Source of the DNA: Cupriavidus sp. D39
GTDB taxonomy: Bacteria > Pseudomonadota > Gammaproteobacteria > Burkholderiales > Burkholderiaceae
Reading direction: 5' to 3'
Assembly (NCBI RefSeq): GCF_026627925.1
Contig: NZ_JAPNLE010000007.1
Coordinates: 1-64,000, forward strand
DNA: 64,000 nucleotides
This document shows positions 1 to 64,000 of this stretch, in pieces. Within the stretch, counting starts at the first letter, position 1. Each line of letters starts with the position of its first letter. Position numbers and translations under genes: made by a program. The notes beneath the pieces were generated by a model. The model was not told where the DNA came from. It did no database searches and saw nothing but the letters and a program-made list of their open reading frames with translations.

Positions 1-138
1 GCCGTCTTGCTCGGTAAAGTACGCTGCCTCCGGCTTGATCGTCGCCAGGATACGCTCAATGACCTCGCCCACCTTCCCGCCCCTGACGAGAACGTTGAAG
101 GGCTCATGAGGAAATTCGACTGTGAGTAGCATCTTCAT
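1..138 (-). CDS. Conserved hypothetical protein, 3' part beyond window
   Basis: The first 46 codons of a gene that runs out of the window at base 1. The start ATG at 138-136 is preceded by a good ribosome binding site (GGAGAAGG). The protein begins MKMLLTVEFPHEPFN and has a short beta-strand opening followed by a helix, like small cytosolic proteins of about 90 residues found in many proteobacteria and actinobacteria. I do not know its function. Nothing downstream can be seen. Confidence 0.6.
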   Translation of the reverse strand, partial: MKMLLTVEFPHEPFNVLVRGGKVGEVIERILATIKPEAAYFTEQDG

Positions 139-517
139 GATCCACCTTCTCCTTACATAGTCGCTGCCCGGTAGCCAGACTGTTGCCTCAGGCGCTCCTG
201 CCGCTTAACGTTGTCGCTGGCGGTGGGTGGGCAAACCGATGCCGCCGCTCGCCGGCGCGCCGATACTACAAGATAGCACCGGCCACTGAAAAAGCTAGTT
301 GGCGGCCCGTCCAAGCGCGCCGCGGACATTCTTGAACGCTTGAGCACGCGATCCTCCTTGGCAGTGGCACAGCAGGAGCGACTGCGTTGTTAGGCCGAGT
401 GGCGTTCGGCGCTGCTTCGGCTGCTAGCCAACTCCGGCTTGATGGGGCGCTTGCATTCGGAACCGGATCGCCGACTGGGTAATGCTCGAGGCTTGGCCGG
501 GATTCGGGGTGAGACGC
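139..517. other. Stretch without a recognisable gene
   Basis: About 380 bases between the partial gene at the window start and the small protein at 518-688. Reading frames here are short and carry no motif I recognise. It probably holds the promoter of the leftmost gene, but no convincing -35/-10 pair was identified. Confidence 0.4.
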
Positions 518-688
518 TCATGCCGTCTTCTCCGAAGGCGCAGGTTCGAAGATGAAATTCGCGGCGGCGTAGCTGGCGTTGCAGTCCCAGACTTCCTTGC
601 CGTCGCGGAAGAAAGTGCACCAGCGGCCATCACTGACACAGCGCGCCCGCGGAAACACTTCCTCGTGGCCATTCACAATGGCCAGCAT
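518..688 (-). CDS. Small unknown protein, paralogue of 3187-3450, possibly truncated
   Basis: A 56-codon frame, beginning at an internal start near 688, encodes a product with the segment HEEVFPRARCVSDGRWCTFF followed by RDGKEVWDCNASYAAANF. The same pattern occurs at 3187-3450 (HDEVFPGAQCISDGKWVTFY, then KDGEEVWACNAVYAAAHF). The two clearly belong to one family. This copy lacks the N-terminal 30 or so residues of the other and abuts the decayed DNA-binding gene upstream, so it may be a remnant or a 3' part fused to that gene. Function unknown; no signal peptide or membrane segment. Confidence 0.45.
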   Translation of the reverse strand: MLAIVNGHEEVFPRARCVSDGRWCTFFRDGKEVWDCNASYAAANFIFEPAPSEKTA

Positions 689-990
689 ATGGCTGGTCGG
701 CCACCACCACCACCGCAACCGGCGCCTGGTCGTGCTGTGCCTCCGCCTCGCTCGCCTGCAGCACCACCTCCGTACGCAAAGCGGCCAGCTCACCGGCGGC
801 GGCCGGCCTGCCAGATAGACTGCACGGCATTGGCGGAGATCGACTTGAGCGCACCCGGCAGTTCAGGGAGCGCGATGGTCACGCGCATCTTGTCGCACAG
901 GTCCTCTCAGAACTGTGCCAGGACCTCGGCTGGCGTGCCCATGCGGGCCATAGAGCTTGTTGGCGGTGGGGGTGATGCCGTACCTAAAAA
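630..990 (-). pseudogene. Remnant of a KfrA-like DNA-binding protein gene
   Basis: Across three minus-strand frames one can read GITPTANKLY, then MGTPAEVLAQF, a TGA stop where Trp is expected, then EDLCDKMRVTIALPELPGAL, ANAVQSIWQA and AGELAALRTEVVLQASEAEA. A helix-turn-helix-like N-terminus followed by a helical, coiled-coil-prone stretch resembles the KfrA N-terminal family of plasmid-borne DNA-binding proteins. The gene is broken by a nonsense codon and at least two frameshifts. A second relic with the same VQSIW segment lies at 55300-55505. The family assignment is from recognition only. Confidence 0.4.
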
Positions 991-1142
991 AGCAAGGCAC
1001 AGACCTCGCGGGTCTCGGGGAACTGCGCACGGACGGCGGCCACGTCTGCGGAGAGATGCGGTTGGGAGAATCAGGAGCCGAGCGCTGTGAGGGCCACTCA
1101 GACCGCGGCATGGCCGCAGTGTCGCGCTGTCGCCTGACCGCA

Positions 1143-1804
1143 CTAACCGTTCGATGTCCAAGCGTCGTCCGTTGGCGCGAGGCCAATTTGATTGGCCGCC
1201 AGATAGGGCCCCAATCCGGGAAAGTCGAACAGCCGAGTTGGCATACCTGCTAGTACCAGTTGGGCACGGTCATCGAAGATAGCAACGCTAGGCTCCCCGC
1301 CAGGCGTGACTGAAAATACAAGCCGTCGATCCGAGGAAATGCCGCGTGCAGCGCCGAACTCCACAGGTTCGGGCCAAGGTAATCAGTGACCGAAAACACG
1401 CGAGCGTCCATGCCAAGGGTAGTCAGCGGGCCGGTAAGATCAGCGAGCACTAAAGGTCGCCTATCGGCCACGGCCAGCCGGCAAATGCATCGACTGCTTA
1501 GTTCATGCTCATCGAGCAGTAGCGGCAGGTGTTGTCCTTGGAAGCGCTCCCGAATGACCGCTTCGGCCATGCACGCGGCAAAGCTGGGAGCTGCATAAAG
1601 GACGCCGAACTCGCCGCCGGCTGCATCGAACCGGTAATGGGTCACGCCCGGCGCGCGGCGGTTGTAGTAAATAGGGTCCAGGTGCGCGCGATGGATCCGC
1701 CAGAGCGCTACCCTCTCGAGATCGAGCATCTTTGTGGTAAGCCGACGGTCGGCCAGGTCGGCCGGCGGCAGCGGACACCCCAGATCTTCTGCGCTAAAGG
1801 TCAT
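1143..1804 (-). pseudogene. RES-domain toxin (NAD+ phosphorylase type), frameshifted
   Basis: The protein begins MTFSAEDLGCPLPP and runs through the RES core (WRIHRAHLDPIYYN, HYRFDAAGGEFGVLYAA, ALHAAFPRIDGLYF). RES toxins of this type degrade cellular NAD+ and pair with Xre/MbcA-like antitoxins. The open frame ends early at 1250. The expected C-terminus (EPSVAIFDDRAQLVLAGM, then FDFPGLGPYLAANQIGL) continues in another frame to 1143. One missing base in the C4 run at 1295-1298 explains the shift. The start overlaps the antitoxin stop by ATGA, so the pair is translationally coupled. The break may be decay or a sequence error. Confidence 0.75.
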
Positions 1805-2555
1805 GCGGCGCCCTGCTCGTCGCGGTACCGCGCGTCGACGAGCCGCACAACGGCGTTTATTGGGGCCGCTGCATCGGCGATCCAATCCGCCGGCGTGCGT
1901 CCCTCCAGGCCTTCTTGCGGGCGATGCAGAAAATTATGGATAACCCAACTGCTCGCGCCGGCAGCCACAAATGGTGCAAGCACAGCGGTCAGCCGCTCGG
2001 AATCGACGTGGAACTGCCACGACGGATAGCGAAACCCTCGCTCGCGCCCCGGCAGCACGAGGGCATAGAGGCGACCCGCCTGGCGGTCCTGGTTGATGGC
2101 GCGGTCCGAACGTCCTGCATAAAGCGCGGCGTCCTTAAGAGACAGGTTTTCTGGCTGTTCCCACTCCCGGGCAGCTGCCAGTCGACCACGTTCGCGCGCC
2201 TCTTGCAGCGGATCGGAATGCGCTGCCCCGCCGGCATGTGCCACAGTCTCCCCGGCAGCAATAAAAGGACGCTCGCGGACCGGACGATTTGGCTTCGCAA
2301 AGATGCGGACGATCCGACCGAGTGCCGCGTCCAGTTCGTGTTGGACTTCGACGGACAACGCGACCTCACGGGATGCGTCGTTGACGAGCGCCACTGCCGT
2401 CTCAATTAGCTCCCGGGGGTGGCGTGTTGCTGGTCGCGCGCTACCGCAGACGATGCAGCACGACGAGCGCGGGCACTCGGGAGCTGCGTAGCTTCGAGCC
2501 GGACAGGGGCGGCCGGGAAACGCGCGCGAAGAGAGATACGGCGGTGTAGGGTCAT
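1801..2555 (-). pseudogene. Xre/MbcA/ParS-type antitoxin, frameshifted near its N-terminus
   Basis: The downstream frame carries the antitoxin body (ELIETAVALVNDASREVAL, EWEQPENLSLKDAALYAGRS, GFRYPSWQF, PADWIADAAAPINAVVRLVD). The last part is typical of the C-terminal toxin-binding domain. This frame has no ATG or GTG start after the likely operator at 2551-2586. A frame starting MTLHRRISLRARF at 2555 joins it smoothly if one base is added in the C3-G5 stretch at 2412-2419. It sits directly before the RES toxin with a 4-base overlap. These antitoxins usually repress their own promoter. Start uncertain. Confidence 0.65.
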
Positions 2556-2586
2556 GAACATATGATAGTTCATGAAGTTCATGACG
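2551..2586. promoter_or_regulatory. Probable toxin-antitoxin operator (three GTTCATGA-type repeats)
   Basis: GTCATGAAC at 2551-2559, GTTCATGAA at 2569-2577 and GTTCATGAC at 2578-2586. The first and last are exact reverse complements; the middle one is a direct near-copy. They lie at the 5' end of the antitoxin, where Xre-type antitoxins autoregulate. Binding is inferred. Confidence 0.55.
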
Positions 2587-2589
2587 CCA

Positions 2590-3186
2590 ACTATTTTGGC
2601 CAAGCGTAGCAGTCGAGCACCCCGCCCCTGGTCTATGGCGACTCCCCATCACTTTGAAAGATGGCAAATATGTCTTTTTGTCCACTTTCATGAGGCATTG
2701 TGCCTACCAGCACCCGGCTTAGACGTGGCTTAGACGGGAAAGGCGCTACGCTTGAGCCCCCTCTTTCGTCAGACAGAAAGTGAACCGCAGATTGGGTAGT
2801 CTTCAGGACTCCATACAACGGGCAGCCGGCTTTTCGCTAGCGTCCATAGCACCTTCGGAGATATGCCGATTCTGCAGGTGGCTGTGCATCGCCTCACAGC
2901 GGATCAACATCGTCGCCGCGGGTTCCCCGTCAGCGCCGGGACTGCCAGCTTCCGCGGCGCCCCGCAGATAGACTTGCCGGGAGACCACGGCGATGTTCAC
3001 AACCGACGCCGAACGCTCGGACTGCAAGGAGGAGGTATTGCGCCATGGCGAAACTGCACCTTATAGCAGCGAGGAGATTTGGCGGTGAGGCTACACGAGG
3101 ATGTCTCGGGACGGTGCCACGCCGTTGCGGGATTGACACAATCCGGCTCGCCGCGGCGGGTCGGATCGCGCGTTGCGTGACAGCGC
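2590..3186. other. Stretch without a recognisable gene
   Basis: About 600 bases between the toxin-antitoxin locus and the small protein at 3187. Only short frames on both strands, none with a convincing ribosome binding site or a recognisable product. Nothing else was seen. Confidence 0.4.
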
Positions 3187-3450
3187 ATGGCGGTACTGAA
3201 GAGAATGTCCAGAAAAGCGATCGAGGCCTTACCGACCGGCCGCTACTGGGCCACGCCACGCGCGCCCTTCCCGCTGGACGGTCCCAATGGCCATGATGAG
3301 GTCTTCCCCGGCGCCCAATGCATCAGCGACGGCAAATGGGTCACCTTCTATAAGGACGGGGAAGAAGTATGGGCGTGCAATGCCGTGTATGCCGCCGCCC
3401 ATTTCGATTTTGCACCGGTTCCAACCCACCGCTCGCCGACGGACAACTGA
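3187..3450 (+). CDS. Small unknown protein, paralogue of 518-688
   Basis: An 87-residue product with a basic N-terminus (MAVLKRMSRKAIEALPTGRY) and a central HDEVFPGAQCISDGKWVTFY segment shared with 518-688. Spacing of small, aromatic and charged residues suggests a compact beta fold. There is no signal peptide or transmembrane segment. The start is uncertain; a second ATG follows six codons later. Immediately downstream lies an insertion sequence (from 3505), so any partner gene on that side has been separated from it. I do not recognise the family. Confidence 0.5.
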   Translation: MAVLKRMSRKAIEALPTGRYWATPRAPFPLDGPNGHDEVFPGAQCISDGKWVTFYKDGEEVWACNAVYAAAHFDFAPVPTHRSPTDN

Positions 3451-3504
3451 GGGTCGGACGGTTCCCCGGGCCGTGGGGTACGTTTCGACAAACAGTCGAG
3501 TCCA

Positions 3505-5137
3505 TGTCCAGGCTAAATTCAAATGTCCGCCCAGTGGCTAGATCAGAATGTCCGGTTTAATGCAGGATGGTTTTGGTTCTTTTGCGTCTTTTTCTTGGCT
3601 GTTTCCGTAAGGCAGTCGAGCTGGCCTGAGGCGGTAAGGTATCTACAGGGTGGGGCGGTTGCGCCAGTTCATCGATGGCGCGACGCAAGTCTTCCGCATT
3701 CAGCTGCCGTTGTGGTTTCGTGCCCGGGGTCGCCTGTTCGGGCCGTTGCCGCGGTTTTTGACCGGTCAGCGTGCGCGATGGTGTCGCTAGGATGCGACGA
3801 TTGTCGCGCTGGGCCTGCACGCGCTGGGCGATCTCCAGCACATGTCCCAGCCGCTTGTTTTCCACCACCGCACCCTGATTGATCTCGGACAGCCGGTCAT
3901 AGAGGACGTAGGGCAGGGAAGTCCCGTCGGCCCACAACTCGATGCGGCCGTCCGGATACTCGGCCACTTCGATGTAGCGATGAATCAAGGAGCGCTGCTC
4001 GGGTTGGTCCGTGATGAGGTACAGCTTGCGGTCGTATTGCAGCGTCAGTCGGTTGGAGACTTTGCGCCATTCACGCCAGGTAAAGATGCGCTCGAGGTCC
4101 TCGTCGGGCCGCACGGGACGGTGCGCGTTGAAGTCGCTTCTTGGCATCTTGGCGAACCGCACATTGAAGTCCGCCAGGAAGACCGGGGCAAAGGCATTGG
4201 CCTCGGCCAGCGTCGAGATGCCGCGCTGGCGCAGCTCCTTGACCAGCCGGTCCTGCAGCGTGCCATTCATTCGCTCCACACGGCCCTTGGCCTGACTGCT
4301 GTTGGCGCACAGGCTCTCGATGTTCAGCTCGTACAGCACGCGCCCGAACTGCGTATAGTCCCGCCCAGTCGTAACACCTTTGGCATTGACCCGAAAGATA
4401 CTGGCCTTGTCGCTGTAGAACGCCACCGGCTTGCCATGGCGCTCAATATAGGCCCGCGTCGCGGCAAAATAGGCGAAAGTCGATTCGGTCGGCACGAACA
4501 GCAACTGCATCAGGCGGCTGGTGGCATCGTCGACATAGACCAGCAGCGTGCACATGGGCGCCCGCTCCTCGAACCACGCGTGCTCGCTACCATCGATCTG
4601 CACCAGTTCACCCAGGCAGGCGCGGCGCTTGCGCGGCTGGTGCATCTTGGGCGGGCGCAGCTTCCTGGGGACCCAGAAGCCGGCGTCAATCATGATCCGG
4701 CGCACCGTCTCCTTGGCCAGCTCGATGCCATGGCGCTCGCGCAGCTTCTCGCAGGCGAGCGTGGGGCCGTAATCGGCGTAATGCTGCTGGATTAGCGCGC
4801 GTGCCTGCGCTTCGAGCATCCGTGGCAGTTGGCGATGGCCTGGCTGCCCACGCTGGCGCGACAGCAAGCCCATAGGGCCATCGGCTCGCCAGCGCTGGAC
4901 CAGCCGCCGGACTTGCCGCGCCGTCAAATCCAGGCGCTCTGCGGCGCGCCATTGCGCCAGGAGGCCCTCGGCCGTTGCCTGAATGACCTTGAAGCGGTCA
5001 ACTTCGCGCAGACTCATGGTGATCAACCCTCGATCCTTCATGGCGCGCTCCCGTCCAACCCAGGCGCTACCAGTATAGGTCTATCCAGAGGACATTCTAA
5101 TGTGGCTGGAAGCGGACATTCTGATTTGGCCTTTACA
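3505..5137 (-). mobile_element. Insertion sequence, ISNCY/IS1202-like, complete with 5-bp target duplication
   Basis: A 1,633-bp element whose ends start TGT and finish ACA and align as imperfect inverted repeats. Each end holds two copies of an (A)GAATGTCC-type motif, the likely transposase sites. Five bases, GTCCA, are duplicated at 3500-3504 and 5138-5142. It carries one transposase gene, which is uninterrupted, so the element may be active. Confidence 0.8.
3557..5041 (-). CDS. Transposase, ISNCY/IS1202-like family, DDE type
   Basis: A 494-residue protein. Residues about 10-125 hold helix-turn-helix segments (LTARQVRRLVQRWRADGPMG, YGPTLACEKLRERHGIELAK). Residues about 140-310 hold an rve-like DDE integrase core: LVQIDGSEHAWFEER (first Asp), then FYSDKASIFR (second Asp) and GRVERMNGTLQDRLVKELR (Glu). 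The basic C-terminal tail ends KQPRKRRKRTKTILH. It catalyses transposition of the element at 3505-5137, inside which it lies alone. Length and domain order fit ISNCY-type transposases; family placement is by recognition. Confidence 0.85.
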   Translation of the reverse strand: MKDRGLITMSLREVDRFKVIQATAEGLLAQWRAAERLDLTARQVRRLVQRWRADGPMGLLSRQRGQPGHRQLPRMLEAQARALIQQHYADYGPTLACEKLRERHGIELAKETVRRIMIDAGFWVPRKLRPPKMHQPRKRRACLGELVQIDGSEHAWFEERAPMCTLLVYVDDATSRLMQLLFVPTESTFAYFAATRAYIERHGKPVAFYSDKASIFRVNAKGVTTGRDYTQFGRVLYELNIESLCANSSQAKGRVERMNGTLQDRLVKELRQRGISTLAEANAFAPVFLADFNVRFAKMPRSDFNAHRPVRPDEDLERIFTWREWRKVSNRLTLQYDRKLYLITDQPEQRSLIHRYIEVAEYPDGRIELWADGTSLPYVLYDRLSEINQGAVVENKRLGHVLEIAQRVQAQRDNRRILATPSRTLTGQKPRQRPEQATPGTKPQRQLNAEDLRRAIDELAQPPHPVDTLPPQASSTALRKQPRKRRKRTKTILH

Positions 5138-5324
5138 GTCCATTTTTCGCGGACCGGGCGTTATGTTAAACAAGGTGAATACGTTGGCAGAGCAGCTGCG
5201 GGCGGTGGCGACGTTGCCAGGCAAGGGCTGTGACAGGCCTGGATCGGCCCGGCATCAATCCTGGCCTTTCCTGACGCCAGTTGGTGCTATCTGCACTTGA
5301 CTTGCAACACTGAAATAATCATTT

Positions 5325-6899
5325 CTCAACATTAGACATGCGAATGGCTGCCTCACCGGCTGCGAAGGTGGTCGTCAACGAGGCGATTTGGCAATGGAAA
5401 CAGCGATGAGACGCCGTCAGAAGCGCGCGCGGGCAATCCTACGAGGTCGGTCGCGTGTCGTTGCGTGGCGTTGGCCACTGGAATTTCTGGGACTTGCGAT
5501 TCAGGCCGTCGCGAAACGCAAGTCCGGTAAATTCCATGCGCAGCCACTGCGTGACCAGACCGGCCGTGACGGGCTGATTCATGCGCCATGGTGCGACCGC
5601 GTTCATCGGGAAGGTCTCGACAAGCACCAGACTCAGCAGTTGGTTCAAAGTCCAGGCCATCGAGCGAATTTGCATCCACAACTCCAGCACGGTGCGCGAT
5701 TGCTGCCAGAGATTGCTCACGCCGAACCAGCGCTTGAGATTGTGAAACAGCGGTTCTATGCCCCAGCGGCGCGCGTACAACTGCACGATCTCCTGGGCGC
5801 TCAAGTCCGTTTCGCTCGCGAGCAGCAGACGGGGCTTGGTCCAGGCCTGTTTCTTCGCATCGAAGAACTGGCACCAGACGGCACGCACCAACGCGCCCTT
5901 GAGGAAGCGCGCGCGAGCCTCGGCAGAGCGCAGGCGAACCTGCTGGTCTTTGCCATAGAGCGGCATGCGCAGTTCGATCGCGGGCAGTGCTTCGATGGCC
6001 TCGGCGTTCAGGCGCTCGCCATAGATGCGCTTGCGACCACGTCTGGGTGTGGTTGGCGGTGGCGGCACGAGAAACAGCGCGGTGTCGATGCGCGCCTGTC
6101 CAATCACGTGCATTTGTCTGCGCAGCAAAGGCAATACCAGGCGGGCGCGCATGAACCACGAATCGAACAGTACGCGCACCGGCTTGTTGGCCACGCCCGC
6201 CAGAGAGCGGACCAGCACCAGCGCGATTTTCAGCTTGTTGCGGTTGCCGGTGTTTGGCACCAGCCGCGAGAGAATTGGCAGCACCAGGTTGACCCCGCCG
6301 TTGCCCAGCGCGCTCACGCCCAGCGTAACCCAGCACTGGGCCCGTATGAATTGCGGCCGATTGATCTTGCGGCTGTGGTCGTGGCGATACGCGCAACCGG
6401 GCGCCTGCTCCGAGGAGCGCGGCACCAGCGTATCGTCGATGACCAGTGTCAGCACATCGCATGGCAGCACTGTGAGCACCAGCAAGAACAATTGGCGGGC
6501 CAAACGCACGGTGCGCAAGCTGCCGCGCCCGAGAAGCTTGTAGTAGGTCGTCCAGTGCCTGCGTCGCGCGATGGCGCTGATAGCGCGCGTCACCCAGCCT
6601 TCTGGCGAAACCATACAGCCGCACAGCAGCTCGACAAAGCTCCCGCGAGAGCGAATTGGCACGGCCAGAAGCAGAAGGTTGATCCATTCGGACAGACACA
6701 GTCGTACACGGTTGGACAAAGACATGGGCAATCGCAAGAGGACCGAAAACGATCCTCATTGGCCGCCGCGCTGCTTGCGCTAAAACCCGCGCAAGCAGCG
6801 CGGCGGCCACACGATCATTGCCCCATGTCAAGCATTTTTCGATTTCTTGAATCCGTTTCCGACCCGCTCGTTGAGCGGGCCTGAATGTCTAAAGTTGAG
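5325..6899 (-). mobile_element. Insertion sequence, IS4-like, complete with 9-bp target duplication
   Basis: A 1,575-bp element bounded by imperfect inverted repeats: CTCAACATTAGACATGC at the left, and the right end reads CTCAACTTTAGACATTC on the minus strand. TAATCATTT is duplicated at 5316-5324 and 6900-6908. It carries one intact transposase gene. It sits 16 bp beyond the terminator hairpin of the small peptide gene. Confidence 0.8.
5439..6737 (-). CDS. Transposase, IS4-like DDE family
   Basis: A 432-residue protein with an RNase H-like DDE core: LTLVIDDTLVPRSSEQAPG (first Asp), VRVLFDSWFMRARLVLP (second Asp) and YARRWGIEPLFHNLKRW (Glu within a YREK-like segment). An N-terminal start at 6737 is used because it precedes the conserved WINLLLLAVPIRSRGSFVEL region. 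It lies alone in the 1,575-bp element. The 9-bp target duplication fits the IS4 family. A 498-residue open frame on the opposite strand is an artefact of GC-rich coding. Confidence 0.8.
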   Translation of the reverse strand: MRLPMSLSNRVRLCLSEWINLLLLAVPIRSRGSFVELLCGCMVSPEGWVTRAISAIARRRHWTTYYKLLGRGSLRTVRLARQLFLLVLTVLPCDVLTLVIDDTLVPRSSEQAPGCAYRHDHSRKINRPQFIRAQCWVTLGVSALGNGGVNLVLPILSRLVPNTGNRNKLKIALVLVRSLAGVANKPVRVLFDSWFMRARLVLPLLRRQMHVIGQARIDTALFLVPPPPTTPRRGRKRIYGERLNAEAIEALPAIELRMPLYGKDQQVRLRSAEARARFLKGALVRAVWCQFFDAKKQAWTKPRLLLASETDLSAQEIVQLYARRWGIEPLFHNLKRWFGVSNLWQQSRTVLELWMQIRSMAWTLNQLLSLVLVETFPMNAVAPWRMNQPVTAGLVTQWLRMEFTGLAFRDGLNRKSQKFQWPTPRNDTRPTS

Positions 6900-6924
6900 T
6901 AATCATTTGTCAACGCGAAGAATG

Positions 6925-6949
6925 CCCCGACAACTACTGCTTGTCGGGG
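6925..6949 (-). terminator. Hairpin terminator of the 28-residue peptide gene
   Basis: A perfect 9-bp stem (CCCCGACAA/TTGTCGGGG) with a 7-base loop lies 25 bases after the peptide stop codon. No long T-run follows. It could end transcription in either direction. Confidence 0.6.
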
Positions 6950-6974
6950 CGGGCGGTGAGTGCTGTCAAGAGAA

Positions 6975-7061
6975 TCAGCTCTCCTTAACTGCCTCGATTA
7001 CCTTCTCGGCAACCACGGTAACGACAGCAACCACAACAGCCTTGAACACTTCTCCCCACAT
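6975..7061 (-). CDS. 28-residue valine-rich peptide
   Basis: ATG at 7061-7059 follows a strong ribosome binding site (AAGGAG, complement of 7068-7073). The product starts MWGEVFKAVVVAVV and ends EKVIEAVKES: a hydrophobic valine-rich core flanked by charged residues, enough for one membrane-associated or amphipathic helix. It has its own promoter (7151-7179), a 5' leader of about 85 bases and a terminator hairpin. The architecture is like that of small membrane peptides, including type I toxins. I know no family for it. No antisense RNA promoter was identified. Confidence 0.6.
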   Translation of the reverse strand: MWGEVFKAVVVAVVTVVAEKVIEAVKES

Positions 7062-7150
7062 GATGATCTCCTTCAAAAATTAATCTGTAGCAACACTACT
7101 GCCAGATGTTTTGGAACTTCCGCACGCCACAAGGGCTGCGCTTGGCGTGA

Positions 7151-7179
7151 ACTATAAACACCCCCAATACCCGGTGCAA
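7151..7179 (-). promoter_or_regulatory. Sigma-70 promoter of the peptide gene
   Basis: On the minus strand a -35 TTGCAC (7179-7174) and a -10 TATAGT (7156-7151) are separated by exactly 17 bases. The expected start of transcription is near 7144, about 80 bases before the peptide ATG. Confidence 0.6.
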
Positions 7180-7185
7180 TACTCG

Positions 7186-7208
7186 TGCACCAGTGGTGCA
7201 CTGGTGCA
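7186..7208. promoter_or_regulatory. 23-bp operator palindrome between divergent genes
   Basis: TGCACCAGTG at 7186-7195 and its exact complement CACTGGTGCA at 7199-7208 flank a 3-base centre. Further half-site-like GTGCA motifs lie at 7174-7178 and 7215-7219. The site sits just upstream of the peptide promoter and between it and the plus-strand gene at 7279, so one regulator could control both. Confidence 0.6.
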
Positions 7209-7278
7209 TAAGTCAGTGCACTTGCTTCGGGTTGGCGACCCCACCTATCATTGACCCCGTTCACAAAAGGGGCAGGAC

Positions 7279-7656
7279 ATGCACAAACCGATTACATCGC
7301 GACTAGCAAGAAAAGGTATTAATTCTTTAGAGGCACTTGCGCGGGAACTCATTCAGATATATCCCAGTGAATTTGCCGAACTTGAAGCACGTAGCCTCAG
7401 CGCCAGGATCGGGGCACTCAACAAAGGAAATCCGGTCTGGTGGGAAAAGCGGCCGGAACAATTAAAATGCCTGCTTGAATTATCAAACGGGCTCCTGCAC
7501 CAGGTCAATCCCAGCTGCGCCAACCCTCAAGAAACGTTCTTCGGAAGGGGTAGAAGGCCGATGGGAAAGGTTGGCGTCGCTATCTGTTTCTGGCATATGG
7601 TTAGGTGGCCTGCTCGTCGTTCCGAGGCCGCCGATGGCGCCACCAAGGTCGCGTAG
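7279..7656 (+). CDS. Hypothetical protein, possibly truncated
   Basis: Starts MHKPITSRLARKGINSLEAL after GGGGCAGGAC. The first 75 residues form a well-behaved helical domain (ARELIQIYPSEFAELEARSL, GNPVWWEKRPEQLKCLLELS). After about residue 80 the composition changes and a second frame opens, which suggests a frameshift or truncation of a longer protein. It is divergent from the 28-residue peptide gene and shares the operator region with it. Base composition is lower in GC than its neighbours, suggesting transfer. Function not recognised. Confidence 0.5.
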   Translation: MHKPITSRLARKGINSLEALARELIQIYPSEFAELEARSLSARIGALNKGNPVWWEKRPEQLKCLLELSNGLLHQVNPSCANPQETFFGRGRRPMGKVGVAICFWHMVRWPARRSEAADGATKVA

Positions 7657-7682
7657 CATGTCCAACCTGAAACCGTCACCGC

Positions 7683-7943
7683 TCACGGTTCAACAGCGAG
7701 CGAGACAGGTCCGGAGTCGATCCACCTCGACACTTCATCCCTCACGCTGCCTGGCACCGTTCCGCTCAACACCGCGCCGGGCATCGCATCCAGCGCGAGC
7801 GACAAAGCTGTCGTGAACACCTCGTCAGCGAATCCGAAATGCGGCCCGGCGTCGATATTGGCGTCCGCCGTTGAAAGGCGGTCGATGGTGAGCGTCGGCA
7901 CCGTGCCTTTCGTCGTTTGCGGATCGACTAGTGGCCAGGCCAC
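7683..7943 (-). CDS. Hypothetical protein
   Basis: An 86-codon frame downstream of the gene at 7967-8374 on the same strand. The product (MAWPLVDPQTTKGTVPTLTI) shows no motif, signal peptide or membrane segment that I recognise. The ribosome binding site is poor. It may be the 3' part of the same disrupted unit as its neighbour. Confidence 0.3.
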   Translation of the reverse strand: MAWPLVDPQTTKGTVPTLTIDRLSTADANIDAGPHFGFADEVFTTALSLALDAMPGAVLSGTVPGSVRDEVSRWIDSGPVSLAVEP

Positions 7944-7966
7944 GCCGGTGGCTTCGATCAGGGGCT

Positions 7967-8374
7967 CTACTCGGTCAGTCGGAGCGTGACTGTATGTGAC
8001 GTCGAATCAGGACGCCCGACCGATTCCATAGTGGCTTCGCAGTGGTTAAGGTGGGACCACATCACACCTTCAGCAGTTTTTCGTGCGCCCACGGCAACTG
8101 CCGTTTGAATGGAACTCGCGAGCGCTTCGTTGTTGATCGAAAACAGCCATCCGCCTCGAATCGCGATCCCAACGGTAGAAAATGTCCCCGCCTCAACACG
8201 GTCCCCGATATTGTCCACCCGCTTGAGCTTTTCAGCGTTACCCGCGGTTGCGCACATGGCCTTAGAAGCCTTGCAAAGCGATGAGTTTTCCGCACCTGGA
8301 ACACGAATTCGATCATCACCTACCGCCTCAAACAAAACACGTACTAAATCGGAAACGACGGCATTTGGGTCCAC
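7967..8374 (-). CDS. Hypothetical protein, 5' side cut by an IS30 element
   Basis: A 135-codon frame (GTG start at 8374) whose product contains LCKASKAMCATAGNAEKLKR, STVGIAIRGGWLFSINNEAL and ASSIQTAVAVGARKTAEGV. The IS30 element begins about 30 bases upstream, so the true N-terminus may be lost. Amino-acid use is that of a real protein with Ala/Ser-rich helices. I do not recognise the family. Confidence 0.4.
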   Translation of the reverse strand: MDPNAVVSDLVRVLFEAVGDDRIRVPGAENSSLCKASKAMCATAGNAEKLKRVDNIGDRVEAGTFSTVGIAIRGGWLFSINNEALASSIQTAVAVGARKTAEGVMWSHLNHCEATMESVGRPDSTSHTVTLRLTE

Positions 8375-8398
8375 CTTGTTGGTAGATACCCGGCGGTT

Positions 8399-9448
8399 TC
8401 AAGTCCCAAGTGCAACACCCGCGTCAGTGAATTGAAGTTGGGGGTGAGAAACTTGTTTGAGCATACGAGCGAACACCTCCAGTGGGGAGTGGAACGCGTG
8501 CGTAGCACGAGGTCGCTTGTTCAAGCTGTCGGCAATTGCGTCGAGTTCTTCTTGTGTGTGCACGGACAAGTCGGTGCCCTTGGGCAGGTACTGGCGCAGC
8601 AGCCCATTGGTGTTCTCACAAGTGCCACGCTGCCAGGGGCTGTGCGGATCGCAGAAGTACACCTTGACGCCAGTGTTGGCGCTGAGCTCACTGTGGCGCG
8701 TCATCTCCTTTCCCTGGTCGTACGTCAGGCTCTGGCGCAGCGGCTCAGCAATCGAATTGAGCTTGGCAGAAAAGCCGGCCAGCGCCGAGGCCGCAGTAGC
8801 GTCATCCATCTTGGCCAACAGCACCAGACGACTGCTGCGTTCGACCAGCACGCCCACCGAAGACTTGTTGCCCGCGCCCTTGATGAAGTCACCCTCCCAG
8901 TGGCCCGGCATGACGCGGTCCTCGACCTCGGGCGGGCGCACATGGATGCTGACCATCTCAGGAATCTGCCCGCGTCGATCAACCCCGCGCTTGCGTGGCA
9001 TGCGTGTGCTGCGGCCATGGCGCAGGCAGGCGATGAGCTGGCGGCGCAACTCGCCCCTGGGCTGCGCGTAAATGGCCGTGTAGATCGTCTCGTGAGATAC
9101 ATGCATGCTGGGGTCCTCGGGCCACACTCGCTTAAGGATACCGGCGATCTGTTGCGGCGACCACTTCCAATCCAACAAAGTCAGCACCGCGCCCCACCGA
9201 GCGTGTTGCGGATCGAGCTTCGCTACCGGGCGCGCCTGAACCCGCCGCGCCTGCCTCATGGCCTGCGCCGGCAGGCTCGCGTAGCCACGCAGCGCACAGC
9301 TGTTTCGCCTCAGTTCACGGCTGACGGTGCCCGCCGAGCGCCTGAGTGTGCGGGCCATGGCCCGCACACTCGAACCGCTCTGGCTCATGCTCGCAATCGT
9401 CATGCGCTCCTCAGGCTGAAGTTGTTGGTACGAAGTTCTGCTTTGCAT
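8399..9448 (-). CDS. IS30-family transposase
   Basis: A 349-residue protein. The N-terminal helix-turn-helix region (LQPEERMTIASMSQSGSSVR, AMARTLRRSAGTVSRELRRN) is typical of IS30. The catalytic core follows: GHWEGDFIKGAGNKSSVGVL (Asp), LTYDQGKEMTRH (Asp) and WQRGTCENTNGLLRQYLPKG (Glu), the classic IS30 DDE spacing. The last codon and stop lie just outside the left inverted repeat core, so the reading frame ends in flanking DNA. The gene is uninterrupted. Confidence 0.9.
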   Translation of the reverse strand: MQSRTSYQQLQPEERMTIASMSQSGSSVRAMARTLRRSAGTVSRELRRNSCALRGYASLPAQAMRQARRVQARPVAKLDPQHARWGAVLTLLDWKWSPQQIAGILKRVWPEDPSMHVSHETIYTAIYAQPRGELRRQLIACLRHGRSTRMPRKRGVDRRGQIPEMVSIHVRPPEVEDRVMPGHWEGDFIKGAGNKSSVGVLVERSSRLVLLAKMDDATAASALAGFSAKLNSIAEPLRQSLTYDQGKEMTRHSELSANTGVKVYFCDPHSPWQRGTCENTNGLLRQYLPKGTDLSVHTQEELDAIADSLNKRPRATHAFHSPLEVFARMLKQVSHPQLQFTDAGVALGT

Positions 9449-9482
9449 CTGAGCACCTTACCCGAAGCAAGGTGTTGCACTT
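8408..9482 (-). mobile_element. IS30-family insertion sequence
   Basis: An element of about 1.08 kb. AAGTGCAACACC at 8408-8419 is the exact reverse complement of 9471-9482, giving the cores of the terminal inverted repeats; the outer limits may lie a few bases further out. No clear target duplication was found. It appears to have cut the gene at 9483-9761. Confidence 0.7.
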
Positions 9483-9761
9483 CAGATTTGAGGCCGCCCC
9501 CACTTCCTGCGCTTCAAGCAGCTCCTTGAGCTGGTATTGCGCCAAGCCCCAATTGCCACCGTTGGCTGCCCAATAGATATTAGTTAAACGGTAAGCCATC
9601 TCATGCATCACGGTCCCCAGCCCCGGCTGAATGGACGCGAGGGTCTTAACTCGGTTCTCAATGGGGCCTTGCTCAATGCTTTTTTCCGGCTCTGCCTTGG
9701 TCTGTGCTGCAGACCATGTTCCAAGGCCGAGACAAAGGAGAATGAATAGTCCGCGAAGCAT
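9483..9761 (-). pseudogene. Secreted hypothetical protein, 3' end cut by the IS30 element
   Basis: Starts at 9761 after a GAGAGGGAA ribosome binding site. The first 20 residues (MLRGLFILLCLGLGTWSAAQ) are a clear signal peptide. The mature part includes VMHEMAYRLTNIYWAANGGN and WGLAQYQLKELLEAQE, a helical pattern seen in small periplasmic proteins that accompany cytochromes or metal sites. The frame then runs into the IS30 element, which supplies an artificial tail and stop at 9411. Function unknown. Confidence 0.55.
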
Positions 9762-10053
9762 GCCGTTCCCTCTCATGGGTGCTCAATCGTGCGTATATTG
9801 ATATTCAGCTACGCCAGCCTCGCCGGCTTGCCGACACAGATTTTTACAATAGATCACGCTAACAAAAACACAAGCCCGTACGCGAGGGGAAGCCCACCGC
9901 CTCGAGGAAAGATTTCCACTTTGCGAGATACATAGACTTGCGCAAAGTTTGACACAAGGAGGCTTGCCGGCACTGAGTGGTTTGATTTGACCGGATGCAC
10001 TGTGGGCGCGACGTTTCAAGACTCTCAAGAAGAAAAACAGAAGACGACAACTG

Positions 10054-10460
10054 TCATGCGGCCATCCCCATGGGATTGATTTGGAAGCCCAGTGCGGCGG
10101 CTCGGCGTTTGAAGGCGGCGATGCTGCGCTGGCGCTGTTGTTCTTCGTAACGCTGCCGGCCCTGATTGACGAAGGCCTCTCTGCGGGTCAGCATGAAGTA
10201 CACCATCCGCGCGAGCTTGTGTGCGGCGGCGGTGTTGGCCCGCGGCTTGCCCATGCGGGCGCACAGCCGGCAGTAGAACGCGTCGAGTGCGGAGTCACTA
10301 TGCGACAGCGCCATCTTCAACGCCTGCCCCGCCCGGTTGGCTGAACGTTTGGTACCTGAGGACAGCACCCTGCCGCCACTGTTCTTCCTGCCCGGACACA
10401 GCCCCGGCCAGGAACAGAAGTGCTTAACGCTGGCGAATCGGCGCAGGTCCGGGCCCATCC
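10054..10460 (-). pseudogene. C-terminal remnant of an IS110-family transposase
   Basis: About 130 codons resemble the C-terminal domain of IS110-type transposases: LRRFASVKHFCSWPGLCPG, SGGRVLSSGTKRSANRAGQ, ALDAFYCRLCARMGKPRANT and AAHKLARMVYFMLTRREAFV. The N-terminal DEDD catalytic domain is missing. The upstream edge, near 10460-10475, joins the fragment of a USP gene, which the element or a later deletion has truncated. Confidence 0.75.
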
Positions 10461-10469
10461 CCGACAGCA

Positions 10470-10582
10470 GCCATGCCAATCACGATGCCGGCGGAGCGGC
10501 GTGCCAGGTCTGTCGCCACCTCGACACGCGCGGCGCAGCCGGCATTCGCATCGAGGTCAACCAGTACTGTCTTGAAATCCAT
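10470..10582 (-). pseudogene. 5' fragment of a universal stress protein gene
   Basis: Start ATG at 10582. The first 38 or so codons read MDFKTVLVDLDANAGCAARV then EVATDLARRSAGIVIGMAA, the opening strand and helix of a UspA fold of the two-domain type. The frame then enters the IS110 remnant. It lies antisense to, and within, the place where the alcohol dehydrogenase relic would have had its 5' half. Confidence 0.6.
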
Positions 10583-10614
10583 GCGGACGCCCTCGTGTCC
10601 CCGATTGCTGTTCA

Positions 10615-11044
10615 GATTTGGATTCAGACCCGCACCGGCGACCGGGCGGCCCAGCAATTCGCCTTGTACTGCGGCGCGTGCTGGGCGGGCGACAGCACGG
10701 AGCCGCCCCCGGCGGTGCTTGATGCCGCGCTGATCTTCGCGCCTGTCGGCGCGCCGATGTCGCTCGCGCTGCAAGTCGTGGCCAAGGGCGGTACGGTAGT
10801 CTGCGGTGGCATCCATGTGAGCGACATCCCTGCTTTCCCCTATCGCCTGCTTTAGGAGGAACGCCGCCTGCTCTCGGTGGCCAAACTGACCTGCACGGAT
10901 GGCGAGGAATTGATGCGCATCGCCGCCGCCACGCCGCTGCGCACGCACACCACCGTCTATCCGATTGAGGACGCCAATCGGGCCCTGGCGGATTTGCGCG
11001 AGGGACAGCTTGCCGGCGCCGCGGTGTTGCGAATCCGCAGCTAA
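10615..11044 (+). pseudogene. 3' remnant of a zinc alcohol dehydrogenase, with an amber codon
   Basis: The conceptual product matches the C-terminal half of the intact dehydrogenase at 51470-52477: LDAALIFAPVGAP, ALQVVAKGGTVVCGGIHVSD, then a TAG (10853-10855) where the intact copy has Trp, then RLLSVAKLTCTDGEELMRI and ANRALADLREGQLAGAAVLR. The 5' half, with the catalytic zinc site, is missing. An FNR box and a USP gene follow, the same order as after the intact gene, so this looks like a duplicated module whose first gene has decayed. Confidence 0.8.
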
Positions 11045-11058
11045 GCACCCCGCTGCGC

Positions 11059-11099
11059 TTGACATACGTCAGACCCTTAACGGCGTCATCCGTTACACT
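11059..11099 (+). promoter_or_regulatory. FNR-dependent promoter of the USP gene at 11159
   Basis: FNR-type box TTGACATACGTCAG at 11059-11072, then a 21-base gap and a -10 TACACT at 11094-11099. This places the box centre about 41 bases before the expected transcription start, the class II activation position. Confidence 0.7.
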
Positions 11100-11158
11100 C
11101 AAAGCAATACAACGAGCCGGCGCCCTTCAATACGCTTGACCACCTCAGGAGACACGCC

Positions 11159-11614
11159 ATGTACCAGAGAATCCTCCTTGCCGTCGATGGCAGCCGCGCC
11201 TCGGAACTCGCCTTGAGGCAGGCGGCCATCATCGCCCACGCGACAGGCAGCGAGGTCGAAGCGCTATTTGTAGCCGACAACAGCGACGTCTTCTTCGGGC
11301 TCAGCTTTTACAACCCAGCGAAAGTGATGGAGGGCGTCCTCTCGTTCGGGCGCGAGGCGCTCGCGGGCGCCGCCGCGTGCCTGGAGTCCGCCGGCATCAA
11401 GAACACCACAGTACTCCTGGAAAGACCCTTGGCGCCTGGAAAGATCTCCGCCACCCTCGTCGCCGAGGCCGACGCCTGGAACGCCGACCTGATCGTAATG
11501 GGCACGCACGGCCGGCGCGGAGTCGGGCGGCTGGTCATGGGCAGCGTGGCGGAAGGAGTGGTACGCAAGACCAACAAGCCCGTGCTGCTGATTCGCAGCG
11601 AGAGCGAGGATTAA
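11159..11614 (+). CDS. Universal stress protein (UspA family)
   Basis: A 151-residue single-domain USP (MYQRILLAVDGSRASELALR). The ATP-binding signature is present: G-x2-G-x9-G-S type, seen in MGTHGRRGVGRLVMGSVAEG, followed by the C-terminal strand KPVLLIRS. Start ATG follows CAGGAGACACGCC. Cytosolic USPs of this class bind ATP and support survival under energy and oxygen limitation. An FNR promoter lies 60-100 bases upstream. It is closest in sequence to the USP at 52597-53052, and both follow an alcohol dehydrogenase gene or relic. Confidence 0.9.
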   Translation: MYQRILLAVDGSRASELALRQAAIIAHATGSEVEALFVADNSDVFFGLSFYNPAKVMEGVLSFGREALAGAAACLESAGIKNTTVLLERPLAPGKISATLVAEADAWNADLIVMGTHGRRGVGRLVMGSVAEGVVRKTNKPVLLIRSESED

Positions 11615-11654
11615 GCGGCTCGCATGCGAAGCGAATGAAACCGGACTCGATATC

Positions 11655-11909
11655 ATGAACCGCGCATTCAAATCGTTGTGCATCGTCAGCACCGCCTGGC
11701 TCGGTCTGTCGACACTTGACAGGCTAGCGCAGAGCAGCCCGTCCCAGTCCGGCAAGTCCTCCGCCCCTGCCGCCGTGCGCGGGGCCGACCTGCCAAGCAG
11801 CAACGAAAAGGCAGATTTCTGCGCCCGTATGCAGGCCGCCAGTACGCCAGAAGAATGCCGGGAGATCGCGCGGCGCATGCGCGATGTCATGCATACGTGC
11901 ATCCTCTAG
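11655..11909 (+). CDS. Small exported hypothetical protein
   Basis: An 84-residue frame 41 bases after the USP gene on the same strand. The N-terminus (MNRAFKSLCIVSTAWLGLST) could act as a signal peptide or signal anchor. The C-terminal part has two cysteines in FCARMQAASTPEECREIARR that could pair in the periplasm. No strong ribosome binding site. Likely co-transcribed with the USP gene under the FNR promoter. Family not recognised. Confidence 0.45.
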   Translation: MNRAFKSLCIVSTAWLGLSTLDRLAQSSPSQSGKSSAPAAVRGADLPSSNEKADFCARMQAASTPEECREIARRMRDVMHTCIL

Positions 11910-12060
11910 AATTTCCTCTCGCAGCATTGTTGCCTGCGCCGACGGCCAGAAAGGTGCATCGGCAACCATAACATCGGCTGGCAGGGGTAAGCGCGCGACA
12001 AGAAACTCACGGATACCATCTTCATTTGCAGGCGAGCTTGCGCAAACAACTCAGAGGGCT

Positions 12061-12729
12061 TTATCGCAGTAAGCTCGGGGTAGAATTCACCGGTGTCGAA
12101 CTCAACGCGTGCGGGCAACGGTCATGAACCCGGAGATTGCACTGGTAGGCATGGCGGACATCGGGATCCGGCCCGGCGGTGCGCAGGCACACCACCTCGT
12201 CGGCGCTGGCGCGGACCGCCGCCAGCCCTTGAGGGGTGCCCACGGGAACCGCGCAAACCAGCCTGGCAGGCTGCTGCCGGAGCACTGCGTGGATCGCCGC
12301 CATCATGGTGGCGCCAGTGCAGATTCCATCGTCTACCAGAATCACGATGCGGCCATGCGGGTCAAGCCGTGTGCGATGCGATGTGTAGATCGCGCATTGC
12401 TGCCGCAGCAGATCGAGCTTTGCCAGCCGCTCCTGGGCGAAATGCATAGGATCGGGCTGCCCGCCCACCGGGTTCTCCACGCGGTAGGTCCAGCCGTTCT
12501 CGGTCACGGCGCCGATCGTGGCGATGCCATTGGCCGGGCCGACCAGCTTGCTGACCAGTGCCACATCGAGTTGCCCCTCCAGCGCGTCGGCGAGTCCGCG
12601 ACCAACCGGTACGCCGCCCTTCGGAATAGCAAGGATCAAGGGATGCTGACCCCGATAATCGGAGAGCGCCTCGGCTAGCTGCGCCGCGGCCTCCTCCCGG
12701 CCTGCAAAGCGGGCAAGTGGCGGATTCAT
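12061..12729 (-). CDS. Phosphoribosyltransferase-domain protein, C-terminus possibly frameshifted
   Basis: The product (MNPPLARFAGREEAAAQLAE) has the PRTase fold: ILAIPKGGVPVGRGLADAL, DVALVSKLVGP, and the PRPP loop IVILVDDGICTGATMMAAIH. The start at 12729 is chosen because GGGAGG lies just before it. Such stand-alone PRTases recur in low-oxygen islands; their substrate is unknown. The C-terminal tail looks off-family, and an alternative frame (RVEFDTGEFYPELTAIKPSE) could be the true end, implying a shift near 12115. A second, truncated PRTase lies at 43973-44094. Confidence 0.75.
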   Translation of the reverse strand: MNPPLARFAGREEAAAQLAEALSDYRGQHPLILAIPKGGVPVGRGLADALEGQLDVALVSKLVGPANGIATIGAVTENGWTYRVENPVGGQPDPMHFAQERLAKLDLLRQQCAIYTSHRTRLDPHGRIVILVDDGICTGATMMAAIHAVLRQQPARLVCAVPVGTPQGLAAVRASADEVVCLRTAGPDPDVRHAYQCNLRVHDRCPHALSSTPVNSTPSLLR

Positions 12730-12791
12730 CGATTTGCCTCCCATTCTTCGTGCGCCGGCTGCGCGCTGCGAGCTAGTTCCGGCTTGCGCCC

Positions 12792-12832
12792 AGAATAAGC
12801 CGTTGGCGAAGCCAGTCCTTGTGCTATGTCAA
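12792..12832 (-). promoter_or_regulatory. Probable FNR-dependent promoter of the phosphoribosyltransferase gene
   Basis: On the minus strand TTGACATAGCACAA (12832-12819), a 21-base gap, then -10 TATTCT (12797-12792). The second half-site is weak, but the spacing is the same as at the other boxes in the island. Confidence 0.5.
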
Positions 12833-12862
12833 GGGTTGGGCCACGGATCCCTGGATAGCGCC

Positions 12863-15572
12863 TCAGTCGATCGCAAACCGCCGGATCAGCCATCCTCGCA
12901 GCGCATAGGTCAGGCAGCAATAGCCGAGGATGATCGGCGGCAGGAATAGCCAGAGCGTGCCCGGCGGAGACAACAGGCCCAGCGGCGCCGCCAGCGGCGA
13001 GTACGGCAGCCAGATGCCGATCAGGCAAATCGCCAATGTGGTGGCAATCAGCGTGGTGCTGCCACGACTTTGCACAAAGGGAATGTTCCGAGTGCGAATC
13101 ACATGAACGATCAGGGTCTGCGACAGCAGCGATTCCAGGAACCAGCCGGTCTGGAACAGGTGCTGCTGCGCGGGCGTGCTGGCGCCCAGTACCCAGTAGA
13201 GCGTCGCAAAGGTGATGTAGTCGAACAGCGAGCTGATCGGGCCGATGCACAGGATATAGCGGCCGAGCTTGCCGATCTCCCAGCGGCGCGGGCGGCTGAC
13301 GGCATCGTCGTCCACGTTGTCGGTAGGCAGCGCAGTCTGCGAAAAATCGTAGAGCAGGTTGTTGGTCAGCACCTGGATCGGCGCCATCGGCAGGAACGGC
13401 AGCCAGGCACTCGCGCCGAGCACGCTGAACATATTGCCGAAGTTGGAGCTCGCACCCATGCGCAGGTACTTGAGCAGGTTGGCAAAGACCTTGCGACCTT
13501 CGATCACGCCGTCATGCAGCACCAGCAGGCTCTTTTCCAGCAGGATGATGCTGGCGGACTCCTTGGCGATATCGGCGCCGCTGTCCACCGAGATGCCCAC
13601 GTCGGCCGCCTTTAGCGCGGGCCCGTCGTTGATGCCATCGCCCAGTACGCCCACCACCCGTCCGCGTGCCCGCAGGGCCTTGACGATGGCCGCCTTGTGC
13701 GCCGGCGCCAGCTTGGTGAACAGCTGCGTGCGCTCCGCGAGTTCCCCAGCTCTTGCGGCGAGAGCCCGTCGAGTTCCGCGCCGAGTACGGCCCGATCCAC
13801 GTCAAGGCCGACTTCCCGGCATATCTTGCGCGCGATCACCGGGCTGTCGCCGGTCAGTACCTTGACCTCGATGCCGCTGTCGCGCAGCGCGGCCAGCGCC
13901 GGTGCCGCGCTATCCTTGGGCGGGTCGATGAACGCGATATAGCCAAGCAGGATCAGCGCGGATTCGTCCGCCACCGAGTACGGTTGCATGTCCGGCGCCG
14001 GCGGCAAAGCTTGTAGGCGATCGCGATCACCCTGAAGCCATCTTCGTTGAGTGCATTGCAGACCGTCATCAGCGAGTGGCGATGCGAGTCATCAAGCGCC
14101 ATGGCCTGCCCGCCGAGTTCGGCGCTGGCGCATGTGGCATAGACTTCCTCCACCGCACCCTTGCAGACCAGGAGCCTGCCCTGCGGCCCGTCCACCACAA
14201 CCGACATGCGGCGCCGCTCAAAATCGAACGGCACTTCGTCGATCTTGCGGTAGCCGCCCTCCTGCCGCAGCGTTTCACCCACCTCGTCATGCAGCAGCAC
14301 CGCCTTGTCCAGCAGGTTGTGTAAGCCGGACTGGTGGTAGCTGTTCAGGTAGGCGAATTCCAGCACGCGCGCGGTCTCCTGCCCCGCCAAGTCCACATGC
14401 TTCTTCAGGATGATGCGGTCCTGCGTCAGGGTGCCGGTCTTGTCGGTACACAGCACATCCATGGCGCCCAGGTTCTGGATGGCGCTGAGGTGTTTCACGA
14501 TCACCTTGCGGCGCGACATGGCAAGCGCGCCTTTTGCCAGGTTCACCGTCACCAGCATCGGCAGCATCTCGGGCGTCAGCCCCACGGCGACTGCCACCGC
14601 GAACAGCAGCGCCTCCAGCCAGTCGCCCTTGGTCAGCCCGTTGATCAGGAACACCAGCGGCGCAAGGATCACGATCAGGCCGATCATCAGGCGTGCGAAA
14701 CGCTGCAGGCCTTGCTCGAACACGGTGCCGGACGTTTCCTCGGACAACGAGCGGGCGATGCTGCCGAACACGGCGCGCGGCCCGGTCAGCACCACCACGA
14801 TGGTAGCGCTTCCGCTGACCACGGCCGTGCCCATCAGCACGATGTTCTCCAGCGTGCCGGGTCCGTCGCCGCTGGCGCTCTCCAGCGCGAACTTTTCCAC
14901 GGGCAGCGATTCTCCGGTGAGGGCCGATTGGTTGACGAACAGGTCCTTGGAAGCCAGCAGCCGGGCATCGGCGGGAACGAGGTCGCCTGCCGACAGGTGA
15001 ACGATGTCGCCCGGCACCAGTGCGCCGATCGGCAGTTCGCTGGTGATGGGCACTGCCCCTGGCTCCGACCGGCGCTGCGTGGCGGCGGTGGTATGCACCA
15101 TGGCGCGCAGCGCCGCAGCAGCACGTCCGGAGCGCCGCTCCTGCACCGTGGCCAGGCCAACGCTGAGCATCACCATCACGGCGATCACCGCGGCGGCGTC
15201 GTAGTCGTGGATGGCTGAGGATACCGCTGCCAGGGTCAGCAGCATCACATTGAGCGGATTGAGCAAACGGCGCAGCAGGTCGAGCACCGCCGGGCGCGGA
15301 CGCTCATGTTCCACCAGGTTCGGGCCTACGTTTTGCAGGCGCGCGATGGCCTCGGCGCTTGTCAGCCCCTCCGGGCTGGTATCCAGTTGCTGGAGCAGGG
15401 TCGCGGGCGGCATGCCGGCGGCCCGCAGCAGGGCGTCCGGCACGCCGCCGGACGAAGCCGGCTTCTGCCTGGCAGTCGGCGCGGTATCTGCCGCGCCTTG
15501 CGTCGATGCGGGAGGCTGGCGTCGTAGCCGGCCCACCGTCTCGCCCAGGTACTGGATCGCCCGGCCAATCAT
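12863..15572 (-). pseudogene. mgtA: MgtA-like P3B-type cation ATPase, two frameshifts
   Basis: Read across frames, this is a full magnesium-transport P-type ATPase of about 900 residues. Motifs: LTGESLPVEK (actuator), PEMLPMLVTVNLAKGAL in the membrane, the phosphorylation site LCTDKTGTLTQD, and the hinge VVGVLGDGINDGPALKAADV. The six C-terminal membrane segments are intact. The frame breaks near 14010 (AIAYK to ALPPAPDM) and at 13744-13747, where one C is missing from a C-run. Both may be sequence errors. The start at 15572 overlaps the stop of the outer-membrane channel gene by ATGA, so the ATPase is coupled to the exporter operon, an unusual arrangement. Confidence 0.8.
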
Positions 15573-17037
15573 GATGGCGGTCTTGCCTGTGCTTGCGCAG
15601 CGCTGGCGTCCCAGCCCCCGCCCAGCGCCAGGAACAAGGCCACGGTGTCCTGCAGCCGCTGGGTCCTGGCCTGCAGGTAGCCGATATCGGCCTGGTGGTA
15701 CTGCGCGTCCGCCACCAGCACCTGCAGGTAGCCGGCGGTGCCGGCCTGGAAGTTGGCCTGCAACTCCTGCAGCGCCTCGTGCGCGAGGTCGCGCGCCTGG
15801 CCGGTGGCGGCGACCAGTTCGCCGTCGTGCTCCAGGGCGCGCAGCGCATCGGCCACCTGCCCGAACGCAGCCAGCACGACCTGGCGGTAGCCGGCCTGCG
15901 CCGCTTCCAGCTGAGCCACGGCGGCTTGCCGCCGGTAATACAGTTCGCCACCATGGAACAGCGGCGCCGTCAGGCCGGCCCCAAGGCTCCACACCGCACT
16001 ATTGCCGCCAAACAGTGAGCCGATCTGCAAGCTGTCGCGGCCATAGCCCACACTCAGGGTAATGGCGGGAAACATGGCGGCGGTGGCCACCCCACTTCAG
16101 CATTGGCGACGTGAAGCTGCGCTTCGGCCAGCAGCACATCGGGACGGCGCCGGACCAACTCCGCCGGCAGCAGCCGGGGAATGTCCGCCGGCAAACGCGA
16201 GGTCTCCAGCGTCACAGCAACTGGCTCGCCCTCGGCAGGATAATGGCCAGACAGGGTCGCCGCCAGATGATCGGTCTGCTCCAGCTTTTGCCGTAGCGGC
16301 GGCAGCGTGGCCTCCAGCGAGGCAAGCTGCACCGCCAGGCTCAGTTCGCTGGCGTGCGCTGCCGTGCCTGCCTGCACCTGCGCGCGTGTGATCACCACCT
16401 GCTCGCGCACCAGGGCCGCCAACTCGGTGGTGGCCTGGATCTGGGCCGCGTAGCCGGCCTGGGCGACCACGGTGTTGACCAGGTTGCCGGTCAGTGCCAG
16501 GTAGGCGGCCCCCAGCGTCTGCCGCTGCAGGTCGGCTTGCGCGGAGAGCGCCTCGACAGCGCGACGGTTCAGGCCGAACAGGTCTAGCGTATAGCTGACC
16601 GTGGCGTTCAGCGCGAACAGGTTGAAGATGCTGGTAGGGCCGGCCTGGCCAAAGCGGACAGGCGAGGCCGCCTGCCGCGTGGCCCCGGCGGCGGCGTCCA
16701 GTTGTGGATAGAACACGCCGGCGCCGGCACGCAAGGCGGCCTCGGCCTGGCGCAGGTTCGCCTGCGCCGCCTGCAACGTGGGGTTGGCTGCGAGGGCGTC
16801 GGCCACGGCGCCGTCCAGCGCGGCGCTGCCGAACATGCGCCACCAGTCCGCCGGCAGTGCGGACACGTCGGCAAAGCGTTGCGAGACGCCATCGCCCGGC
16901 GTCGTCCGAACCGCGTCTCCCCCGCGCGTGAAGCTGGCCGGCACCGCCGGGTCGGGCCGCACGAAATCCGGTCCCACGGCGCAGCCACCCAGCAGTGCAA
17001 GGACGGCCGCGATCCCGGGCAGCGCAAGACCCTTCAC
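15569..17037 (-). pseudogene. Outer-membrane efflux channel lipoprotein (OprM/NodT type), one frameshift
   Basis: Starts MKGLALPGIAAVLALLGGCA, with a lipobox LGGC for lipid attachment. The body has the paired helical-hairpin repeats of TolC-like channels: NPTLQAAQANLRQAEAALRA and LDLFGLNRRAVEALSAQADL, repeated later as YYRRQAAVAQLEAAQAGYRQ. The frame breaks near 16092-16095 (NAEVG then VATAAMFPAITLSVGYG) where a base is missing from a G-run. It provides the outer-membrane exit for the adjacent exporter. Its start overlaps the adaptor gene stop (ATGA). Confidence 0.85.
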
Positions 17038-18131
17038 GATGCACCGCCCACGTAGACATCGACCAGCTGGCCCGGATATACATTGACGCCGGGCGGCGGA
17101 CTGAACTTGAACAGCAAGGGCAGCACGCGTACGTCCACGCGTTCGGTACGCTGGTCGGAAAGCTGGATCTTGGGGGTGACATAAGGCTGCATGCGCAAGA
17201 ACTCCAGCGGGATGCTGGTGTTCGTGCCGCGCACGAACATCCTCGCCTGGATGCCCTGCCCCGCCTTCGCGCCGGGCAGGCGTTGCAGCAGGATCTCGTC
17301 GACATACACGCGCACCGCCAGCGTGCCCGGGGCGCTGCCCATTACCATTACGGGCGTGTTCCCCTGCGTATAAGTGCCATAGGTGCCCTGCGAAGACACG
17401 AAGGCGCCCACCGCCGTATTGACCGACATCACCACGCCGTCCACCGGCGCGCGGATCACATACTTGCCAAGCAGCGCCGTCGAGGCGGCAGCGGCCTTGC
17501 GCAAGGCATCCACCTGCCTTTCCTGATTACGGATATCGTAGACCCAGGCGCCGGCACGGGTCAGCTCCAGCTGGCGGCGCGCCACGTCGAGGTTGCCTCG
17601 CGCTACGCGCACGGCGTTGCTCGCGTTGTCCAGGGCGTCCTGGCTGACGGAGCGGGCGTTGAGCAGATAGGACCGCTGCAGCTTGTCGAACTGGTCCTGC
17701 ACTGTCTTCAGGCCCGCGGCACTCGCCTCGGCCTGTGCGCGCGCCACCTCCAGCGTCTCCTTGCGCGGCTGTGCCTTCAGTTGCGCCAACTGGGCCTCGG
17801 CGGCCTCTGCCTGCGCCTGCTGCTGCGCGGCCAGCGCGCGCTGGACCGAGTCCTCGATCACCAGCAGATCCGCCCCCTGCCTGACCTCCTGCCCCTCGTG
17901 CACTGGAATGCGCGCCACCGTTCCCGCGACTTCGGGATAAAGGTTGATATTGGAGCCGTTCTCCTGGTAGCTCTCGATGATGCCGTTGGCGTAGATACCG
18001 TTCTTGTATGGGTTGGCGGCCGGCTGGAACACCGGCGGGAGCGGCGGCTTCTGCTGGGCATACAGAATGGCGGCCACCACGCCAACGACGACGCCGATCC
18101 CGGAGAGAACAAACAGCCAGCGGTTCTTCAT
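17034..18131 (-). CDS. Periplasmic adaptor (HlyD/DevB-type membrane fusion protein)
   Basis: A 365-residue protein with one N-terminal membrane anchor (WLFVLSGIGVVVGVVAAILY). Next comes a biotinyl-lipoyl half (ESYQENGSNINLYPEVAGTV), a long coiled coil rich in Ala/Gln (about residues 90-190), then the second lipoyl half (KYVIRAPVDGVVMSVNTAVG) and a beta-barrel domain. It links the inner-membrane ABC transporter to the outer-membrane channel. Start and stop both overlap the neighbours by four bases, so translation is coupled. The set resembles the DevBCA exporters of cyanobacteria; cargo unknown. Confidence 0.85.
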   Translation of the reverse strand: MKNRWLFVLSGIGVVVGVVAAILYAQQKPPLPPVFQPAANPYKNGIYANGIIESYQENGSNINLYPEVAGTVARIPVHEGQEVRQGADLLVIEDSVQRALAAQQQAQAEAAEAQLAQLKAQPRKETLEVARAQAEASAAGLKTVQDQFDKLQRSYLLNARSVSQDALDNASNAVRVARGNLDVARRQLELTRAGAWVYDIRNQERQVDALRKAAAASTALLGKYVIRAPVDGVVMSVNTAVGAFVSSQGTYGTYTQGNTPVMVMGSAPGTLAVRVYVDEILLQRLPGAKAGQGIQARMFVRGTNTSIPLEFLRMQPYVTPKIQLSDQRTERVDVRVLPLLFKFSPPPGVNVYPGQLVDVYVGGAS

Positions 18132-18826
18132 CGCGCCTCTCCCCGCTCGATACCCTTGAGCTTTCCATCTTCCATATCGAGGATGCGGCTGGCCATGTCG
18201 AAGATGCGCGCATCGTGGGTGACAATCACGATGCAGCGCTTGTCGTTGAGGATATGCAACTTGACGAACTCCATGATGGCGTGGCCGGTGTCGCCATCCA
18301 GCGATGCCGTCGGCTCGTCGAGAATCAGGATGTCCGGCTGGCTGACGATGGCACGGGCGATTGCCACGCGCTGCTGCTCGCCGCCACTGAGCTTGATCGG
18401 CGGCAACTGGGCGCGGTTGGCCAGCCCGACGATCTCCAGGTAGTGCTTGGCATCGTTCAGCGCGTCGTTCCAGTCGCGGCCCTTGAGGATCAGCGGGATA
18501 GCCACATTCTCCAGCGTGGTCAGGCGCGGAAAAAGATGGAAGTCCTGGAACACGAAGCCGATCCTGGCGAGGCGGAACGCGGCCAGCCCGTCGTTGTCCA
18601 TGGTCCAGATGCTGGTGCCGTCGATCATCACCTCACCGCTGTCCGGGCGCAGGATGCCCGAGATCACACTCAGCAGCGTAGTCTTGCCGCTGCCGGACGG
18701 ACCCACGATAAACAGGATCTCGCCGAAATAGGCTTCGAAGCTCACCTGCCGCAGCGCGTAAGTGCGGGCTTCCTCTTCGCCGAACCACTTTTCCAGCGCC
18801 TTCGCGGCAATGGCGACACGCGGCAT
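18128..18826 (-). CDS. ABC transporter ATP-binding protein (DevA/MacB type)
   Basis: A 232-residue nucleotide-binding subunit. Walker A is IVGPSGSGKTTLLSVISGIL. The Q-loop region is FVFQDFHLFPRLTTLENVAI, the signature is KLSGGEQQRVAIARAIVSQ and Walker B is DILILDEPTASLDGDTG. It should hydrolyse ATP to drive the FtsX-type permease encoded directly upstream (2-base gap). Cytoplasmic, membrane-associated. Part of the minus-strand operon from the CBS gene to the MgtA-like ATPase. Confidence 0.92.
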   Translation of the reverse strand: MPRVAIAAKALEKWFGEEEARTYALRQVSFEAYFGEILFIVGPSGSGKTTLLSVISGILRPDSGEVMIDGTSIWTMDNDGLAAFRLARIGFVFQDFHLFPRLTTLENVAIPLILKGRDWNDALNDAKHYLEIVGLANRAQLPPIKLSGGEQQRVAIARAIVSQPDILILDEPTASLDGDTGHAIMEFVKLHILNDKRCIVIVTHDARIFDMASRILDMEDGKLKGIERGEAR

Positions 18827-18828
18827 GC

Positions 18829-19968
18829 TTACCCCCGGAAGATATCGAAGGGTTCGATGCGCAGTACCTTGCGCACGCCGATATAGCCCGACACCCCGGC
18901 GATCGCGATGACCATGACCAGCGCCAGCCCCAGGTTATAGAACGTGATCATGGCGGCGTAGTCGGGAATGCGCAGCCGCGCCAGGCTGATCAGGATGGCG
19001 CACAGGCCGATGCCCAGTCCATAGCCGGTCAGCGCGGTGAAGGGTGCCTGGAACAAGATCATCGCCACCAGTTCGTGCCCTTTGGCGCCGATGGCCTTGA
19101 GCGCGCCGAACTTCTCCAGATTCTCCAGGATAAAGGTGTAGAAAGTCTGCCCCGAGATCGACAGCCCGACGATGAAGCTGATCACCGTCATCAGCAGGAT
19201 ATTGGTGCCGAGGCCGGTCTGGTATTTGTAGAAATCTGAGATGCGCTGGATGAACTGGTCCTTGGTGAGTGCGCGGTAGCCCAGCCGCTGCACTTCGCGC
19301 TGGATTCGCGCGACGTCCGCCGTGGACTTGGGCTCCACGAGAATGTAGGAGATCGTGTAGCGCGTGGTCGGCAAGTATTGGATCGCGCGCTGGTAGGTGG
19401 TGTACAGCGTGGGCACACCAAACAGGCCCGAGGTGGAGACCTGCGCCACGCCGACGATGACGCCGCGGTTGTCGTTGATCTCGAACTCAGTGCCGACAGC
19501 CGGGTTCTCCAGCTTCGCGAACTCGGCATCCTTGACCACCAGGAAAGCATTCTCGGCGTAGATGTCCTCAATCTTGCCGTTGAGTACCTCGGGCCGCCCG
19601 AACAGGCTGGCATCGTCAATGCCAACTACCGTCACCGGCTGGTAGGTGCCACTCCTCAGGCGCACCGACGCGCCGCCGGAGTACAGCGGTACCGCGAACT
19701 TGACGCCTTCTATGCTGCGCACGGCATCGAGCATGTAGTCCGGCATGCCGATGGTATTGGCCACGGTATTGACCGCCGGGTCCATGACCCAGATGCTGGC
19801 GCCAATGTTGTACACGGTCGATGACGAGCGGTTGAGCACGCCTGCGAACAGCGAGGTCATCTCGATCATCAGGAACACCGCGAAGGTGATCCCGACCAGC
19901 AGGCCGGTGAACTTGGCCCGGTCGTTGACCAGTAACTTGTAAGCGAGCTTGAGAATGCCAGGCACCAT
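18829..19968 (-). CDS. ABC transporter permease (DevC/FtsX family)
   Basis: A 379-residue permease. An N-terminal membrane helix (FTGLLVGITFAVFLMIEMTS) is followed by a large periplasmic domain (about residues 45-250), then three C-terminal helices including LLMTVISFIVGLSISGQTFY and FTALTGYGLGIGLCAILISL. This is the type VII, mechanotransmission-like topology of MacB/DevC. The gene starts about 100 bases after the CBS gene on the same strand, with no FNR box of its own, so it is probably transcribed from the promoter at 20650-20690. Confidence 0.88.
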   Translation of the reverse strand: MVPGILKLAYKLLVNDRAKFTGLLVGITFAVFLMIEMTSLFAGVLNRSSSTVYNIGASIWVMDPAVNTVANTIGMPDYMLDAVRSIEGVKFAVPLYSGGASVRLRSGTYQPVTVVGIDDASLFGRPEVLNGKIEDIYAENAFLVVKDAEFAKLENPAVGTEFEINDNRGVIVGVAQVSTSGLFGVPTLYTTYQRAIQYLPTTRYTISYILVEPKSTADVARIQREVQRLGYRALTKDQFIQRISDFYKYQTGLGTNILLMTVISFIVGLSISGQTFYTFILENLEKFGALKAIGAKGHELVAMILFQAPFTALTGYGLGIGLCAILISLARLRIPDYAAMITFYNLGLALVMVIAIAGVSGYIGVRKVLRIEPFDIFRG

Positions 19969-20074
19969 GGTCTTGCTCTCTTATTCGTGTGCTGCACTGG
20001 ACTGCACCGCCGTCCGGTCCCGGCGGGGTCTGGGAGAGACATCGGGCACGGGCCAAGCCGCGCCCGCCTGCGAT

Positions 20075-20542
20075 TCAGGCGTGCAGCGGTGTCTGCACGC
20101 TGCCGGAACGTTCGCGCTCCCGCTCGTTGTGTAGCACGCTGGCGAGCATGTTCCACTGAGAGCCCAGGGCGTCAACGAGATCGTCCAGCGACAGCACGCC
20201 AACCACCGCTTCGGCATCCGTTACCGCGAGGCGGCGCACGCCGTGCGCCAGCATCGCCTGCAATGCATCGTCGATGCCCGCATCCTTGCCGATAGCCACC
20301 ACGCCGCGCGTCATCACGTCCGCCACTGTCGCCTGTTCAGGCGCCGTGCCTGCGGCGGTGCTCTCTAGCACGATGTCGCGATCCGTAACGATGCCCATCG
20401 CGCGCTGGCCGCCTCCGAATGGCTCTGTCACCACCAGCGCACCAACGTGGCAGTCGCGCATCTGCACCGCAGCGTCGCGCAGCGTGCACGTATGCGGGAT
20501 ATGAACGGCGGACAGCGAGCAAATCTCTTCGATCCTCATCAT
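20075..20542 (-). CDS. CBS-domain protein
   Basis: A 155-residue protein made of two CBS motifs: IPHTCTLRDAAVQMRDCHVG to GIVTDRDIVLE, and VADVMTRGVVAIGKDAGIDD to RRLAVTDAEAVVGVLSLDDL. Such modules bind adenine nucleotides and act as energy sensors. The start MMRIEEICSLSAVHIPHTCT at 20542 is chosen for its GGAGAAGC ribosome binding site; the frame continues open upstream. It is the first gene after an FNR box with a -10 at the class II position and heads the exporter/MgtA operon. Confidence 0.88.
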   Translation of the reverse strand: MMRIEEICSLSAVHIPHTCTLRDAAVQMRDCHVGALVVTEPFGGGQRAMGIVTDRDIVLESTAAGTAPEQATVADVMTRGVVAIGKDAGIDDALQAMLAHGVRRLAVTDAEAVVGVLSLDDLVDALGSQWNMLASVLHNERERERSGSVQTPLHA

Positions 20543-20649
20543 GCTTCTCCTGGCTTGACCTGGGTACGGGCTGATTAAGACGCCCATGGAGTACATCGGC
20601 GATGCGCAGGGGTCGAGGGGTTGTCAAGGCACGCCGGTGCCGTGCACTC

Positions 20650-20764
20650 AGTCTAGTGTCGGGCGCACGGCGGCCGTTGATGCAGATCAATCGCACCTGC
20701 GGCGCGGAGCGTCCGCCCCGGACTTGATGCCGATCAACTGGCGCGCCGGAGCCCTGCCTATAGT
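20650..20764. promoter_or_regulatory. Divergent FNR-dependent promoter pair
   Basis: Two perfect boxes 47 bp apart: TTGATGCAGATCAA (20677-20690) and TTGATGCCGATCAA (20724-20737). Leftward, -10 TAGACT (20655-20650) lies 21 bases from box 1 and serves the CBS/exporter operon. Rightward, -10 TATAGT (20759-20764) lies 21 bases from box 2 and serves the DUF883/P1B-5 ATPase genes. Confidence 0.85.
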
Positions 20765-20852
20765 TGGAGATGCCATTCCGCTATCCCCCATGGCGGATCC
20801 GACACATCTCACCCCACCGCATTCACTTCATTTAACCCGCCGGGAGAACGCC

Positions 20853-21188
20853 GTGAACGACCTCAGATCCGCCCTGTCCGCGCACCGTGCCACGCTGCAG
20901 CACGATATCAACGTCCTGTTGTCCGATGTTCAAGCGTTGCTGCGCGACGCCGCCGCCTTGACAGGCGAGCAAGCCGGTCAAGCCCGTGAGCAGTTCAAGG
21001 CGCGGCTGGAGACGCTGCAGCTGCGCCTGCGGGAGCTGCAGGCACAAGGCCGTGACCAGGTCCGCGATTGGGCCGATGCCGGTGAGGAGTACGTGCGTGC
21101 GCACCCATGGCGCACGCTTGGCGCGACCGCGGCTCTTGCCGCTGCCTGCGGGGCGCTTTTCACTATCGCGCTCACCCGCCGCGATTGA
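20853..21188 (+). CDS. DUF883 (ElaB/YqjD-like) membrane-anchored protein
   Basis: A 111-residue protein with a GTG start after GGGAGAACGCC. A long amphipathic helix (residues about 1-75, LQHDINVLLSDVQALLRDAA) is followed by VRAHPWRTLGATAALAAACG, the C-terminal membrane anchor typical of the ElaB/YqjD/CsbD-like family. Members associate with the inner membrane and, in E. coli, with stationary-phase ribosomes. It is the first gene after an FNR promoter and ends 7 bases before the ATPase gene, so the two are co-transcribed. Confidence 0.8.
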   Translation: MNDLRSALSAHRATLQHDINVLLSDVQALLRDAAALTGEQAGQAREQFKARLETLQLRLRELQAQGRDQVRDWADAGEEYVRAHPWRTLGATAALAAACGALFTIALTRRD

Positions 21189-21195
21189 TCTTGAC

Positions 21196-23496
21196 ATGGC
21201 GCTTCCGGAGCTTCGCCACCACCGCTGGCTCAATATGGGGCTCCTGGCGGCCTCCGCAGTCACGCTAGCCGCGGGATCGCTGCTGTATTGGTTCGGATCG
21301 GCAGAGCTCGCCCGCACCGTGTGGCTGATCGGCATCCTACCGGTGTTGATCGCCCTGAGCGCCAGCACAGTCCTGGCGGCATGGCGCCGCAAAGCGGGGG
21401 TCGATGTCCTTGCGCTGCTGGCCATCGGCTTCGCATGGTGGCTTGGCGAGCACTTCGCCGCGGCAGTGATTGCCCTGATGCTGGCAAGCGGACGCGCACT
21501 GGAGAGTTACGCGGAAGCGCGCGCCTCAAGCGAGATGAGCGCACTGCTGCGCCATGCCCCGCGCGAGGCGAGCCGCTATGAAGAGGGCGAATGGCGGCCG
21601 GTGCCCCTGGACCACGTGCATCCGGGCGACCGCCTGCTGGTACGCGCTGGCGAAGTGGTACCTGCCGACGGGACGCTGATCGAGGCCGCCGACCTGGACG
21701 AATCCACCCTGACCGGCGAGGTCATGCCGCAGCGCCGCGCGCCGGGCGAGCCGCTGCGCAGCGGCGTGGTTAACGCCGGCGCGCCGTTCGAGATGCTCGC
21801 CGGCGCCACGGCGGCGCAAAGTACCTACTCTGGCATTGTCCGCCTGGTGATGGAGGCGCAGCAAAGCCGCAGCCCGTCGATGCGCATGGCCGACCGCTAT
21901 GCCCTGCTGCTGGTGCCGCTGGCGCTGGCCGTGGCTGGTGCGGCCTGGTTCATGACCGGCGATGCGCGCCGGGCGCTTGCGGTGCTGGTCGTAGCGACGC
22001 CCTGCCCGCTGATCCTGGCGGTGCCCGTGGCCATCGTCTGCGGCATGTCGCGCAGTGCCAGCCGGGGCATCCTGATCAAAAGCGGCGCCGCGCTCGAAAG
22101 GCTGGCGCAGGGCCGCGTGCTGTTCTTCGACAAGACGGGCACGCTGACCGTCGGCCACGCCCACGTCTCGGCAATCGAGGCAGCGCCGGGACACGCGCCC
22201 GACGAAGTGCTTCGCCTGGCGGCCTCGCTGGCACAGGCGTCGGTGCACGTGAGTTCCCGCGCGCTGGTGGCTGCGGCACGCGAGCGCGGCCTGGCGCTGG
22301 CGTTGCCAGTCAAGGTCAGCGAGGAGCCCGGCGCCGGCCTGAGTGGCACCGTCGAAGGGCACGTTCTCACCATGGGGTCCTTGGCCCATGTGGCTAAGAC
22401 AACCGTGCCCAAGCCGTGGAGCACGGCGTTGTTGCGGCGCATGAGCCATGAAGGCACGTCGGCCGTCTTCCTTGGCGTCGATGGCGCCATGCGCGGCGCG
22501 CTGCAGCTCGCGGACCAGATCCGACTCGAAACGCCCCGCGCGCTGAGGTTACTCAGGCAGGCCGGCATCCGGCGCATCGTAATGGTGACCGGCGATCGCG
22601 ACGACGTGGCGCAGATGACCGGCGCGATGCTTGGCGTGACGGAAGTGCACGCCCAGCAGACGCCCGCGCAAAAGCTCGCGGCAATCCGCGAGGCGCAGTG
22701 CCACGATACGGTCATCATGGTCGGCGACGGCGTCAACGACGCGCCCGCGCTGGCGGCCGCCGACGTCGGCGTGGCAATGGGCGCGGCAGGCGTGGCTGCG
22801 TCGGCGCAGGCAGCGGACGTCGTACTGCTGGTGGACCGCCTGGACCGCTTGGCCGAGGCCATCCAGATCGCCCGGCGCGTGCGCCGCATCGCCATGCAAA
22901 GCGTCGTGGCGGGCATGGCGCTTTCCCTGGCGGCGATGACCGCAGCCGCATTCGGCTACCTGCCGCCGCTGGCGGGTGCGCTGCTGCAGGAACTGATCGA
23001 TGTCGCGGTGATCCTGAACGCACTGCGGGCACGCAAGCCGGGGCCGGACTGGCGGCCCGCGCAGATCACGCCGGCCGAAGCCACGAAACTGAAGACCGAA
23101 CACAGCGAACTGGGGCAGGTGCTCGACCAGGTGAGATCGATGGCAGATCGCGTAGCCAGCCTCTCCGGGGAAGCCGCCGCCGTGGAACTCGCGCAACTCA
23201 ACCGCGCACTGCGCCATCAGTTGCTCGCGCATGAGCTCCATGACGACACCGACCTCTATCCGGAACTGGCGCAGCGGCTCGGCGGCAAGGACCCGCTGGC
23301 CGCGCTAAGCGGCGGGCACCGCGAGATATTCCGCCTGGTGGGCATGCTGGAGCGCATCGCCGCGGATCAGCCCGCGGACGGCATCGACCTGGAAAGCGCG
23401 CAGGAGGTCCGGCGCCTGTTGTATGAGCTGAATGCGATCCTGCGCCTGCATTTCGCGCAGGAGGACGAGCTGTATCATGCGCTGGGCGACGCCTGA
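21196..23496 (+). CDS. P1B-5-type metal ATPase with C-terminal hemerythrin domain
   Basis: A 766-residue fusion. The first 630 residues are a heavy-metal P-type ATPase: LDESTLTGEVMPQRRAPG (actuator), VLVVATPCPLILAVPVAIV with a TPC metal motif, FFDKTGTLTVG (phosphorylation), and MVGDGVNDAPALAAADVGV. There is no N-terminal metal-binding domain. From about residue 650 comes a hemerythrin-like four-helix bundle with His/Glu iron ligands (RHQLLAHELHDDTDLYPELA, LSGGHREIFRLVGMLE, LRLHFAQEDELYHALG). TPC plus C-terminal hemerythrin defines the P1B-5 class, linked to Fe/Ni export in Sinorhizobium Nia. Start ATG at 21196 follows the DUF883 stop by 7 bases. Confidence 0.9.
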   Translation: MALPELRHHRWLNMGLLAASAVTLAAGSLLYWFGSAELARTVWLIGILPVLIALSASTVLAAWRRKAGVDVLALLAIGFAWWLGEHFAAAVIALMLASGRALESYAEARASSEMSALLRHAPREASRYEEGEWRPVPLDHVHPGDRLLVRAGEVVPADGTLIEAADLDESTLTGEVMPQRRAPGEPLRSGVVNAGAPFEMLAGATAAQSTYSGIVRLVMEAQQSRSPSMRMADRYALLLVPLALAVAGAAWFMTGDARRALAVLVVATPCPLILAVPVAIVCGMSRSASRGILIKSGAALERLAQGRVLFFDKTGTLTVGHAHVSAIEAAPGHAPDEVLRLAASLAQASVHVSSRALVAAARERGLALALPVKVSEEPGAGLSGTVEGHVLTMGSLAHVAKTTVPKPWSTALLRRMSHEGTSAVFLGVDGAMRGALQLADQIRLETPRALRLLRQAGIRRIVMVTGDRDDVAQMTGAMLGVTEVHAQQTPAQKLAAIREAQCHDTVIMVGDGVNDAPALAAADVGVAMGAAGVAASAQAADVVLLVDRLDRLAEAIQIARRVRRIAMQSVVAGMALSLAAMTAAAFGYLPPLAGALLQELIDVAVILNALRARKPGPDWRPAQITPAEATKLKTEHSELGQVLDQVRSMADRVASLSGEAAAVELAQLNRALRHQLLAHELHDDTDLYPELAQRLGGKDPLAALSGGHREIFRLVGMLERIAADQPADGIDLESAQEVRRLLYELNAILRLHFAQEDELYHALGDA

Positions 23497-23649
23497 CCGA
23501 CAACGCGGCCGCAGGGCAAAAGAACGGCCGGCGGCCCGTGCCACCTTGCGCGGCATTGCGCTGGATCAAGCCACGCGCCGCGCCACCGACAATACTGGAA
23601 CTGCCGGCGCCCTGTTGACGCAGGCAGATCAACACGGACCAAAGCCATC

Positions 23650-24144
23650 ATGGCTAGCAAGCGTGTCGTCGCCTGTCTCGCGGCAGCGGCGTTGATCGGG
23701 CTCGTCAATCCAGCGTTGCCCGTCCATGGGGCGCAAGCGTATGCTGATACCCCGCTTCAGGTACAGGAGATGAACGGGATCACCTATGTTTCCGGCGGTG
23801 TCGGCGACGACGAGGTGAAAGCCATTCGCTCGATAGCGGGTCGCTTCAATGTGCGGCTTGGCTTCTACAACGCGAAGGGCGGCGAGGCGCTGTCCGACGT
23901 CGCGGTCTCGGTGGTGGATAGCAACGGCAAGCGGCGTCTGCGGGTCGTCTCGTCCGGTCCCCTGCTATACATGCGGCTGCCGGCGGGCGCCTATACCTTG
24001 CGTGCCGAATATCAAGACGACAGCCAGGCGCGCCGATTCACGGCCGGGCATACCCCAGTCAGCTACGTATTTCGCCTGCGCGTCAATGAGATGGAAGACG
24101 ACTGGGTCTATTGCGAGTCGAAGTGCCCGCGACGCGGCCGGTGA
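23650..24144 (+). CDS. Exported protein with carboxypeptidase-regulatory-like fold
   Basis: A 164-residue protein with a signal peptide ending near VHGAQA (MASKRVVACLAAAALIGLVN). The mature part, NVRLGFYNAKGGEALSDVAV then LLYMRLPAGAYTLRAEYQDD, has the beta-sandwich pattern of carboxypeptidase-regulatory-like or Cna-B-like domains. Two cysteines near the end (VYCESKCPRRGR) could form a disulphide. It lies 150 bases after the P1B-5 ATPase gene. Small periplasmic proteins of this kind recur in Burkholderiales stress islands; role unknown. Confidence 0.65.
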   Translation: MASKRVVACLAAAALIGLVNPALPVHGAQAYADTPLQVQEMNGITYVSGGVGDDEVKAIRSIAGRFNVRLGFYNAKGGEALSDVAVSVVDSNGKRRLRVVSSGPLLYMRLPAGAYTLRAEYQDDSQARRFTAGHTPVSYVFRLRVNEMEDDWVYCESKCPRRGR

Positions 24145-24198
24145 CACAGGAGCCGTTTAACGGCGCGGCGTGCACGCCAGCGCTAATGCGCGTCAAAG

Positions 24199-24239
24199 TT
24201 GCCGTAGATCAAAGCCACCGGCAGCCATCTGGCTATATT
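24199..24239 (+). promoter_or_regulatory. FNR-dependent promoter of the DUF2892 gene
   Basis: Box TTGCCGTAGATCAA (24199-24212; weak first half), a 21-base gap, then -10 TATATT (24234-24239). The gene starts at 24321. Confidence 0.6.
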
Positions 24240-24320
24240 GGGCTCGTGCAGCCGCCGGAATGCGAATCAAACCCGGCGACGCCACACCTGTATTTAACGG
24301 GCTATCAAACGGAGGACGCT

Positions 24321-24524
24321 GTGCAAACCAATATCGGTACGGTTGACCGGACTCTCAGGATCGTCGTCGGCCTGGCCTTAATCGGCCTTGCCGTCACCGG
24401 CACGATCGGCGTGTGGGGATGGATCGGGGTGATTCCGGTCCTGACAGGGCTCGTCCGCATCTGCCCCCTCTACAGCCTGCTCGGCGTCAGGACCTGCCCG
24501 GCCTCGGGCGGAAAGCCCGGCTGA
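24321..24524 (+). CDS. DUF2892 (YgaP-like) small membrane protein
   Basis: A 67-residue protein with a GTG start after a strong GGAGG. It opens VQTNIGTVDRTLRIVVGLAL, the hallmark of the family, and has two membrane segments (LRIVVGLALIGLAVTGTIGV and GWIGVIPVLTGLVRICPLY). The C-terminus carries CPLYSLLGVRTC. These proteins resemble the membrane tail of YgaP rhodanese. Own FNR promoter upstream. Confidence 0.85.
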   Translation: MQTNIGTVDRTLRIVVGLALIGLAVTGTIGVWGWIGVIPVLTGLVRICPLYSLLGVRTCPASGGKPG

Positions 24525-24597
24525 TCCGGCCGACGCCCGCGGTAACGCCAGGAGCCGCTGCCATTCCCACTGGCGCCACGCCATAGGAGGCCAAAGC

Positions 24598-24637
24598 TCG
24601 ATGCGGATCAACGAGCGCGGCCGCCACGCTTCAGAAT
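24598..24637 (+). promoter_or_regulatory. Probable FNR-dependent promoter of the phasin-phaB-phaC operon
   Basis: Box TCGATGCGGATCAA (24598-24611, one mismatch) followed after 20 bases by a weak -10 CAGAAT (24632-24637). The expected transcript starts about 130 bases before the phasin ATG. Confidence 0.5.
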
Positions 24638-24776
24638 CATTTCGCAGACGAGTTGCCTGACATGCATGCCCTGCACTCGTCCTTTCCAGCAATGCCAATC
24701 CAGGGTTCTTCCCGCGTGAGAGTACGCATGGCATTGCAGCGGCACAGGGTATGCGCGCCAATCACGGAGAGACACC

Positions 24777-25286
24777 ATGACAGACCAGACTGACGTCCCA
24801 CTCGCGTTCTTCAGCGCCAATTGCGAGGTGGGCCTGCGTGCGCTGACCCTGCTGCAGGAGAGCCGCCAGCGTTTCCTTGAAATCCAGCTGGAAGCCATCC
24901 GCAAGGACATCAAGACAACGCACGAAGTGGGTGCGCAGCTTGCCAATGCAAGCAACTTCGCCGCGCTCGCCGCGCTGCCAGTCACCTTCCTGCGCAACGA
25001 AGCCGAGCATTGCGCGCACCTGATGCAAGCGTGGATGAGTCTAGCCATCCACAACCAGACCGCCATCGTCGAACAGATGCGCGAAATCGGCGAGTCCTGG
25101 CAGCGATGCCAGGCGATGAGCTTGCAGCAGGCGGGGAATACCGCTTCGATGGTGGCGCCGGTGCAGGATATATTCGAGAAATTCAGACAGGGCACGGCGT
25201 GGAGTCCCGCGTTGAACGGCACCGGCGCGCAGGCGGGAGGCGGCGCCGCAGCCAGTCCGCGAAAGGGGCCCGTCCATGCCAGTTGA
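24777..25286 (+). CDS. Phasin family protein
   Basis: A 169-residue phasin, a coat protein of polyhydroxyalkanoate granules. The helical core (FFSANCEVGLRALTLLQESR, FLEIQLEAIRKDIKTTHEVG, FLRNEAEHCAHLMQAWMSLA) fits the phasin_2 pattern, and the tail is Gly/Ala/Pro-rich. Start ATG follows CACGGAGAGACACC. The gene overlaps phaB by 11 bases and heads a phasin-phaB-phaC operon. No thiolase (phaA) is present, so acetoacetyl-CoA must come from elsewhere. Confidence 0.88.
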   Translation: MTDQTDVPLAFFSANCEVGLRALTLLQESRQRFLEIQLEAIRKDIKTTHEVGAQLANASNFAALAALPVTFLRNEAEHCAHLMQAWMSLAIHNQTAIVEQMREIGESWQRCQAMSLQQAGNTASMVAPVQDIFEKFRQGTAWSPALNGTGAQAGGGAAASPRKGPVHAS

Positions 25287-26058
25287 GCACGCAGGCGAGG
25301 CGCCGGCCAGCCTCTCTTCAAGGCGGATCGCGCTGGTGACCGGCGGCATGGGTGGACTGGGTGAAGCCATTGCGATCCGCCTGCACGACGCCGGCTACCG
25401 CGTGGCAGTCACCCATTCGCCGAGCAATGACCACGTGCAGGCCTGGCTCGACCGCCAGGGCGCCGCCGAGCGCGCGTTCAGCGCGTTCGCCGTCGACGTT
25501 GCCGATTTCGCCGCCTGCCAGCGCTGTGCCGCGCAGGCCCTTGCCGAGCTGGGACAGGTCGATATCCTGGTGAACAACGCGGGCATTACCCGCGACATCA
25601 CTTTCCGGCGCATGACCAAGGCCGATTGGGACGCCGTGCTCAGGACGGACCTGGACTCGATCTTCAACATGACCAAGCCCCTGTGCGACGGCATGGTCAG
25701 CCGCGGATGGGGCCGCATCATCAATATCGCTTCGGTGAATGGCTCCAAGGGCGCCTTTGGCCAGACTAACTATTCCGCTGCCAAGGCGGGGGTGCACGGG
25801 TTCAGCAAGGCACTAGCGCTGGAAGTGGCCAGCAAGGGAGTGACAGTCAACACGGTATCGCCCGGCTACCTTGCTACGCACATGGTCACGGACATCCCCG
25901 CCGACATACTCCAGACCAGGATCCTGCCGCAGATCCCTGTCGGCAGGCTGGGGCGGCCGGACGAAGTGGCCGCGCTGATTACCTTCCTGTGCTCCGATGA
26001 CGCAGCGTTTGTCACCGGCGCCAATATTGCCATCAATGGCGGGCAGCACATGCAATGA
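25276..26058 (+). CDS. phaB: Acetoacetyl-CoA reductase (PhaB-type SDR)
   Basis: A 260-residue short-chain dehydrogenase. The NADP(H) loop is IALVTGGMGGLGEAIAIRLH, followed by LVNNAGITRDITFRRMTKAD. The catalytic Ser-Tyr-Lys lie in IINIASVNGSKGAFGQTNYS then AAKAGVHGFSKALALEVAS. The close match to PhaB motifs (NNAGITRD, VNGSKGAFGQTNYSAAKAG) and the position between phasin and polymerase genes indicate reduction of acetoacetyl-CoA to (R)-3-hydroxybutyryl-CoA. Start overlaps the phasin gene; stop overlaps phaC by ATGA. Confidence 0.93.
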   Translation: MPVEHAGEAPASLSSRRIALVTGGMGGLGEAIAIRLHDAGYRVAVTHSPSNDHVQAWLDRQGAAERAFSAFAVDVADFAACQRCAAQALAELGQVDILVNNAGITRDITFRRMTKADWDAVLRTDLDSIFNMTKPLCDGMVSRGWGRIINIASVNGSKGAFGQTNYSAAKAGVHGFSKALALEVASKGVTVNTVSPGYLATHMVTDIPADILQTRILPQIPVGRLGRPDEVAALITFLCSDDAAFVTGANIAINGGQHMQ

Positions 26059-27841
26059 ACGCACCGACACCCGGCAAGGAACTCACCGCCGCGCCCGAGG
26101 CGGAATGTGGCTGCGACCCCGTCGCGGCGGAGCCTGACCAGCTCGACGAGCAGGTCCGCTCGATGTTGGCCGGCGCCACCCAGGGCATGTCGCTCGCCTC
26201 GCTCTGGCTGGCCGAGCTGGACTGGGTATTGCACCTGGCCGTTTCCCCCGGCAAGGTGGCCACCGCCCTGGGCCAGTGGGTGAGCGGCGCGGTAGCCGCG
26301 ACCGCCGGGATGTGGCCCGGCCCGGCGGCCGCGGAGCCAACACCCGGCGTGCCGGCACCGCCATCGGACCTGCGCTTCGCTGACCCCGCCTGGCTGCAGT
26401 GGCCTTACCGCTGCTGGCGCGACGCGTTCCACAACCACGAAGCGCTATGGGAGTCGCTCACGCGCGGCCTGCCCGGCGTATCCCCGCACCATGAGCGGCT
26501 GGTGTCGTTCTGCGCGCGACAGGTGCTCGATACCCTATCGCCCGGCAATGCGTGGTGGCTCAATCCCGTGGTGCTGCGGGCCACCGCAGCCAGCGGCGGC
26601 GCCAATCTGCTCAATGGCGCCCAGCACTGGCAGCACGACATGCAGAACGCAGTGGCCGACCTGGCACGCGCGCCGAAGCTGCGCCGCGCGCCCGCCTTCA
26701 AGGTCGGACGGGACGTCGCGATCACGCCGGGCAAGGTGGTGTTTCGCAATGCGCTGATCGAGCTGATCCAGTACGCGCCTGCCAGCGCCGAGGTGTGGCG
26801 GGAACCGGTGCTGATCGTGCCCTCTTGGATCATGAAGTACTACATTCTGGACCTGCAGCCGCGAGACTCAATGGTGCGCTACCTGGTCGAACAGGGCCAT
26901 ACGGTCTTCATGATCTCGTGGAAGAACCCGGGCGCCGAAGCCCGCGACTTCGGGCTCAACGACTACCTGCGCCTCGGCGTGCAGGCAGCCTTGCGCGCGG
27001 TGCAAGAGCGCTGCCCCGATACACTCATCCACGCCGCCGGCTATTGCCTGGGCGGTACGCTGCTGTCGATCTGCGCGGCGGCGCTTAGCCGCGACGACAG
27101 CGGCTTGCCGTTGCAAAGTCTGACCTTGTTCGCCAGCGAGACGGACTTCAGCGAGCCAGGAGAACTGGGCCTGTTCATTGACAGCAGCGCCTTGTCCACG
27201 CTGGACGCGATGATGGGCCAGCAAGGTTACCTGGACGGCACCCAAATGGCCGCAGCCTTCCAGATGCTGCACTCGCGCGACCTGGTATGGTCCCGCATGA
27301 TGAGCGAGTACCTGCTCGGCAAGCGGCTGCGCCCGAACGACTTGGTGTCATGGAACCGGGATGTCACCCGCCTGCCCTTCCGCATGCATTCGGAGTGCCT
27401 GCACAAGTTGTTCCTCAACAACGACCTGGCGGAGGGACGCTATTGCGTGGATGGCCGCCCCGTCGCCCTGTCAGACATCGGCATGCCGATCTTCGCAGTA
27501 GGCACAGAGCACGACCATGTCTCGCCCTGGCGCTCGGTCTACAAGCTGCATCTGCTGACGTCGGCGCCGTTGACGTTCCTGCTGACCTCCGGTGGCCACA
27601 ATGCTGGCATCGTGGCCGACCCTCGCATCCCGGCCGCCGATACAGGGTGGAAACGCGCGCGGCGCAGGCAACCTATGGCAGCCCCGAACGCTACCTCTCG
27701 ACTGCGGAACGGCATGATGAATCCTGGTGGCCCTGCTGGCAGGGCTGGCTGGCGTCGCACTCGACTGGTCGGATCCCCGCGCGCGACGCAGCGCACGGCG
27801 CACTCGCCGACGCACCCGGGAGATATGTGCTGGAGCGCTAG
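26055..27841 (+). pseudogene. phaC: Class I polyhydroxyalkanoate synthase, C-terminal frameshift
   Basis: An alpha/beta-hydrolase-fold polymerase joining (R)-3-hydroxyacyl-CoA units. The lipase-like box is HAAGYCLGGTLLSICAAALS with the catalytic Cys, and VLIVPSWIMKYYILDLQPRD and DWNR-like LVSWNRDVTRLPF are present. The Asp and His of the triad lie in FAVGTEHDHVSPWRSVYKLH and SGGHNAGIV. After that the frame is lost at the CCC run 27620-27622. The proper ending (HPGRRYRVETRAAQ, HDESWWPCWQGWLASHS, PGRYVLER) continues in another frame to 27841. With one base restored the protein is about 595 residues, the usual class I length. Probably a sequence error. Confidence 0.85.
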
Positions 27842-27893
27842 GGAGACCGTTGCGATGCGAGCCCGCGCGCACCGCACCTACGGCGTGCGGAAG

Positions 27894-28500
27894 TCAGCGC
27901 ATTAACTGCTGCACGATCTTCCAGCTGGCGTCGGGGTTGTACTCTGTCATCTGGCGCGCGATGACACCCGTTTTCGGGCCAAGGTTTTTCTCGAATACGA
28001 TACCGTGGTGATTCACCAGGAGGGTCATGACGCCCGAATCGCCATACTTCGCCGGAAAAGCAACCATGGCGAATCCATCCGTCATTTTTCCGTCGGCCAC
28101 GTAATCGCGGGCGCCGCCTGGCGCACTCGTGCCCTGCCGCGTCAGGATACGGTACAGATAGCCGTGGGACGGCGCTAGCCCTTCGCCATTCGCCGCGCCA
28201 TAGCCATGAGCACGGCGGCGGCCAGCGGGCCGAGCGGGCTTTCGTCCTCGCGCGCGGATGCAGGCCAATGAGCCCGGCGCGCTTGCCCGGGGTACTCGCG
28301 ACCTTGTGTGCGTACTCGTGGCGTCCGTCGGCCAGCCAGTGCATCGCGGCTTAGAGGTCTGTTGCGCCTCGACATAGGTGCGGCAGACATCGATGGCATT
28401 GGACTCGTTGCGTCCGATCCGGCGGTCGATGATCTGCTCCGCGCCGGCCTTAACGTCGAAGCGCTAGCCCGTCTCCTCCCTGGCCGGCGGGATCGGGTAA
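27894..28500 (-). pseudogene. DUF2950 family gene, decayed
   Basis: The C-terminal half is readable (GEGLAPSHGYLYRILTRQGT, APGGARDYVADGKMTDGFAM, GVMTLLVNHHGIVFEKNLGP), which is diagnostic of DUF2950. Upstream, pieces such as RFDVKAGAEQIIDRRIGRNE and AIDVCRTYVEAQ appear in other frames, with an amber TAG at 28466-28464 in place of Trp before RFD. Several frameshifts separate them, so this is genuine decay. DUF2950 proteins are exported and often sit next to DUF3300 genes, as here. Function unknown. Confidence 0.75.
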
Positions 28501-28509
28501 GGCCCGTTG

Positions 28510-29346
28510 CCGCAAGGTCGGATCACTATAGGGCACGCCGGCGCGATGCACTGGCGCATGCTCCCACACGGCTGCTGGCGGCGCGCGATTACCGTTCAGG
28601 CTGGCAAAGCGGGGTGCGGTCGATATCAATGCGATGATGACCCCAATCCCAGTGACTCCAACCCGACGAAGCGGCCCGACGATCGCCACGCCCACCCACC
28701 CGAACCCAACACCGAAGCTACCCACGATCACATCGTCAAAGTAGCCGGGAAAGTAAAACGGCGGGAAGGCAGGATAAGGCTAGACACCATACACGAGCTG
28801 CGGATCGTAGACCGGGATATAGACCATATCCGGCCTCGCCGGCTCGATCTCGATAGCCGAGACTTGCGTCGTCACCACGGCCTGCGGCGTCGAGGAGAGG
28901 CCACCGGCCGCTTTGGCCCGGTGGCGCAGCCGCTGTATCGAATCCATTACCCCAGCCTGATCGGCTAGGAAGGCATCGCCGAGGCGCTCCATCCAGTCGC
29001 GGTTGCCGTCCATCAAGCGCAGGATCTGCGGAAAGCGTAGCAGGGATTTCACGCTCGGCTCCCACGGGAGCCTATCCAGCGCCGCTGCCAACTGATCGCC
29101 GGAGAGCGCAGCGTTGGCGGGATCCTGCAGCCATTGGTCCGCCTGGACCACTTCGAGAGGATAGGTGGCCGCCAGCAGGATCTGCGAAACCAGCGCGTCC
29201 GGATACTGCGCGATCGGCGCCAGGATCTGATCCAGCACTTCGGGCGATGACCCGGGCGGCCGTAAGGCCTGTGAAAACGCATCGGACACCAGGAGGATCA
29301 GGACCGCCAGGGCTACCGCCATCGACCGCATCATGCTTGTTTTCAT
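28510..29346 (-). pseudogene. DUF3300 family gene with internal amber codon
   Basis: Start at 29346 (MKTSMMRSMAVALAVLILLV) with a signal peptide, then QALRPPGSSPEVLDQILAPI, DALVSQILLAATYPLEVVQA and YIPVYDPQLVYGV. These are the DUF3300 core. A TAG at 28782-28780 stands where family members have Trp. The family's Tyr/Pro-rich C-terminal part continues after it (PYPAFPPFYFPGYF, later HAPVHRAGVPYSDPTLRQR) with at least one shift. An FNR-type promoter lies 50-90 bases upstream, so the gene belonged to the regulon. Function unknown; exported. Confidence 0.75.
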
Positions 29347-29398
29347 CGCCTGCCCCAAAATCCCGGAGCGCGACACGCTTCGCTCTCCCCTATTTTTC

Positions 29399-29440
29399 AT
29401 TATTGGGTTAGCCCCCCTGCCGGCACTTGACGCACATCAA
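29399..29440 (-). promoter_or_regulatory. FNR-dependent promoter of the DUF3300 gene
   Basis: Minus strand: TTGATGTGCGTCAA (29440-29427), a 22-base gap, then AATAAT (29404-29399) as -10. The gene it serves has decayed. Confidence 0.6.
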
Positions 29441-29467
29441 CACCACGGGACGCACTCGCGGTGGCGG

Positions 29468-30283
29468 CTAGCGTACGATCTGCGGATAGATCCTGGCGCT
29501 CAGGATCACCATGCCGAGCATGGGTAAGCCCGAGCCCTGCCCCATCCATCGCCAGGCCGATGTGATTGCCGGAGCGTCCCCCGGCAGCAGCAGGATCCGC
29601 AACGCATCCACCTAGTAAGTCAGCGGATTGAGGTGGGAAATGATCTGCAGGCTGCGCGGCATCAGGGAAGTCGGGTAGATTGCATTGCTGGCGAAGAACA
29701 GAGGTATGGTCAGCAGTTGCCCCACACCCATGAAGCGCTCCCGCGTCTTTACCAGGCAGGCGATGATCAGCGAGAAGTTGGAGAATACCGCCGCGCCGAG
29801 CAGCACGAACACGATCAGCCCCGCCAGCGCGGCCGGGTCCAGCCGCATCCTGACGCCAAGCACCGCGGCCAGCGCCATCACCACCACGGCCTGGACCAGT
29901 GCGCGAACGCCGCCGCCAAGCGCCTTGCCCAGCACCAGTGACGCGCGCGGCGTCGGGCTGGCGAGAAACTTGTGCACGATCCCCAGGTCGCGTTCCCAGA
30001 TGATGGAGATACCATTAAAGATGGCAATGAACAGCACGCTCTGCGCCAGGATGCCGGGAACAAGAAAATCGAGATACGGCACGCCGCCAGTATCGATCAC
30101 CCGGCCATGGCTCATGACCTGGCCGAAAATCAACAGCCAGAGCGCGGGCTGTACCGCGCGCGTCGCCAACTCGGTGGGGTCATGGTGTAGCTTGCGCACC
30201 ATCCATGTCGGCGATGGCAAACGTCTTCGCGACAAAGGCCACGACCGGCCAGGGCCTTGCGGCTTTGCGTTCCGGAGCAACAC
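29468..30283 (-). pseudogene. ABC-2 type permease, decayed
   Basis: A multi-helix permease: VQPALWLLIFGQVMSHGRVI, LDFLVPGILAQSVLFIAIFN, IWERDLGIVHKFLASPTPRA, and the late helices IPLFFASNAIYPTSLMPRSL. A TAG at 29614-29612 interrupts it within HLNPLTY-VDALRILLLPGDA, a highly conserved stretch. The remaining 47 codons follow in frame to 29468. The N-terminus also seems shifted (near 30205). Paired with the ATPase relic upstream, it was a drug- or polymer-export ABC-2 system. Confidence 0.7.
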
Positions 30284-30295
30284 TCTGACATGGCC

Positions 30296-30890
30296 TCAGG
30301 CGAGGCGGCCGGCTGAACGGCGGGTCTGAGAGGTTTCATCGTAGGCACCTTGCTGGACAACATCCGCACTTGTGTAGCGTTCGAAGACTTCCTCGAAACT
30401 GGCATTCGCGCCGACGGCGGCGATTCGGCCGTGATTCATGATCCCGACACGGTCGCACAGGCGCTCCGCCTCTTCCAGGTAATGCGTGGTCAGCAGGATC
30501 GCGCTGCCGAATTCCGACTGCAATTTCTCGATCTGTTCCCAGACGGAGATACGCGCGACAGGATCCAGGCCGACGGTAGGCTCGTCGAGGAATAGGACTT
30601 GCGGCCGGTGCAGCGTGGACTGTGCGATCTCTAGGCGCCGGATCATGCCGCCGGAATAGGTCTTGACCAGCTTGTCGCCGAAATCGGCCAGGTCCACGAA
30701 AGCAAGCGCCTCGCGAATCCGGCGAGTACGCTCGGCACGGGGAATGTCATACAGCTTGGCGAACACGAGCAGGTTCTCGAAGCCGGTCAGGTCGCCATCC
30801 ACCGACAGCGCTTGCGGCACGTAACCGATAATGCGCCGCACGGAAGCGGCCTCCCGCACGATATCGAAACCGCCGACCGAACGTTGCTGG
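30296..30890 (-). pseudogene. ABC-2 transporter ATPase, N-terminal part missing
   Basis: The readable product runs from RRIIGYVPQALSVDGDLTGF through the signature VKTYSGGMIRRLEIAQSTLH, Walker B VLFLDEPTVGLDPVARISVW and the H-loop ILLTTHYLEEAERLCDRVGI. The first 60-70 residues with Walker A are absent; the sequence before about 30890 is unrelated. It cannot be an active ATPase. Same strand and order as the permease relic at 29468-30283. Confidence 0.75.
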
Positions 30891-31000
30891 CCGCAACGCG
30901 ACATTCCGGCATCGTAGCCCATGTGAGCGGGATTGCCCGCCTCAATGATTTTGGCGGGACCTGAGACAACTACGCAATCCGAAGCTTAAGCAGCTTGAAT

Positions 31001-31444
31001 CTAGCCGCGGACCAATAGCACAGGCAGATTGGTATGTCGGACCAGCCCCTCCGCGACGCTGCCAAGCAGCAATCGACGCGTACCGTGACGGCCGTGCGTG
31101 CCAATTACCAGCAACTCGACTCCTTCCTCTTGGGCAGCTTGCTCGACAACCATTGATATGTCGCCCATGGCAACCGGCTCATCAAGCAGCCGTGTCTTGC
31201 AGGGGATCTGCTGCGCCTGGACTTGAGCGCATGCGGCTACAAGCAGCGCCTGGCCAGCCTCTTTCAGCGCCGCGCGGACTTCCGCAGGATCGATATAGCC
31301 TTGGTCGTATTTCAGATAACTGTTATCAATGACATGCGCGACTGTTACCTCGCTCCCGCATGCCTTCGCCAACTGAATCGCTTCGGCTAGTGCGAGTTCG
31401 GCGTTCTTGCTGCCGTCTACCGCCACCATGATCTTTCCGTACAT
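31001..31444 (-). CDS. Universal stress protein (UspA family)
   Basis: A 147-residue single-domain USP (MYGKIMVAVDGSKNAELALA). Nucleotide-binding signature: LLVIGTHGRHGTRRLLLGSV, then LPVLLVRG. The start at 31444 follows TTAGGAGAAGGT; upstream in-frame codons are unrelated. It is closest to the USPs at 50750-51232 and 55510-55941 (shared VTVAHVIDNSYLKYDQGY-like segment). It is intact although surrounded by decayed genes. A possible FNR box lies 165 bases upstream. Confidence 0.9.
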   Translation of the reverse strand: MYGKIMVAVDGSKNAELALAEAIQLAKACGSEVTVAHVIDNSYLKYDQGYIDPAEVRAALKEAGQALLVAACAQVQAQQIPCKTRLLDEPVAMGDISMVVEQAAQEEGVELLVIGTHGRHGTRRLLLGSVAEGLVRHTNLPVLLVRG

Positions 31445-31579
31445 ACCTTCTCCTAATCGCCCATGAGGTTGGAGACTCAGTTCCTTAGTCCAAGTAGTAG
31501 AAGCTGGCAACAAGGAGCGCTCCAAACACTACACCGCCCAAGGAGAGCGCGGTGACGAGGCCCACCGCTTCCTCGATGA

Positions 31580-31620
31580 AGGTTAGATCCGCATCGACAC
31601 GCCGATGTGATCTGCGTCAA
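31580..31620 (-). promoter_or_regulatory. Possible FNR-dependent promoter upstream of the USP gene at 31444
   Basis: Minus strand TTGACGCAGATCAC (31620-31607), a 21-base gap, then TAACCT (31585-31580) as a weak -10. A short membrane-protein-like frame (TFIEEAVGLVTALSLGGVVF) lies between it and the USP gene but lacks a clear start. Confidence 0.4.
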
Positions 31621-31865
31621 GGAATGCAGCCGCGTCCCAAATTGAGCCGCGGTGGTCATGACGGCGAGCGGCCCGACAGCACGCTGTGCCGCCGCCTGCA
31701 GCAGGAGTTGCCAAGGAGAAGGCTTGATCTGGCTGAAGGCCGGCCCCAAGTGCCCAGCATGCACTCAGGGTTCCCCGCCCAGGTGTGACGTGGACGAGCC
31801 GACTACCTTCAGGAGAGGAACAAACACCGTCGGCGTCTGCCCTTTTTGGGAGGCTTTCAACGCCA

Positions 31866-32050
31866 CTTACCGACCACATTGAGAATGCGTTGGCCCTCTC
31901 TGGTCAGGCGAAATTGCCTCCGATCAGGCCTCGAGGTCTCGAGCCGCGCCAGCTGGCGCTCGACGAGCGCACTGATGTCAGCCGGGTCCAATTTGCCGTC
32001 TGTTCCGAATCGCTGAGAATCATAAGCGCTGCGATCTCGTGGGGCTTAGC
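31866..32050 (-). pseudogene. Remnant of a winged-helix-like regulatory protein
   Basis: Minus-strand frames give EIAALMILSD then, after a shift, GKLDPADISALVERQLARLE and RRQFRLTREGQRILNVVGKW. The second half looks like the wing region of a MarR- or PadR-like regulator (x-x-x-LTREGQRIL). No N-terminus survives. The call rests on this pattern alone. Confidence 0.3.
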
Positions 32051-32429
32051 ATCTCTGTCTCCGGCAGAGGACACGTGGGGCGCTGCAAGACGGAGCCGGA
32101 TGGGCCACGCGTTGCATGCAGCAACTGAATTTTAGGGGCCGCTGTGTCAGGGCGTGGCCCTGAGTGCGGATCTTTTGAGGTAGGTCAACTCGGCCTATCG
32201 TTCGGCCAAGCTCCGGTCCCGCCGCTCGCGATAAGGAGGCTCGCGCTTGCGTACGCCTAGGATGACCCCGCCTCTAGAGCCGCCAAGCAAACTGATGTAC
32301 TGACGGCCCGGTCGACATTGGATCGCCGGGCGAGGATAAACCACATTCGTTCAGTTTTTGGTCTGGCATGCACGTTCACAGACAAGGGATTTGGTGCGCC
32401 GCAGCAGTCCGGCAGATCCGGACTGGGTG

Positions 32430-32700
32430 TGAGGACCGGCTGGTTCCAGTGGAGTGGCGCGTTGCTGAAGGCCCGCCGCTGGTAGCCGTCCAGCGCGAGG
32501 CGCGGCTGGACGAACTGTTCATCGTGGGTCACGACGACCCCGACGAGCCGACGGCGTTTGTCGCAAGCCAGTTCGTGGAGACGATCATCCTGGAAGCTAG
32601 CCGTCCGGTGCTGGCCATCCGCCGGCTGGCTCCGCGAGATCGGCAGGCGCGTCATGTGGAATGGCAGCCGCGAATCCGCCAGGGCGATCCCTTCGGCGGC
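32430..32700 (+). pseudogene. Remnant of a two-domain universal stress protein
   Basis: VEWRVAEGPPLVAVQREARL, then DELFIVGHDDPDEPTAFVAS and QFVETIILEASRPVLAI match the middle of the intact two-domain USP at 49821-50651 (ADLVVAGQYDPADPDSFVAT, QFLESIILDGGRPVLVI). The next conserved piece (WNGSRESARAI) appears after a frameshift. The N-terminus and the whole second domain are missing; an IS5-like remnant follows. Confidence 0.7.
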
Positions 32701-32839
32701 GCAAGCCAGTCATCGCGGCGCTTGCCCACCACAGCGCATGACACCACATCCACCGAATCGGCACGCCGCAGTCGCAAGGAAGGCAAGGCATCATGGCACT
32801 CGGGCCTGAATGCCATGCCTGGCCAACCAGGCGTCCGGA

Positions 32840-33454
32840 TACGTTCGCGAGCAGCAACTCGTGTAGTCGGACCCATACGCCCGCCTTCTGCCAGTCGCGC
32901 AAACGCCGCCAGCAGGCTGCGCGAGGCCGGCCAACTCGATTTCTCACGTGCGGCCGTCGATTGGTCGTCGGTGCGAGCTGTTGGGGCGGGCGAAAAACGG
33001 GTCAAAACCCAACGGATCGCTCGCGACCAGGTTCCAAGCATCACATTCTCGTCGACGCGAATGGAGTCCCCGTCTGTGCACTCCTGACCGGCGCGAACCG
33101 CAACGACGTCACCCAACTGCTGCCACTCGTTGACGCGATTCCACCGATTCGCGGCGTGCGTGGTCGACCACTTCAAAAGCCCAAAGTCATCTACCCCGAT
33201 CGCGGCTACGATTCCGAACCGCATCGTCCGCGACTTCGCGAGCGCGGCATCAAGCCAGTGATCGCGAAGCGCCGAACCGAACCGAACACGGTAGCGGTCT
33301 TGGCAGCTTTCGCTGGGTGGTCGAACGCACTCATGCGTGGCTCCACAATTTCCGTCGTCTTCGCATTCGCTTCGAGCGTCGGGCTGATATTCACGAAGCA
33401 TTCCTGAAGCTTGGCTGTTCCCTCGTCTGCTGGAATATCTTCAGGCGTCCGTAG
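32840..33454 (+). mobile_element. IS5-family transposase remnant with an internal inversion
   Basis: From about 32912 the plus strand encodes IS5-type transposase: LREAGQLDFSRAAVDWSSVR, SKHHILVDANGVPVCALLTG, PKVIYPDRGYDSEPHRPRL, and after a shift FRWVVERTHAWLHNFRRLRI with the ending WNIFRRP. The piece that should precede it (CWRRLRDWQKAGVWVRLHEL) is present but on the minus strand at about 32845-32910. The remnant is thus internally inverted and frameshifted, and cannot move by itself. Confidence 0.7.
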
Positions 33455-33474
33455 CAGTCTTTTTGAAACGGTCT

Positions 33475-34050
33475 CTAAGGTTCCCTTATGGCCCTGACGA
33501 TCATCGCAAAGAGGCGGCCGAAATCTGCCTCTACCTTGACGCCGCCGAACGGATCGCGGTTTGAGCCAAACGCCTCATCCAGTGCGTTCCAGTCCTCCTC
33601 CGTCAGCCATTGACGCGCGGCAGGCAGAATCACCTCTTCTTCCAGACGCCTGTGATTTGCGGAGAACGCAGCGTATTCTTCGACCAGCTTGCGCAACGCC
33701 GGGAGCGCGGACTCGTCAGCCAACTCGTATCGGGTGAACGCATGTTCGATGTCTCGGATTTGCGCTTTGCCCTGAACGTGCTGTTCCTCTAGCTCGTCGA
33801 TGGTTTTGTCGAGGTTGTTGGCACGGTGCCGCAAGCGCGCGAACAGATAGCGCTCTTCCTTGGGATGATGTAGCCGCTCCGGATATTCGCTAATGTAAAA
33901 CAGCATGGACCGAAACATCACTGGCCTAGGCACATCTACGCCGGCACCGAGCAGTTTGACAAGGCGTTGCATGCCAGTGACAACCATCGATAGCTGCTGA
34001 TGCTCCCTCTGGATGACTAGTATGGCTTTTCTCTCTGCCGGCGTTTGCAT
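33475..34050 (-). CDS. Hemerythrin-domain protein
   Basis: A 191-residue four-helix-bundle protein with His/Glu residues placed as in HHE cation-binding proteins: VIQREHQQLSMVVTGMQRLV, YISEYPERLHHPKEERYLFA, ELEEQHVQGKAQIRDIEHAF and AFSANHRRLEEEVILPAARQ. These would bind a di-iron centre for O2 or NO sensing, or iron repair. The start at 34050 follows AGGGGGATGAT. It has an FNR promoter of exact class II geometry. It belongs with the hemerythrin-tailed ATPase at 21196 as an oxygen- or iron-related part of the regulon. Confidence 0.88.
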   Translation of the reverse strand: MQTPAERKAILVIQREHQQLSMVVTGMQRLVKLLGAGVDVPRPVMFRSMLFYISEYPERLHHPKEERYLFARLRHRANNLDKTIDELEEQHVQGKAQIRDIEHAFTRYELADESALPALRKLVEEYAAFSANHRRLEEEVILPAARQWLTEEDWNALDEAFGSNRDPFGGVKVEADFGRLFAMIVRAIREP

Positions 34051-34101
34051 ATCATCCCCCTTACTTGTGGACGCGGCATCTTCAACCTGCAATCCAATAT
34101 T

Positions 34102-34142
34102 AGTATAGAGGGCGCGACGCGTAACCCTATGATCTGCATCAA
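34102..34142 (-). promoter_or_regulatory. FNR-dependent promoter of the hemerythrin gene
   Basis: Minus strand TTGATGCAGATCAT (34142-34129), 21-base gap, -10 TATACT (34107-34102). The start codon is about 45 bases after the expected transcription start. Confidence 0.8.
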
Positions 34143-34274
34143 AGGCTGTGACGACCAGATCCAGGTCAACTATCGGCCTCAACATGTCGGGATGCTACTG
34201 AAATTGTAAGGAACCGGAATTAGCTAGACTACGTACGGTTTTGCTGGACTGGAAATCCTGAATTAGTTGGACTG

Positions 34275-34478
34275 GCGCGCAGCCAATCCCGACGCACGGC
34301 GCTCAACAAGCCACTGCGGGAGGCCATGACCCGGTCGCCGGGCTGGGATTCCGGTCCCTGGGTGGAGCAAATGAAAAAGCGGCGGCCTCCGAATGTGGTG
34401 GTCGTTGCGCCGGCCAACAAAATGGCGCGCATGATATGGGCGGTACTGGCCCATGACCGGCCGTACCAGAAGGATTAG
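34275..34478 (+). pseudogene. C-terminal remnant of an IS110-family transposase
   Basis: The plus strand encodes WVEQMKKRRPPNVVVVAPAN then KMARMIWAVLAHDRPYQKD and a stop. This is the typical C-terminal end of IS110/IS1111-type transposases (NVAAVALANKTARTAWALL). It is a different subgroup from the remnant at 10054-10460. Nothing else of the element can be seen. Confidence 0.6.
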
Positions 34479-34823
34479 GTGAGCATGAAGCCGGTTTGAA
34501 TGGTGAGCACCACGTTGGAGATTAACGTCTTTGCAGGGTGAAACGTCGAAGGTTGCGTTGGTAATCGAGTGTGATGACAAGTCAGGTAGGACCGGGACCT
34601 GCTAAGCCTGCGGGGTAATACGAGCCTTGAGCTCACAGTACGAATGAGGCGCGGGTCAGCGCATTTCATAGGGGCCAGCAGCGGTGCTACCGGCTGCAAG
34701 AAGGCCGGATATAGGCTTCGCCCGGCAGGCTAGTGTCATCACGCAATGGCGTAATGCCCGGCGGGAATCGGAAAATCCAGTCCGGCTAGATCAAGTGCGC
34801 ATGGGCACCAAGTGTCCAGGTTG
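34479..34823. other. Stretch without a recognisable gene
   Basis: About 345 bases between an IS110 remnant and a decayed gene. Only short frames. It probably contains the end of the old insertion sequence, but no inverted repeat was identified. Confidence 0.4.
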
Positions 34824-35129
34824 TCACACCGAATGCGTTATGTCGTACAACAATGGCGTGTAGGTCAGTGGGACCAGAAGATAGGCACAGATCTTGTCAT
34901 ACTGGTCCAGAGGATGGGCGCGATGACGAAACAGATCAGCAAGGCCTGCCAATTCCCCCGAAATCGAGCCGCCGTGTCAGCAGCATCACGGATGAAGTCT
35001 CCGATCCTGCCAGCTTTGCCATGAACTCCTGCATCAGCAGTTCGTAGCGCGCGAACCACTGCACGATCGTCCCGAACAATTGCAGGTGTTGTGGTGTGAG
35101 ACAGTCTTGCGAGCCACTTTTCATCATTC
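34824..35129 (-). pseudogene. Hypothetical protein gene, frameshifted
   Basis: Starts MMKSGSQDCLTPQHLQLFGT after GGAGGCACGGA and continues IVQWFARYELLMQEFMAKLA then VMLLTRRLDFGG. The natural ending (DLFRHRAHPLDQYDKICAYL, LVPLTYTPLLYDITHSV) lies in another frame to 34824. Together they make a helical cytosolic protein of about 100 residues. I recognise the pattern as a conserved hypothetical family without known function. It begins 15 bases after the MBL relic, as in an operon. Confidence 0.45.
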
Positions 35130-35143
35130 CGTGCCTCCGCTGG

Positions 35144-35984
35144 CTAGTCCAGCGAATATGAACGAAGATACTCCGGCATCGTGACCGGCCAGCGCAGCTT
35201 CCGCTCAATCCGCTGCCGCAGGGCGTCGCTCGCAGCCGGCTCGCCGTGCACCACGAAGGTCTGTCGTGGCGGGCTGCCGAAGCCGCCAAGCCATGTCATC
35301 AGTTCGTTGGCGTCCGGATGTGCCGAAAGCGAGGTGATCTGCTCCACCGAAGCCTGGATGGCAACCTGTTTGCCGTGGATGCGCAGTTCACGCATGCCCG
35401 AGGCCAGCGCCGCGCCGCGCGTACCGGCGGCCTGGAAGCCGGATAGCAAAATCGTGTTGCGCGCATCCTGCCCATATGTCTCCAGGTGATGCACCACCCG
35501 CCCTCCGGTTGCCATGCCGCTGCCGGCCAGGATGATCTTGGGCGCGCGGTCGCGGTTCAGCCAGACGGACTGCTCCATGCTCTGCACCAGGATGGCTAAG
35601 TTGCACGCTGCCGTGCAGGCCGCGCGGTCGATTCGAAGTTCGTCCGGGTGCAAGCCAAAAACCGTGGTGGCGTCGATGGCCATCGGGCTGTTGAGGTAGA
35701 CCGGCACGTGCGGAATACGGTTTTGCTGGCGCAGCTTGTAGAGGCAGTACAGCAGCGCCTGGGTGCGCCCGACGGCAAACGCAGGAATCACCACGCTGCC
35801 GCCGCGGCCGATGGTGCGGCTGACGATTTCACCCAGCGTGTCGAGCGGATCGTCCGCGGGATGGGCGCGGTCGCCATAGGTGGACTCCACCAGCAGGTAA
35901 TCCGCTTCGCGGATGATCTCCGGGGCGCGCATCACGATGTCCTGCTGCCGCCCCAGGTCGCCGGAGAAAACGACGATACCGATG
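35144..35984 (-). pseudogene. MBL-fold (beta-CASP) ribonuclease-like gene, 5' part missing
   Basis: The readable 280 residues begin VVFSGDLGRQQDIVMRAPEI and continue YLLVESTYGDRAHP, GGSVVIPAFAVGRTQALLYC, KIILAGSGMATGGRVVHHLE and TSLSAHPDANELMTWLGGF. This is the C-terminal part of the metallo-beta-lactamase domain plus the beta-CASP and RNA-specificity region. The N-terminal HxHxDH metal motif is missing: an in-frame stop lies at about 35985 and unrelated DNA follows. Such enzymes are mRNA exonucleases; this one should be inactive. Confidence 0.8.
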
Positions 35985-36143
35985 ACTTAGTAGCCATGTC
36001 AGACAGTCCGTGCCGCGAAGTGAGCTTAAGGACACGTAAGGACGGCTTGCGAGTGTATGTGCATCGCGTATGATGGACGCTACAATATCGAGTGCCCTGC
36101 TAGGCTCACCGCCAAAGATTGGGGCAGCGAAAGGAGGTGCGTT

Positions 36144-36491
36144 GTGGATGAGTCATCGGCAGGCCAATTTTCGGAGATCGAAGACAGGGTATTGTTGTGC
36201 ATATACTTGCTGTCGGACACGACTAAACCAGCGAAGCGCGAACTACATGACGATTGGGACTCCGCTCATACATGGTGCTCTCGCTATGTCCACGATGGGT
36301 TTACGTTAGGTGATGGTTCCGCGCAAGATCGATACCCGCCGCATCAAATCTACAAGATTAGGTGCGTCCCTGTGAAGCGCGTCACGGAGGGATTTTCGGA
36401 AAGTGAAACTCACGAGAATCTGGATGACCGCATCACTCATTTTGAAGATGACGACGGCCGCAGGATTGACATCTGGACTATGTCAGTGTGA
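36144..36491 (+). CDS. Unknown acidic protein
   Basis: A 115-residue product with a GTG start preceded by an almost perfect ribosome binding site (AAAGGAGG, 36130-36137). It is acidic and soluble (SEIEDRVLLCIYLLSDTTKP, HDDWDSAHTWCSRYVHDGF, HFEDDDGRRIDIWTMSV). Base composition is well below the GC of the neighbours, a sign of separate origin. It lies between two decayed genes. No family is recognised. Confidence 0.55.
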   Translation: MDESSAGQFSEIEDRVLLCIYLLSDTTKPAKRELHDDWDSAHTWCSRYVHDGFTLGDGSAQDRYPPHQIYKIRCVPVKRVTEGFSESETHENLDDRITHFEDDDGRRIDIWTMSV

Positions 36492-36565
36492 GTCGCTTGA
36501 ACTCTCCAATGAGAAACTTATCCCTCATTGAATCGTGCTTCTCGATTCAACGCCCCGACTACCTG

Positions 36566-37093
36566 TCAGATCGAGTGCTGGCCCATCTGCCGGTCCGTGA
36601 CCCCCGTTACGCCGAACCGGCGCACGTGCGCCTCATGGGCCACGCGAAAACGCACCGGAATCAGGTCCGCCAGAGGGCAGCCGATCATGTCCGCGGCGGC
36701 GTAGCCAAAAAGACGCTCCGCCGTGGGGTTGAACAACACGATGCGCTGCCCTTCGTCCACCGTGATGATCGCTTCCATTGACGAGCGGATGATCCCTGCC
36801 AGCCGGGCTTCGCTGCCCTGGGTACGCGCCAGGTTCTCTTCTGCGTCACGCCGCAGCCGCCGCAAGCGCACCAGCAGCAGGGACAGCATCACGGCCACGG
36901 CCAGTCCCCAGGCGCCTAGCATCGGCGCGGCCAAGCCGCCAGGCCGGGGGCAAGCGCGGTGATGAACCACAGTGCCAGCAGCATCAGCAGCACGAGCACG
37001 GCGCCGCCCGCCGCCAGTTCGCCAAGCGTGGTATGAAACGATGTCTTCGGCGCAGAAGGCAGATTCGGTGAAGGAGGCTCTTTGGTCGCCATG
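36566..37093 (-). pseudogene. N-terminal part of a PAS sensor kinase gene, decayed
   Basis: Starts MATKEPPSPNLPSAPKTSFH at 37093, with a membrane helix (GAVLVLLMLLALWFITALAP). After a shift near 36940 there is a second helix (GAWGLAVAVMLSLLLVRLRR), a short coiled coil and a PAS domain (IIRSSMEAIITVDEGQRIVL, FNPTAERLFGYAAADMIGCP). The frame stops after HVRRFGVTGVTDRQMG, where family members go on to a histidine kinase. The kinase part is absent. Confidence 0.65.
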
Positions 37094-37241
37094 GCAGGTC
37101 ACGGAGTGCTTCTGGATGCTCAGCAAGTCCTGCGGGGGACCGCCGGAGGCTCTGCCGTAAAGGTAGCCGATTTGCGCGAAATGCACACGCTAATTGTGAT
37201 GTGCTCATAATTTGGCGAGGAGGGAGCGGCTGGCGCCATCA

Positions 37242-37282
37242 GTCGGATAGCCGACGGCCCTTGTCAGGCTTTCCTGACAAGG
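37242..37282. promoter_or_regulatory. Two adjacent inverted repeats upstream of the pseudo-receiver gene
   Basis: GTCGG-ATAG-CCGAC at 37242-37255 and CCTTGTCAGG-CTTT-CCTGACAAGG at 37259-37282, the second with perfect 10-bp arms. They end 74 bases before the gene at 37357. They may be regulator sites or leader hairpins. Confidence 0.45.
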
Positions 37283-37356
37283 AGGTTCTCTTTCCGGACG
37301 ACACTCTCAGCCGCCCCTTCTTTCGAGAGGCCCCGCCATTCACCATACTCGGAAGC

Positions 37357-37788
37357 ATGAACCACCCGGCCCGCCCCGAACCCCTGACCGTACTGCTGCT
37401 CGAGGACTCTACCCTGATCGGGGCGCGGCAGACAAGGATGCTGAGATCGATCAAAGAGCTGGAACTGCTCGCCTTGGCCCGGGATCCGCGCGCGGCCCTG
37501 CTGGCAGCACAGATCCTCCTGCCCGATGTCGTCATTCTCAGCCTGAACCGGAATGAAAAATCCTGGCTGAACGTGCTGCAGGACCTGAAGCGGATGCGTC
37601 GCCACGCAACAGTGGTAGTGCTGAGCAACTGCTCGGTGCCGCCGATGCGCAGTGCCTACCTGCAGGCCGGTGCGTCGCTCTTTTTCGACAAGACCACGGA
37701 GTTCGACGCGTTGCGCCGCGCCCTGCTCCGCCTGGCTGCGGACAAGAGCGCGGCGACGGGTACGGTCCAGGAGTTCACAACAGCATAG
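37357..37788 (+). CDS. Response-regulator-like receiver protein lacking the phospho-acceptor
   Basis: A 143-residue single receiver domain: LTVLLLEDSTLIGARQTRML with the acidic pair, DVVILSLNRNEKSWLNVLQD, TVVVLSNCSVPPMRSAYLQA and ASLFFDKTTEFDALRRALLR with the conserved Lys. The Asp that normally follows VIL is Ser here, so it should not be phosphorylated in the usual way. The start at 37357 (MNHPARPEPLTVLLLED) is chosen because upstream codons are unrelated. It directly precedes the FNR-like regulator, about 100 bases apart on the same strand, and may modulate it. Confidence 0.75.
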   Translation: MNHPARPEPLTVLLLEDSTLIGARQTRMLRSIKELELLALARDPRAALLAAQILLPDVVILSLNRNEKSWLNVLQDLKRMRRHATVVVLSNCSVPPMRSAYLQAGASLFFDKTTEFDALRRALLRLAADKSAATGTVQEFTTA

Positions 37789-37889
37789 CCAGCGCGGGGC
37801 CTTTGTGCCTCGCTTGGTGCCGGCAGCGAGAGCGAACCACAACAGCGGCCAGCCGATCCGGCTGGGCGCAAGAGACAAAGGAAGCAACC

Positions 37890-38689
37890 ATGTCAGAGTA
37901 TCTGCAGCGGGCAACACCGGCAGCAATGCCTTTCGCCCCCTCGGTGCCGAAGTCCTTGAGCCTCTGTCCATGTACAGGGACACCGCCCCGCCTGCAAGTG
38001 TGCCCCGCAAGGCAAATTGCTCAAGCTGCGCAATGCGCGCCATCTGCATGGGTGGCAACCTGAACGACGCGGATCGCACCAGGCTGGATAGCGTGATCCA
38101 TAACTGGCGCATGGTGCGGCGCGGCGAAGCGCTCTATCGTGCCGGCGACGCGTTCCAGAGCATCTATGCCCTGCGTTCCGGATCGTTCAAGACGGTGGTG
38201 TCCCACCAGAACGGATGCGAGCAGACGACCGGCTTCTTCGTCACCGGCGAGACGCTCGGGCTCGACGGCATCTGCACCGAGCGGCACGCCTGTGACGCCA
38301 TCGCCCTGGAAGACAGCGCGGTATGCGTGATTCCCTTCCATCTGCTCGAAGCACTCTGCCGGGAAATGCGTTCGCTGCAACAGCATGTGCACCGGATGCT
38401 AAGTAGCGAAATCGTGCGCGAATCAGGCGTCATGCTCCTGCTCGCCAGCCTGTCCGCGGAGCAGCGCGTGGCGGCATTCCTGCTCAATATCTCGGCCCGC
38501 CAGCAGGCGCGCGGCTACTCCCGCCGCGAACTCACGCTGCGCATGACGCGCGAAGAGATCGGCAGCTACCTGGGCATGAAGCTCGAGACCGTCAGCCGCA
38601 CCTTGTCGCGCTTCCAGCGTGACGGCCTCATCGATGTCAAGGGAAAACGCGTGACCCTGATGGATCTTGACGCGCTGGACCGGATCTAG
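37890..38689 (+). pseudogene. fnr: FNR-type oxygen-responsive regulator (frameshift near the 5' end)
   Basis: A CRP/FNR family regulator. Cluster cysteines are NCSSCAMRAICMGG plus the later Cys in LEDSAVCVIPF, matching the four [4Fe-4S] ligands of E. coli FNR. Next come the cyclic-nucleotide-fold core (GEALYRAGDAFQSIYALRSG), the dimer helix and the DNA-recognition helix LGMKLETVSRTLSRFQRDGL with E..SR for TTGAT. The likely start MSEYLQRATPAAMPFAP at 37890 has an AAAGGAAGC site. It joins the main frame if one C is added to the C5 run 37936-37940. Otherwise an ATG at 37970 gives 239 residues. It is the obvious activator of the FNR boxes in this island. Confidence 0.85.
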
Positions 38690-38908
38690 GGTCCTGCAGT
38701 GGGGCTTGCATGGTGCGCTTGAGCAGCACCTGCATCGCCGCCAGCGAGCGGGTATTGGCGGCCATCTGCGCGGCGGCGGGCCTGCCGCGGCCCAAGACGT
38801 CGCATTCTCTCCCGCCGCCACCGCCGACGCAGCCATGGAAGTACTGGCCAGGGTCGCGCTGAGCGCGAGGGAGATGCGCCACTGCGTGGCCGTGCACGCG
38901 GTACTCAC
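38690..38908 (-). CDS. Possible small exported protein (doubtful)
   Basis: A minus-strand frame from a GTG at 38908 begins STACTATQWRISLALSATLA, like a signal peptide with a cut after AASAVAAG. About 45 codons in, the likely continuation (AAQMAANTRSLAAMQVLLKR) lies in another frame. It converges on the FNR-like gene and would run slightly into its 3' end. Evidence is only codon pattern and the signal-like start. Confidence 0.3.
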
Positions 38909-39068
38909 GGGCTGCGCCTACACGTAACAGCATGCAGTTGCCTCCGACATCGTCAATTGCGACACCATTGCCCATCCGACGAACGTGATTGCACTGACTG
39001 CGTCGCTGGCTGACGCGGTTGCTGCAATGGCGTCACGGTAAGTGCAAGCCCCGACCATTAGGGCCGGC

Positions 39069-39128
39069 TTGACGTGGGTCAGGAAACCCCGCGGTTCGGC
39101 TTGCGGCTGCAACGGTAGCGCATAGACT
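39069..39128 (+). promoter_or_regulatory. Possible FNR box and promoter before the DUF1488 gene
   Basis: TTGACGTGGGTCAG at 39069-39082. The best -10, TAGACT (39123-39128), is 40 bases further, so this would be class I spacing (about -60) rather than the class II spacing seen elsewhere. Confidence 0.45.
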
Positions 39129-39211
39129 GGCAGAGCAGAGAGCCGCTGCGCGCGCTTGCCGCTTTGTGCTTTTCCTTGCCCTGTCTTTTCTTCGCTCCGG
39201 GGGTCGATGCC

Positions 39212-39496
39212 ATGACCATCAAACAGATCTGTTTCCCCAAAGCCAGCCCCTCCTATTGCCCGGCCGATCTCTCTCTCGAATGTCCTGTCAGCGTGAACGG
39301 TACGCCGGCTAGCTACGCAATTACGGCCGAGGCACTGGAAGACCACTTTGGCGCGCGTTCGCACCGGCCGGAAGACCTGCTCCAGGCTTTTGAAGGACAT
39401 CGCGAGGATATCGAAGGCGTGGCGCGGCAGTTGTTCGAAATGACTGAGGCCCACAATATCGTGCTGCACAGCGGCCATTTCCGTTTCGTGATCTAG
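39212..39496 (+). CDS. DUF1488 family protein
   Basis: A 94-residue cytosolic protein starting MTIKQICFPKASPSYCPADL. The core SLECPVSVNGTPASYAITAE, then ALEDHFGARSHRPEDLLQAF and NIVLHSGHF, fits DUF1488, whose members are common in Burkholderiales. A possible FNR box lies 130 bases upstream. Function unknown. The start is the first ATG that fits the family length; upstream frame codons look non-coding. Confidence 0.75.
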   Translation: MTIKQICFPKASPSYCPADLSLECPVSVNGTPASYAITAEALEDHFGARSHRPEDLLQAFEGHREDIEGVARQLFEMTEAHNIVLHSGHFRFVI

Positions 39497-39756
39497 CGCG
39501 CGCCAACGCCCGCAAGGCTGGATCATGACCGGCATTGTCACGATCACGCTGAATTCCCGCCGTGGATGTGGCGTTACTGTACATCGGGATTGCCAGCAAG
39601 ACGCGCGAGAATTCTTCCGTTAGCGCGACATCCAGCGGGAGCGAGTTCCGGTTCATTTCAGCTTCGTGCTACCGGGTCCGACTGTCATCCAGGACGAATG
39701 GAAGCGTTGCCTCGGCCAGTGCGCGCGACACGCACTACCCCGAGCCCCCGACCACG

Positions 39757-42479
39757 ATGAGCATCCGTAACCTAGAACATCTGTTCCATCCGCGCTCGGT
39801 CGCGGTGATCGGCGCTTCCGCAAGACCGCACAGTGTAGGGGCCACAGTGTTCGCCAACCTCCATGCCGACGGTTTTGCCGGCCCGGTGCACGCGGTGAAC
39901 CCAAAGTACCGTGCACTGGATGGCCGGCCTTGCTACCGCTCCGTCGCCGCGCTGCCCGATACGCCTGAACTGGCGGTGATCTGCACGCCGCCCGACACGG
40001 TGCCGGGCCTGATCGCCGAACTGGGCGAACGCGGCACCCTGGCCGCCGTGGTCCTGACCGCGGGCATGGCGCGCCCGGCCGGCGCGAGCGGGCAAACGCG
40101 GCAGGATGCGATGCTCGGCGCCGCCAGGCCATATCGGCTGCGTATCCTCGGCCCCAACTGCGTGGGGCTGCTCGTACCAGGACTGGGGTTGAACGCCAGC
40201 TTTGCGCACGCGCCGCCCCTGCCCGGCAAGCTGGCCTTCGTCTCGCAGTCCGGCGCCCTGACCACGGCGGTGCTCGACTGGGCGAGATCGCGCCAGATCG
40301 GCTTTTCGCACTTCGTCTCGCTGGGGGACAGTGCCGACGTCGACCTGGCGGACATGCTCGACTATCTCGGCAGCGACCCGGGCACGCAGGCGATCCTGCT
40401 CTATGTGGAAGCGGTCAGGTCCGGCCGAAAATTCATGTCTGCCGCGCGCGCCGCTGCGCGGAACAAGCCAGTACTGATCATCAAGGCGGGCCGCGTTCCC
40501 GAAGGCGCGAAGGCGGCCACTTCGCATACCGGCGCGCTGGCCGGTGCCGACGATATCTATGACGCGGCGATACGCCGGGCCGGGATGCTGCGCGTGGATA
40601 CCACCGAGGAAATGTTCGACGCGGTTGAAACGCTCGCGCGGGCACGGCCACTAGCAGGCGGTCGGCTGGCGATCATGACCAACGGCGGTGGCGCGGGCGT
40701 CATGGCGACCGATGCGCTGATTCTTGGCGGCGGCCGGCTGGCCAGGCTGGGAGACAACACGTTGAAGCAGTTGGACGCGGTACTGCCGCCAACCTGGTCG
40801 CACGCCAATCCCGTCGACATCGTCGGGGATGCTCCCATCGAGCGTTACGTCGACACCTTGAAGCGACTTGCGGCAGACCCCAGCAGCGATGCCATCCTAA
40901 TGATCCACGCTCCCACCGCGATCGTGCCAAGCAGTGATATCGCCACTGCGCTGACCTGCGCCATCATGCCGGCCACGCCGTTGACGGCATCGCTCCCCAT
41001 CTTCACGAGCTGGCTCGGCGGCGACTCGGTGGCCCGCGCCCGCGACATCTGCCGGCACGCGGGCCTTCCCACCTACGACACGCCGGAACAGGCCGTGCGC
41101 GGCTTCCTGCAGGTTGTGGCCTATCGCCACAACCAGGAACTCCTGATGGAGACGCCACCATCGGTTCCGGCAGGCCCCGAGCCCGACAGCGAGCGGGCGC
41201 GACAGTGCATCCGCAACGCGCTCGCCGCCGGCCGTTCGATGCTGACCGAGCCCGAAGCCCGCACGGTCCTGACAGCCTATGGCATCCCTTTGGTAGAGAC
41301 CCGGACCGCTGCCGATATCGATACCGCCGTCGCCGCCGCCGAAGGCATCGGCTTTCCGGTTGTCGCCAAGATCCTGTCGCGGGACATTACGCACAAGTCC
41401 GATGTCGGCGGCGTGGCACTGGACCTGCAGTCTGCCACCCAGGTACGGCAGACCCTGGAGCACATGGAAGCCCGCATTCGCGGCGAACGGCCCGGGGCTC
41501 GCCTGGACGGCTTCACGGTACAGCGCATGATCAGCCGGCCGGGCGCTTTCGAATTGATCCTCGGCGCCGCCACCGATCCGGTGTTCGGCCCGGTGGTGCT
41601 GTTTGGCCACGGGGGCACCGCCGCCGAGCGTATCGCCGACCGCGCCATCGCCCTGCCGCCGCTGAACGTCAACCTGGCGAAGGATCTTGTCGGCCGCACG
41701 CGCGTTGCGAAGCTGCTTGCAGGCTATCGGGACCAGGCGCCGATCCGGCATGAGGCCCTGTACCAGGTCCTGATCCAACTGTCGCAACTGCTATGTGACC
41801 TGCCTGAAATCACCGAACTGGATATCAATCCGCTGCTGGCCGACAGCGCGGGCGTGCTGGCCCTGGACATGCGTATCAGCGTGGCCACGGCCACGCAGCC
41901 AGGCGCCGCCCGCCTTGCCATTCGCCCCTATCCCAAGGAACTGGAGGAGACTGTGACGTGGCACGGCGCACCGTTGCTGCTGCGCCCCGTGCATCCCGAA
42001 GACGAGCCCGCCTACCAGGCCTTCTTCGCCGCCATGACGCCGGAGGATATCCGCATGCGCTTTTTCTGCATGATCCGGCAACCGCCGCACAGCCAGCTCG
42101 CGCGCATGACCCAGATCGACTACGCCCGCGAAATGGCGTTCGTCGCGGTCGGTCCTGCGACCGGGGGCCGCCGCCCATCCTGGGCGAAGTACGGGCCGTG
42201 GCCGACCCCGACAACCTGCGCGCCGAGTTCGCCGTGGCGGTGCGCTCCGACTGCAAGCACCAGGGCATCGGCAGCTTGCTGCTGGGCAAAATGGTGGCCT
42301 ACTGCCGCGCACATGGCACGCGGGAACTGGTCGGCACCACGCTGGCCACCAACACGGCGATGCTCAGGCTCGCCGAAAGCAGCGGTATCCAGGTTCTGCG
42401 CACTGGCCGGCCGGCCAGCGAGGGCGTTGAACTCCGACTCCCGCTGGCAGCGCCCAACCCAGACGATGTGCGGTGGTGA
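39757..42479 (+). pseudogene. NDP-forming acyl-CoA synthetase fused to a GNAT acetyltransferase, one frameshift
   Basis: About 907 residues once corrected. Domains in order: CoA-binding Rossmann (FHPRSVAVIGASARPHSVGA), succinyl-CoA-ligase-like (FVSQSGALTTAVLDWARSR, then IIKAGRVPEGAKAATSHTGA with the phospho-His), ATP-grasp (GFPVVAKILSRDITHKSDVG), and a C-terminal GNAT domain (LRPVHPEDEPAYQAFFAAMT, then SDCKHQGIGSLLLGKMVAYC). The last piece lies in another frame; a missing G in the G-run 42163-42167 explains this. This layout is that of Pat/AcuA-type protein lysine acetyltransferases that control acetyl-CoA synthetase, and of ADP-forming acetate:CoA ligases. Start ATG 39757. Confidence 0.85.
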
Positions 42480-42631
42480 GTTCTATCGCATGCGTGCCGA
42501 CATGACGCGCGTGTAGGTCGCGCACGGCGAAGTGGTCGCCATTGCCATCGAGGGCGACTGGCCCGATGCCTGGCGCGAACCGCATGGTCCGGGGCAAGGG
42601 CAGCGACGACGCGTAGCGCGGACCTCTGGCA

Positions 42632-43879
42632 TCAGCCCCAGGAGATAACCATCAGGGCAGTGCACCAGGTCGCGGCGGCGGCCAGCACAAGCCCGCTGCC
42701 CACGCGACACGCGAAGGCGCGTCCACCTGCCGCGGCCACCACGATCTTGGTCATGGTGTTGGAGGAAAGTGCCGCCAGCACCGGCCAGACCGCAGCCTCG
42801 GGGGACAGTCGCCCGGCTGCTACTTGCGCCGCGACCGATACCGTCGCGGCGTGCGCGTCGGCAAATCCGCCGGCCACCGCAACGCCAAGCAGTAGCCCGG
42901 ACCCGGCCCATGCCCGCGCGGCGGCGTTTGCGAGCAACAGCAGCGCCATTAGCAGCACGAAGCCCGCCGCCACCCGCCAGTCCATGGACCGGCCGGCCGG
43001 TTGCGTGCCGTTCTGCGCGGCCGGTTCGCGGGCCGAGCGCCACAGCCAGGCGCCCGCGTAGAGGAGCATGGTGGCCAGCCCAGCGGTGAGGGGCAGTGCC
43101 AGTTCCCGGAATGCAGCCGCACTGGTGGCGGCAAGCAGCAACAGCATCTGCACGAAGGTGGCCACGCTGGAGAGCGAGGCGGACGCCACTGCCGCCTCGT
43201 GCGTGCCAGGTGCCTTGCGCACCATCGCCGCCATCGAACCGATCGTCGCCACACTGGAAATGAAGCCGCCGAACAATCCGGTCAGCGGCAGGCCAGCCTG
43301 TTCGCCGAACAGGCGCGTGGCGATATGCCCGCCCGCCCCCAACAGCATGACCAGCACAGCCACCAGCCAGAGCGTGCGCGGGTTCCAAGCATCGAACGGC
43401 CCCATATACCGGTCTGGCAGCAAGGGCCAGATCACGAGGGCGGCGGCGGCGAGCGTCAGGGCATCGCTCACCTCCTGCCGGGTCAGCGCATTGCGCACCA
43501 GCCGGTGCAGGGTAGCCTTGCCGTGCAGCAGGATTACAAGGACCGTGGCGATGCCGGCGGCTAGCGCAGGCTGTGAGACGGCGAGCGCGCCGAGCAGTAC
43601 CGTGCACAGCAGCGCAATCTCTGTGGTCAGCCCCGGGTCGCTGGCTGCGGTGTGGCGGTATCCCATGGCGGCCAGGGCGGCCACCGCCAGCAAGACCGCC
43701 GGCAGCAATCCGGCAATCGGCAGGAACGCGCCGAGCGCGCCGCACACGCTGGCAATGGCAAACGTGCGCAGGCCTGCGGAGGCCTCGGCGCCGTCCGGCG
43801 CCTGGCTGCGCTCCCGCTCAAGCCCGAACCCCAAACCGATAGCCAACGCGACGCAGAACACGACCACCGTTTGATTCAT
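42632..43879 (-). CDS. MgtC/SapB and DUF4010 family membrane protein
   Basis: A 415-residue inner-membrane protein of about 12 hydrophobic segments. The N-terminal MgtC-like part (VALAIGLGFGLERERSQAPD, GLRTFAIASVCGALGAF) is followed by the DUF4010 part (LTGLFGGFISSVATIGSMAA, LSSNTMTKIVVAAAGGRAFA). MgtC-type proteins act under magnesium limitation and acid stress. Here the gene is the last of the minus-strand operon that begins near 45416. With the MgtA-like ATPase at 12863 it points to divalent-cation control within the island. Confidence 0.85.
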   Translation of the reverse strand: MNQTVVVFCVALAIGLGFGLERERSQAPDGAEASAGLRTFAIASVCGALGAFLPIAGLLPAVLLAVAALAAMGYRHTAASDPGLTTEIALLCTVLLGALAVSQPALAAGIATVLVILLHGKATLHRLVRNALTRQEVSDALTLAAAALVIWPLLPDRYMGPFDAWNPRTLWLVAVLVMLLGAGGHIATRLFGEQAGLPLTGLFGGFISSVATIGSMAAMVRKAPGTHEAAVASASLSSVATFVQMLLLLAATSAAAFRELALPLTAGLATMLLYAGAWLWRSAREPAAQNGTQPAGRSMDWRVAAGFVLLMALLLLANAAARAWAGSGLLLGVAVAGGFADAHAATVSVAAQVAAGRLSPEAAVWPVLAALSSNTMTKIVVAAAGGRAFACRVGSGLVLAAAATWCTALMVISWG

Positions 43880-43972
43880 GCCGGGATTCCCTAGGCAACG
43901 AACAAGAGGTAAGAGCGCGAGAGCGAGTGCAATGCCAACGCCCGCCTTTCAGGCTGGACATGCAATCGGTGG

Positions 43973-44094
43973 GGGGATATGCCCATCGGCACGCCGCCGC
44001 GTGGGATAGCCAACACACGGGAATCGGTGTCAGCGTACTTGGAAAGCGCTTCGGCCAGCCGCGTGGCAGCTTCGTTCCTGACCTGGAAAGTCAT
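43973..44094 (-). pseudogene. 5' fragment of a phosphoribosyltransferase gene
   Basis: Starts MTFQVRNEAATRLAEALSKY after a GGGAGATGTT site. It has the first PRTase strand and loop (RVLAIPRGGVPMG) and then turns into unrelated sequence. Only the first 40 residues match the intact PRTase at 12061-12729. The rest of the gene has been deleted; DUF4010 follows about 90 bases later. Confidence 0.65.
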
Positions 44095-44144
44095 AACATC
44101 TCCCGTTGCCAGTTGACGCTTGGCATTTTTCAGGCTCGCGGTGT

Positions 44145-44648
44145 TCAATCGCGGTGCCAATGAACATGCAGGGTCTCATCGGCGTCGGGATAGTCGACTT
44201 CCAGCTTGCCCCGATACGCATGGTGCACGGCAGAGCCGATATCGCGTGCCAGGTGAAAGCCCGTGGTCGTAATGCTGACACGATCCTCCTGGGTCTGCGT
44301 GGCCATGATGCGCTCCATCGGATGGCTCTCCCTCATCAGGGTTTCGCGGTGCCGCACCAGCGCTAGAATCTCTTCCTGGTGCGCTATCTGGAACGCCCCA
44401 TCCAGCGTCACTTGCGCCGCGGGAACATGGTCGGCGACACGATGGCAGGCCGGGCACATCAGTGCCTTGGCGCCGGGCGGCACGGCCCGCCATTGCCAGC
44501 GTCCTTTCAGGAAGACCGCATGGCAAGTGGGACAGGATGCGACCGCAGGCGCCTGCACCGGCTGCTTGTAGGCATCGTGGTTGGGATCCTGGGGAAGCCG
44601 GTCCCAACGGGCCGGCCTGACTTGGCTGGAACGCTCACGTACTTTCAT
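44145..44648 (-). CDS. BCAM0308-like zinc-ribbon protein
   Basis: A 167-residue cytosolic protein. The first half is basic (VRERSSQVRPARWDRLPQDP) and carries two CxxC knuckles (ASCPTCHAVFLKGRWQWRAV, ALMCPACHRVADHVPA) that should bind zinc. The second half (AFQIAHQEEILALVRHRETL, TTTGFHLARDIGSAVHHAYR) is the rest of the family named after B. cenocepacia BCAM0308, itself from the low-oxygen-activated locus as far as I recall. It lies between DksA-like and PRTase genes in one operon. Function unknown; perhaps a ribosome- or RNA-binding factor. Confidence 0.8.
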   Translation of the reverse strand: MKVRERSSQVRPARWDRLPQDPNHDAYKQPVQAPAVASCPTCHAVFLKGRWQWRAVPPGAKALMCPACHRVADHVPAAQVTLDGAFQIAHQEEILALVRHRETLMRESHPMERIMATQTQEDRVSITTTGFHLARDIGSAVHHAYRGKLEVDYPDADETLHVHWHRD

Positions 44649-44747
44649 GTCAGACTCCTGAGATCGAATCCGGCGGCACCCACGCGGAGGACCTCCTGTA
44701 TTGCGGACTCACCTGGCGGGTCCGACCACGGGAAAGCCTGGCCATGC

Positions 44748-45128
44748 TCATCGCATACCGGTCGGCGTCCGCAACATGTGCTCGTGCTTGCGCTGGCATG
44801 GCGTGCAGCGCTTGGCCGTGGGATACGCTTGCAGACGCGGATAGGGGATAGGCTCGCCGCAGTCCAGGCACACGCCGCAGCTCAGCTCGGCGATCCGCTC
44901 ACGGGCCGCCGCTATGTCGGCCAGTTCCATACGGTAGTGTTCCGCCACGGCATCGTCCATGCGCTCTTCGGTGCCATGCCCGGCAAGATTCGCATCGTCG
45001 CTCGGTTCGCTTTCGGCGGACAGAGTGCGGGAAACGGCAGCAGCGTCCATCTGGCCGCGGATCCTCTGCTCTCTGCTGTCCAGCAAGGTGACCAGGCTGG
45101 ACAACTGCTCTTTGGTCAAATCGGACAT
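44748..45128 (-). CDS. TraR/DksA-family zinc-finger protein
   Basis: A 126-residue protein. The N-terminal coiled coil (LSSLVTLLDSREQRIRGQMD to YRMELADIAAARERIAELSC) ends in a four-cysteine zinc finger (GVCLDCGEPIPYPRLQAYPT, AKRCTPCQRKHEHML). DksA-type proteins enter the secondary channel of RNA polymerase and act with ppGpp. This would tie the island to growth arrest. Second gene of the minus-strand operon from the bidirectional FNR promoter at 45504-45571. Confidence 0.9.
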   Translation of the reverse strand: MSDLTKEQLSSLVTLLDSREQRIRGQMDAAAVSRTLSAESEPSDDANLAGHGTEERMDDAVAEHYRMELADIAAARERIAELSCGVCLDCGEPIPYPRLQAYPTAKRCTPCQRKHEHMLRTPTGMR

Positions 45129-45161
45129 CGGGGGCTCCCGGGCATGTAAAGGTGGATCCTC

Positions 45162-45416
45162 TCAATGCGGCGATGAGATCGGGCAAGCGGCTTGCGCAAG
45201 GTCAAGTGTCGCGATCCGGATCTTGTCGCCCTCAGCCGCATTGCGGGCAACGCCGGGCTCGTTAGGTACGGTGGCGTCTGCCCTGGGCTTGGGCGGCCGG
45301 AACCAATCCGGTCCCGACGCGCAGCCGGCGCAGAGCATGGCGGCAAGGCAGGCTGCAAGGCCACGCGAACGCGTGGAGCCGCCACCCAGACCCTCTTCAG
45401 AATTCCTCATTCTCAT
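45162..45416 (-). pseudogene. 5' remnant of an outer-membrane efflux lipoprotein gene
   Basis: Starts MRMRNSEEGLGGGSTRSRGL at 45416 after CGGGAGAG. It has a lipoprotein signal (LAACLAAMLCAGCASGPDWF) and the family's opening (PDWFRPPKPRADATVPNEP), like the OprM-type channel at 15569-17037 (GGCAVGPDFVRPDP). After some 60 residues it ends in unrelated codons. It is the first unit after the leftward FNR promoter. Confidence 0.5.
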
Positions 45417-45503
45417 CGCTACTCTCCCGTCGCAGGCGCATGGGCCGCCGGCAAGAAGTGCCCGCAGCGTCGCGCGCCGAACCTTCATTCCGCTTCAAGC
45501 TTC

Positions 45504-45571
45504 AATATAGGCGGGTGGCTGCCGGCCAACTTGATCCGCGTCAATCCAAATTCCGGCCACGTGCATAGCAT
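45504..45571. promoter_or_regulatory. Bidirectional FNR promoter built on one box
   Basis: One box, TTGATCCGCGTCAA (45531-45544). Rightward -10 TAGCAT (45566-45571) and leftward -10 TATATT (45509-45504) each lie exactly 21 bases from it. It would activate the gene at 45621 and the minus-strand operon. Confidence 0.75.
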
Positions 45572-45620
45572 GGGCATATGACCTGCCCGATCGGGGAGGC
45601 AGGCACCTGGAGAGCCCGGC

Positions 45621-47138
45621 ATGGAACCGGCGGTACTCACGCAAGCGTTGATGCGCCCCACGGCCTACCCACATCCCGTGGGCAAAGTCAGCCTCATCGA
45701 GACGCACATCTCGCAAGTGTTCCTGGCCGGCGCCTTCGCCTACAAAGTGCGCAAGCCGGTGCGCTTGGATTTTGTCGACCTCTCCACGCTGGCTGCGCGC
45801 AAAGCGGATTGCGAAGCCGAACTGGAATTGAATCGCAGGATGGCGGCGGCGCTCTACCTCGGCCTGGTACCGATCGTGGCGGGCCCTGGTCAGCGGGATG
45901 TCCGGGTAGGAGGCACTGGCGAAGCGCTGGAGTATGCGGTGAAGATGCACCGCTTCCGCCAGCGAGACCTGTTCTGCGCCATGGCAGAGTCGGAGCGGTT
46001 GACCGCATCGCATATCGAGACGCTGGCTCAGGGGCTTGCCGCGATCCATCTGGCTGCACCCATAGCCGGGGCCGGCAGCGGGCACGGCACGCCGGAGCGG
46101 ATCGCGGCGGTGGCGGAACAAGCCATCGCGCGCGTTGCCGAGCTCGCCTCGGCCACCGATGCAACGGCACACCTGGCGGCGCTGCTGCGCGAGCGCGCCG
46201 CTTCGCTGCACCCCGCCTTTGAAAAGCGGCGGGCGAGCGGGCATGTCAGGGAGTGCCATGGCGATTTGCATCTCGGTAATATCGCCTTGATCGACGGCGT
46301 GCCTACGCCTTTCGACTGCCTTGAATTCGATGCCGGGCTGCGCTGGATCGACACGATCAGCGATATCGCCTTTCTCTTCATGGACCTGTTGCACGCCGGC
46401 AGGCAAGACCTTGCCTATCGCCTGATCAATACCTACCTGGAGTGCAGCGGCGACTACGCCGGCCTGGCATTATTGCCGTTCTACACGGCCCTGCGCGCCG
46501 TGGTGCGCGCCCGCGTGCTGCTTGAGCGGGAGCACCAGCGCAACGTGGCGGGCACGAGCACCGCCGCGGAAATGGCAACGATGCAGATGCGCTGCGTCGA
46601 TTTGCTTGCGCTGGCCAGCGTCACCCTGACGCGGCCTCCGGGCGCGATCACCATCATGCATGGCCTCTCGGGCAGCGGCAAGAGCACCGTTGCCCAGCAG
46701 CTCGCGCTAGCCGCAGCCATGGTGCGCGTGCGCGCGGACGTTGAGCGCAAACGTCTTCCACACAGGCACGTCGCTGCACAAGGCGATCTTTACACGGCTG
46801 AACACACCGCCCGCGTCTATGGGCGACTACTGGCAATCTGCCGGCTTGGCAGTGCCGCTGGCTTCCCCATGATCGCCGACGCGACCTTCCTTGCACGCGA
46901 GCAGCGGCTGCGGTTTGCGTCGCTGGCCGCGCGCCGGGGCGTGGCGTTCTCCATCGTTGACTGCAATGCCGACCTGGCTACCCTGCGCGAACGCATCGCG
47001 GCGCGCGCGCGCCAGGGCGGGGACCCCTCCGATGCTGACCTTCAGGTGCTGGAGTGGCAGCGGCGCGTGCAGGAGCCGCTGGGCAGCGATGAATGGCGCC
47101 ATGTAGTGCGAATTGGCGACGCCAGATCAACCGGCTGA
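45621..47138 (+). CDS. Aminoglycoside-phosphotransferase-like / AAA kinase fusion protein
   Basis: A 505-residue two-domain cytosolic protein. Residues 1-330 are an APH-like kinase fold: AYKVRKPVRLDFVDLSTLAA (ATP Lys), RECHGDLHLGNIALIDGVPT (catalytic loop) and FDCLEFDAGLRWIDTISDIA (metal Asp). Residues 340-505 are a P-loop kinase-like domain with Walker A ITIMHGLSGSGKSTVAQQLA. Such bifunctional proteins are widespread in proteobacteria and of unknown substrate. The gene has its own FNR promoter from the shared box at 45531. Confidence 0.85.
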   Translation: MEPAVLTQALMRPTAYPHPVGKVSLIETHISQVFLAGAFAYKVRKPVRLDFVDLSTLAARKADCEAELELNRRMAAALYLGLVPIVAGPGQRDVRVGGTGEALEYAVKMHRFRQRDLFCAMAESERLTASHIETLAQGLAAIHLAAPIAGAGSGHGTPERIAAVAEQAIARVAELASATDATAHLAALLRERAASLHPAFEKRRASGHVRECHGDLHLGNIALIDGVPTPFDCLEFDAGLRWIDTISDIAFLFMDLLHAGRQDLAYRLINTYLECSGDYAGLALLPFYTALRAVVRARVLLEREHQRNVAGTSTAAEMATMQMRCVDLLALASVTLTRPPGAITIMHGLSGSGKSTVAQQLALAAAMVRVRADVERKRLPHRHVAAQGDLYTAEHTARVYGRLLAICRLGSAAGFPMIADATFLAREQRLRFASLAARRGVAFSIVDCNADLATLRERIAARARQGGDPSDADLQVLEWQRRVQEPLGSDEWRHVVRIGDARSTG

Positions 47139-47175
47139 TGCAGATCAAGCTGTGCCATCGATGCGGAACTAAGCT
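47135..47175 (+). promoter_or_regulatory. FNR-dependent promoter of the nitroreductase gene
   Basis: Box CTGATGCAGATCAA (47135-47148, one mismatch), a 21-base gap and -10 TAAGCT (47170-47175). The box overlaps the end of the upstream gene. Confidence 0.7.
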
Positions 47176-47242
47176 CGAATGACTCCGGCGGTGCGCGTCG
47201 CAGGCCGGTCCGCAAATCCCGAGCTCCAGGAAGAGGTAGGAC

Positions 47243-47902
47243 ATGAGCGAAGTAAAGAGGCTACAGTACCAGCCGATCACCGGCTTATTGCCACGCCCCG
47301 CAAGCGGCGAGGCTGACAAGCACATTGACCTGCCCGCACCCGATATGTCTGGGGGCCTGCCCTTGATGGGCGCGCTTTGGCAACGCCGGAGCACCCGGTC
47401 GTTCACAGAGGAAGCGTTAAGCACCCGGCAACTCGGCGATCTGCTGTGGGCCGCCGACGGGGTCAGCCGGGAGGGCGGCGGGCGCACCGCGCCCTCGCCT
47501 CATGGCTTGAACGAGATCGACATCTATGTGGCGCTGCCCCAAGGCCTGTATCGCTACGACACGGCCCATCACCGCCTTATCCTGAAACGTGCGATTGACG
47601 TGCGTAACCCGACTGGCTATCAGGATTTTGTCGGCCTCGCGCCGCTGGACTTGATCTTTGTCGCGAACTATAGCCGGATGACCGGGCTCGTGCCACAGCA
47701 GCGCGAGGTATTCGCGGCGGTCAGCGCGGGCGCGATTGCGCAGAATGTCTACCTGTATTGCGCCTCGGCGGGGCTGGGCACAGTAGCACGCGGATGGCTG
47801 AACCACCGGGCGCTCGCCGAAGCCATGTCGCTGAACGAGGACGAGGTGCCGTTGCTCGCGCAGACCGTGGGCTTTCCCGTCGACGCCGTGAAACCACAGT
47901 AG
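47243..47902 (+). CDS. Nitroreductase / SagB-type oxidoreductase
   Basis: A 219-residue FMN-binding oxidoreductase. Motifs: LWQRRSTRSFTEEALSTRQL (FMN-binding Arg/Ser), LGDLLWAADGVSREGGGRTA, GLNEIDIYVALPQGLYRYDT, AVSAGAIAQNVYLYCASAGL and GTVARGWLNHRALAEAMSL. This pattern fits SagB/ThcOx-like nitroreductases that use NAD(P)H. Stress islands of this type (and the mycobacterial DosR regulon) often contain one next to USPs. Start ATG follows AGGAAGAGGTAGGAC. Confidence 0.88.
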   Translation: MSEVKRLQYQPITGLLPRPASGEADKHIDLPAPDMSGGLPLMGALWQRRSTRSFTEEALSTRQLGDLLWAADGVSREGGGRTAPSPHGLNEIDIYVALPQGLYRYDTAHHRLILKRAIDVRNPTGYQDFVGLAPLDLIFVANYSRMTGLVPQQREVFAAVSAGAIAQNVYLYCASAGLGTVARGWLNHRALAEAMSLNEDEVPLLAQTVGFPVDAVKPQ

Positions 47903-47975
47903 CGCAGTAGCCGGCCGGCCTGCAACCACAACTGAAGGATGTGCGGGCTTGGCCGGGTCCTCGGCGTGTGCCGGT

Positions 47976-48507
47976 TCAGGCTTCTCTAGGTGATAGCCAT
48001 GCAGGCCGCTGCGCGGTGCCGGTACGTGCATTCGCCGCCTCTACCTGCTCTGCAAAAGCACGCAGCGCCTCCAGCGCTGCCCCGCTGGTCACATCGCTCT
48101 GGCGCAGCGCAATGACCGGTGACGGTGCCTCCGAGGCCAGGCGGGCGACTTCCTCTGCCGCATTGAACCCACCTTGCCGGGCCATCACGCAGATCACCGA
48201 CGTCTTGCAGGTCAGTGGCAGGCTGTCACGCAGGAAGCTGCGCATAGGCGCGGCCAGGTGGCCAACCCAGATGGGCGCGACGATGACAATCTGCTGGCAC
48301 TCGTCCAGTGAAGGGCCGGCGTAGCGGTAGCCTACATGCCGCTGCAACAGGACATCCAGTACGCAGCGGGCATCGCCCAGCAAGACCCGCGCGGCTGGCC
48401 TGGTCGCCGACTTCCGCGATCGGCCAGCCGGTATGCGCCGCCAGTTCTTCCGCGGCTTGGCGTGACGTGCCGGTACGTGAGTAATAAACGATCAGGATCT
48501 TTTCCAT
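47976..48507 (-). pseudogene. Flavodoxin-like protein, frameshifted
   Basis: Starts MEKILIVYYSRTGTSRQAAE, the FMN phosphate loop of flavodoxins, and continues to HTGWPIAEVGDQ. The frame then breaks near 48390-48410. The second frame gives LLGDARCVLDVLLQRHVGYR and IVIVAPIWVGHLAAPMRSFL, with VICVMARQGGFNAAEEVARL at the end. This is a flavodoxin/NAD(P)H-quinone-reductase-like domain of about 175 residues. It ends the minus-strand run USP-BON-SYLF-flavodoxin and is the likely electron carrier of that group. One net base is inserted or two are missing. Confidence 0.75.
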
Positions 48508-48517
48508 CGATGGCTCC

Positions 48518-49123
48518 TCAGCTCTCGATCCGCGTTATCCGCGTGCCGACCAGCGACAGGTTGATCATGATGCCGCTGTTGGTCAGCACGAAGCCCACAA
48601 TGTCGCCTCGCACGGTATTGCTGTCTACGCTGGCACCGATGCCCAGGCTCAGGATCGATACCGATCCGTCCACACCCACGGTCCAGCCCTGGCTGGCGCG
48701 AAAGCGCTCAAGCGCCTGCTCTGTCAGGAACACCAGCACCACGGCCTTGGATCCCATGCCCGCCTGCACCCCGAGCGAGGCGCCGACCAGCCGGTAATAG
48801 GCCTTGTCTCCGCCGGCGCCACGCATCATGCCGTCACCCTGCTCCACGCCTGCCACCGCGCCGCCGGCCAGCACATCGGGAAAGACCAGCACACCGCTGG
48901 ACTTGCCCACCAAGGCCCGCGCGCCGGGATTGCGTACGTACAGGCGCGCCAGTACGGCTTCGCAGCGTGTATCGAGCTCGTCGGCATCCAGCACGAGCTT
49001 GTCGGCGGCACCTGCCCACGTGGCCGCCGGCAGGCCTGCGGCGCAGCACAGCACGGCAGCCCCGGCGAGCGCTTGGCATACCAGGCGCCGCTGCATGGCG
49101 GCAGGCGGCAACGTGCGGGTCAT
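48518..49123 (-). CDS. SYLF/YSC84-domain lipid-binding exported protein
   Basis: A 201-residue protein with a signal peptide (LVCQALAGAAVLCCAAGLPA). The mature part fits the SYLF (Ysc84) domain: VLFPDV-like GVLVFPDVLAGGAVAGVEQG, YYRLVGASLGVQAGMGSKAV and LTNSGIMINLSLVGTRITRI. Such domains bind phosphoinositides in eukaryotes; bacterial copies are periplasmic with unclear roles. The start ATG overlaps the BON gene stop (ATGA). Confidence 0.85.
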   Translation of the reverse strand: MTRTLPPAAMQRRLVCQALAGAAVLCCAAGLPAATWAGAADKLVLDADELDTRCEAVLARLYVRNPGARALVGKSSGVLVFPDVLAGGAVAGVEQGDGMMRGAGGDKAYYRLVGASLGVQAGMGSKAVVLVFLTEQALERFRASQGWTVGVDGSVSILSLGIGASVDSNTVRGDIVGFVLTNSGIMINLSLVGTRITRIES

Positions 49124-49773
49124 GGCCCCACCATCATGCGGTCCACCATCTGGGCCACGCCGGGAGCGGACCACGCCGTCTCGCGGGCGGCGCGGATCTC
49201 GGCCCAGTTGCGCAGCGTGCCGGACAACGTGACCGTGCCGCCGGCGACGGCGATGCGCAGGCGTAATGCATCGGCGATCGCCTGGCGCGAAAGCGCAGTG
49301 GTAATACGCTGTGCGAGATCTGCCCGGACGACCGTCGGGCGCACGCTGATGCCGTTGGCAATGCTGGCCGCGCCGCGCACCTGCCGCACCGTGTCGGCGG
49401 CGGCCGCGCGCTGGTAACCGTGGTCCACCTCGCCCGTCAGCGTCACCGCGCCCTGTTCCACCATCACCTTGACGGTGTCGGGGAGTATGGCGGCGTTCCA
49501 CATCAGCGCGTTTTCGATCCCGAGCGCGATATCGGCATCCGGCCGCTGCCCCTCGGGCGACAGGCGCACGTCGAGTTCGACCACCACCGCGCCGACGCCG
49601 GAAACACGCCGCACCGCTTCTTCCACTGCGTGCTTGGCGGCAAAGCTGTCAAGCTGGCCATTCAAGGTCACCACGCCATCGTTGACCTGGACACCGATGC
49701 CCTCCACGCGGATTTCGGGATCCCACTCCAACTCCTCGCAGACGTCCTGCTTGAGTTGCGCATCGCTCTTCAT
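49120..49773 (-). CDS. Protein with three BON domains
   Basis: A 217-residue protein made of three BON repeats, each with the pattern I-x-V-x2-G-x-V-T-L-x-G: IGVQVNDGVVTLNGQLDSFA, VKVMVEQGAVTLTGEVDHGY and LRIAVAGGTVTLSGTLRNWA. BON domains bind membranes; OsmY is the best-known member. There is no obvious signal peptide, so this copy may be cytosolic. Start after GGAGAACAGG. In the operon USP-BON-SYLF-flavodoxin under an FNR promoter. Confidence 0.88.
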   Translation of the reverse strand: MKSDAQLKQDVCEELEWDPEIRVEGIGVQVNDGVVTLNGQLDSFAAKHAVEEAVRRVSGVGAVVVELDVRLSPEGQRPDADIALGIENALMWNAAILPDTVKVMVEQGAVTLTGEVDHGYQRAAAADTVRQVRGAASIANGISVRPTVVRADLAQRITTALSRQAIADALRLRIAVAGGTVTLSGTLRNWAEIRAARETAWSAPGVAQMVDRMMVGP

Positions 49774-49820
49774 CCTGTTCTCCGGTGCGCTTGTATATCG
49801 TCGCGGCGCCGTGCCGGCAG

Positions 49821-50651
49821 TTAATGTGACATCAGTACCGGCACCGTCATGGTGTCCAGCAAAGTCGCGGTGACACCGCCCAGTACCAGCTCGCGCAGGC
49901 GGCCGCGCCCGTAGGCGCCCATCACCACCAGATCGGCGCCGAAATCCGCCGCGCGCGAGAGCAAGGTCTCGCCGATGGCGATGTCCGATCCTTCCTGGCA
50001 GTGTTCGATGTCTGCGTGGACACCATGGCTTGCCAGCGCAGCAACGGCATGGCTCGGTGGGCTCGCATCGGGCCGCGCGCCCGCGCCTTGCGCGCAAAGC
50101 ACCTTGGCCTGGCCACCGGCGATCAGGGGCATGGCGTCATGCAAGGCACGCGCGGCCTCGCGTCCGCCGTTCCACGCCACCATGGCACGTGCGCCGGGCA
50201 CGGCGAACTGGCCGGCGAATGGAATGACAAGGACCGGCCTGCCACCGTCGAGGATGATGGATTCCAGGAACTGGGTCGCGACAAAGCTGTCAGGGTCGGC
50301 GGGATCGTATTGCCCGGCAACGACAAGGTCGGCCTCGCGCACTTCGCGCAGTGCCATCGTCAATGGATCGCCCTCCACCGCTCGCCACTCGGTTTCCACC
50401 CCCAGGTCCTGCGTTGCGGCCGCGAAGCGGCGGCGCACTTCCTCGCGTGCATCGCTGCGCCGCTGGCGGTCCTCGTCGATATAGGTCGCGGCACCCTCCA
50501 TCAAGTAAAACCAGGCCGCATCCGGCATAAAGCCGGCAAACAGCCCGATCAGCCGCGCATGGCGGGCCACGGCGAGCCGGGCAGCGATTTCAAGCCGGTC
50601 CAGCGCGCGTGGACTGGTGTCCAGGTGGACCATGATGCTGGCGTAATCCAT
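49821..50651 (-). CDS. Two-domain universal stress protein
   Basis: A 276-residue tandem USP. The first domain starts MDYASIMVHLDTSPRALDRL and ends with ADLVVAGQYDPADPDSFVAT, lacking the classic Gly-rich loop. The second carries ADLVVMGAYGRGRLRELVLG then MTVPVLMSH, with the ATP loop. This arrangement is that of UspE-like proteins. First gene of a four-gene minus-strand operon after an FNR promoter. Two decayed relatives occur in the window (32430-32700 and 56032-56165). Confidence 0.9.
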   Translation of the reverse strand: MDYASIMVHLDTSPRALDRLEIAARLAVARHARLIGLFAGFMPDAAWFYLMEGAATYIDEDRQRRSDAREEVRRRFAAATQDLGVETEWRAVEGDPLTMALREVREADLVVAGQYDPADPDSFVATQFLESIILDGGRPVLVIPFAGQFAVPGARAMVAWNGGREAARALHDAMPLIAGGQAKVLCAQGAGARPDASPPSHAVAALASHGVHADIEHCQEGSDIAIGETLLSRAADFGADLVVMGAYGRGRLRELVLGGVTATLLDTMTVPVLMSH

Positions 50652-50683
50652 GACATTCCTGTGCGGTTGGGAGGCCTGTATCC

Positions 50684-50724
50684 AGTCTAGGAAACGCCAG
50701 GATACGGCTATTGACTCAGGTCAA
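50684..50724 (-). promoter_or_regulatory. FNR-dependent promoter of the USP-BON-SYLF-flavodoxin operon
   Basis: Minus strand TTGACCTGAGTCAA (50724-50711), a 21-base gap, -10 TAGACT (50689-50684). The start codon is about 25 bases after the expected transcription start. Confidence 0.8.
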
Positions 50725-50749
50725 GCCGATGACCCCCGCTTACTTCGGC

Positions 50750-51232
50750 TTACGCCGACTTTGCGCCGGCGCTCCCTTCTGCCAACGGCGCGTGCACTAG
50801 CAATACCGGCTGGCGGCATTGCCGGACCAGTCCCTCCGCCACGCTGCCCATCAGCAGGCGCCGCACGCCGCGGCGCCCATGCGTACCCAGCACGAGCAAC
50901 TCGGCGCCCGTCTGTTGCGCCACCTGCTCGATCGCGTTGGCGACGTCGCCCAGCGCCAGCGGTTCGTCCACCATCAGCGCGTTGCATGCCACCTTCTGCG
51001 CCGCAGCCTTGGCCTTGGCTTCGTCGAGCAGGATCTGACCGCCCTCAAGCAGGCTCGCGCGCAGGTCGGTCAGGTCGACGTAGCCCACCTCGTACCTGAG
51101 ATAGCTGTTATCGATCACATGCACCACCGTCAGCTCGGAGCCTAGCGCAGTCGCCAGGCGAAGCGCCTCCTCCAGTGCCCGATTGGCGGATTCGCTGCCG
51201 TCCACGGCAACCAGTATCTTGCTGTACATCAT
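50750..51232 (-). CDS. Universal stress protein (UspA family)
   Basis: A 160-residue single-domain USP (MMYSKILVAVDGSESANRAL). The ATP-binding signature is LLVLGTHGRRGVRRLLMGSV, then QPVLLVHAPL. The start follows CAGGAGGTGC; two adjacent ATG codons are possible. It shares LTVVHVIDNSYLRYEVGYVD with the USPs at 31001 and 55510. Divergent from the alcohol dehydrogenase, each with its own FNR box. Confidence 0.9.
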   Translation of the reverse strand: MMYSKILVAVDGSESANRALEEALRLATALGSELTVVHVIDNSYLRYEVGYVDLTDLRASLLEGGQILLDEAKAKAAAQKVACNALMVDEPLALGDVANAIEQVAQQTGAELLVLGTHGRRGVRRLLMGSVAEGLVRQCRQPVLLVHAPLAEGSAGAKSA

Positions 51233-51304
51233 GCACCTCCTGCATCAGGGAAATCTGCGGATGGCCGGCACGGACACGCCTGCGCGCCGCCCTTGGATGC
51301 ATCT

Positions 51305-51427
51305 AGTGTGTATGCCCGGACGCGCTCGGTGTTGACGCGGATCATGGCATCCGCAACTTTATGGGGCGCCCGCCTGGCGCACGCCATTGACGCGAATCAA
51401 GCGGCGGCGGCGGGCGTCGCCTAGCAT
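51305..51427. promoter_or_regulatory. Divergent FNR promoters between USP and alcohol dehydrogenase genes
   Basis: Box TTGACGCGGATCAT (51332-51345) with a weak leftward -10 CACACT (51310-51305), and box TTGACGCGAATCAA (51387-51400) with a rightward -10 TAGCAT (51422-51427). Both gaps are 21 bases. Confidence 0.7.
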
Positions 51428-51469
51428 GAATGCTGGGCGCCTCTGGGGGCGTTCGCGGAGGATGGCAAC

Positions 51470-52477
51470 ATGCAAGATACGATGCGCGCGATGATCTTCG
51501 ACGGCACCGGGCCGGCCCTGCGCCTGGCGCGCGTCCCCGTGCCGGTTCCCGGCCCCGGCGAAGTGCGTATCGCTGTGAGCACCTGCGGCGTCTGCCGCAC
51601 TGACCTGCACATTCTCGACGGCGAACTCGCGCACCCTAAGGCGGCGCTGATTCCTGGACACGAAATCGTCGGCAGGGTCGAGTCCTGTGGCGCAAGCGTG
51701 ACGGGCCTTGCCCCGGGCGACCGGGTAGGCGTGCCCTGGCTCGGGCAGACCTGCGGGCACTGCGGCTATTGCGCGGCGCATCGCGAGAACCTGTGCGATG
51801 CGCCGCAGTTCACCGGCTATACGCGCGACGGCGGCTACGCCGAGTACGTGGTGGCCGACAGCCGCTATTGCTTCCCCATCCCGGAGCACTACAACGACGA
51901 GCATGCGGCGCCCTTGCTGTGCGCGGGCCTGATTGGCTACCGCACGCTGTGCATGGCGGGGGACGCCCGTGACGTCCGGTCTATCGGCATCTACGGCTTT
52001 GGCGCGGCTGCCCACCTGGTGGCGCAGATCGCAGTAGCCCAGCAGCGCAAGATCTTCGCCTTCACACGCCCCGGCGACGCCGCTGCCTGCCAGCTCGCCC
52101 GCGACACCGGAGCCTGCTGGACCGGTCCGAGCGACCAGCCCGCGCCGCAGCCGCTCGATGCCGCGCTGATCTTCGCGCCGGTGGGTGCGCTGGTGCCGAT
52201 GGCGCTGCAAGCCGTCGCCAAGGGCGGCACGGTGGTTTGCGGTGGTATCCACATGAGCGATATTCCGGCCTTCCCCTATCGCCTGCTATGGGAGGAGCGG
52301 TCGATCGTGTCGGTGGCCAACCTCACGCGCAACGACGGGCTGGAACTGATGCGAATCGCCCGGGCCACGCCGCTGCGCACCACCACGACGGTCTATCCGC
52401 TGGAGCAGGCCAATGCCGCACTAGCCGACCTGCGCGCGGGCCGCCTGGCCGGCGCGGCGGTACTGCGCATCGCCTAG
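51470..52477 (+). CDS. Zinc-dependent alcohol dehydrogenase
   Basis: A 335-residue medium-chain dehydrogenase. Catalytic zinc ligands: STCGVCRTDLHILDGE (Cys) and ALIPGHEIVGRVESCG (His-Glu). The structural zinc site is in QTCGHCGYCAAHRENLCDA, with four cysteines. The nucleotide-binding segment IGIYGFGAAAHLVAQIAVAQ has a GFGAAA fold loop. It fits AdhA-type enzymes that oxidise or reduce simple alcohols with NAD+. The FNR promoter suggests a fermentative role when oxygen is low. A decayed 3' copy is at 10615-11044. Confidence 0.92.
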   Translation: MQDTMRAMIFDGTGPALRLARVPVPVPGPGEVRIAVSTCGVCRTDLHILDGELAHPKAALIPGHEIVGRVESCGASVTGLAPGDRVGVPWLGQTCGHCGYCAAHRENLCDAPQFTGYTRDGGYAEYVVADSRYCFPIPEHYNDEHAAPLLCAGLIGYRTLCMAGDARDVRSIGIYGFGAAAHLVAQIAVAQQRKIFAFTRPGDAAACQLARDTGACWTGPSDQPAPQPLDAALIFAPVGALVPMALQAVAKGGTVVCGGIHMSDIPAFPYRLLWEERSIVSVANLTRNDGLELMRIARATPLRTTTTVYPLEQANAALADLRAGRLAGAAVLRIA

Positions 52478-52495
52478 CCTGCCTGCTGCCGGTGC

Positions 52496-52536
52496 TTGAT
52501 GCAAGTCAATACGTCATCTGGCCCGCCCCCTATGCT
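52496..52536 (+). promoter_or_regulatory. FNR-dependent promoter of the USP gene at 52597
   Basis: Box TTGATGCAAGTCAA (52496-52509), a 21-base gap and -10 TATGCT (52531-52536). It lies just after the dehydrogenase stop codon. Confidence 0.8.
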
Positions 52537-52596
52537 GCAGATGACGGTGGCGCCCATGCGCGCGCGCCTACTTATATCCAGCCAGGAGGACGAACC

Positions 52597-53052
52597 ATGT
52601 ATCAGCGAATACTGCTCGCGGTGGACGGCAGTCACTCTTCCGACCTCGCCCTGAGCCAGGCCATCACCGTCGCCAAGGCCACCGGCAGCGAGGTCAAGGT
52701 GCTCTTCGTGGCGGACGACAGCGATGTCTTCTTCTCTGCTGGCAGCTACGATGCCAACAAGCTCATGGAGAGCATCCTGGCCGTGGGGCGCGATGCGCTG
52801 GCAGCCGCCGCCAAGCGCCTGTCGGAAGCGGGTATCCAGCATACGACGAAGATTCTCGAAAGGCCCGTTTCCCCCGGGCAGATATCCACCACCATCGCGG
52901 AAGAAGCCGATCGCTGGAGTGCGGATCTCATCGTGATTGGCACGCACGGCCGCCGCGGCTTCCGGCGCCTGATCATGGGCAGCGTTTCCGAAGGCGTGGT
53001 GCACAAGAGCAACAAGCCTGTGCTGATGGTCCGCAGCGAGATCCCGGAATGA
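52597..53052 (+). CDS. Universal stress protein (UspA family)
   Basis: A 151-residue USP (MYQRILLAVDGSHSSDLALS), close kin of the one at 11159-11614 (same length; shared SEVKVLFVADDSDVFFSAGS-like stretch and LIVIGTHGRRGFRRLIMGSV loop). The ATG follows CCAGGAGGACGAACC. Upstream in-frame codons belong to the dehydrogenase region and are not used. It heads a run with the L,D-transpeptidase and DUF882 genes. Confidence 0.92.
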   Translation: MYQRILLAVDGSHSSDLALSQAITVAKATGSEVKVLFVADDSDVFFSAGSYDANKLMESILAVGRDALAAAAKRLSEAGIQHTTKILERPVSPGQISTTIAEEADRWSADLIVIGTHGRRGFRRLIMGSVSEGVVHKSNKPVLMVRSEIPE

Positions 53053-53098
53053 GCGTAGAACGCGCACGACAGGCGTCGTGCTGGCGGCGCGCGGCTTG

Positions 53099-54708
53099 AT
53101 GCGAGGCGTCTCGCTGATCCGCCGCGCCGGCACGCCCAGAATTGTGGCAGGCTTGCTGGCCGCATGGGCCTTGAGTTGGCAAGCGGGAGCGCTGGCCGAG
53201 GACGCCGCGCTCTGGTTTTCGCAGGAGCGCCCCACTGCCGACGCGCGGCAGGCCGCGGATATCCTGGTCGCCGCCGCGGCCGACGGGCTGGAACCCCGCG
53301 ACTATGACGCCGACGGCCTGCATCGTGCGCTTGGCCAGGCCGCACAAGGGCCGCCACTGGCGCCGGAAGCCGTGGCGCGGCTTGACGGCGATCTGACCGC
53401 GGCAATGCTGCGCTATCTGTCCGACCTGCACGGCGGCCGCGTCGAGCCGCGTCAGATCCACGAGAATTTTGCCGCCGCACCGGATGGGCAGTTCGATCCT
53501 TCGGCCTACCTGCACGCAGCCGTCGCCAGGCACAACCTGCCCAAGGCCGTCCAGCAGGCCGCGCCGTCGTTTCCGCTGTATGGCACCCTGCGCGAGGCGC
53601 TCGCCCGTTACCGGGCGCTGGCAGGTGATCCGGCCTGGCAGGCACCGCTGCCGCCGCTACCGGGCAAGAAGCTGGCGCGCGGCCAGGCCTACGCTGGCGT
53701 GCCGGTGCTGACGCAGCGGCTGATCGCGCTGGGCGACCTGCCCACGGGCACGCCCGTCCCGGAGCGCTATGAAGGCGCGCTGGTGGAAGGTGTCAAGGCA
53801 TTCCAGGCCCGCCACGGGCTGGAGGCCGACGGCGCTATCGGCGCCGGCACACTAGCGCAGTTGAATGCCTCGCCCACCAGCCGCGTACGACAAATCGAAC
53901 TGACCCTGGAGCGCCTTCGCTGGACGCCCCTGCTGGAGGGCCCGCGCATGATCGTGGTCAACGTGCCGGAGTTCGTGCTGCGCGCCTATGAAGTCCACGA
54001 CGGCAACGTCCAGGTCAAGGTGGAGATGAAAGTCATCGTCGGCAAGGCGCTCGACACGCGGACACCGCTCTTCAAGGAGGACATGCGTTTCATCGAGTTC
54101 AGTCCGTACTGGAACGTGCCACCCTCTATTGCGCACGCGGAGACCGTGCCCAGGCTGCGGCGCGACCCCGGTTATTTCGAGCGGCAGGGCTTCGAATTCG
54201 TCGGTGCCGACGGCAAGGCGGTGACCACGCTGTCGGCGGCCAGCCTCGACGCCGTCCAACGCGGGCAAATGCGCATCCGGCAGCGCCCAGGGCCGATGAA
54301 TGCGCTTGGGGACATCAAGTTCATCTTCCCCAACAACGACAATATCTACCTGCATCACACGCCCGCACCCGGGCTGTTCACGCGGGACCGGCGCGACCTG
54401 AGCCACGGCTGCATCCGGGTCGAAGATCCGGTGGCTCTGGCCAGCTTTGTGCTGCAGGACACGCCCGGCTGGACCGAAGCGCGCATTCGCGAGGCCATGG
54501 GCAAAGGGCAGTCCAGCACGCTGCGGTTGCAGCAGCCGCTGCCGGTGGTGCTCGCGTACGGCACGGTCATCGTCAAGGCCGACGGGCGCGTGTATTTTTC
54601 TCCGATATCTATGGGCTCGACCGGGTGCTGGACGAGGCGCTGCGGCAACGCTCCGCCAGCCGGCGGACTTTCGCCTGGACGAAAACGCGCGCAAGATTGA
54701 GTCGTTGA
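53099..54708 (+). pseudogene. L,D-transpeptidase (YcbB/LdtD type), frameshift near the end
   Basis: An exported protein (signal peptide around GLLAAWALSWQAGALAEDAA). It has a helical YcbB-specific N-terminal domain, a peptidoglycan-binding domain (GVKAFQARHGLEADGAIGAG) and a YkuD domain with the catalytic Cys in LSHGCIRVEDPVALA and His in NIYLHHTPAPG. It makes 3-3 cross-links in peptidoglycan. The last 35 residues are lost by one missing T in the T5 run near 54595; restoring it gives RVYFFSDIYGLDRVLDEALR and a stop at 54708. A GTG at 53078 is an alternative start. Probably a sequence error. Confidence 0.85.
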
Positions 54709-54728
54709 GCCAACCGAGAGCGCGTCCG

Positions 54729-55298
54729 ATGACCAAACCGTCCAGCGACCCTCGTCGCCTGTTTCTGTGCAACACTGGAAAGCTGGCCCTGGCCGGCGCG
54801 CTGCTGCCGCTGTCGGCCCGCCCTGCCTTTGCGGCCCTGGCAACGTTGCCGGAAGCCCGCAGCCTCGCCTTCGACCATACCCACACCGGCGAGCGCATTG
54901 CCATCGTCTACGCCGTGGGCGAGCAGTTCGTGCCCGAGGCGCTGGCCGCGCTCAACCGGTTCCTGCGCGATCACTACTCCGGCGAAGTCGGGATGATCGA
55001 CCCGCAACTGTTCGCGCTGCTTTACCGCTTGAAGCAAACGCTGTCCTGCGAGTCACCCTTCCAGGTCATCTCCGGCTATCGCAGCCCGGCCACCAACGCG
55101 CACCTACGCAAGACGCGCGGCGGCGGTGTGGCCAGCCACAGCCTGCATATGGATGGCAAGGCCATCGATATCCGCCTGCCGGGCGTGTCGCTGGTGGACC
55201 TGCGCGATGCCGCCCTGTCGCTGCGCGGCGGCGGTGTGGGCTTCTATCCGCAAGAGCAGTTCGTGCATGCGGATACGGGACGCGTGCGGAATTGGTAA
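54729..55298 (+). CDS. DUF882 (YcbK/MepK-like) murein endopeptidase, probable Tat substrate
   Basis: A 189-residue protein. The N-terminus SDPRRLFLCNTGKLALAGAL has a twin-arginine motif and a hydrophobic stretch ending PLSARPAFA. The mature domain has the M15-like zinc residues: FQVISGYRSPATNAHLRKT, GGVASHSLHMDGKAIDIRLP and EQFVHADTG. YcbK/MepK of E. coli cuts 3-3 cross-links, which the transpeptidase just upstream would make, so the two form a matched wall-remodelling pair. Start 20 bases after the transpeptidase stop. Confidence 0.88.
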   Translation: MTKPSSDPRRLFLCNTGKLALAGALLPLSARPAFAALATLPEARSLAFDHTHTGERIAIVYAVGEQFVPEALAALNRFLRDHYSGEVGMIDPQLFALLYRLKQTLSCESPFQVISGYRSPATNAHLRKTRGGGVASHSLHMDGKAIDIRLPGVSLVDLRDAALSLRGGGVGFYPQEQFVHADTGRVRNW

Positions 55299-55299
55299 G

Positions 55300-55505
55300 T
55301 GGCAAGGTTCTGTCGCGTTCGCTTGCGCGCGCTCGGCCCGCCGCAGAGCGGCTTCCAATTTGGTCAGCAGGCGCCCCCGCTCTGCCTGCCCCTGCATGCG
55401 TGCCTGCTCCGCTGCTCTCCACTGCCGGCTGAAGGTCGCGCCGGGCTTCAGCCTCGCTCACCTGCAGCCGCGCCGCGGCTCGCCAGATCGACTGCACCGC
55501 ATCCG
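55300..55505 (-). pseudogene. Remnant of a KfrA-like DNA-binding protein gene
   Basis: Minus-strand frames read ADAVQSIWRAAARLQVSEAE then, in another frame, RGRLLTKLEAALRRAERAQA. They resemble the helical part of the relic at 630-990 (ANAVQSIWQA). No N-terminal domain is left. It lies between the DUF882 gene and a USP gene, converging on both. Confidence 0.35.
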
Positions 55506-55509
55506 CAGC

Positions 55510-55941
55510 TCACGCTTCCTGCGGTGCCCTAACAAGCATGACAGGCATCTTGCACTGGCGTACAAGCGCTTCGGCCACACTGCCCATCAGCAGCCGGGTC
55601 ACCCCGCGACGTCCATGGGTGCCGATCACGACGAGTTGAGCGTGGCTACCTTCCACGACTTGCCGGATCTGGTTGGCAACGTCACCGAGCGCCACGATGT
55701 CGTCGAACAGGACGACATGGCAGTGCAGGTTCTTGGCTTCGGCCTTCGCCTGTGCCACCGTCAGCAGTTCCTGCCCCCTCCTGACCAGGCCTGCCCGCAC
55801 CTCTGCCAATTCATATCCGCTGTCAATGACGTGAACAATCTCCAGCTCCGCGCCGCAGGCACCGGCAAGATCGATCGCCTCTTCCAGGGCCTGATCGCTG
55901 CAGTGGCTGCCGTCGATCGCCACCGAGATTTTCTTGTACAT
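55510..55941 (-). CDS. Universal stress protein (UspA family)
   Basis: A 143-residue USP (MYKKISVAIDGSHCSDQALE). ATP loop: LVVIGTHGRRGVTRLLMGSV, then MPVMLVRAPQ. The ATG follows AAGGAGATGGCGC. It belongs to the subgroup of 31001 and 50750 (LEIVHVIDSGYELAEVRAGL). No FNR box was found in the 90 bases upstream, where a decayed two-domain USP lies on the same strand. Confidence 0.9.
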   Translation of the reverse strand: MYKKISVAIDGSHCSDQALEEAIDLAGACGAELEIVHVIDSGYELAEVRAGLVRRGQELLTVAQAKAEAKNLHCHVVLFDDIVALGDVANQIRQVVEGSHAQLVVIGTHGRRGVTRLLMGSVAEALVRQCKMPVMLVRAPQEA

Positions 55942-56031
55942 GCGCCATCTCCTTCAGGATTGCTGCATTGTGTTCAGCCTGCGGCTAAGCGCCACGCCCC
56001 CCGAGGCCGCATCGCCCCATCTGCTGGCCAA

Positions 56032-56165
56032 TCAGTCCGACAACAGCACTGGTATGGTCATCGACTCCAGTAGCGGGCGCGTTACGCCGCCCAACACAAG
56101 TTCGCGCATCCGCCGGCGCCCGTAGGCACCCATTACATTACGATCTGGTCTGCGGCCCGGGTGAA
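56032..56165 (-). pseudogene. 3' remnant of a two-domain universal stress protein
   Basis: The last 40 or so residues of a USP second domain: VMGAYGRRRMRELVLGGVTR, then PLLESMTIPVLLSD and a stop. It is almost identical in pattern to the end of 49821-50651 (VMGAYGRGRLRELVLGGVTA). The rest of the gene is absent upstream of about 56165. Confidence 0.7.
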
Positions 56166-56490
56166 CTACCTCTGGCCGACATGATCGCCGCTTACTGTCG
56201 CAGACTCAAGGAGATACGCCTCGACACCAGGGCGCGCTTCCTGCGACTGGATGGTGTAATAGCCACATTCCGTGAGGGGCAGGCGCCGCGGCGAATCTGG
56301 TTTTCCGCATTCATCCTAGGTTGCGCGGATAACAGGTATCTTGATTTCCCTCAACAACAGGTTAGTCGCTCGCACATAGGGTCTTCCAGACGACATGCCA
56401 ATTGCAGTCAGGTTCGCTGAACCACATGCTTGGGCGCCTCGGGGCGAGGCATAAAATGATTACAGGGTGACCGCGTGGAGGAGGTTTGAC
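56166..56490. other. Stretch without a gene; possible FNR box
   Basis: Leader of the S-adenosylmethionine synthetase gene. TTGATTTCCCTCAA at 56341-56354 has one mismatch to an FNR box, but no good -10 follows at the usual distance. Otherwise nothing is recognised. Confidence 0.35.
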
Positions 56491-57672
56491 ATGCTGACCT
56501 CGGAGAAAATTGCGCTCAACGTTTCGAACGCACCATCACAGTGGGACGTGCGCACGGAGATGTGCGAGCACAAGGGTGTTGGTCATCCGGACAGCATTTG
56601 CGACGGGGCGGTCGAGGCTGGCGCCCGCGCCCTATGCCGGGCTTACCTCGAAGCGTACGGGGCAATCCAGCATTTCAATCTGGATAAGGCGCTACTGATC
56701 GGCGGCATAAGTGCGCCGAAATTCGGTGGCGGCGAACTGCTGCGTCCAATGCGATTGATAGTCTCCGGCCCGGTTACCGAACTGCCGTCGGCCAAGGCTG
56801 AGGCAGTCGTTGGACAGGCCATTCGCGAGTACTTGACAGCGAGCCTTGGCGAGATTGGCAATCAGATTAGCCTCGAGCCCATTCTGCGCCCCTCGGCGCC
56901 GAATCTCCGCCGGGTGACCGGCTCCTCCGTCCCACTGGCCAATGACACATCTTTTGGTGTCGGCTATGCACCCCACTCCAGCCTTGAAAGCTCGGTGCTG
57001 TCTGTCGCACACCTTCTCGACTCAAGTGGATTCAGGGACTCTTTCAAGGCGGCAGGCCACGACTACAAGGTCATGGGTAGTCGACTGGATGCGCATCACC
57101 GCCTCACCGTTGCCCTCGCGTTTGTCGACCAATATGTGCACGCCGTTGAGGAATACTTCGCGCTGAAGGATGAAGTCACGTCGCTTCTTGCCAGGCACAT
57201 CCGCCCTTTGTGTGAGATTGAAGTCAATACCCTGGACGACCTCAGTGTCCGTGACGAAAGCGGAATCTATCTGACCGTGACGGGCCTGAGCGCGGAGCAC
57301 GGTGACGACGGTGAAGTTGGTCGTGGGAACCGGGTCAATGGCCTGATTACACCCTATCGGCCAATGTCGCTTGAGGCTGCAGCGGGGAAGAACCCGGCTT
57401 CGCATGTCGGCAAGCTCTACAACGTGTTAGCCCATCGGCTGGCAGCATATATTGAGGCCAACGTGGATGGCGTGGATGTTGTCATCGTCCGACTTCTGTC
57501 ATCGATTGGTCGCCCAATCGACCAGCCGCAATTGGTCGCCATCGATGTGGCAGCGGCAGATGGGCTCTCGGCCGCGCGCCAACAGCAAATCCGTTACCTC
57601 GTCGGGCAGCAACTGGCGGCGCTTCCCGCCCTGGTAAAGGAACTGGTCAGCGGGACGGTCGCGGTGTTCTGA
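56491..57672 (+). CDS. Archaeal-type S-adenosylmethionine synthetase
   Basis: A 393-residue enzyme joining methionine and ATP. Motifs are those of the archaeal class and not of bacterial MetK: EMCEHKGVGHPDSICDGAVE, GHDYKVMGSRLDAHHRLTVA, EHGDDGEVGRGNRVNGLITP then PYRPMSLEAAAGKNPASHVG, and KLYNVLAHRLAAYIE. The start at 56491 (MLTSEKIALNVSNAPSQWDV) follows GGAGGAGG. GC content is lower than in the flanking USP genes, which fits horizontal acquisition. It would supplement the housekeeping MetK. Confidence 0.92.
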   Translation: MLTSEKIALNVSNAPSQWDVRTEMCEHKGVGHPDSICDGAVEAGARALCRAYLEAYGAIQHFNLDKALLIGGISAPKFGGGELLRPMRLIVSGPVTELPSAKAEAVVGQAIREYLTASLGEIGNQISLEPILRPSAPNLRRVTGSSVPLANDTSFGVGYAPHSSLESSVLSVAHLLDSSGFRDSFKAAGHDYKVMGSRLDAHHRLTVALAFVDQYVHAVEEYFALKDEVTSLLARHIRPLCEIEVNTLDDLSVRDESGIYLTVTGLSAEHGDDGEVGRGNRVNGLITPYRPMSLEAAAGKNPASHVGKLYNVLAHRLAAYIEANVDGVDVVIVRLLSSIGRPIDQPQLVAIDVAAADGLSAARQQQIRYLVGQQLAALPALVKELVSGTVAVF

Positions 57673-57816
57673 TTCCGCAATTGCTGGCCAAGTCTGCCCG
57701 CTCGGGGTGGCGGAAGTACCGGGCGGGCCACTTCAGCGTCTGCTACCTGTTCATGCACTGTTCTGCACTCTCCTCCCCTCACCCGCGACACTAGATCGCC
57801 GCGGCCGCGGCATTCC

Positions 57817-57857
57817 TTGATTGGCGTCAAGAGCAGAATCAGGTGGGAGCCGATACT
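57817..57857 (+). promoter_or_regulatory. FNR-dependent promoter of the YHS gene
   Basis: Box TTGATTGGCGTCAA (57817-57830), a 21-base gap and -10 GATACT (57852-57857). Confidence 0.75.
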
Positions 57858-58017
57858 CAAAATGCAAATGATGCATTTCCGATTGCTACTCGCCAAAGGT
57901 GAAGGGTGGACCGGCTCCCCCTTAGGAGTAAAGACAGGGGCACCGACGCGCAGACAGCCCAAGCGACCGCCGGTGGCACAGCGGCGCGCAAGCAAACTTT
58001 GCAAAGAGGGTCCATCA

Positions 58018-58320
58018 ATGAACTCGCTTACACAGAATCCGGCATGGCTCCTGATTGCTGCGGCATTGGCGTTATTGATATGGCGCCTCTTCATGGCTCG
58101 CCGGAACAGCGAGCACAGGGACGCCTCGCACACAATCCAGGAGTACGGACAGGTTGAACACGACCCCGTCACCGGTAACAAGGTCGATGCCGCCCACGCC
58201 ATCACGGCAAACTTCGAAGGGAAGACTTTCTTTTTCGAATCCGAAACTTCGAGGACGGTTTTCCAGCAGGACCCCGAACAATACGTCCGCAGGCACCACC
58301 GTGACCACGGCTGCTGTTAG
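58018..58320 (+). CDS. YHS-domain membrane-anchored protein
   Basis: A 100-residue protein. Residues 8-26 (PAWLLIAAALALLIWRLFMA) are a membrane anchor. Residues 45-95 form a YHS domain (VEHDPVTGNKVDAAHAITAN, FEGKTFFFESETSRTVFQQD, PEQYV) and the tail HHRDHGCC is metal-binding-like. YHS domains accompany metal ATPases and are thought to handle heavy metals. Start after an AGAGGG site about 150 bases from an FNR promoter. Its partner could be the hemerythrin-tailed ATPase. Confidence 0.85.
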   Translation: MNSLTQNPAWLLIAAALALLIWRLFMARRNSEHRDASHTIQEYGQVEHDPVTGNKVDAAHAITANFEGKTFFFESETSRTVFQQDPEQYVRRHHRDHGCC

Positions 58321-58409
58321 CTGGAACCCAACAGTGCTAACTCCATCGGAGGCCATTCCCCCAAACACACCACAGCCCGCACAGTAAATTCATGAAGCCA
58401 GGTGACGCA

Positions 58410-58789
58410 AAGTCATTGACACGTTCCGCTACTCGGTGGCCGCGTCGCAGAACAAATTGCTTTCGGCGATGTCTCGGCCGGCGCGCAGAACGATTTGCGG
58501 CGCGCCACAGACATGGTGCGCCAGATGATTACCCAGTTCGGGATGAGTGAACAGCTTTGACTTGCAACCTATGAGGAAATGCGAAATCCCATGTCATGGG
58601 CGCTGGCATGATGCCGCGCGAGTGCAAAAATGCAGTGAAAGCACGGCGCAGATGATTGATGCCGAGGTCAGACAGATTCTGGCCGATGCGAACGCGCGAG
58701 TGAAGCAAACACTCCTGGCATCTCAAAACAAACTAGAAGCACTGGCGAAGCTACTACTTGAGCAAGAAGTTGTAGACCGGTCTGTTTAG
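58410..58789 (+). pseudogene. 3' remnant of an ftsH gene
   Basis: Plus-strand frames give [20 protein letters not shown] and [20 protein letters not shown], then a TGA in place of Gly, LATYEE, and in another frame QMIDAEVRQILADANARVKQ and ALAKLLLEQEVVDRS. These are the end of the M41 protease domain of FtsH. The AAA domain and the zinc HExxH are absent. A decayed secondary ftsH copy. Confidence 0.75.
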
Positions 58790-58879
58790 ACCTGCTGCTC
58801 TCCGACAAAGTTACCCCGCTAACACCAGGGAAGTCGTCTGCAGAAGTTTCCAGTACGCCAGATTTACGGAAGTGGAATC

Positions 58880-59683
58880 ATGAAAATGACGGCAAGTAGC
58901 AAAGATTCCCAGCGCGAGGTCAGTGCGCTTTCCCATCAGGAGTACGAGGAAAGCCTGCACCTACTGCAAATTGAGCTAGTAAAGCTGCAGAAGCACTTCC
59001 TTCGCTGCAACGACAGAATACTGGTAGTTTTTGAGGGCCGAGATGCCTCCGGGAAGGACGGAACGATTAAGCGCATCGTTGAGCATCTCAGTCCGCGTGA
59101 AACTCGAGTGGTCGCCCTCGGGAAGCCTTCCGACCGCGACCGAGGCTCATGGTATTTCCAACGCTATACGACGGAACTGCCTGCCGCCGGAGAATTCACG
59201 CTCTTCAATCGCAGTTGGTATAACCGGGCAGGTGTCGAGCACGTGATGGGCTTTTGCACCGGCGCCGAATATGAGGAATTCATGTCAAGCGTCCCTGAAT
59301 TCGAGGGAATGCTCGTGCGCTCCGGAATTCGCCTCATCAAGTACTACCTCGACATCACGAAAGCGGAGCAAGAGAAACGTCTTGCCGACCGCCGCCGGGA
59401 CCCGCTAAAGCAGTGGAAAGTGAGCCCCATTGATGAGCAAGCGGTTGCACTCTGGAGAAAGTACAGCAAGGCTCGGAACGAGATGTTTGCCCGCACCAAC
59501 ACTACTGTGCCATGGAACGTCGTGAGCGCAGACGATAAGCGCCTGGCGCGCCTCAACGTCATCAAGGATTTGCTGAGTCGTCTACACTATGCAAACAAGG
59601 ATGAGGGGTTGATTCGGCCAAGTCGGCAGATTGTGTTTCCCTATGCGGACGAGCACCTCCTGAACGGAGCCATTGCGAAATGA
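58880..59683 (+). CDS. ppk2: Polyphosphate kinase 2 (PPK2)
   Basis: A 267-residue PPK2, transferring phosphate between polyphosphate and nucleotides. Walker A is VVFEGRDASGKDGTIKRIVE, Walker B/lid is GKPSDRDRGSWYFQRYTTEL, and LFNRSWYNRAGVEHVMGFC follows. The single-domain length fits class I PPK2 enzymes. Start ATG after a GGAAGTGGAATC leader. It suits an island built for energy-limited survival, though no FNR box was found directly before it. Confidence 0.93.
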   Translation: MKMTASSKDSQREVSALSHQEYEESLHLLQIELVKLQKHFLRCNDRILVVFEGRDASGKDGTIKRIVEHLSPRETRVVALGKPSDRDRGSWYFQRYTTELPAAGEFTLFNRSWYNRAGVEHVMGFCTGAEYEEFMSSVPEFEGMLVRSGIRLIKYYLDITKAEQEKRLADRRRDPLKQWKVSPIDEQAVALWRKYSKARNEMFARTNTTVPWNVVSADDKRLARLNVIKDLLSRLHYANKDEGLIRPSRQIVFPYADEHLLNGAIAK

Positions 59684-59819
59684 ATCGTTGGCCGGACATT
59701 GTCTTTGTGCTCGCGGCGGTCGACATTTGCCGCGCGGTCGATACTGAATGATACGTCGCAGCGCAACGCCAGGCACTGTGCGCTTGCCATTTCCACTGCC
59801 ACGCGCGCTTACTCCAATC

Positions 59820-59960
59820 CCGGCATGTCGATGTCACAAATCACCAGGTGCGCGCCCGCTTTGGCGAGGCCGACCGCGATGGCGCCCCGCCCATGCCGCG
59901 ACCGGCGCCGGTGACCAAGGCGACACGCCCTTCCAGATTCTAGCTTTGATTTTGCATCAT
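59820..59960 (-). pseudogene. N-terminal remnant of a short-chain dehydrogenase
   Basis: Reads MMQNQS, then TAG (59942-59940), then NLEGRVALVTGAGRGMG and, after a one-base shift, AIAVGLAKAGAHLVICDIDM. This is the NAD(P)-binding start of an SDR. Only about 45 residues remain. Confidence 0.6.
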
Positions 59961-59966
59961 GATTCG

Positions 59967-60710
59967 TTACCTTGTCGTTTGTATGAGTTGAATGTCGATG
60001 GCCGGTTGCTTGCACGTAGCGCGCGCGGCCAGCAGCACGTGGGTCAGCGGCGCGGCGGTGCCGCTCGCCTTGAGAAGGTCGCTGGCGACGCCGACCGTCA
60101 TGTTGCCGATGGCGATCGCGAACACATTGATGCACAGCATGCTGAAGCCGGAGATGGTGGAGCGCATCTTCTGCGGCGTTATGCCGGTAATCGCCGTATT
60201 GGCCGGGCCATAGAGCGCCAGCGGCAGAAAGAAGCCCGTGCACATGCCGGCATAGAACAGCGCGGAGCCCGCCGGCGCAAAGCGGTAGGCGATCATCAGC
60301 GGCGCGCAGGTCACCACCAGCAGCGCCATGAAGCTGGCATGGCCGCCCGGCAACTTGCGGGCCAGGCGGTCGCCGAGGATGCCGCCCGCCAGGGAGCCCA
60401 GCGTGCCGAATAGCAGTTGCAGCACGCCGATCCGCGTGGCGATGCCGGCGCCGTCCATGCCGCGCTCGTTGACCATCCAGAGCTGGGTGAACGAGAGCGC
60501 GGCAAACACGGCATGCACCAGCACGAAGCCGACGATGGTGAAGCGCAGCGCCGGGTTGCCGCCAACTACGCCCAGCACCGCACGCACCTGCTGCAGGAAC
60601 GGCGCGCCGCGTTCCTGCGCCGTGGCCGGGCCGCGGTCTTCCTTCAGAAATGCCAGCGCCACGGCGATGGCGCGACTCCGATTCCGCCCAGGACAAAGAA
60701 GCTGGTGCGC
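59967..60710 (-). pseudogene. C-terminal half of an MFS transporter gene
   Basis: Six or so membrane helices are readable: LRFTIVGFVLVHAVFAALSF, TRIGVLQLLFGTLGSLAGGI then LGDRLARKLPGGHASFMALL (the MFS loop motif), and FFLPLALYGPANTAITGITP. The N-terminal half is missing; sequence before about 60710 is unrelated. There is a likely shift near 60670 (TLGKRTSFFVLGGIGV then AIAVALAFLKED). The C-terminus also looks extended into foreign codons. Confidence 0.6.
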
Positions 60711-60967
60711 TTGCCAAGCGTCGGAATCCAGCATGCCTGCAGCCCTCCTCGAATTAACATAAGAGTTATTGTGCTTTTTTAGGACTGTAGCGGCTAAGTT
60801 GTAATGTCCGGTTGAATCCTCAGGCCGATAGCTGCCTTCGAAGGAAGTGCCATCCGGCCCCAGAGGAAGCTGCTGACCGAGGTCCGAGTTCGGCCAGAAG
60901 GAGTCATTCGACAAGAGCTGCCGGGTGATCGACAATCAGTGTTCCGATACGACCACGCGAAAAGCTC

Positions 60968-62005
60968 ATGAGGTGCCTGTTAAAAATCAGCTTGTTGCGT
61001 CAGGTGTTCGCGATCGGCCTGGCCGCAGCGGTTGCGTTACCCGTACTGTCTCATGAAATCTACAACAACCTCGCCTCCGGGCCGTCTGGGAAAATCTATT
61101 TCAACAGCGTCACCCCGAAGAGCAAATGGGAGCTAGTCCATCGTAAGTACGACAGAAAACCAACGACCGTTTGGGGCATGCTGTACATGCCCGAGAGCGT
61201 CGAAGGCAGAGTTCCCGCCATGGTGATCTCCCACGGGTCGGCGGGCGTACAGGAAAAGGACATCGACCGCTGGGTACGTGCGTTCAACAAGATGGGAATC
61301 GCAGCGTTCGTGGTCGACTCGTTTGGCGGACGCGGGATAACTGGCACCATGAATGACCAGTCGCAATTAAGCCCCGCCGCCAATGACGCCGATGCGCTAT
61401 TTGCCTTGAAACTGCTGAGTACCGATCCGCGTATCGATCCGCGAAGAATCGGGCAGATCGGATTTTCACGGGGTGGGCACGTTGCGATGGATCTGGTGCT
61501 CGAATCGTTCCATAAAGGTGTCATCGACGACGATACACGGTTCGTTGCGCTGATTGGTTTTTACCCCGGATGCACTCAACTCTGGTGGGAGGTCCCGCCA
61601 CCTCCGTTGACAGGGGCACCGTTGATGCTGGCCGTGGGCGAGAAAGATGACTACACACCAGCGCAGCCGTGCCTCAATGTCGCGGACACCATGAAGCGAG
61701 ATGGGCAGTCGGTGGAGGTGCACATGTACCCCGGGGCTTATCACGATTTCGACAATACGCACGTCTACTTCAAGTACTTTCCCGGGGCCACGACGCTCCG
61801 CGATTGTCCCCAGGCTATCCTCGACGTTCGGCACGATGCGTATTACCGACTGCTGACCGGCGAGAAATATGCCAGCTTCCAGGCTATGGACGCTGAATAC
61901 AGGCGCTGCATTGCTCGAGGCGTCTCAGCCGGCTCCAGTCTCGATCAAGGCAGAAAATCCGAGGCTGATGTAAAAGCGTTTTTGACGAGGGCAATGGGGT
62001 TGTAG
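60968..62005 (+). CDS. Exported dienelactone-hydrolase-family protein
   Basis: A 345-residue alpha/beta hydrolase with an N-terminal signal (LLRQVFAIGLAAAVALPVLS). The nucleophile elbow is IGQIGFSRGGHVAMDLVLES (Ser), the acid is in LAVGEKDDYTPAQPC (Asp), and the His is in MYPGAYHDFDNTHVYF. LPAMVISHGSAGV-like oxyanion region present (VPAMVISHGSAGVQEKDIDR). Ser rather than Cys in the elbow separates it from true dienelactone hydrolases. Substrate unknown. Lower GC than the main island. Confidence 0.85.
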   Translation: MRCLLKISLLRQVFAIGLAAAVALPVLSHEIYNNLASGPSGKIYFNSVTPKSKWELVHRKYDRKPTTVWGMLYMPESVEGRVPAMVISHGSAGVQEKDIDRWVRAFNKMGIAAFVVDSFGGRGITGTMNDQSQLSPAANDADALFALKLLSTDPRIDPRRIGQIGFSRGGHVAMDLVLESFHKGVIDDDTRFVALIGFYPGCTQLWWEVPPPPLTGAPLMLAVGEKDDYTPAQPCLNVADTMKRDGQSVEVHMYPGAYHDFDNTHVYFKYFPGATTLRDCPQAILDVRHDAYYRLLTGEKYASFQAMDAEYRRCIARGVSAGSSLDQGRKSEADVKAFLTRAMGL

Positions 62006-62343
62006 CGATGGCGCTCTGTTCCCGTGGAAGCGGCAGGTTCGTTGGCGGCAGGCGACCGGCAGTTAAGGGTCGGAAGTCGTCTCTGGCGCCAAGAAGACCA
62101 TGCGTGGGTTCGTCGAGGGTAGAGACCGGCCAGCAACGGACCTCAACCTGGAATTTGCTCGGTGTCCGTTCTCCGGCCGTTTCCGCGCGTTCTAACGCTG
62201 ATGTTCATCAGAATCGATGCCGAAGACCCGCGCCGCCGCCTATTGCTGCCCTTCACGTGCCCATGAAGCATTTGCAATGCATAACGGCGCGCATTTGGGT
62301 AAGACAACTTGGCCGCTACATAGGCCGGCGCGCCGGTGGGCTC
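62006..62343. other. Stretch without a recognisable gene
   Basis: About 340 bases between the hydrolase and the convergent TetR gene. Only short frames; no terminator hairpin was clearly identified. Confidence 0.4.
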
Positions 62344-62963
62344 TCAGTCCCGCAGCAATAATGTCAGCAGCGAATCCGCCGTTGCGCGCATACGTTTCTC
62401 GTCGTGATAGATACGCTCGATGATGACCAGGCCACGTGTCATCGTGACGATTAGCCGAGCGGCCTGGCGTGCCGGCAGCGCAAGTTGTCCCTCCACGTCA
62501 GCGCGTGAGAGCCGTTCAAAATCGCGGCTTCGATATCGTCCAGCAGGTCCTTGAGTACGATCTGAATCGCGCCATCCAGATCTTCCGAACCCACCGCGGT
62601 TTTCGTACTAAGGCAACCACGCGTCGGCGTCCCGCTCGTCATCGACGTAATGACGAAGCCGAAGAACTTCCGCAACGACTCCCGTAGCCGCGCCTCGCCC
62701 AGCGCCTGGCGCATCTGGCCGACATACTTTTCACGGTAAAGCCTGAAGGCCCGCAACAACAGGGTCTCTTTGTCGCCATACGCGTTATAGAGCGAGCCAC
62801 GCTGCACGCCTGTCGCCTCCGCAAGCTGCTGCATAGTCGTATTCGCGTAGCCCTTGCTCCAGAACAGCATCAAGGCCTTATCCAGCACGTCATCCTCTCC
62901 GCTGTCCTTTCTCTGGTACTTCAGTTGGCGCTTCATCTCAGGTGTGGCGGGCGGCGTGGTCAT
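62344..62963 (-). pseudogene. TetR/AcrR-family regulator, C-terminal frameshift
   Basis: The N-terminal helix-turn-helix is typical: DVLDKALMLFWSKGYANTTM then QQLAEATGVQRGSLYNAYGD and KETLLLRAFRLYREKYVGQM. The open frame ends at 62451, but the family ending (RLSRADVEGQLALPARQAAR, LIVTMTRGLVIIERIYHDEK, LLTLLLRD) follows in another frame to 62344. Adding one T to the T4 run near 62520 joins them. The start is uncertain; ATG at 62963 or 62936 are both possible. It may regulate the neighbouring hydrolase. Confidence 0.75.
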
Positions 62964-63307
62964 GGTGCTGGTGGCCGGCACGATCCTCCCGCATGTGCCC
63001 CAAGCACGTAAGGGCGCTGCGGGAGGCGCCATATTCCTGGGGCTCGATCCGACAGCCGGATATCGGTTGGGCGTCTGGAAGCCGCCTCAGGGGCCGCTCG
63101 GAGCACAGCAACCGCTTCGGGTCGTTCTGCGACCCTCAGTCACCCCGCGGATCGGCGAAGAACCATTTCTTGCCTCTCAGAACTTTCGCTCGATGTTGCC
63201 ATCTCTATCATGAGGGGCCGCCCATGCCGGCCGGCTGCGTCGGTTGCCCCTACAGCATGGGCAACCGACGGGGCAAGGGCGCTGTCCGCTCGGTCGCCCT
63301 TTCCAAC
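62964..63307. other. Stretch without a recognisable gene
   Basis: About 340 bases upstream of the TetR gene. It should hold the TetR promoter; no operator palindrome was identified. Confidence 0.4.
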
Positions 63308-64000
63308 TCAGCGATACGAGTCGGGCGAGTTCCGCAGCCGCCGGATGGCCTCGAAAATCTCTCTTGCAATGCGGCGAGCAGTTGCGCCTTGCTCCTCGCC
63401 TATTGGTTCGAGTTTCACCCCATCCCGGCCATCGACAAACAATGGGCCGCCAATGTCGTCGTCATAAGGTGATCCATTCTCGTGGATGGCTACGTAGTCA
63501 TCCTTCGTCAAATCGTTACCGAGCAGTTCCGCGAGATACACCCATGTCCAGCATCGTTGCAGGTCTTCGCTGTCATGGTTCTCGATCAACTTGAGCATGG
63601 CGTCGGTGTCGCCCTGTTTCGCCGCCTCCGTTAACCACTTCCTTGCATCCTCCGGTCGTCCCATGCGCTCCGCAATATCGGCAAGCCCTGAAGGATCGGC
63701 GTTCACTTCCCCGGTCGCCTGGTCAAAAAACGCGGGGTCGTCGAAACGATCCGCAAGTACCAACACTGCCTCTTGGTGCCCAAGCTTTGCTGCTTCTCGC
63801 AGATGCAGCGCAAATTTCTCGTCTTTTGCCAAACGAGCCGCATGAGCGTCCGCCCATTCCTGTTCCACACCCATCAGAACACGTCCGTTTCTGACCTGCT
63901 TATACCAGTAGTCGCTGCCGACTTCTGGGGCATCGAGCTCGCCTTCAGTTGGGGCATGGATCAGCGCCAACGCATAGTGAGCGGCAGCATGGTTGTTGTT
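63308..64000 (-). CDS. SEL1/TPR-repeat-like protein, 5' end beyond window
   Basis: The frame is open to the window edge, so the N-terminus is missing. Visible repeats: AAAHYALALIHAPTEG, FALHLREAAKLGHQEAVLVL and DARKWLTEAAKQGDTDAMLK, with the A-x4-L-x2-AA-x-G pattern of SEL1-like helical repeats. An acidic tail follows (DDYVAIHENGSPYDDDIGG). Such proteins mediate protein contacts, often near secretion or toxin genes. No partner can be seen. Confidence 0.7.
   Translation of the reverse strand, partial: NNNHAAAHYALALIHAPTEGELDAPEVGSDYWYKQVRNGRVLMGVEQEWADAHAARLAKDEKFALHLREAAKLGHQEAVLVLADRFDDPAFFDQATGEVNADPSGLADIAERMGRPEDARKWLTEAAKQGDTDAMLKLIENHDSEDLQRCWTWVYLAELLGNDLTKDDYVAIHENGSPYDDDIGGPLFVDGRDGVKLEPIGEEQGATARRIAREIFEAIRRLRNSPDSYR

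Follow-up and report, generated by a model that had tools for sequence, protein, structure and literature searches.

The 64,000-nucleotide stretch analysed here (the window) very probably carries an lxa-type low-oxygen persistence island, the transcription units of which have class II FNR promoters of their own and are switched on by FNR. Sequence analysis supports an FNR-type class II regulon that is concentrated in one island with its regulator encoded inside. The lxa kind of island is already known, and this one is a relative in a Cupriavidus-like bacterium. What is new is the spacing: the island promoters have 21 bases between the box and the -10 hexamer, against 22 at core FNR promoters in the same genus, a difference that may separate the two regulons.

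The sequence shows many transcription units, each with its own predicted promoter composed of a 14-base box and a -10 hexamer 21 bases downstream. As oxygen falls, a [4Fe-4S] cluster would form and FNR would dimerise; the dimer would bind the boxes and recruit sigma-70 polymerase at each promoter, and the Usp, PHB, hemerythrin, exporter and dehydrogenase genes would switch on together.

FNR-type boxes at a fixed distance from -10 hexamers

All 16 FNR-type boxes named in the original prediction are present at the coordinates given for them. They are given below with the genes that they precede and the regulatory genes of the island (gap, number of bases between box and hexamer).

11059..11099, + strand: predicted promoter, box TTGACATACGTCAG, gap 21, TACACT; Usp gene 11159-11614
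12792..12832, - strand: predicted promoter, box TTGACATAGCACAA, gap 21, TATTCT; phosphoribosyltransferase 12061-12744
20650..20690, - strand: predicted promoter, box TTGATCTGCATCAA, gap 21, TAGACT; CBS gene 20075-20596
20724..20764, + strand: predicted promoter, box TTGATGCCGATCAA, gap 21, TATAGT; DUF883 gene (about 20853-21188) and P-type ATPase/hemerythrin fusion (to 23496)
24199..24239, + strand: predicted promoter, box TTGCCGTAGATCAA, gap 21, TATATT; YgaP-like membrane protein (to 24524)
24598..24637, + strand: box TCGATGCGGATCAA, CAGAAT at gap 20 (weak); phasin-phaB-phaC 24777-27905
29399..29440, - strand: box TTGATGTGCGTCAA, AATAAT at gap 22; DUF3300 gene 28780-29400
31580..31620, - strand: predicted promoter, box TTGACGCAGATCAC, gap 21, TAACCT; Usp gene 31001-31525
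34102..34142, - strand: predicted promoter, box TTGATGCAGATCAT, gap 21, TATACT; hemerythrin gene within 33475-34185
36566..37188, - strand: sensor kinase remnant adjoining fnr, with just the PAS part, split across reading frames
37201..37788, + strand: response-regulator gene adjoining fnr, matched in genomes G023, G041 and G042
37952..38689, + strand: island FNR; the ORF is listed from 37652, the conserved part starts at about 37952
45504..45571, two-sided: palindromic box 45531-45544, hexamers at gap 21 on both sides; + side, TAGCAT, APH/AAA kinase gene 45621-47138 (+); - side, TATATT, DksA-type gene 44748-45128 (-)
47135..47175, + strand: predicted promoter, box CTGATGCAGATCAA, gap 21, TAAGCT; nitroreductase 47243-47902
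50684..50724, - strand: predicted promoter, box TTGACCTGAGTCAA, gap 21, TAGACT; double Usp gene 49821-50651
51305..51345, - strand: box ATGATCCGCGTCAA, gap 21, CACACT (weak); Usp gene 50750-51232
51387..51427, + strand: predicted promoter, box TTGACGCGAATCAA, gap 21, TAGCAT; zinc alcohol dehydrogenase 51470-52477
52496..52536, + strand: predicted promoter, box TTGATGCAAGTCAA, gap 21, TATGCT; Usp gene (about 52590-53052, inside ORF 52237-53052)
57817..57857, + strand: box TTGATTGGCGTCAA, gap 21, GATACT (weak); YHS-domain gene to 58320

The window holds 43 boxes with at most two mismatches to TTGATN4ATCAA, 14 of the 16 listed boxes among them, compared with 10.99 +/- 3.23 in shuffled sequence (100 shuffles, largest count 21); the boxes at 11059 and 12819 are further from this pattern than the other 14. 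At 12 of the 16 boxes TANNNT follows after exactly 21 bases, giving 13 promoters since box 45531 has one per side, and in the same 32 box orientations the remaining gaps between 5 and 49 each appear once at most. With a looser hexamer the count at gap 21 rises to 14 of 16, including the weaker hexamers of boxes 51332 and 57817, while boxes 24598 and 29427 fit better at gaps 20 and 22, respectively. The predicted fixed 21-base geometry thus stands for most boxes, with two off gap 21 and two more having a weak hexamer. That the boxes are intergenic also needs qualifying: the final bases of the preceding gene extend into box 47135, and a mechanically called ORF, the true start of which must be further in, encloses box 34129. 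Two pairs of boxes are no more than 55 bases apart (20677/20724 and 51332/51387).

Class II FNR-dependent promoters are known for Escherichia coli FNR; Herbaspirillum seropedicae fnr1, with a box at -42 (PMC5934665), is another case. As in such promoters, the island boxes overlap the -35 region and keep a constant spacing to a -10 hexamer on the side of the gene. The -10 hexamer is usually taken to occupy -12 to -7, which puts the box centre at -40.5 for gap 21 and at -41.5 for gap 22; the centre originally proposed for the island boxes was near -41.5. These look-alike predicted oxygen switches of the island's scattered genes would lie one base nearer the transcription start than those serving ordinary oxygen-response genes of the cell.

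Across the 7.74 Mb genome that was scanned, the exact composite of box, 21 bases and TANNNT occurs 11 times, seven of them in the island segment, which makes up 0.6% of the genome; allowing up to one mismatch, 14 of 20 fall there. An equal density of such sites elsewhere is ruled out (binomial P about 1e-13 for exact sites and 3e-27 with up to one mismatch, both post hoc). The pattern read backwards, used as a control, gave no exact composite in this genome. With up to two mismatches the control gave 54 and 59 sites against 111 and 101 real ones, indicating that about half of the two-mismatch sites are noise. The central letters of the box were rejected as a mark of function: YR stands at positions 7-8 in 14 of the 16 window boxes, yet in other loci there is no significant contrast between boxes with a hexamer (125/155) and those without (105/140; Fisher P 0.26).

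The estimate of at least 25 genes in the island is reached, at about 25 or more, if adjacent genes on the same strand are co-transcribed. The promoter at 20650..20690 probably also serves the MacB-type exporter genes 16054-19968, that at 31580..31620 perhaps drives the ABC genes 29612-30922 that follow the Usp gene, and that at 52496..52536 perhaps the YkuD gene 53078-54700.

Boxes follow genes in related islands

Of 44 relatives of boxed genes, 30 keep a box and the other 14 show none; for relatives of unboxed genes the figure is five of 62, and for random positions 178 of 5400. Individual genes range from the Usp gene 11159-11614, with its box kept in 4/4 relatives, through the phasin gene (an exact gap-21 promoter in three of four, none in one) and the phosphoribosyltransferase (1/2), to the Usp gene 50750-51232, the box of which is absent in 3/3 relatives outside this genome. 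Gene order is shuffled among related islands, but the boxes stay with the individual genes; they follow the genes and not their order. Counterparts of the two-sided box 45531 are found in G023, G041 and G337, and a single palindromic box with divergent promoters, both at exactly 21, occurs in 34 of 398 family genomes.

This island is not alone in its fixed geometry. Loci around related FNR genes (80 loci, 582 box orientations) have TANNNT most often at gap 21 (133), with a lesser maximum at 22 (28), and the remaining gaps between 8 and 39 have zero to three apiece.

Relationship to the lxa locus

The low-oxygen-activated (lxa) locus of Burkholderia cenocepacia spans BCAM0275a-BCAM0323 and likewise has gap-21 FNR boxes. 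The proposed similarity in content is borne out, with 18 of 50 window proteins matching the lxa stretch (FNR 60% identical, ADH 66%, PhbB 66%, PhaC 58%, nitroreductase 58%, ATPase 56%), so that the set of Usp, phbB, phaC, ADH, beta-CASP, ATPase and FNR genes is represented. That stretch runs Usp, double Usp, Usp, 399-aa ORF, double Usp, phbB, phaC, ADH, beta-CASP, an order that agrees with the lxa table in the available text of PMC6127331 and PMC4981469. The island contains six Usp genes, PHB genes, hemerythrin and an FNR with four cluster cysteines. Judging from the accessible portions of PMC6127331, PMC9733578 and PMC4981469, six Usp genes, PHB genes, zinc ADH, a metallo-beta-lactamase/beta-CASP protein and a cation ATPase are common to both, and the CRP-family gene BCAM0287 adjoins the response regulator gene BCAM0288, as in the island.

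Gene order differs between the two, with only short common runs such as phaB-phaC, and we therefore call the island lxa-type and not the lxa locus. Unlike in lxa, the beta-CASP gene and the sensor kinase are truncated, and the kinase part of the latter was not found. MetK, YHS and PPK2, which close the segment, had no match in any compared island. A plasmid origin was rejected: coverage by the best plasmid record is 6% for 36500-56000 and 24% for 11000-29500, so this is not a known plasmid module in the collection searched. Among the literature matches listed, most represented by title and start of abstract, none reports the spacing or a Cupriavidus lxa island.

Two FNR proteins with the same recognition motif

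The regulator predicted within the segment was confirmed as FNR-like, its four cluster cysteines (CSSCAMRAIC and DSAVC) aligning with FNR of the solved entries 5cvr/9qll; it narrowly passes the curated NCBIfam Fnr subfamily NF008365 (229.5 bits, cut-off 228). The fourth cysteine is conserved in 80/80 aligned FNR sequences and lies outside the selection filter (C..C....C plus ET.SR), which 78 of the 80 loci passed and which makes its own residues invariant by construction. The recognition helix reads ETVSR, and helices of the E..SR type read TTGAT half-sites. A second FNR elsewhere in the genome, adjoining ccoN (the core FNR), has the same motif and the same cysteines. In the FNR tree, island FNR groups with Cupriavidus FNRs L066-L070, and core FNR is a very long branch of unsure placement.

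The description of the regulon as self-contained is not supported, given this second FNR and four exact gap-21 promoters elsewhere in the genome. All four of these stand ahead of a Usp, diheme cytochrome c, DUF883 or phasin gene, which is a point in favour of the main reading. Neither does a box precede island fnr in the window box list, nor FNR in 5/5 relatives, and autoregulation was rejected. The second FNR, the lack of a box before fnr and the truncated sensor kinase nearby are points against the main reading of an FNR-switched lxa-type island.

Spacing distinguishes island and core promoters within the genus

Such boxes also stand upstream of ccoN and of a ccoI-like gene, there at gap 22, compared with gap 21 in the island. 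In 24 genomes of the window's genus, with 143 gap-21 and 146 gap-22 sites (promoters not independent across genomes), the ratio of gap 21 to gap 22 is 67:6 within 60 kb of island FNR and 0:55 within 60 kb of core FNR. The 14 genomes with an island-type FNR hold 130 of the gap-21 sites, the other ten 13. In genus g27 (taken as Burkholderia; 14 genomes) the ratio is 79:13, and its 37 FNR matches, 54-61% identical to island FNR, include none of the core type found adjoining ccoN in the island genome. Since in this genus gap 21 tracks island-type FNR and gap 22 the core type, we favour island FNR, not core FNR, as the probable activator.

Spacing as a universal rule was rejected. Genus g41 has 113 gap-21 and 91 gap-22 sites (11 genomes), and Caballeronia and Trinickia have 33 and 20 near island-type FNR, thus mixing both gaps. 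Over 40 genomes we counted 203 gap-21, 223 gap-22 and 22 gap-20 sites (gap-20 control 1), eight of the last being one conserved sequence unlike an FNR promoter.

It is quite possible that the island is driven mainly by core FNR, or by both FNRs as homo- or heterodimers, with island fnr adding little and gap 21 reflecting ancestry and not a code. The ETVSR motif and cysteines common to both proteins fit this, as do the 28 gap-22 beside 37 gap-21 sites in five g41 genomes where all FNR matches are listed (53-62% identity) with no core type, and the 20 of 53 sites at gap 22 in Caballeronia and Trinickia. According to the available part of PMC5934665, Herbaspirillum seropedicae has three Fnr proteins with promoters in common, and heterodimers may form between two of them. 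Set against this are the absence of any of the genus's gap-21 sites near core FNR, their concentration near island FNR, and the predominance of gap 21 in g27. The more specific proposal, that the paralogues are kept to separate regulons by core FNR using gap 22 (-41.5) and island FNR gap 21 (-40.5), is tentative and on balance doubtful, its probability being lowered by g41, which mixes both gaps without a core-type FNR.

With nine CRP/FNR-family matches over the cut-off in the genome, the boxes could serve another member, for example a cluster-less NO sensor and not an oxygen sensor. This we consider improbable, as the same kind of box precedes ccoN and the ccoI-like gene at gap 22, the FNR encoded between the island boxes retains every cluster cysteine, and the related lxa locus is reported to be induced by low oxygen (available text of PMC6127331 and PMC4981469), though the latter also describes expression in air in B. 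contaminans. That the boxes are alike and that two pairs lie close together would suit chance from base composition or copies of one duplicated promoter, which nevertheless is scarcely credible: shuffles gave 11 boxes against 43, the reversed exact composite is absent from this genome, which has 11 real sites, and turns up six times in 40 genomes, where real sites number 203, gap-21 spacers in the 80 other FNR loci, where gap 21 is commoner than other gaps, form 68 clusters at 60% identity, and the downstream genes come from many families.

Implications for oxygen control

Herbaspirillum seropedicae likewise has several cluster-bearing Fnr proteins with one box type, with Usp genes among their targets; its promoter groups are separated by box letters, whereas here they differ in box-to-hexamer distance, and no discussion of that spacing was found in the part of PMC5934665 available. 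A need for lxa in anoxic survival is reported for lxa itself in the available text of PMC6127331. Islands of this type are tied in print to anoxic persistence, in papers that do not settle which of several FNRs is in control. Because the units mostly have their own FNR promoter, such islands can be reshuffled without loss of control. The 21/22 split offers a direct, cheap test of target separation by FNR paralogues with the same DNA-recognition motif. If the spacing reading is true, single palindromic boxes with two divergent promoters would be a further use of the rule, and a whole island of separately promoted genes could travel, shuffle and escape the resident FNR.

FNR boxes and their spacing in the window

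All sixteen FNR boxes (TTGATN4ATCAA-type sites) of the original prediction were confirmed in the window sequence, each at its predicted position. A -10-like hexamer had been placed exactly 21 bases from nearly every box; TANNNT stands at this gap at 12 of the 16, and of the remainder two have weaker hexamers, one fits a gap of 20 and one a gap of 22. Since box 45531 has a hexamer on either side, the 12 boxes give 13 promoters. At any other gap from 5 to 49, TANNNT occurs at most once among the 32 orientations of these boxes.

The genome spans 7.74 Mb in 11 contigs and holds 30 copies of the perfect box TTGAYN4RTCAA, eight of them inside the window. The composite of box, 21-base gap and TANNNT is not equally dense elsewhere, with 7 of 11 exact copies, and 14 of 20 allowing one mismatch, lying in the window. 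Binomial P values for the 46.8 kb segment are approximately 1e-11 (perfect box), 1e-13 (exact composite) and 3e-27 (composite with up to one mismatch), all post hoc, since the segment was picked for its boxes. With up to two mismatches a reversed-pattern control reached about half of the real count, so stricter sites alone were used. In named Burkholderiaceae genomes, the surroundings of related FNR genes (80 loci) contain 582 unique box orientations. TANNNT stands at gap 21 in 133 of them and at gap 22 in 28, all other gaps between 8 and 39 having 0 to 3 apiece. These two peaks mark the fixed distance as the usual class II geometry, for which two values are allowed.

Gene content of the island

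Window gene families were assigned with Pfam:

11159, Usp gene
31001, Usp gene
49821, double Usp gene
50750, Usp gene
within 52237-53052, Usp gene
55510, Usp gene
phosphoribosyltransferase gene
MacB-type exporter set
CBS gene; DUF883 gene
heavy-metal P-type ATPase fused to a hemerythrin domain
phasin gene (score below its curated cut-off)
phaB, phaC
DUF3300 gene; separate hemerythrin gene
response-regulator part; FNR gene
acyl-CoA synthetase-like protein; MgtC/DUF4010 protein
APH/AAA kinase; nitroreductase; ADH; YkuD
YHS gene (score below its cut-off)
PPK2 gene

The predicted membership of at least 25 genes would stand, the boxes reaching about 25 to 30, if same-strand neighbours are co-transcribed, as we infer. 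Several genes are truncated or split between frames. The beta-CASP gene, retained to 35974, lacks its N-terminal half and is joined at 35144-37188 to a sensor kinase remnant, the PAS part alone, in two frames; in the relative G041 both ORFs are longer (456 and 486 codons), and a double-Usp match separates them. A DksA-type gene (44748-45488) occupies two frames in the window and a single 219-codon ORF (stop to stop) in G041, and a calcium-type P-type ATPase (12863-15992) is in several frames in both. The gene at 56467-57672 encodes a methionine adenosyltransferase (MetK) of the PRK04439 type, which is mainly archaeal; MetK and the adjoining YHS and PPK2 genes had no match in any compared island. 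At the contig start (3557-9448), just ahead of the island, lie two or more kinds of transposase-type gene.

Relation to the lxa locus

The predicted similarity to the low-oxygen-activated (lxa) locus of Burkholderia cenocepacia holds: 18 of 50 window proteins match within a 60 kb stretch of strain NCTC13227 (L176-L178) that includes locus L109. Identities are 60% for FNR, 66% for ADH and PhbB, 58% for PhaC and nitroreductase, 56% for the ATPase and 49% for the beta-CASP protein, and several Usp genes are also matched. A run of single Usp, double Usp, single Usp, 399-aa ORF, double Usp, PhbB, PhaC, ADH and beta-CASP corresponds in the published tables to BCAM0290-BCAM0300 (PMC6127331, PMC4981469). 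The stretch holds five exact gap-21 composites, and more with one mismatch. PMC4981469 places BCAM0287 in the CRP family, gives BCAM0049, BCAM0287 and BCAM1483 as the lxa regulators predicted by the original authors, and describes the locus as also expressed in air. An lxa island carrying a CRP/FNR-family gene of its own was therefore already known. Judged by sequence, the island is of the lxa type and belongs to a kind already known.

Boxes follow genes

The window was compared with nine stretches, six of them islands or island parts of relatives and three from its own genome beyond the window. Relatives of window genes (tblastn matches of 70 residues or more, with identity of 45% or higher) were scored for a box with up to two mismatches, or a perfect box with a looser hexamer, and a hexamer at 20-22. 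Such sites precede 30/44 relatives of boxed genes, 5/62 of unboxed genes and 178/5400 random positions. Gene order is strongly rearranged between the window and the compared islands, and the boxes go with genes rather than with gene order.

Where the window has boxes 20677 and 20724, genome G391 (L202, contig C327) has a single box, with flanks matching the window on both sides and both hexamers still at 21, as if the inter-box stretch had been lost and the boxes recombined. Single boxes shared by two divergent hexamers, both exactly 21 bases away, are present in 34/398 family genomes and 7/25 genera; the reversed-pattern control gave none among the matches listed for the 398. Neighbouring ORFs were compared with the window proteins at 30 of these sites: at 22, the window's own site among them, one or more show a resemblance, and at eight none does.

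Two FNR regulators and two spacings

The predicted FNR-like regulator is present as ORF 37652-38689, whose four cluster cysteines match a solved FNR in an alignment over 222 residues; at 229.5 bits it clears the NCBI Fnr cut-off of 228 bits by a narrow margin. An ORF passing a filter on the first cysteines and ET.SR is present in 78/80 related loci, and the fourth cysteine, outside the filter, is C in 80/80 aligned sequences. A second FNR adjoining ccoN (core FNR; C9:1634474), 42% identical to the island FNR, has its own cluster cysteines and the same ETVSR motif, so the island's regulator is not fixed by sequence alone. With this second FNR and four exact gap-21 sites outside the island, the proposal of a self-contained regulon is not supported.

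The 22 perfect off-island boxes have TANNNT at 21 in four cases and at 22 in six. Downstream of the four exact off-island gap-21 sites are genes for Usp, diheme cytochrome c, DUF883 and phasin. The genome's six gap-22 sites are upstream of a ccoN-type COX1 gene, genes for a CcoI-like metal ATPase, a radical SAM protein, a desaturase and a luciferase-like protein, and one ORF without family. A small second site at 222-223 kb of contig C9 (L185 7079-8546) holds phasin and DUF883 genes, both of them preceded by an FNR promoter with an exact gap-21 composite.

One reading, which we regard as unlikely, is that the one-base difference keeps two FNR regulons apart, gap 22 marking core FNR promoters and gap 21 island FNR promoters; the shift would change which FNR touches polymerase productively, and such a mechanism, if real, may hold in only some FNR lineages. 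The other, a somewhat doubtful possibility, is that the island is driven mainly by the core FNR or by both, gap 21 being no code. Among 24 same-genus genomes (own included), the 14 that have an FNR of the island type (identity of 56% or more) hold 130 gap-21 sites and the 10 without hold 13 (Mann-Whitney P 8e-5), those 13 counting against a spacing code; gap-22 sites vary little, with 4 to 9 in each genome (89 and 57; P 0.06). Against the second reading, with 60 kb as the limit, 67/143 gap-21 sites are near an island-type FNR and 0/143 near the core FNR, the gap-22 figures being 6/146 and 55/146. Within 20 kb, own genome excluded, 44/132 gap-21 and 5/140 gap-22 sites are near an island-type FNR, and 0/132 and 44/140 near the core FNR. 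These counts are not independent, since the same promoters recur across related genomes, and the gap-22 sites near the core FNR probably represent only a few gene families. Because island and fnr travel together, co-occurrence alone is no proof that the island FNR uses gap-21 promoters. A gap of 20 is seen in an element conserved in eight same-genus genomes, which starts with TTGATG.TAGTCAAG, finishes with GGTACAGTACCGATACAGT and is seemingly not an FNR promoter.

Genus g27, taken for Burkholderia from its promoter sequences, comprises 14 of 150 family genomes; its matches were counted by eye, with up to 18 candidates scored per genome. The 37 FNR matches among these candidates share 54-61% identity with the island type and include none of the core type, and gap-21 to gap-22 sites number 79:13. 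Genus g41 (11 genomes) is nearly even, at 113 to 91 (counted by hand); in the five of its genomes with all FNR matches listed, every match is island type (53-62%), yet 37 gap-21 and 28 gap-22 sites occur. Near the island-type FNR of Caballeronia and Trinickia the gaps are likewise mixed (33 and 20), and in the window's genus more than half of the gap-21 sites are either on other contigs than an island-type FNR or separated from it by over 60 kb. These contrary results, with the non-independence, lowered our estimate for a spacing code and slightly raised that for its rival, from a common starting point below even odds.

The reading of the region as an oxygen-controlled island is likely right, and the 21/22 spacing split is the part of the result that deserves bench testing.
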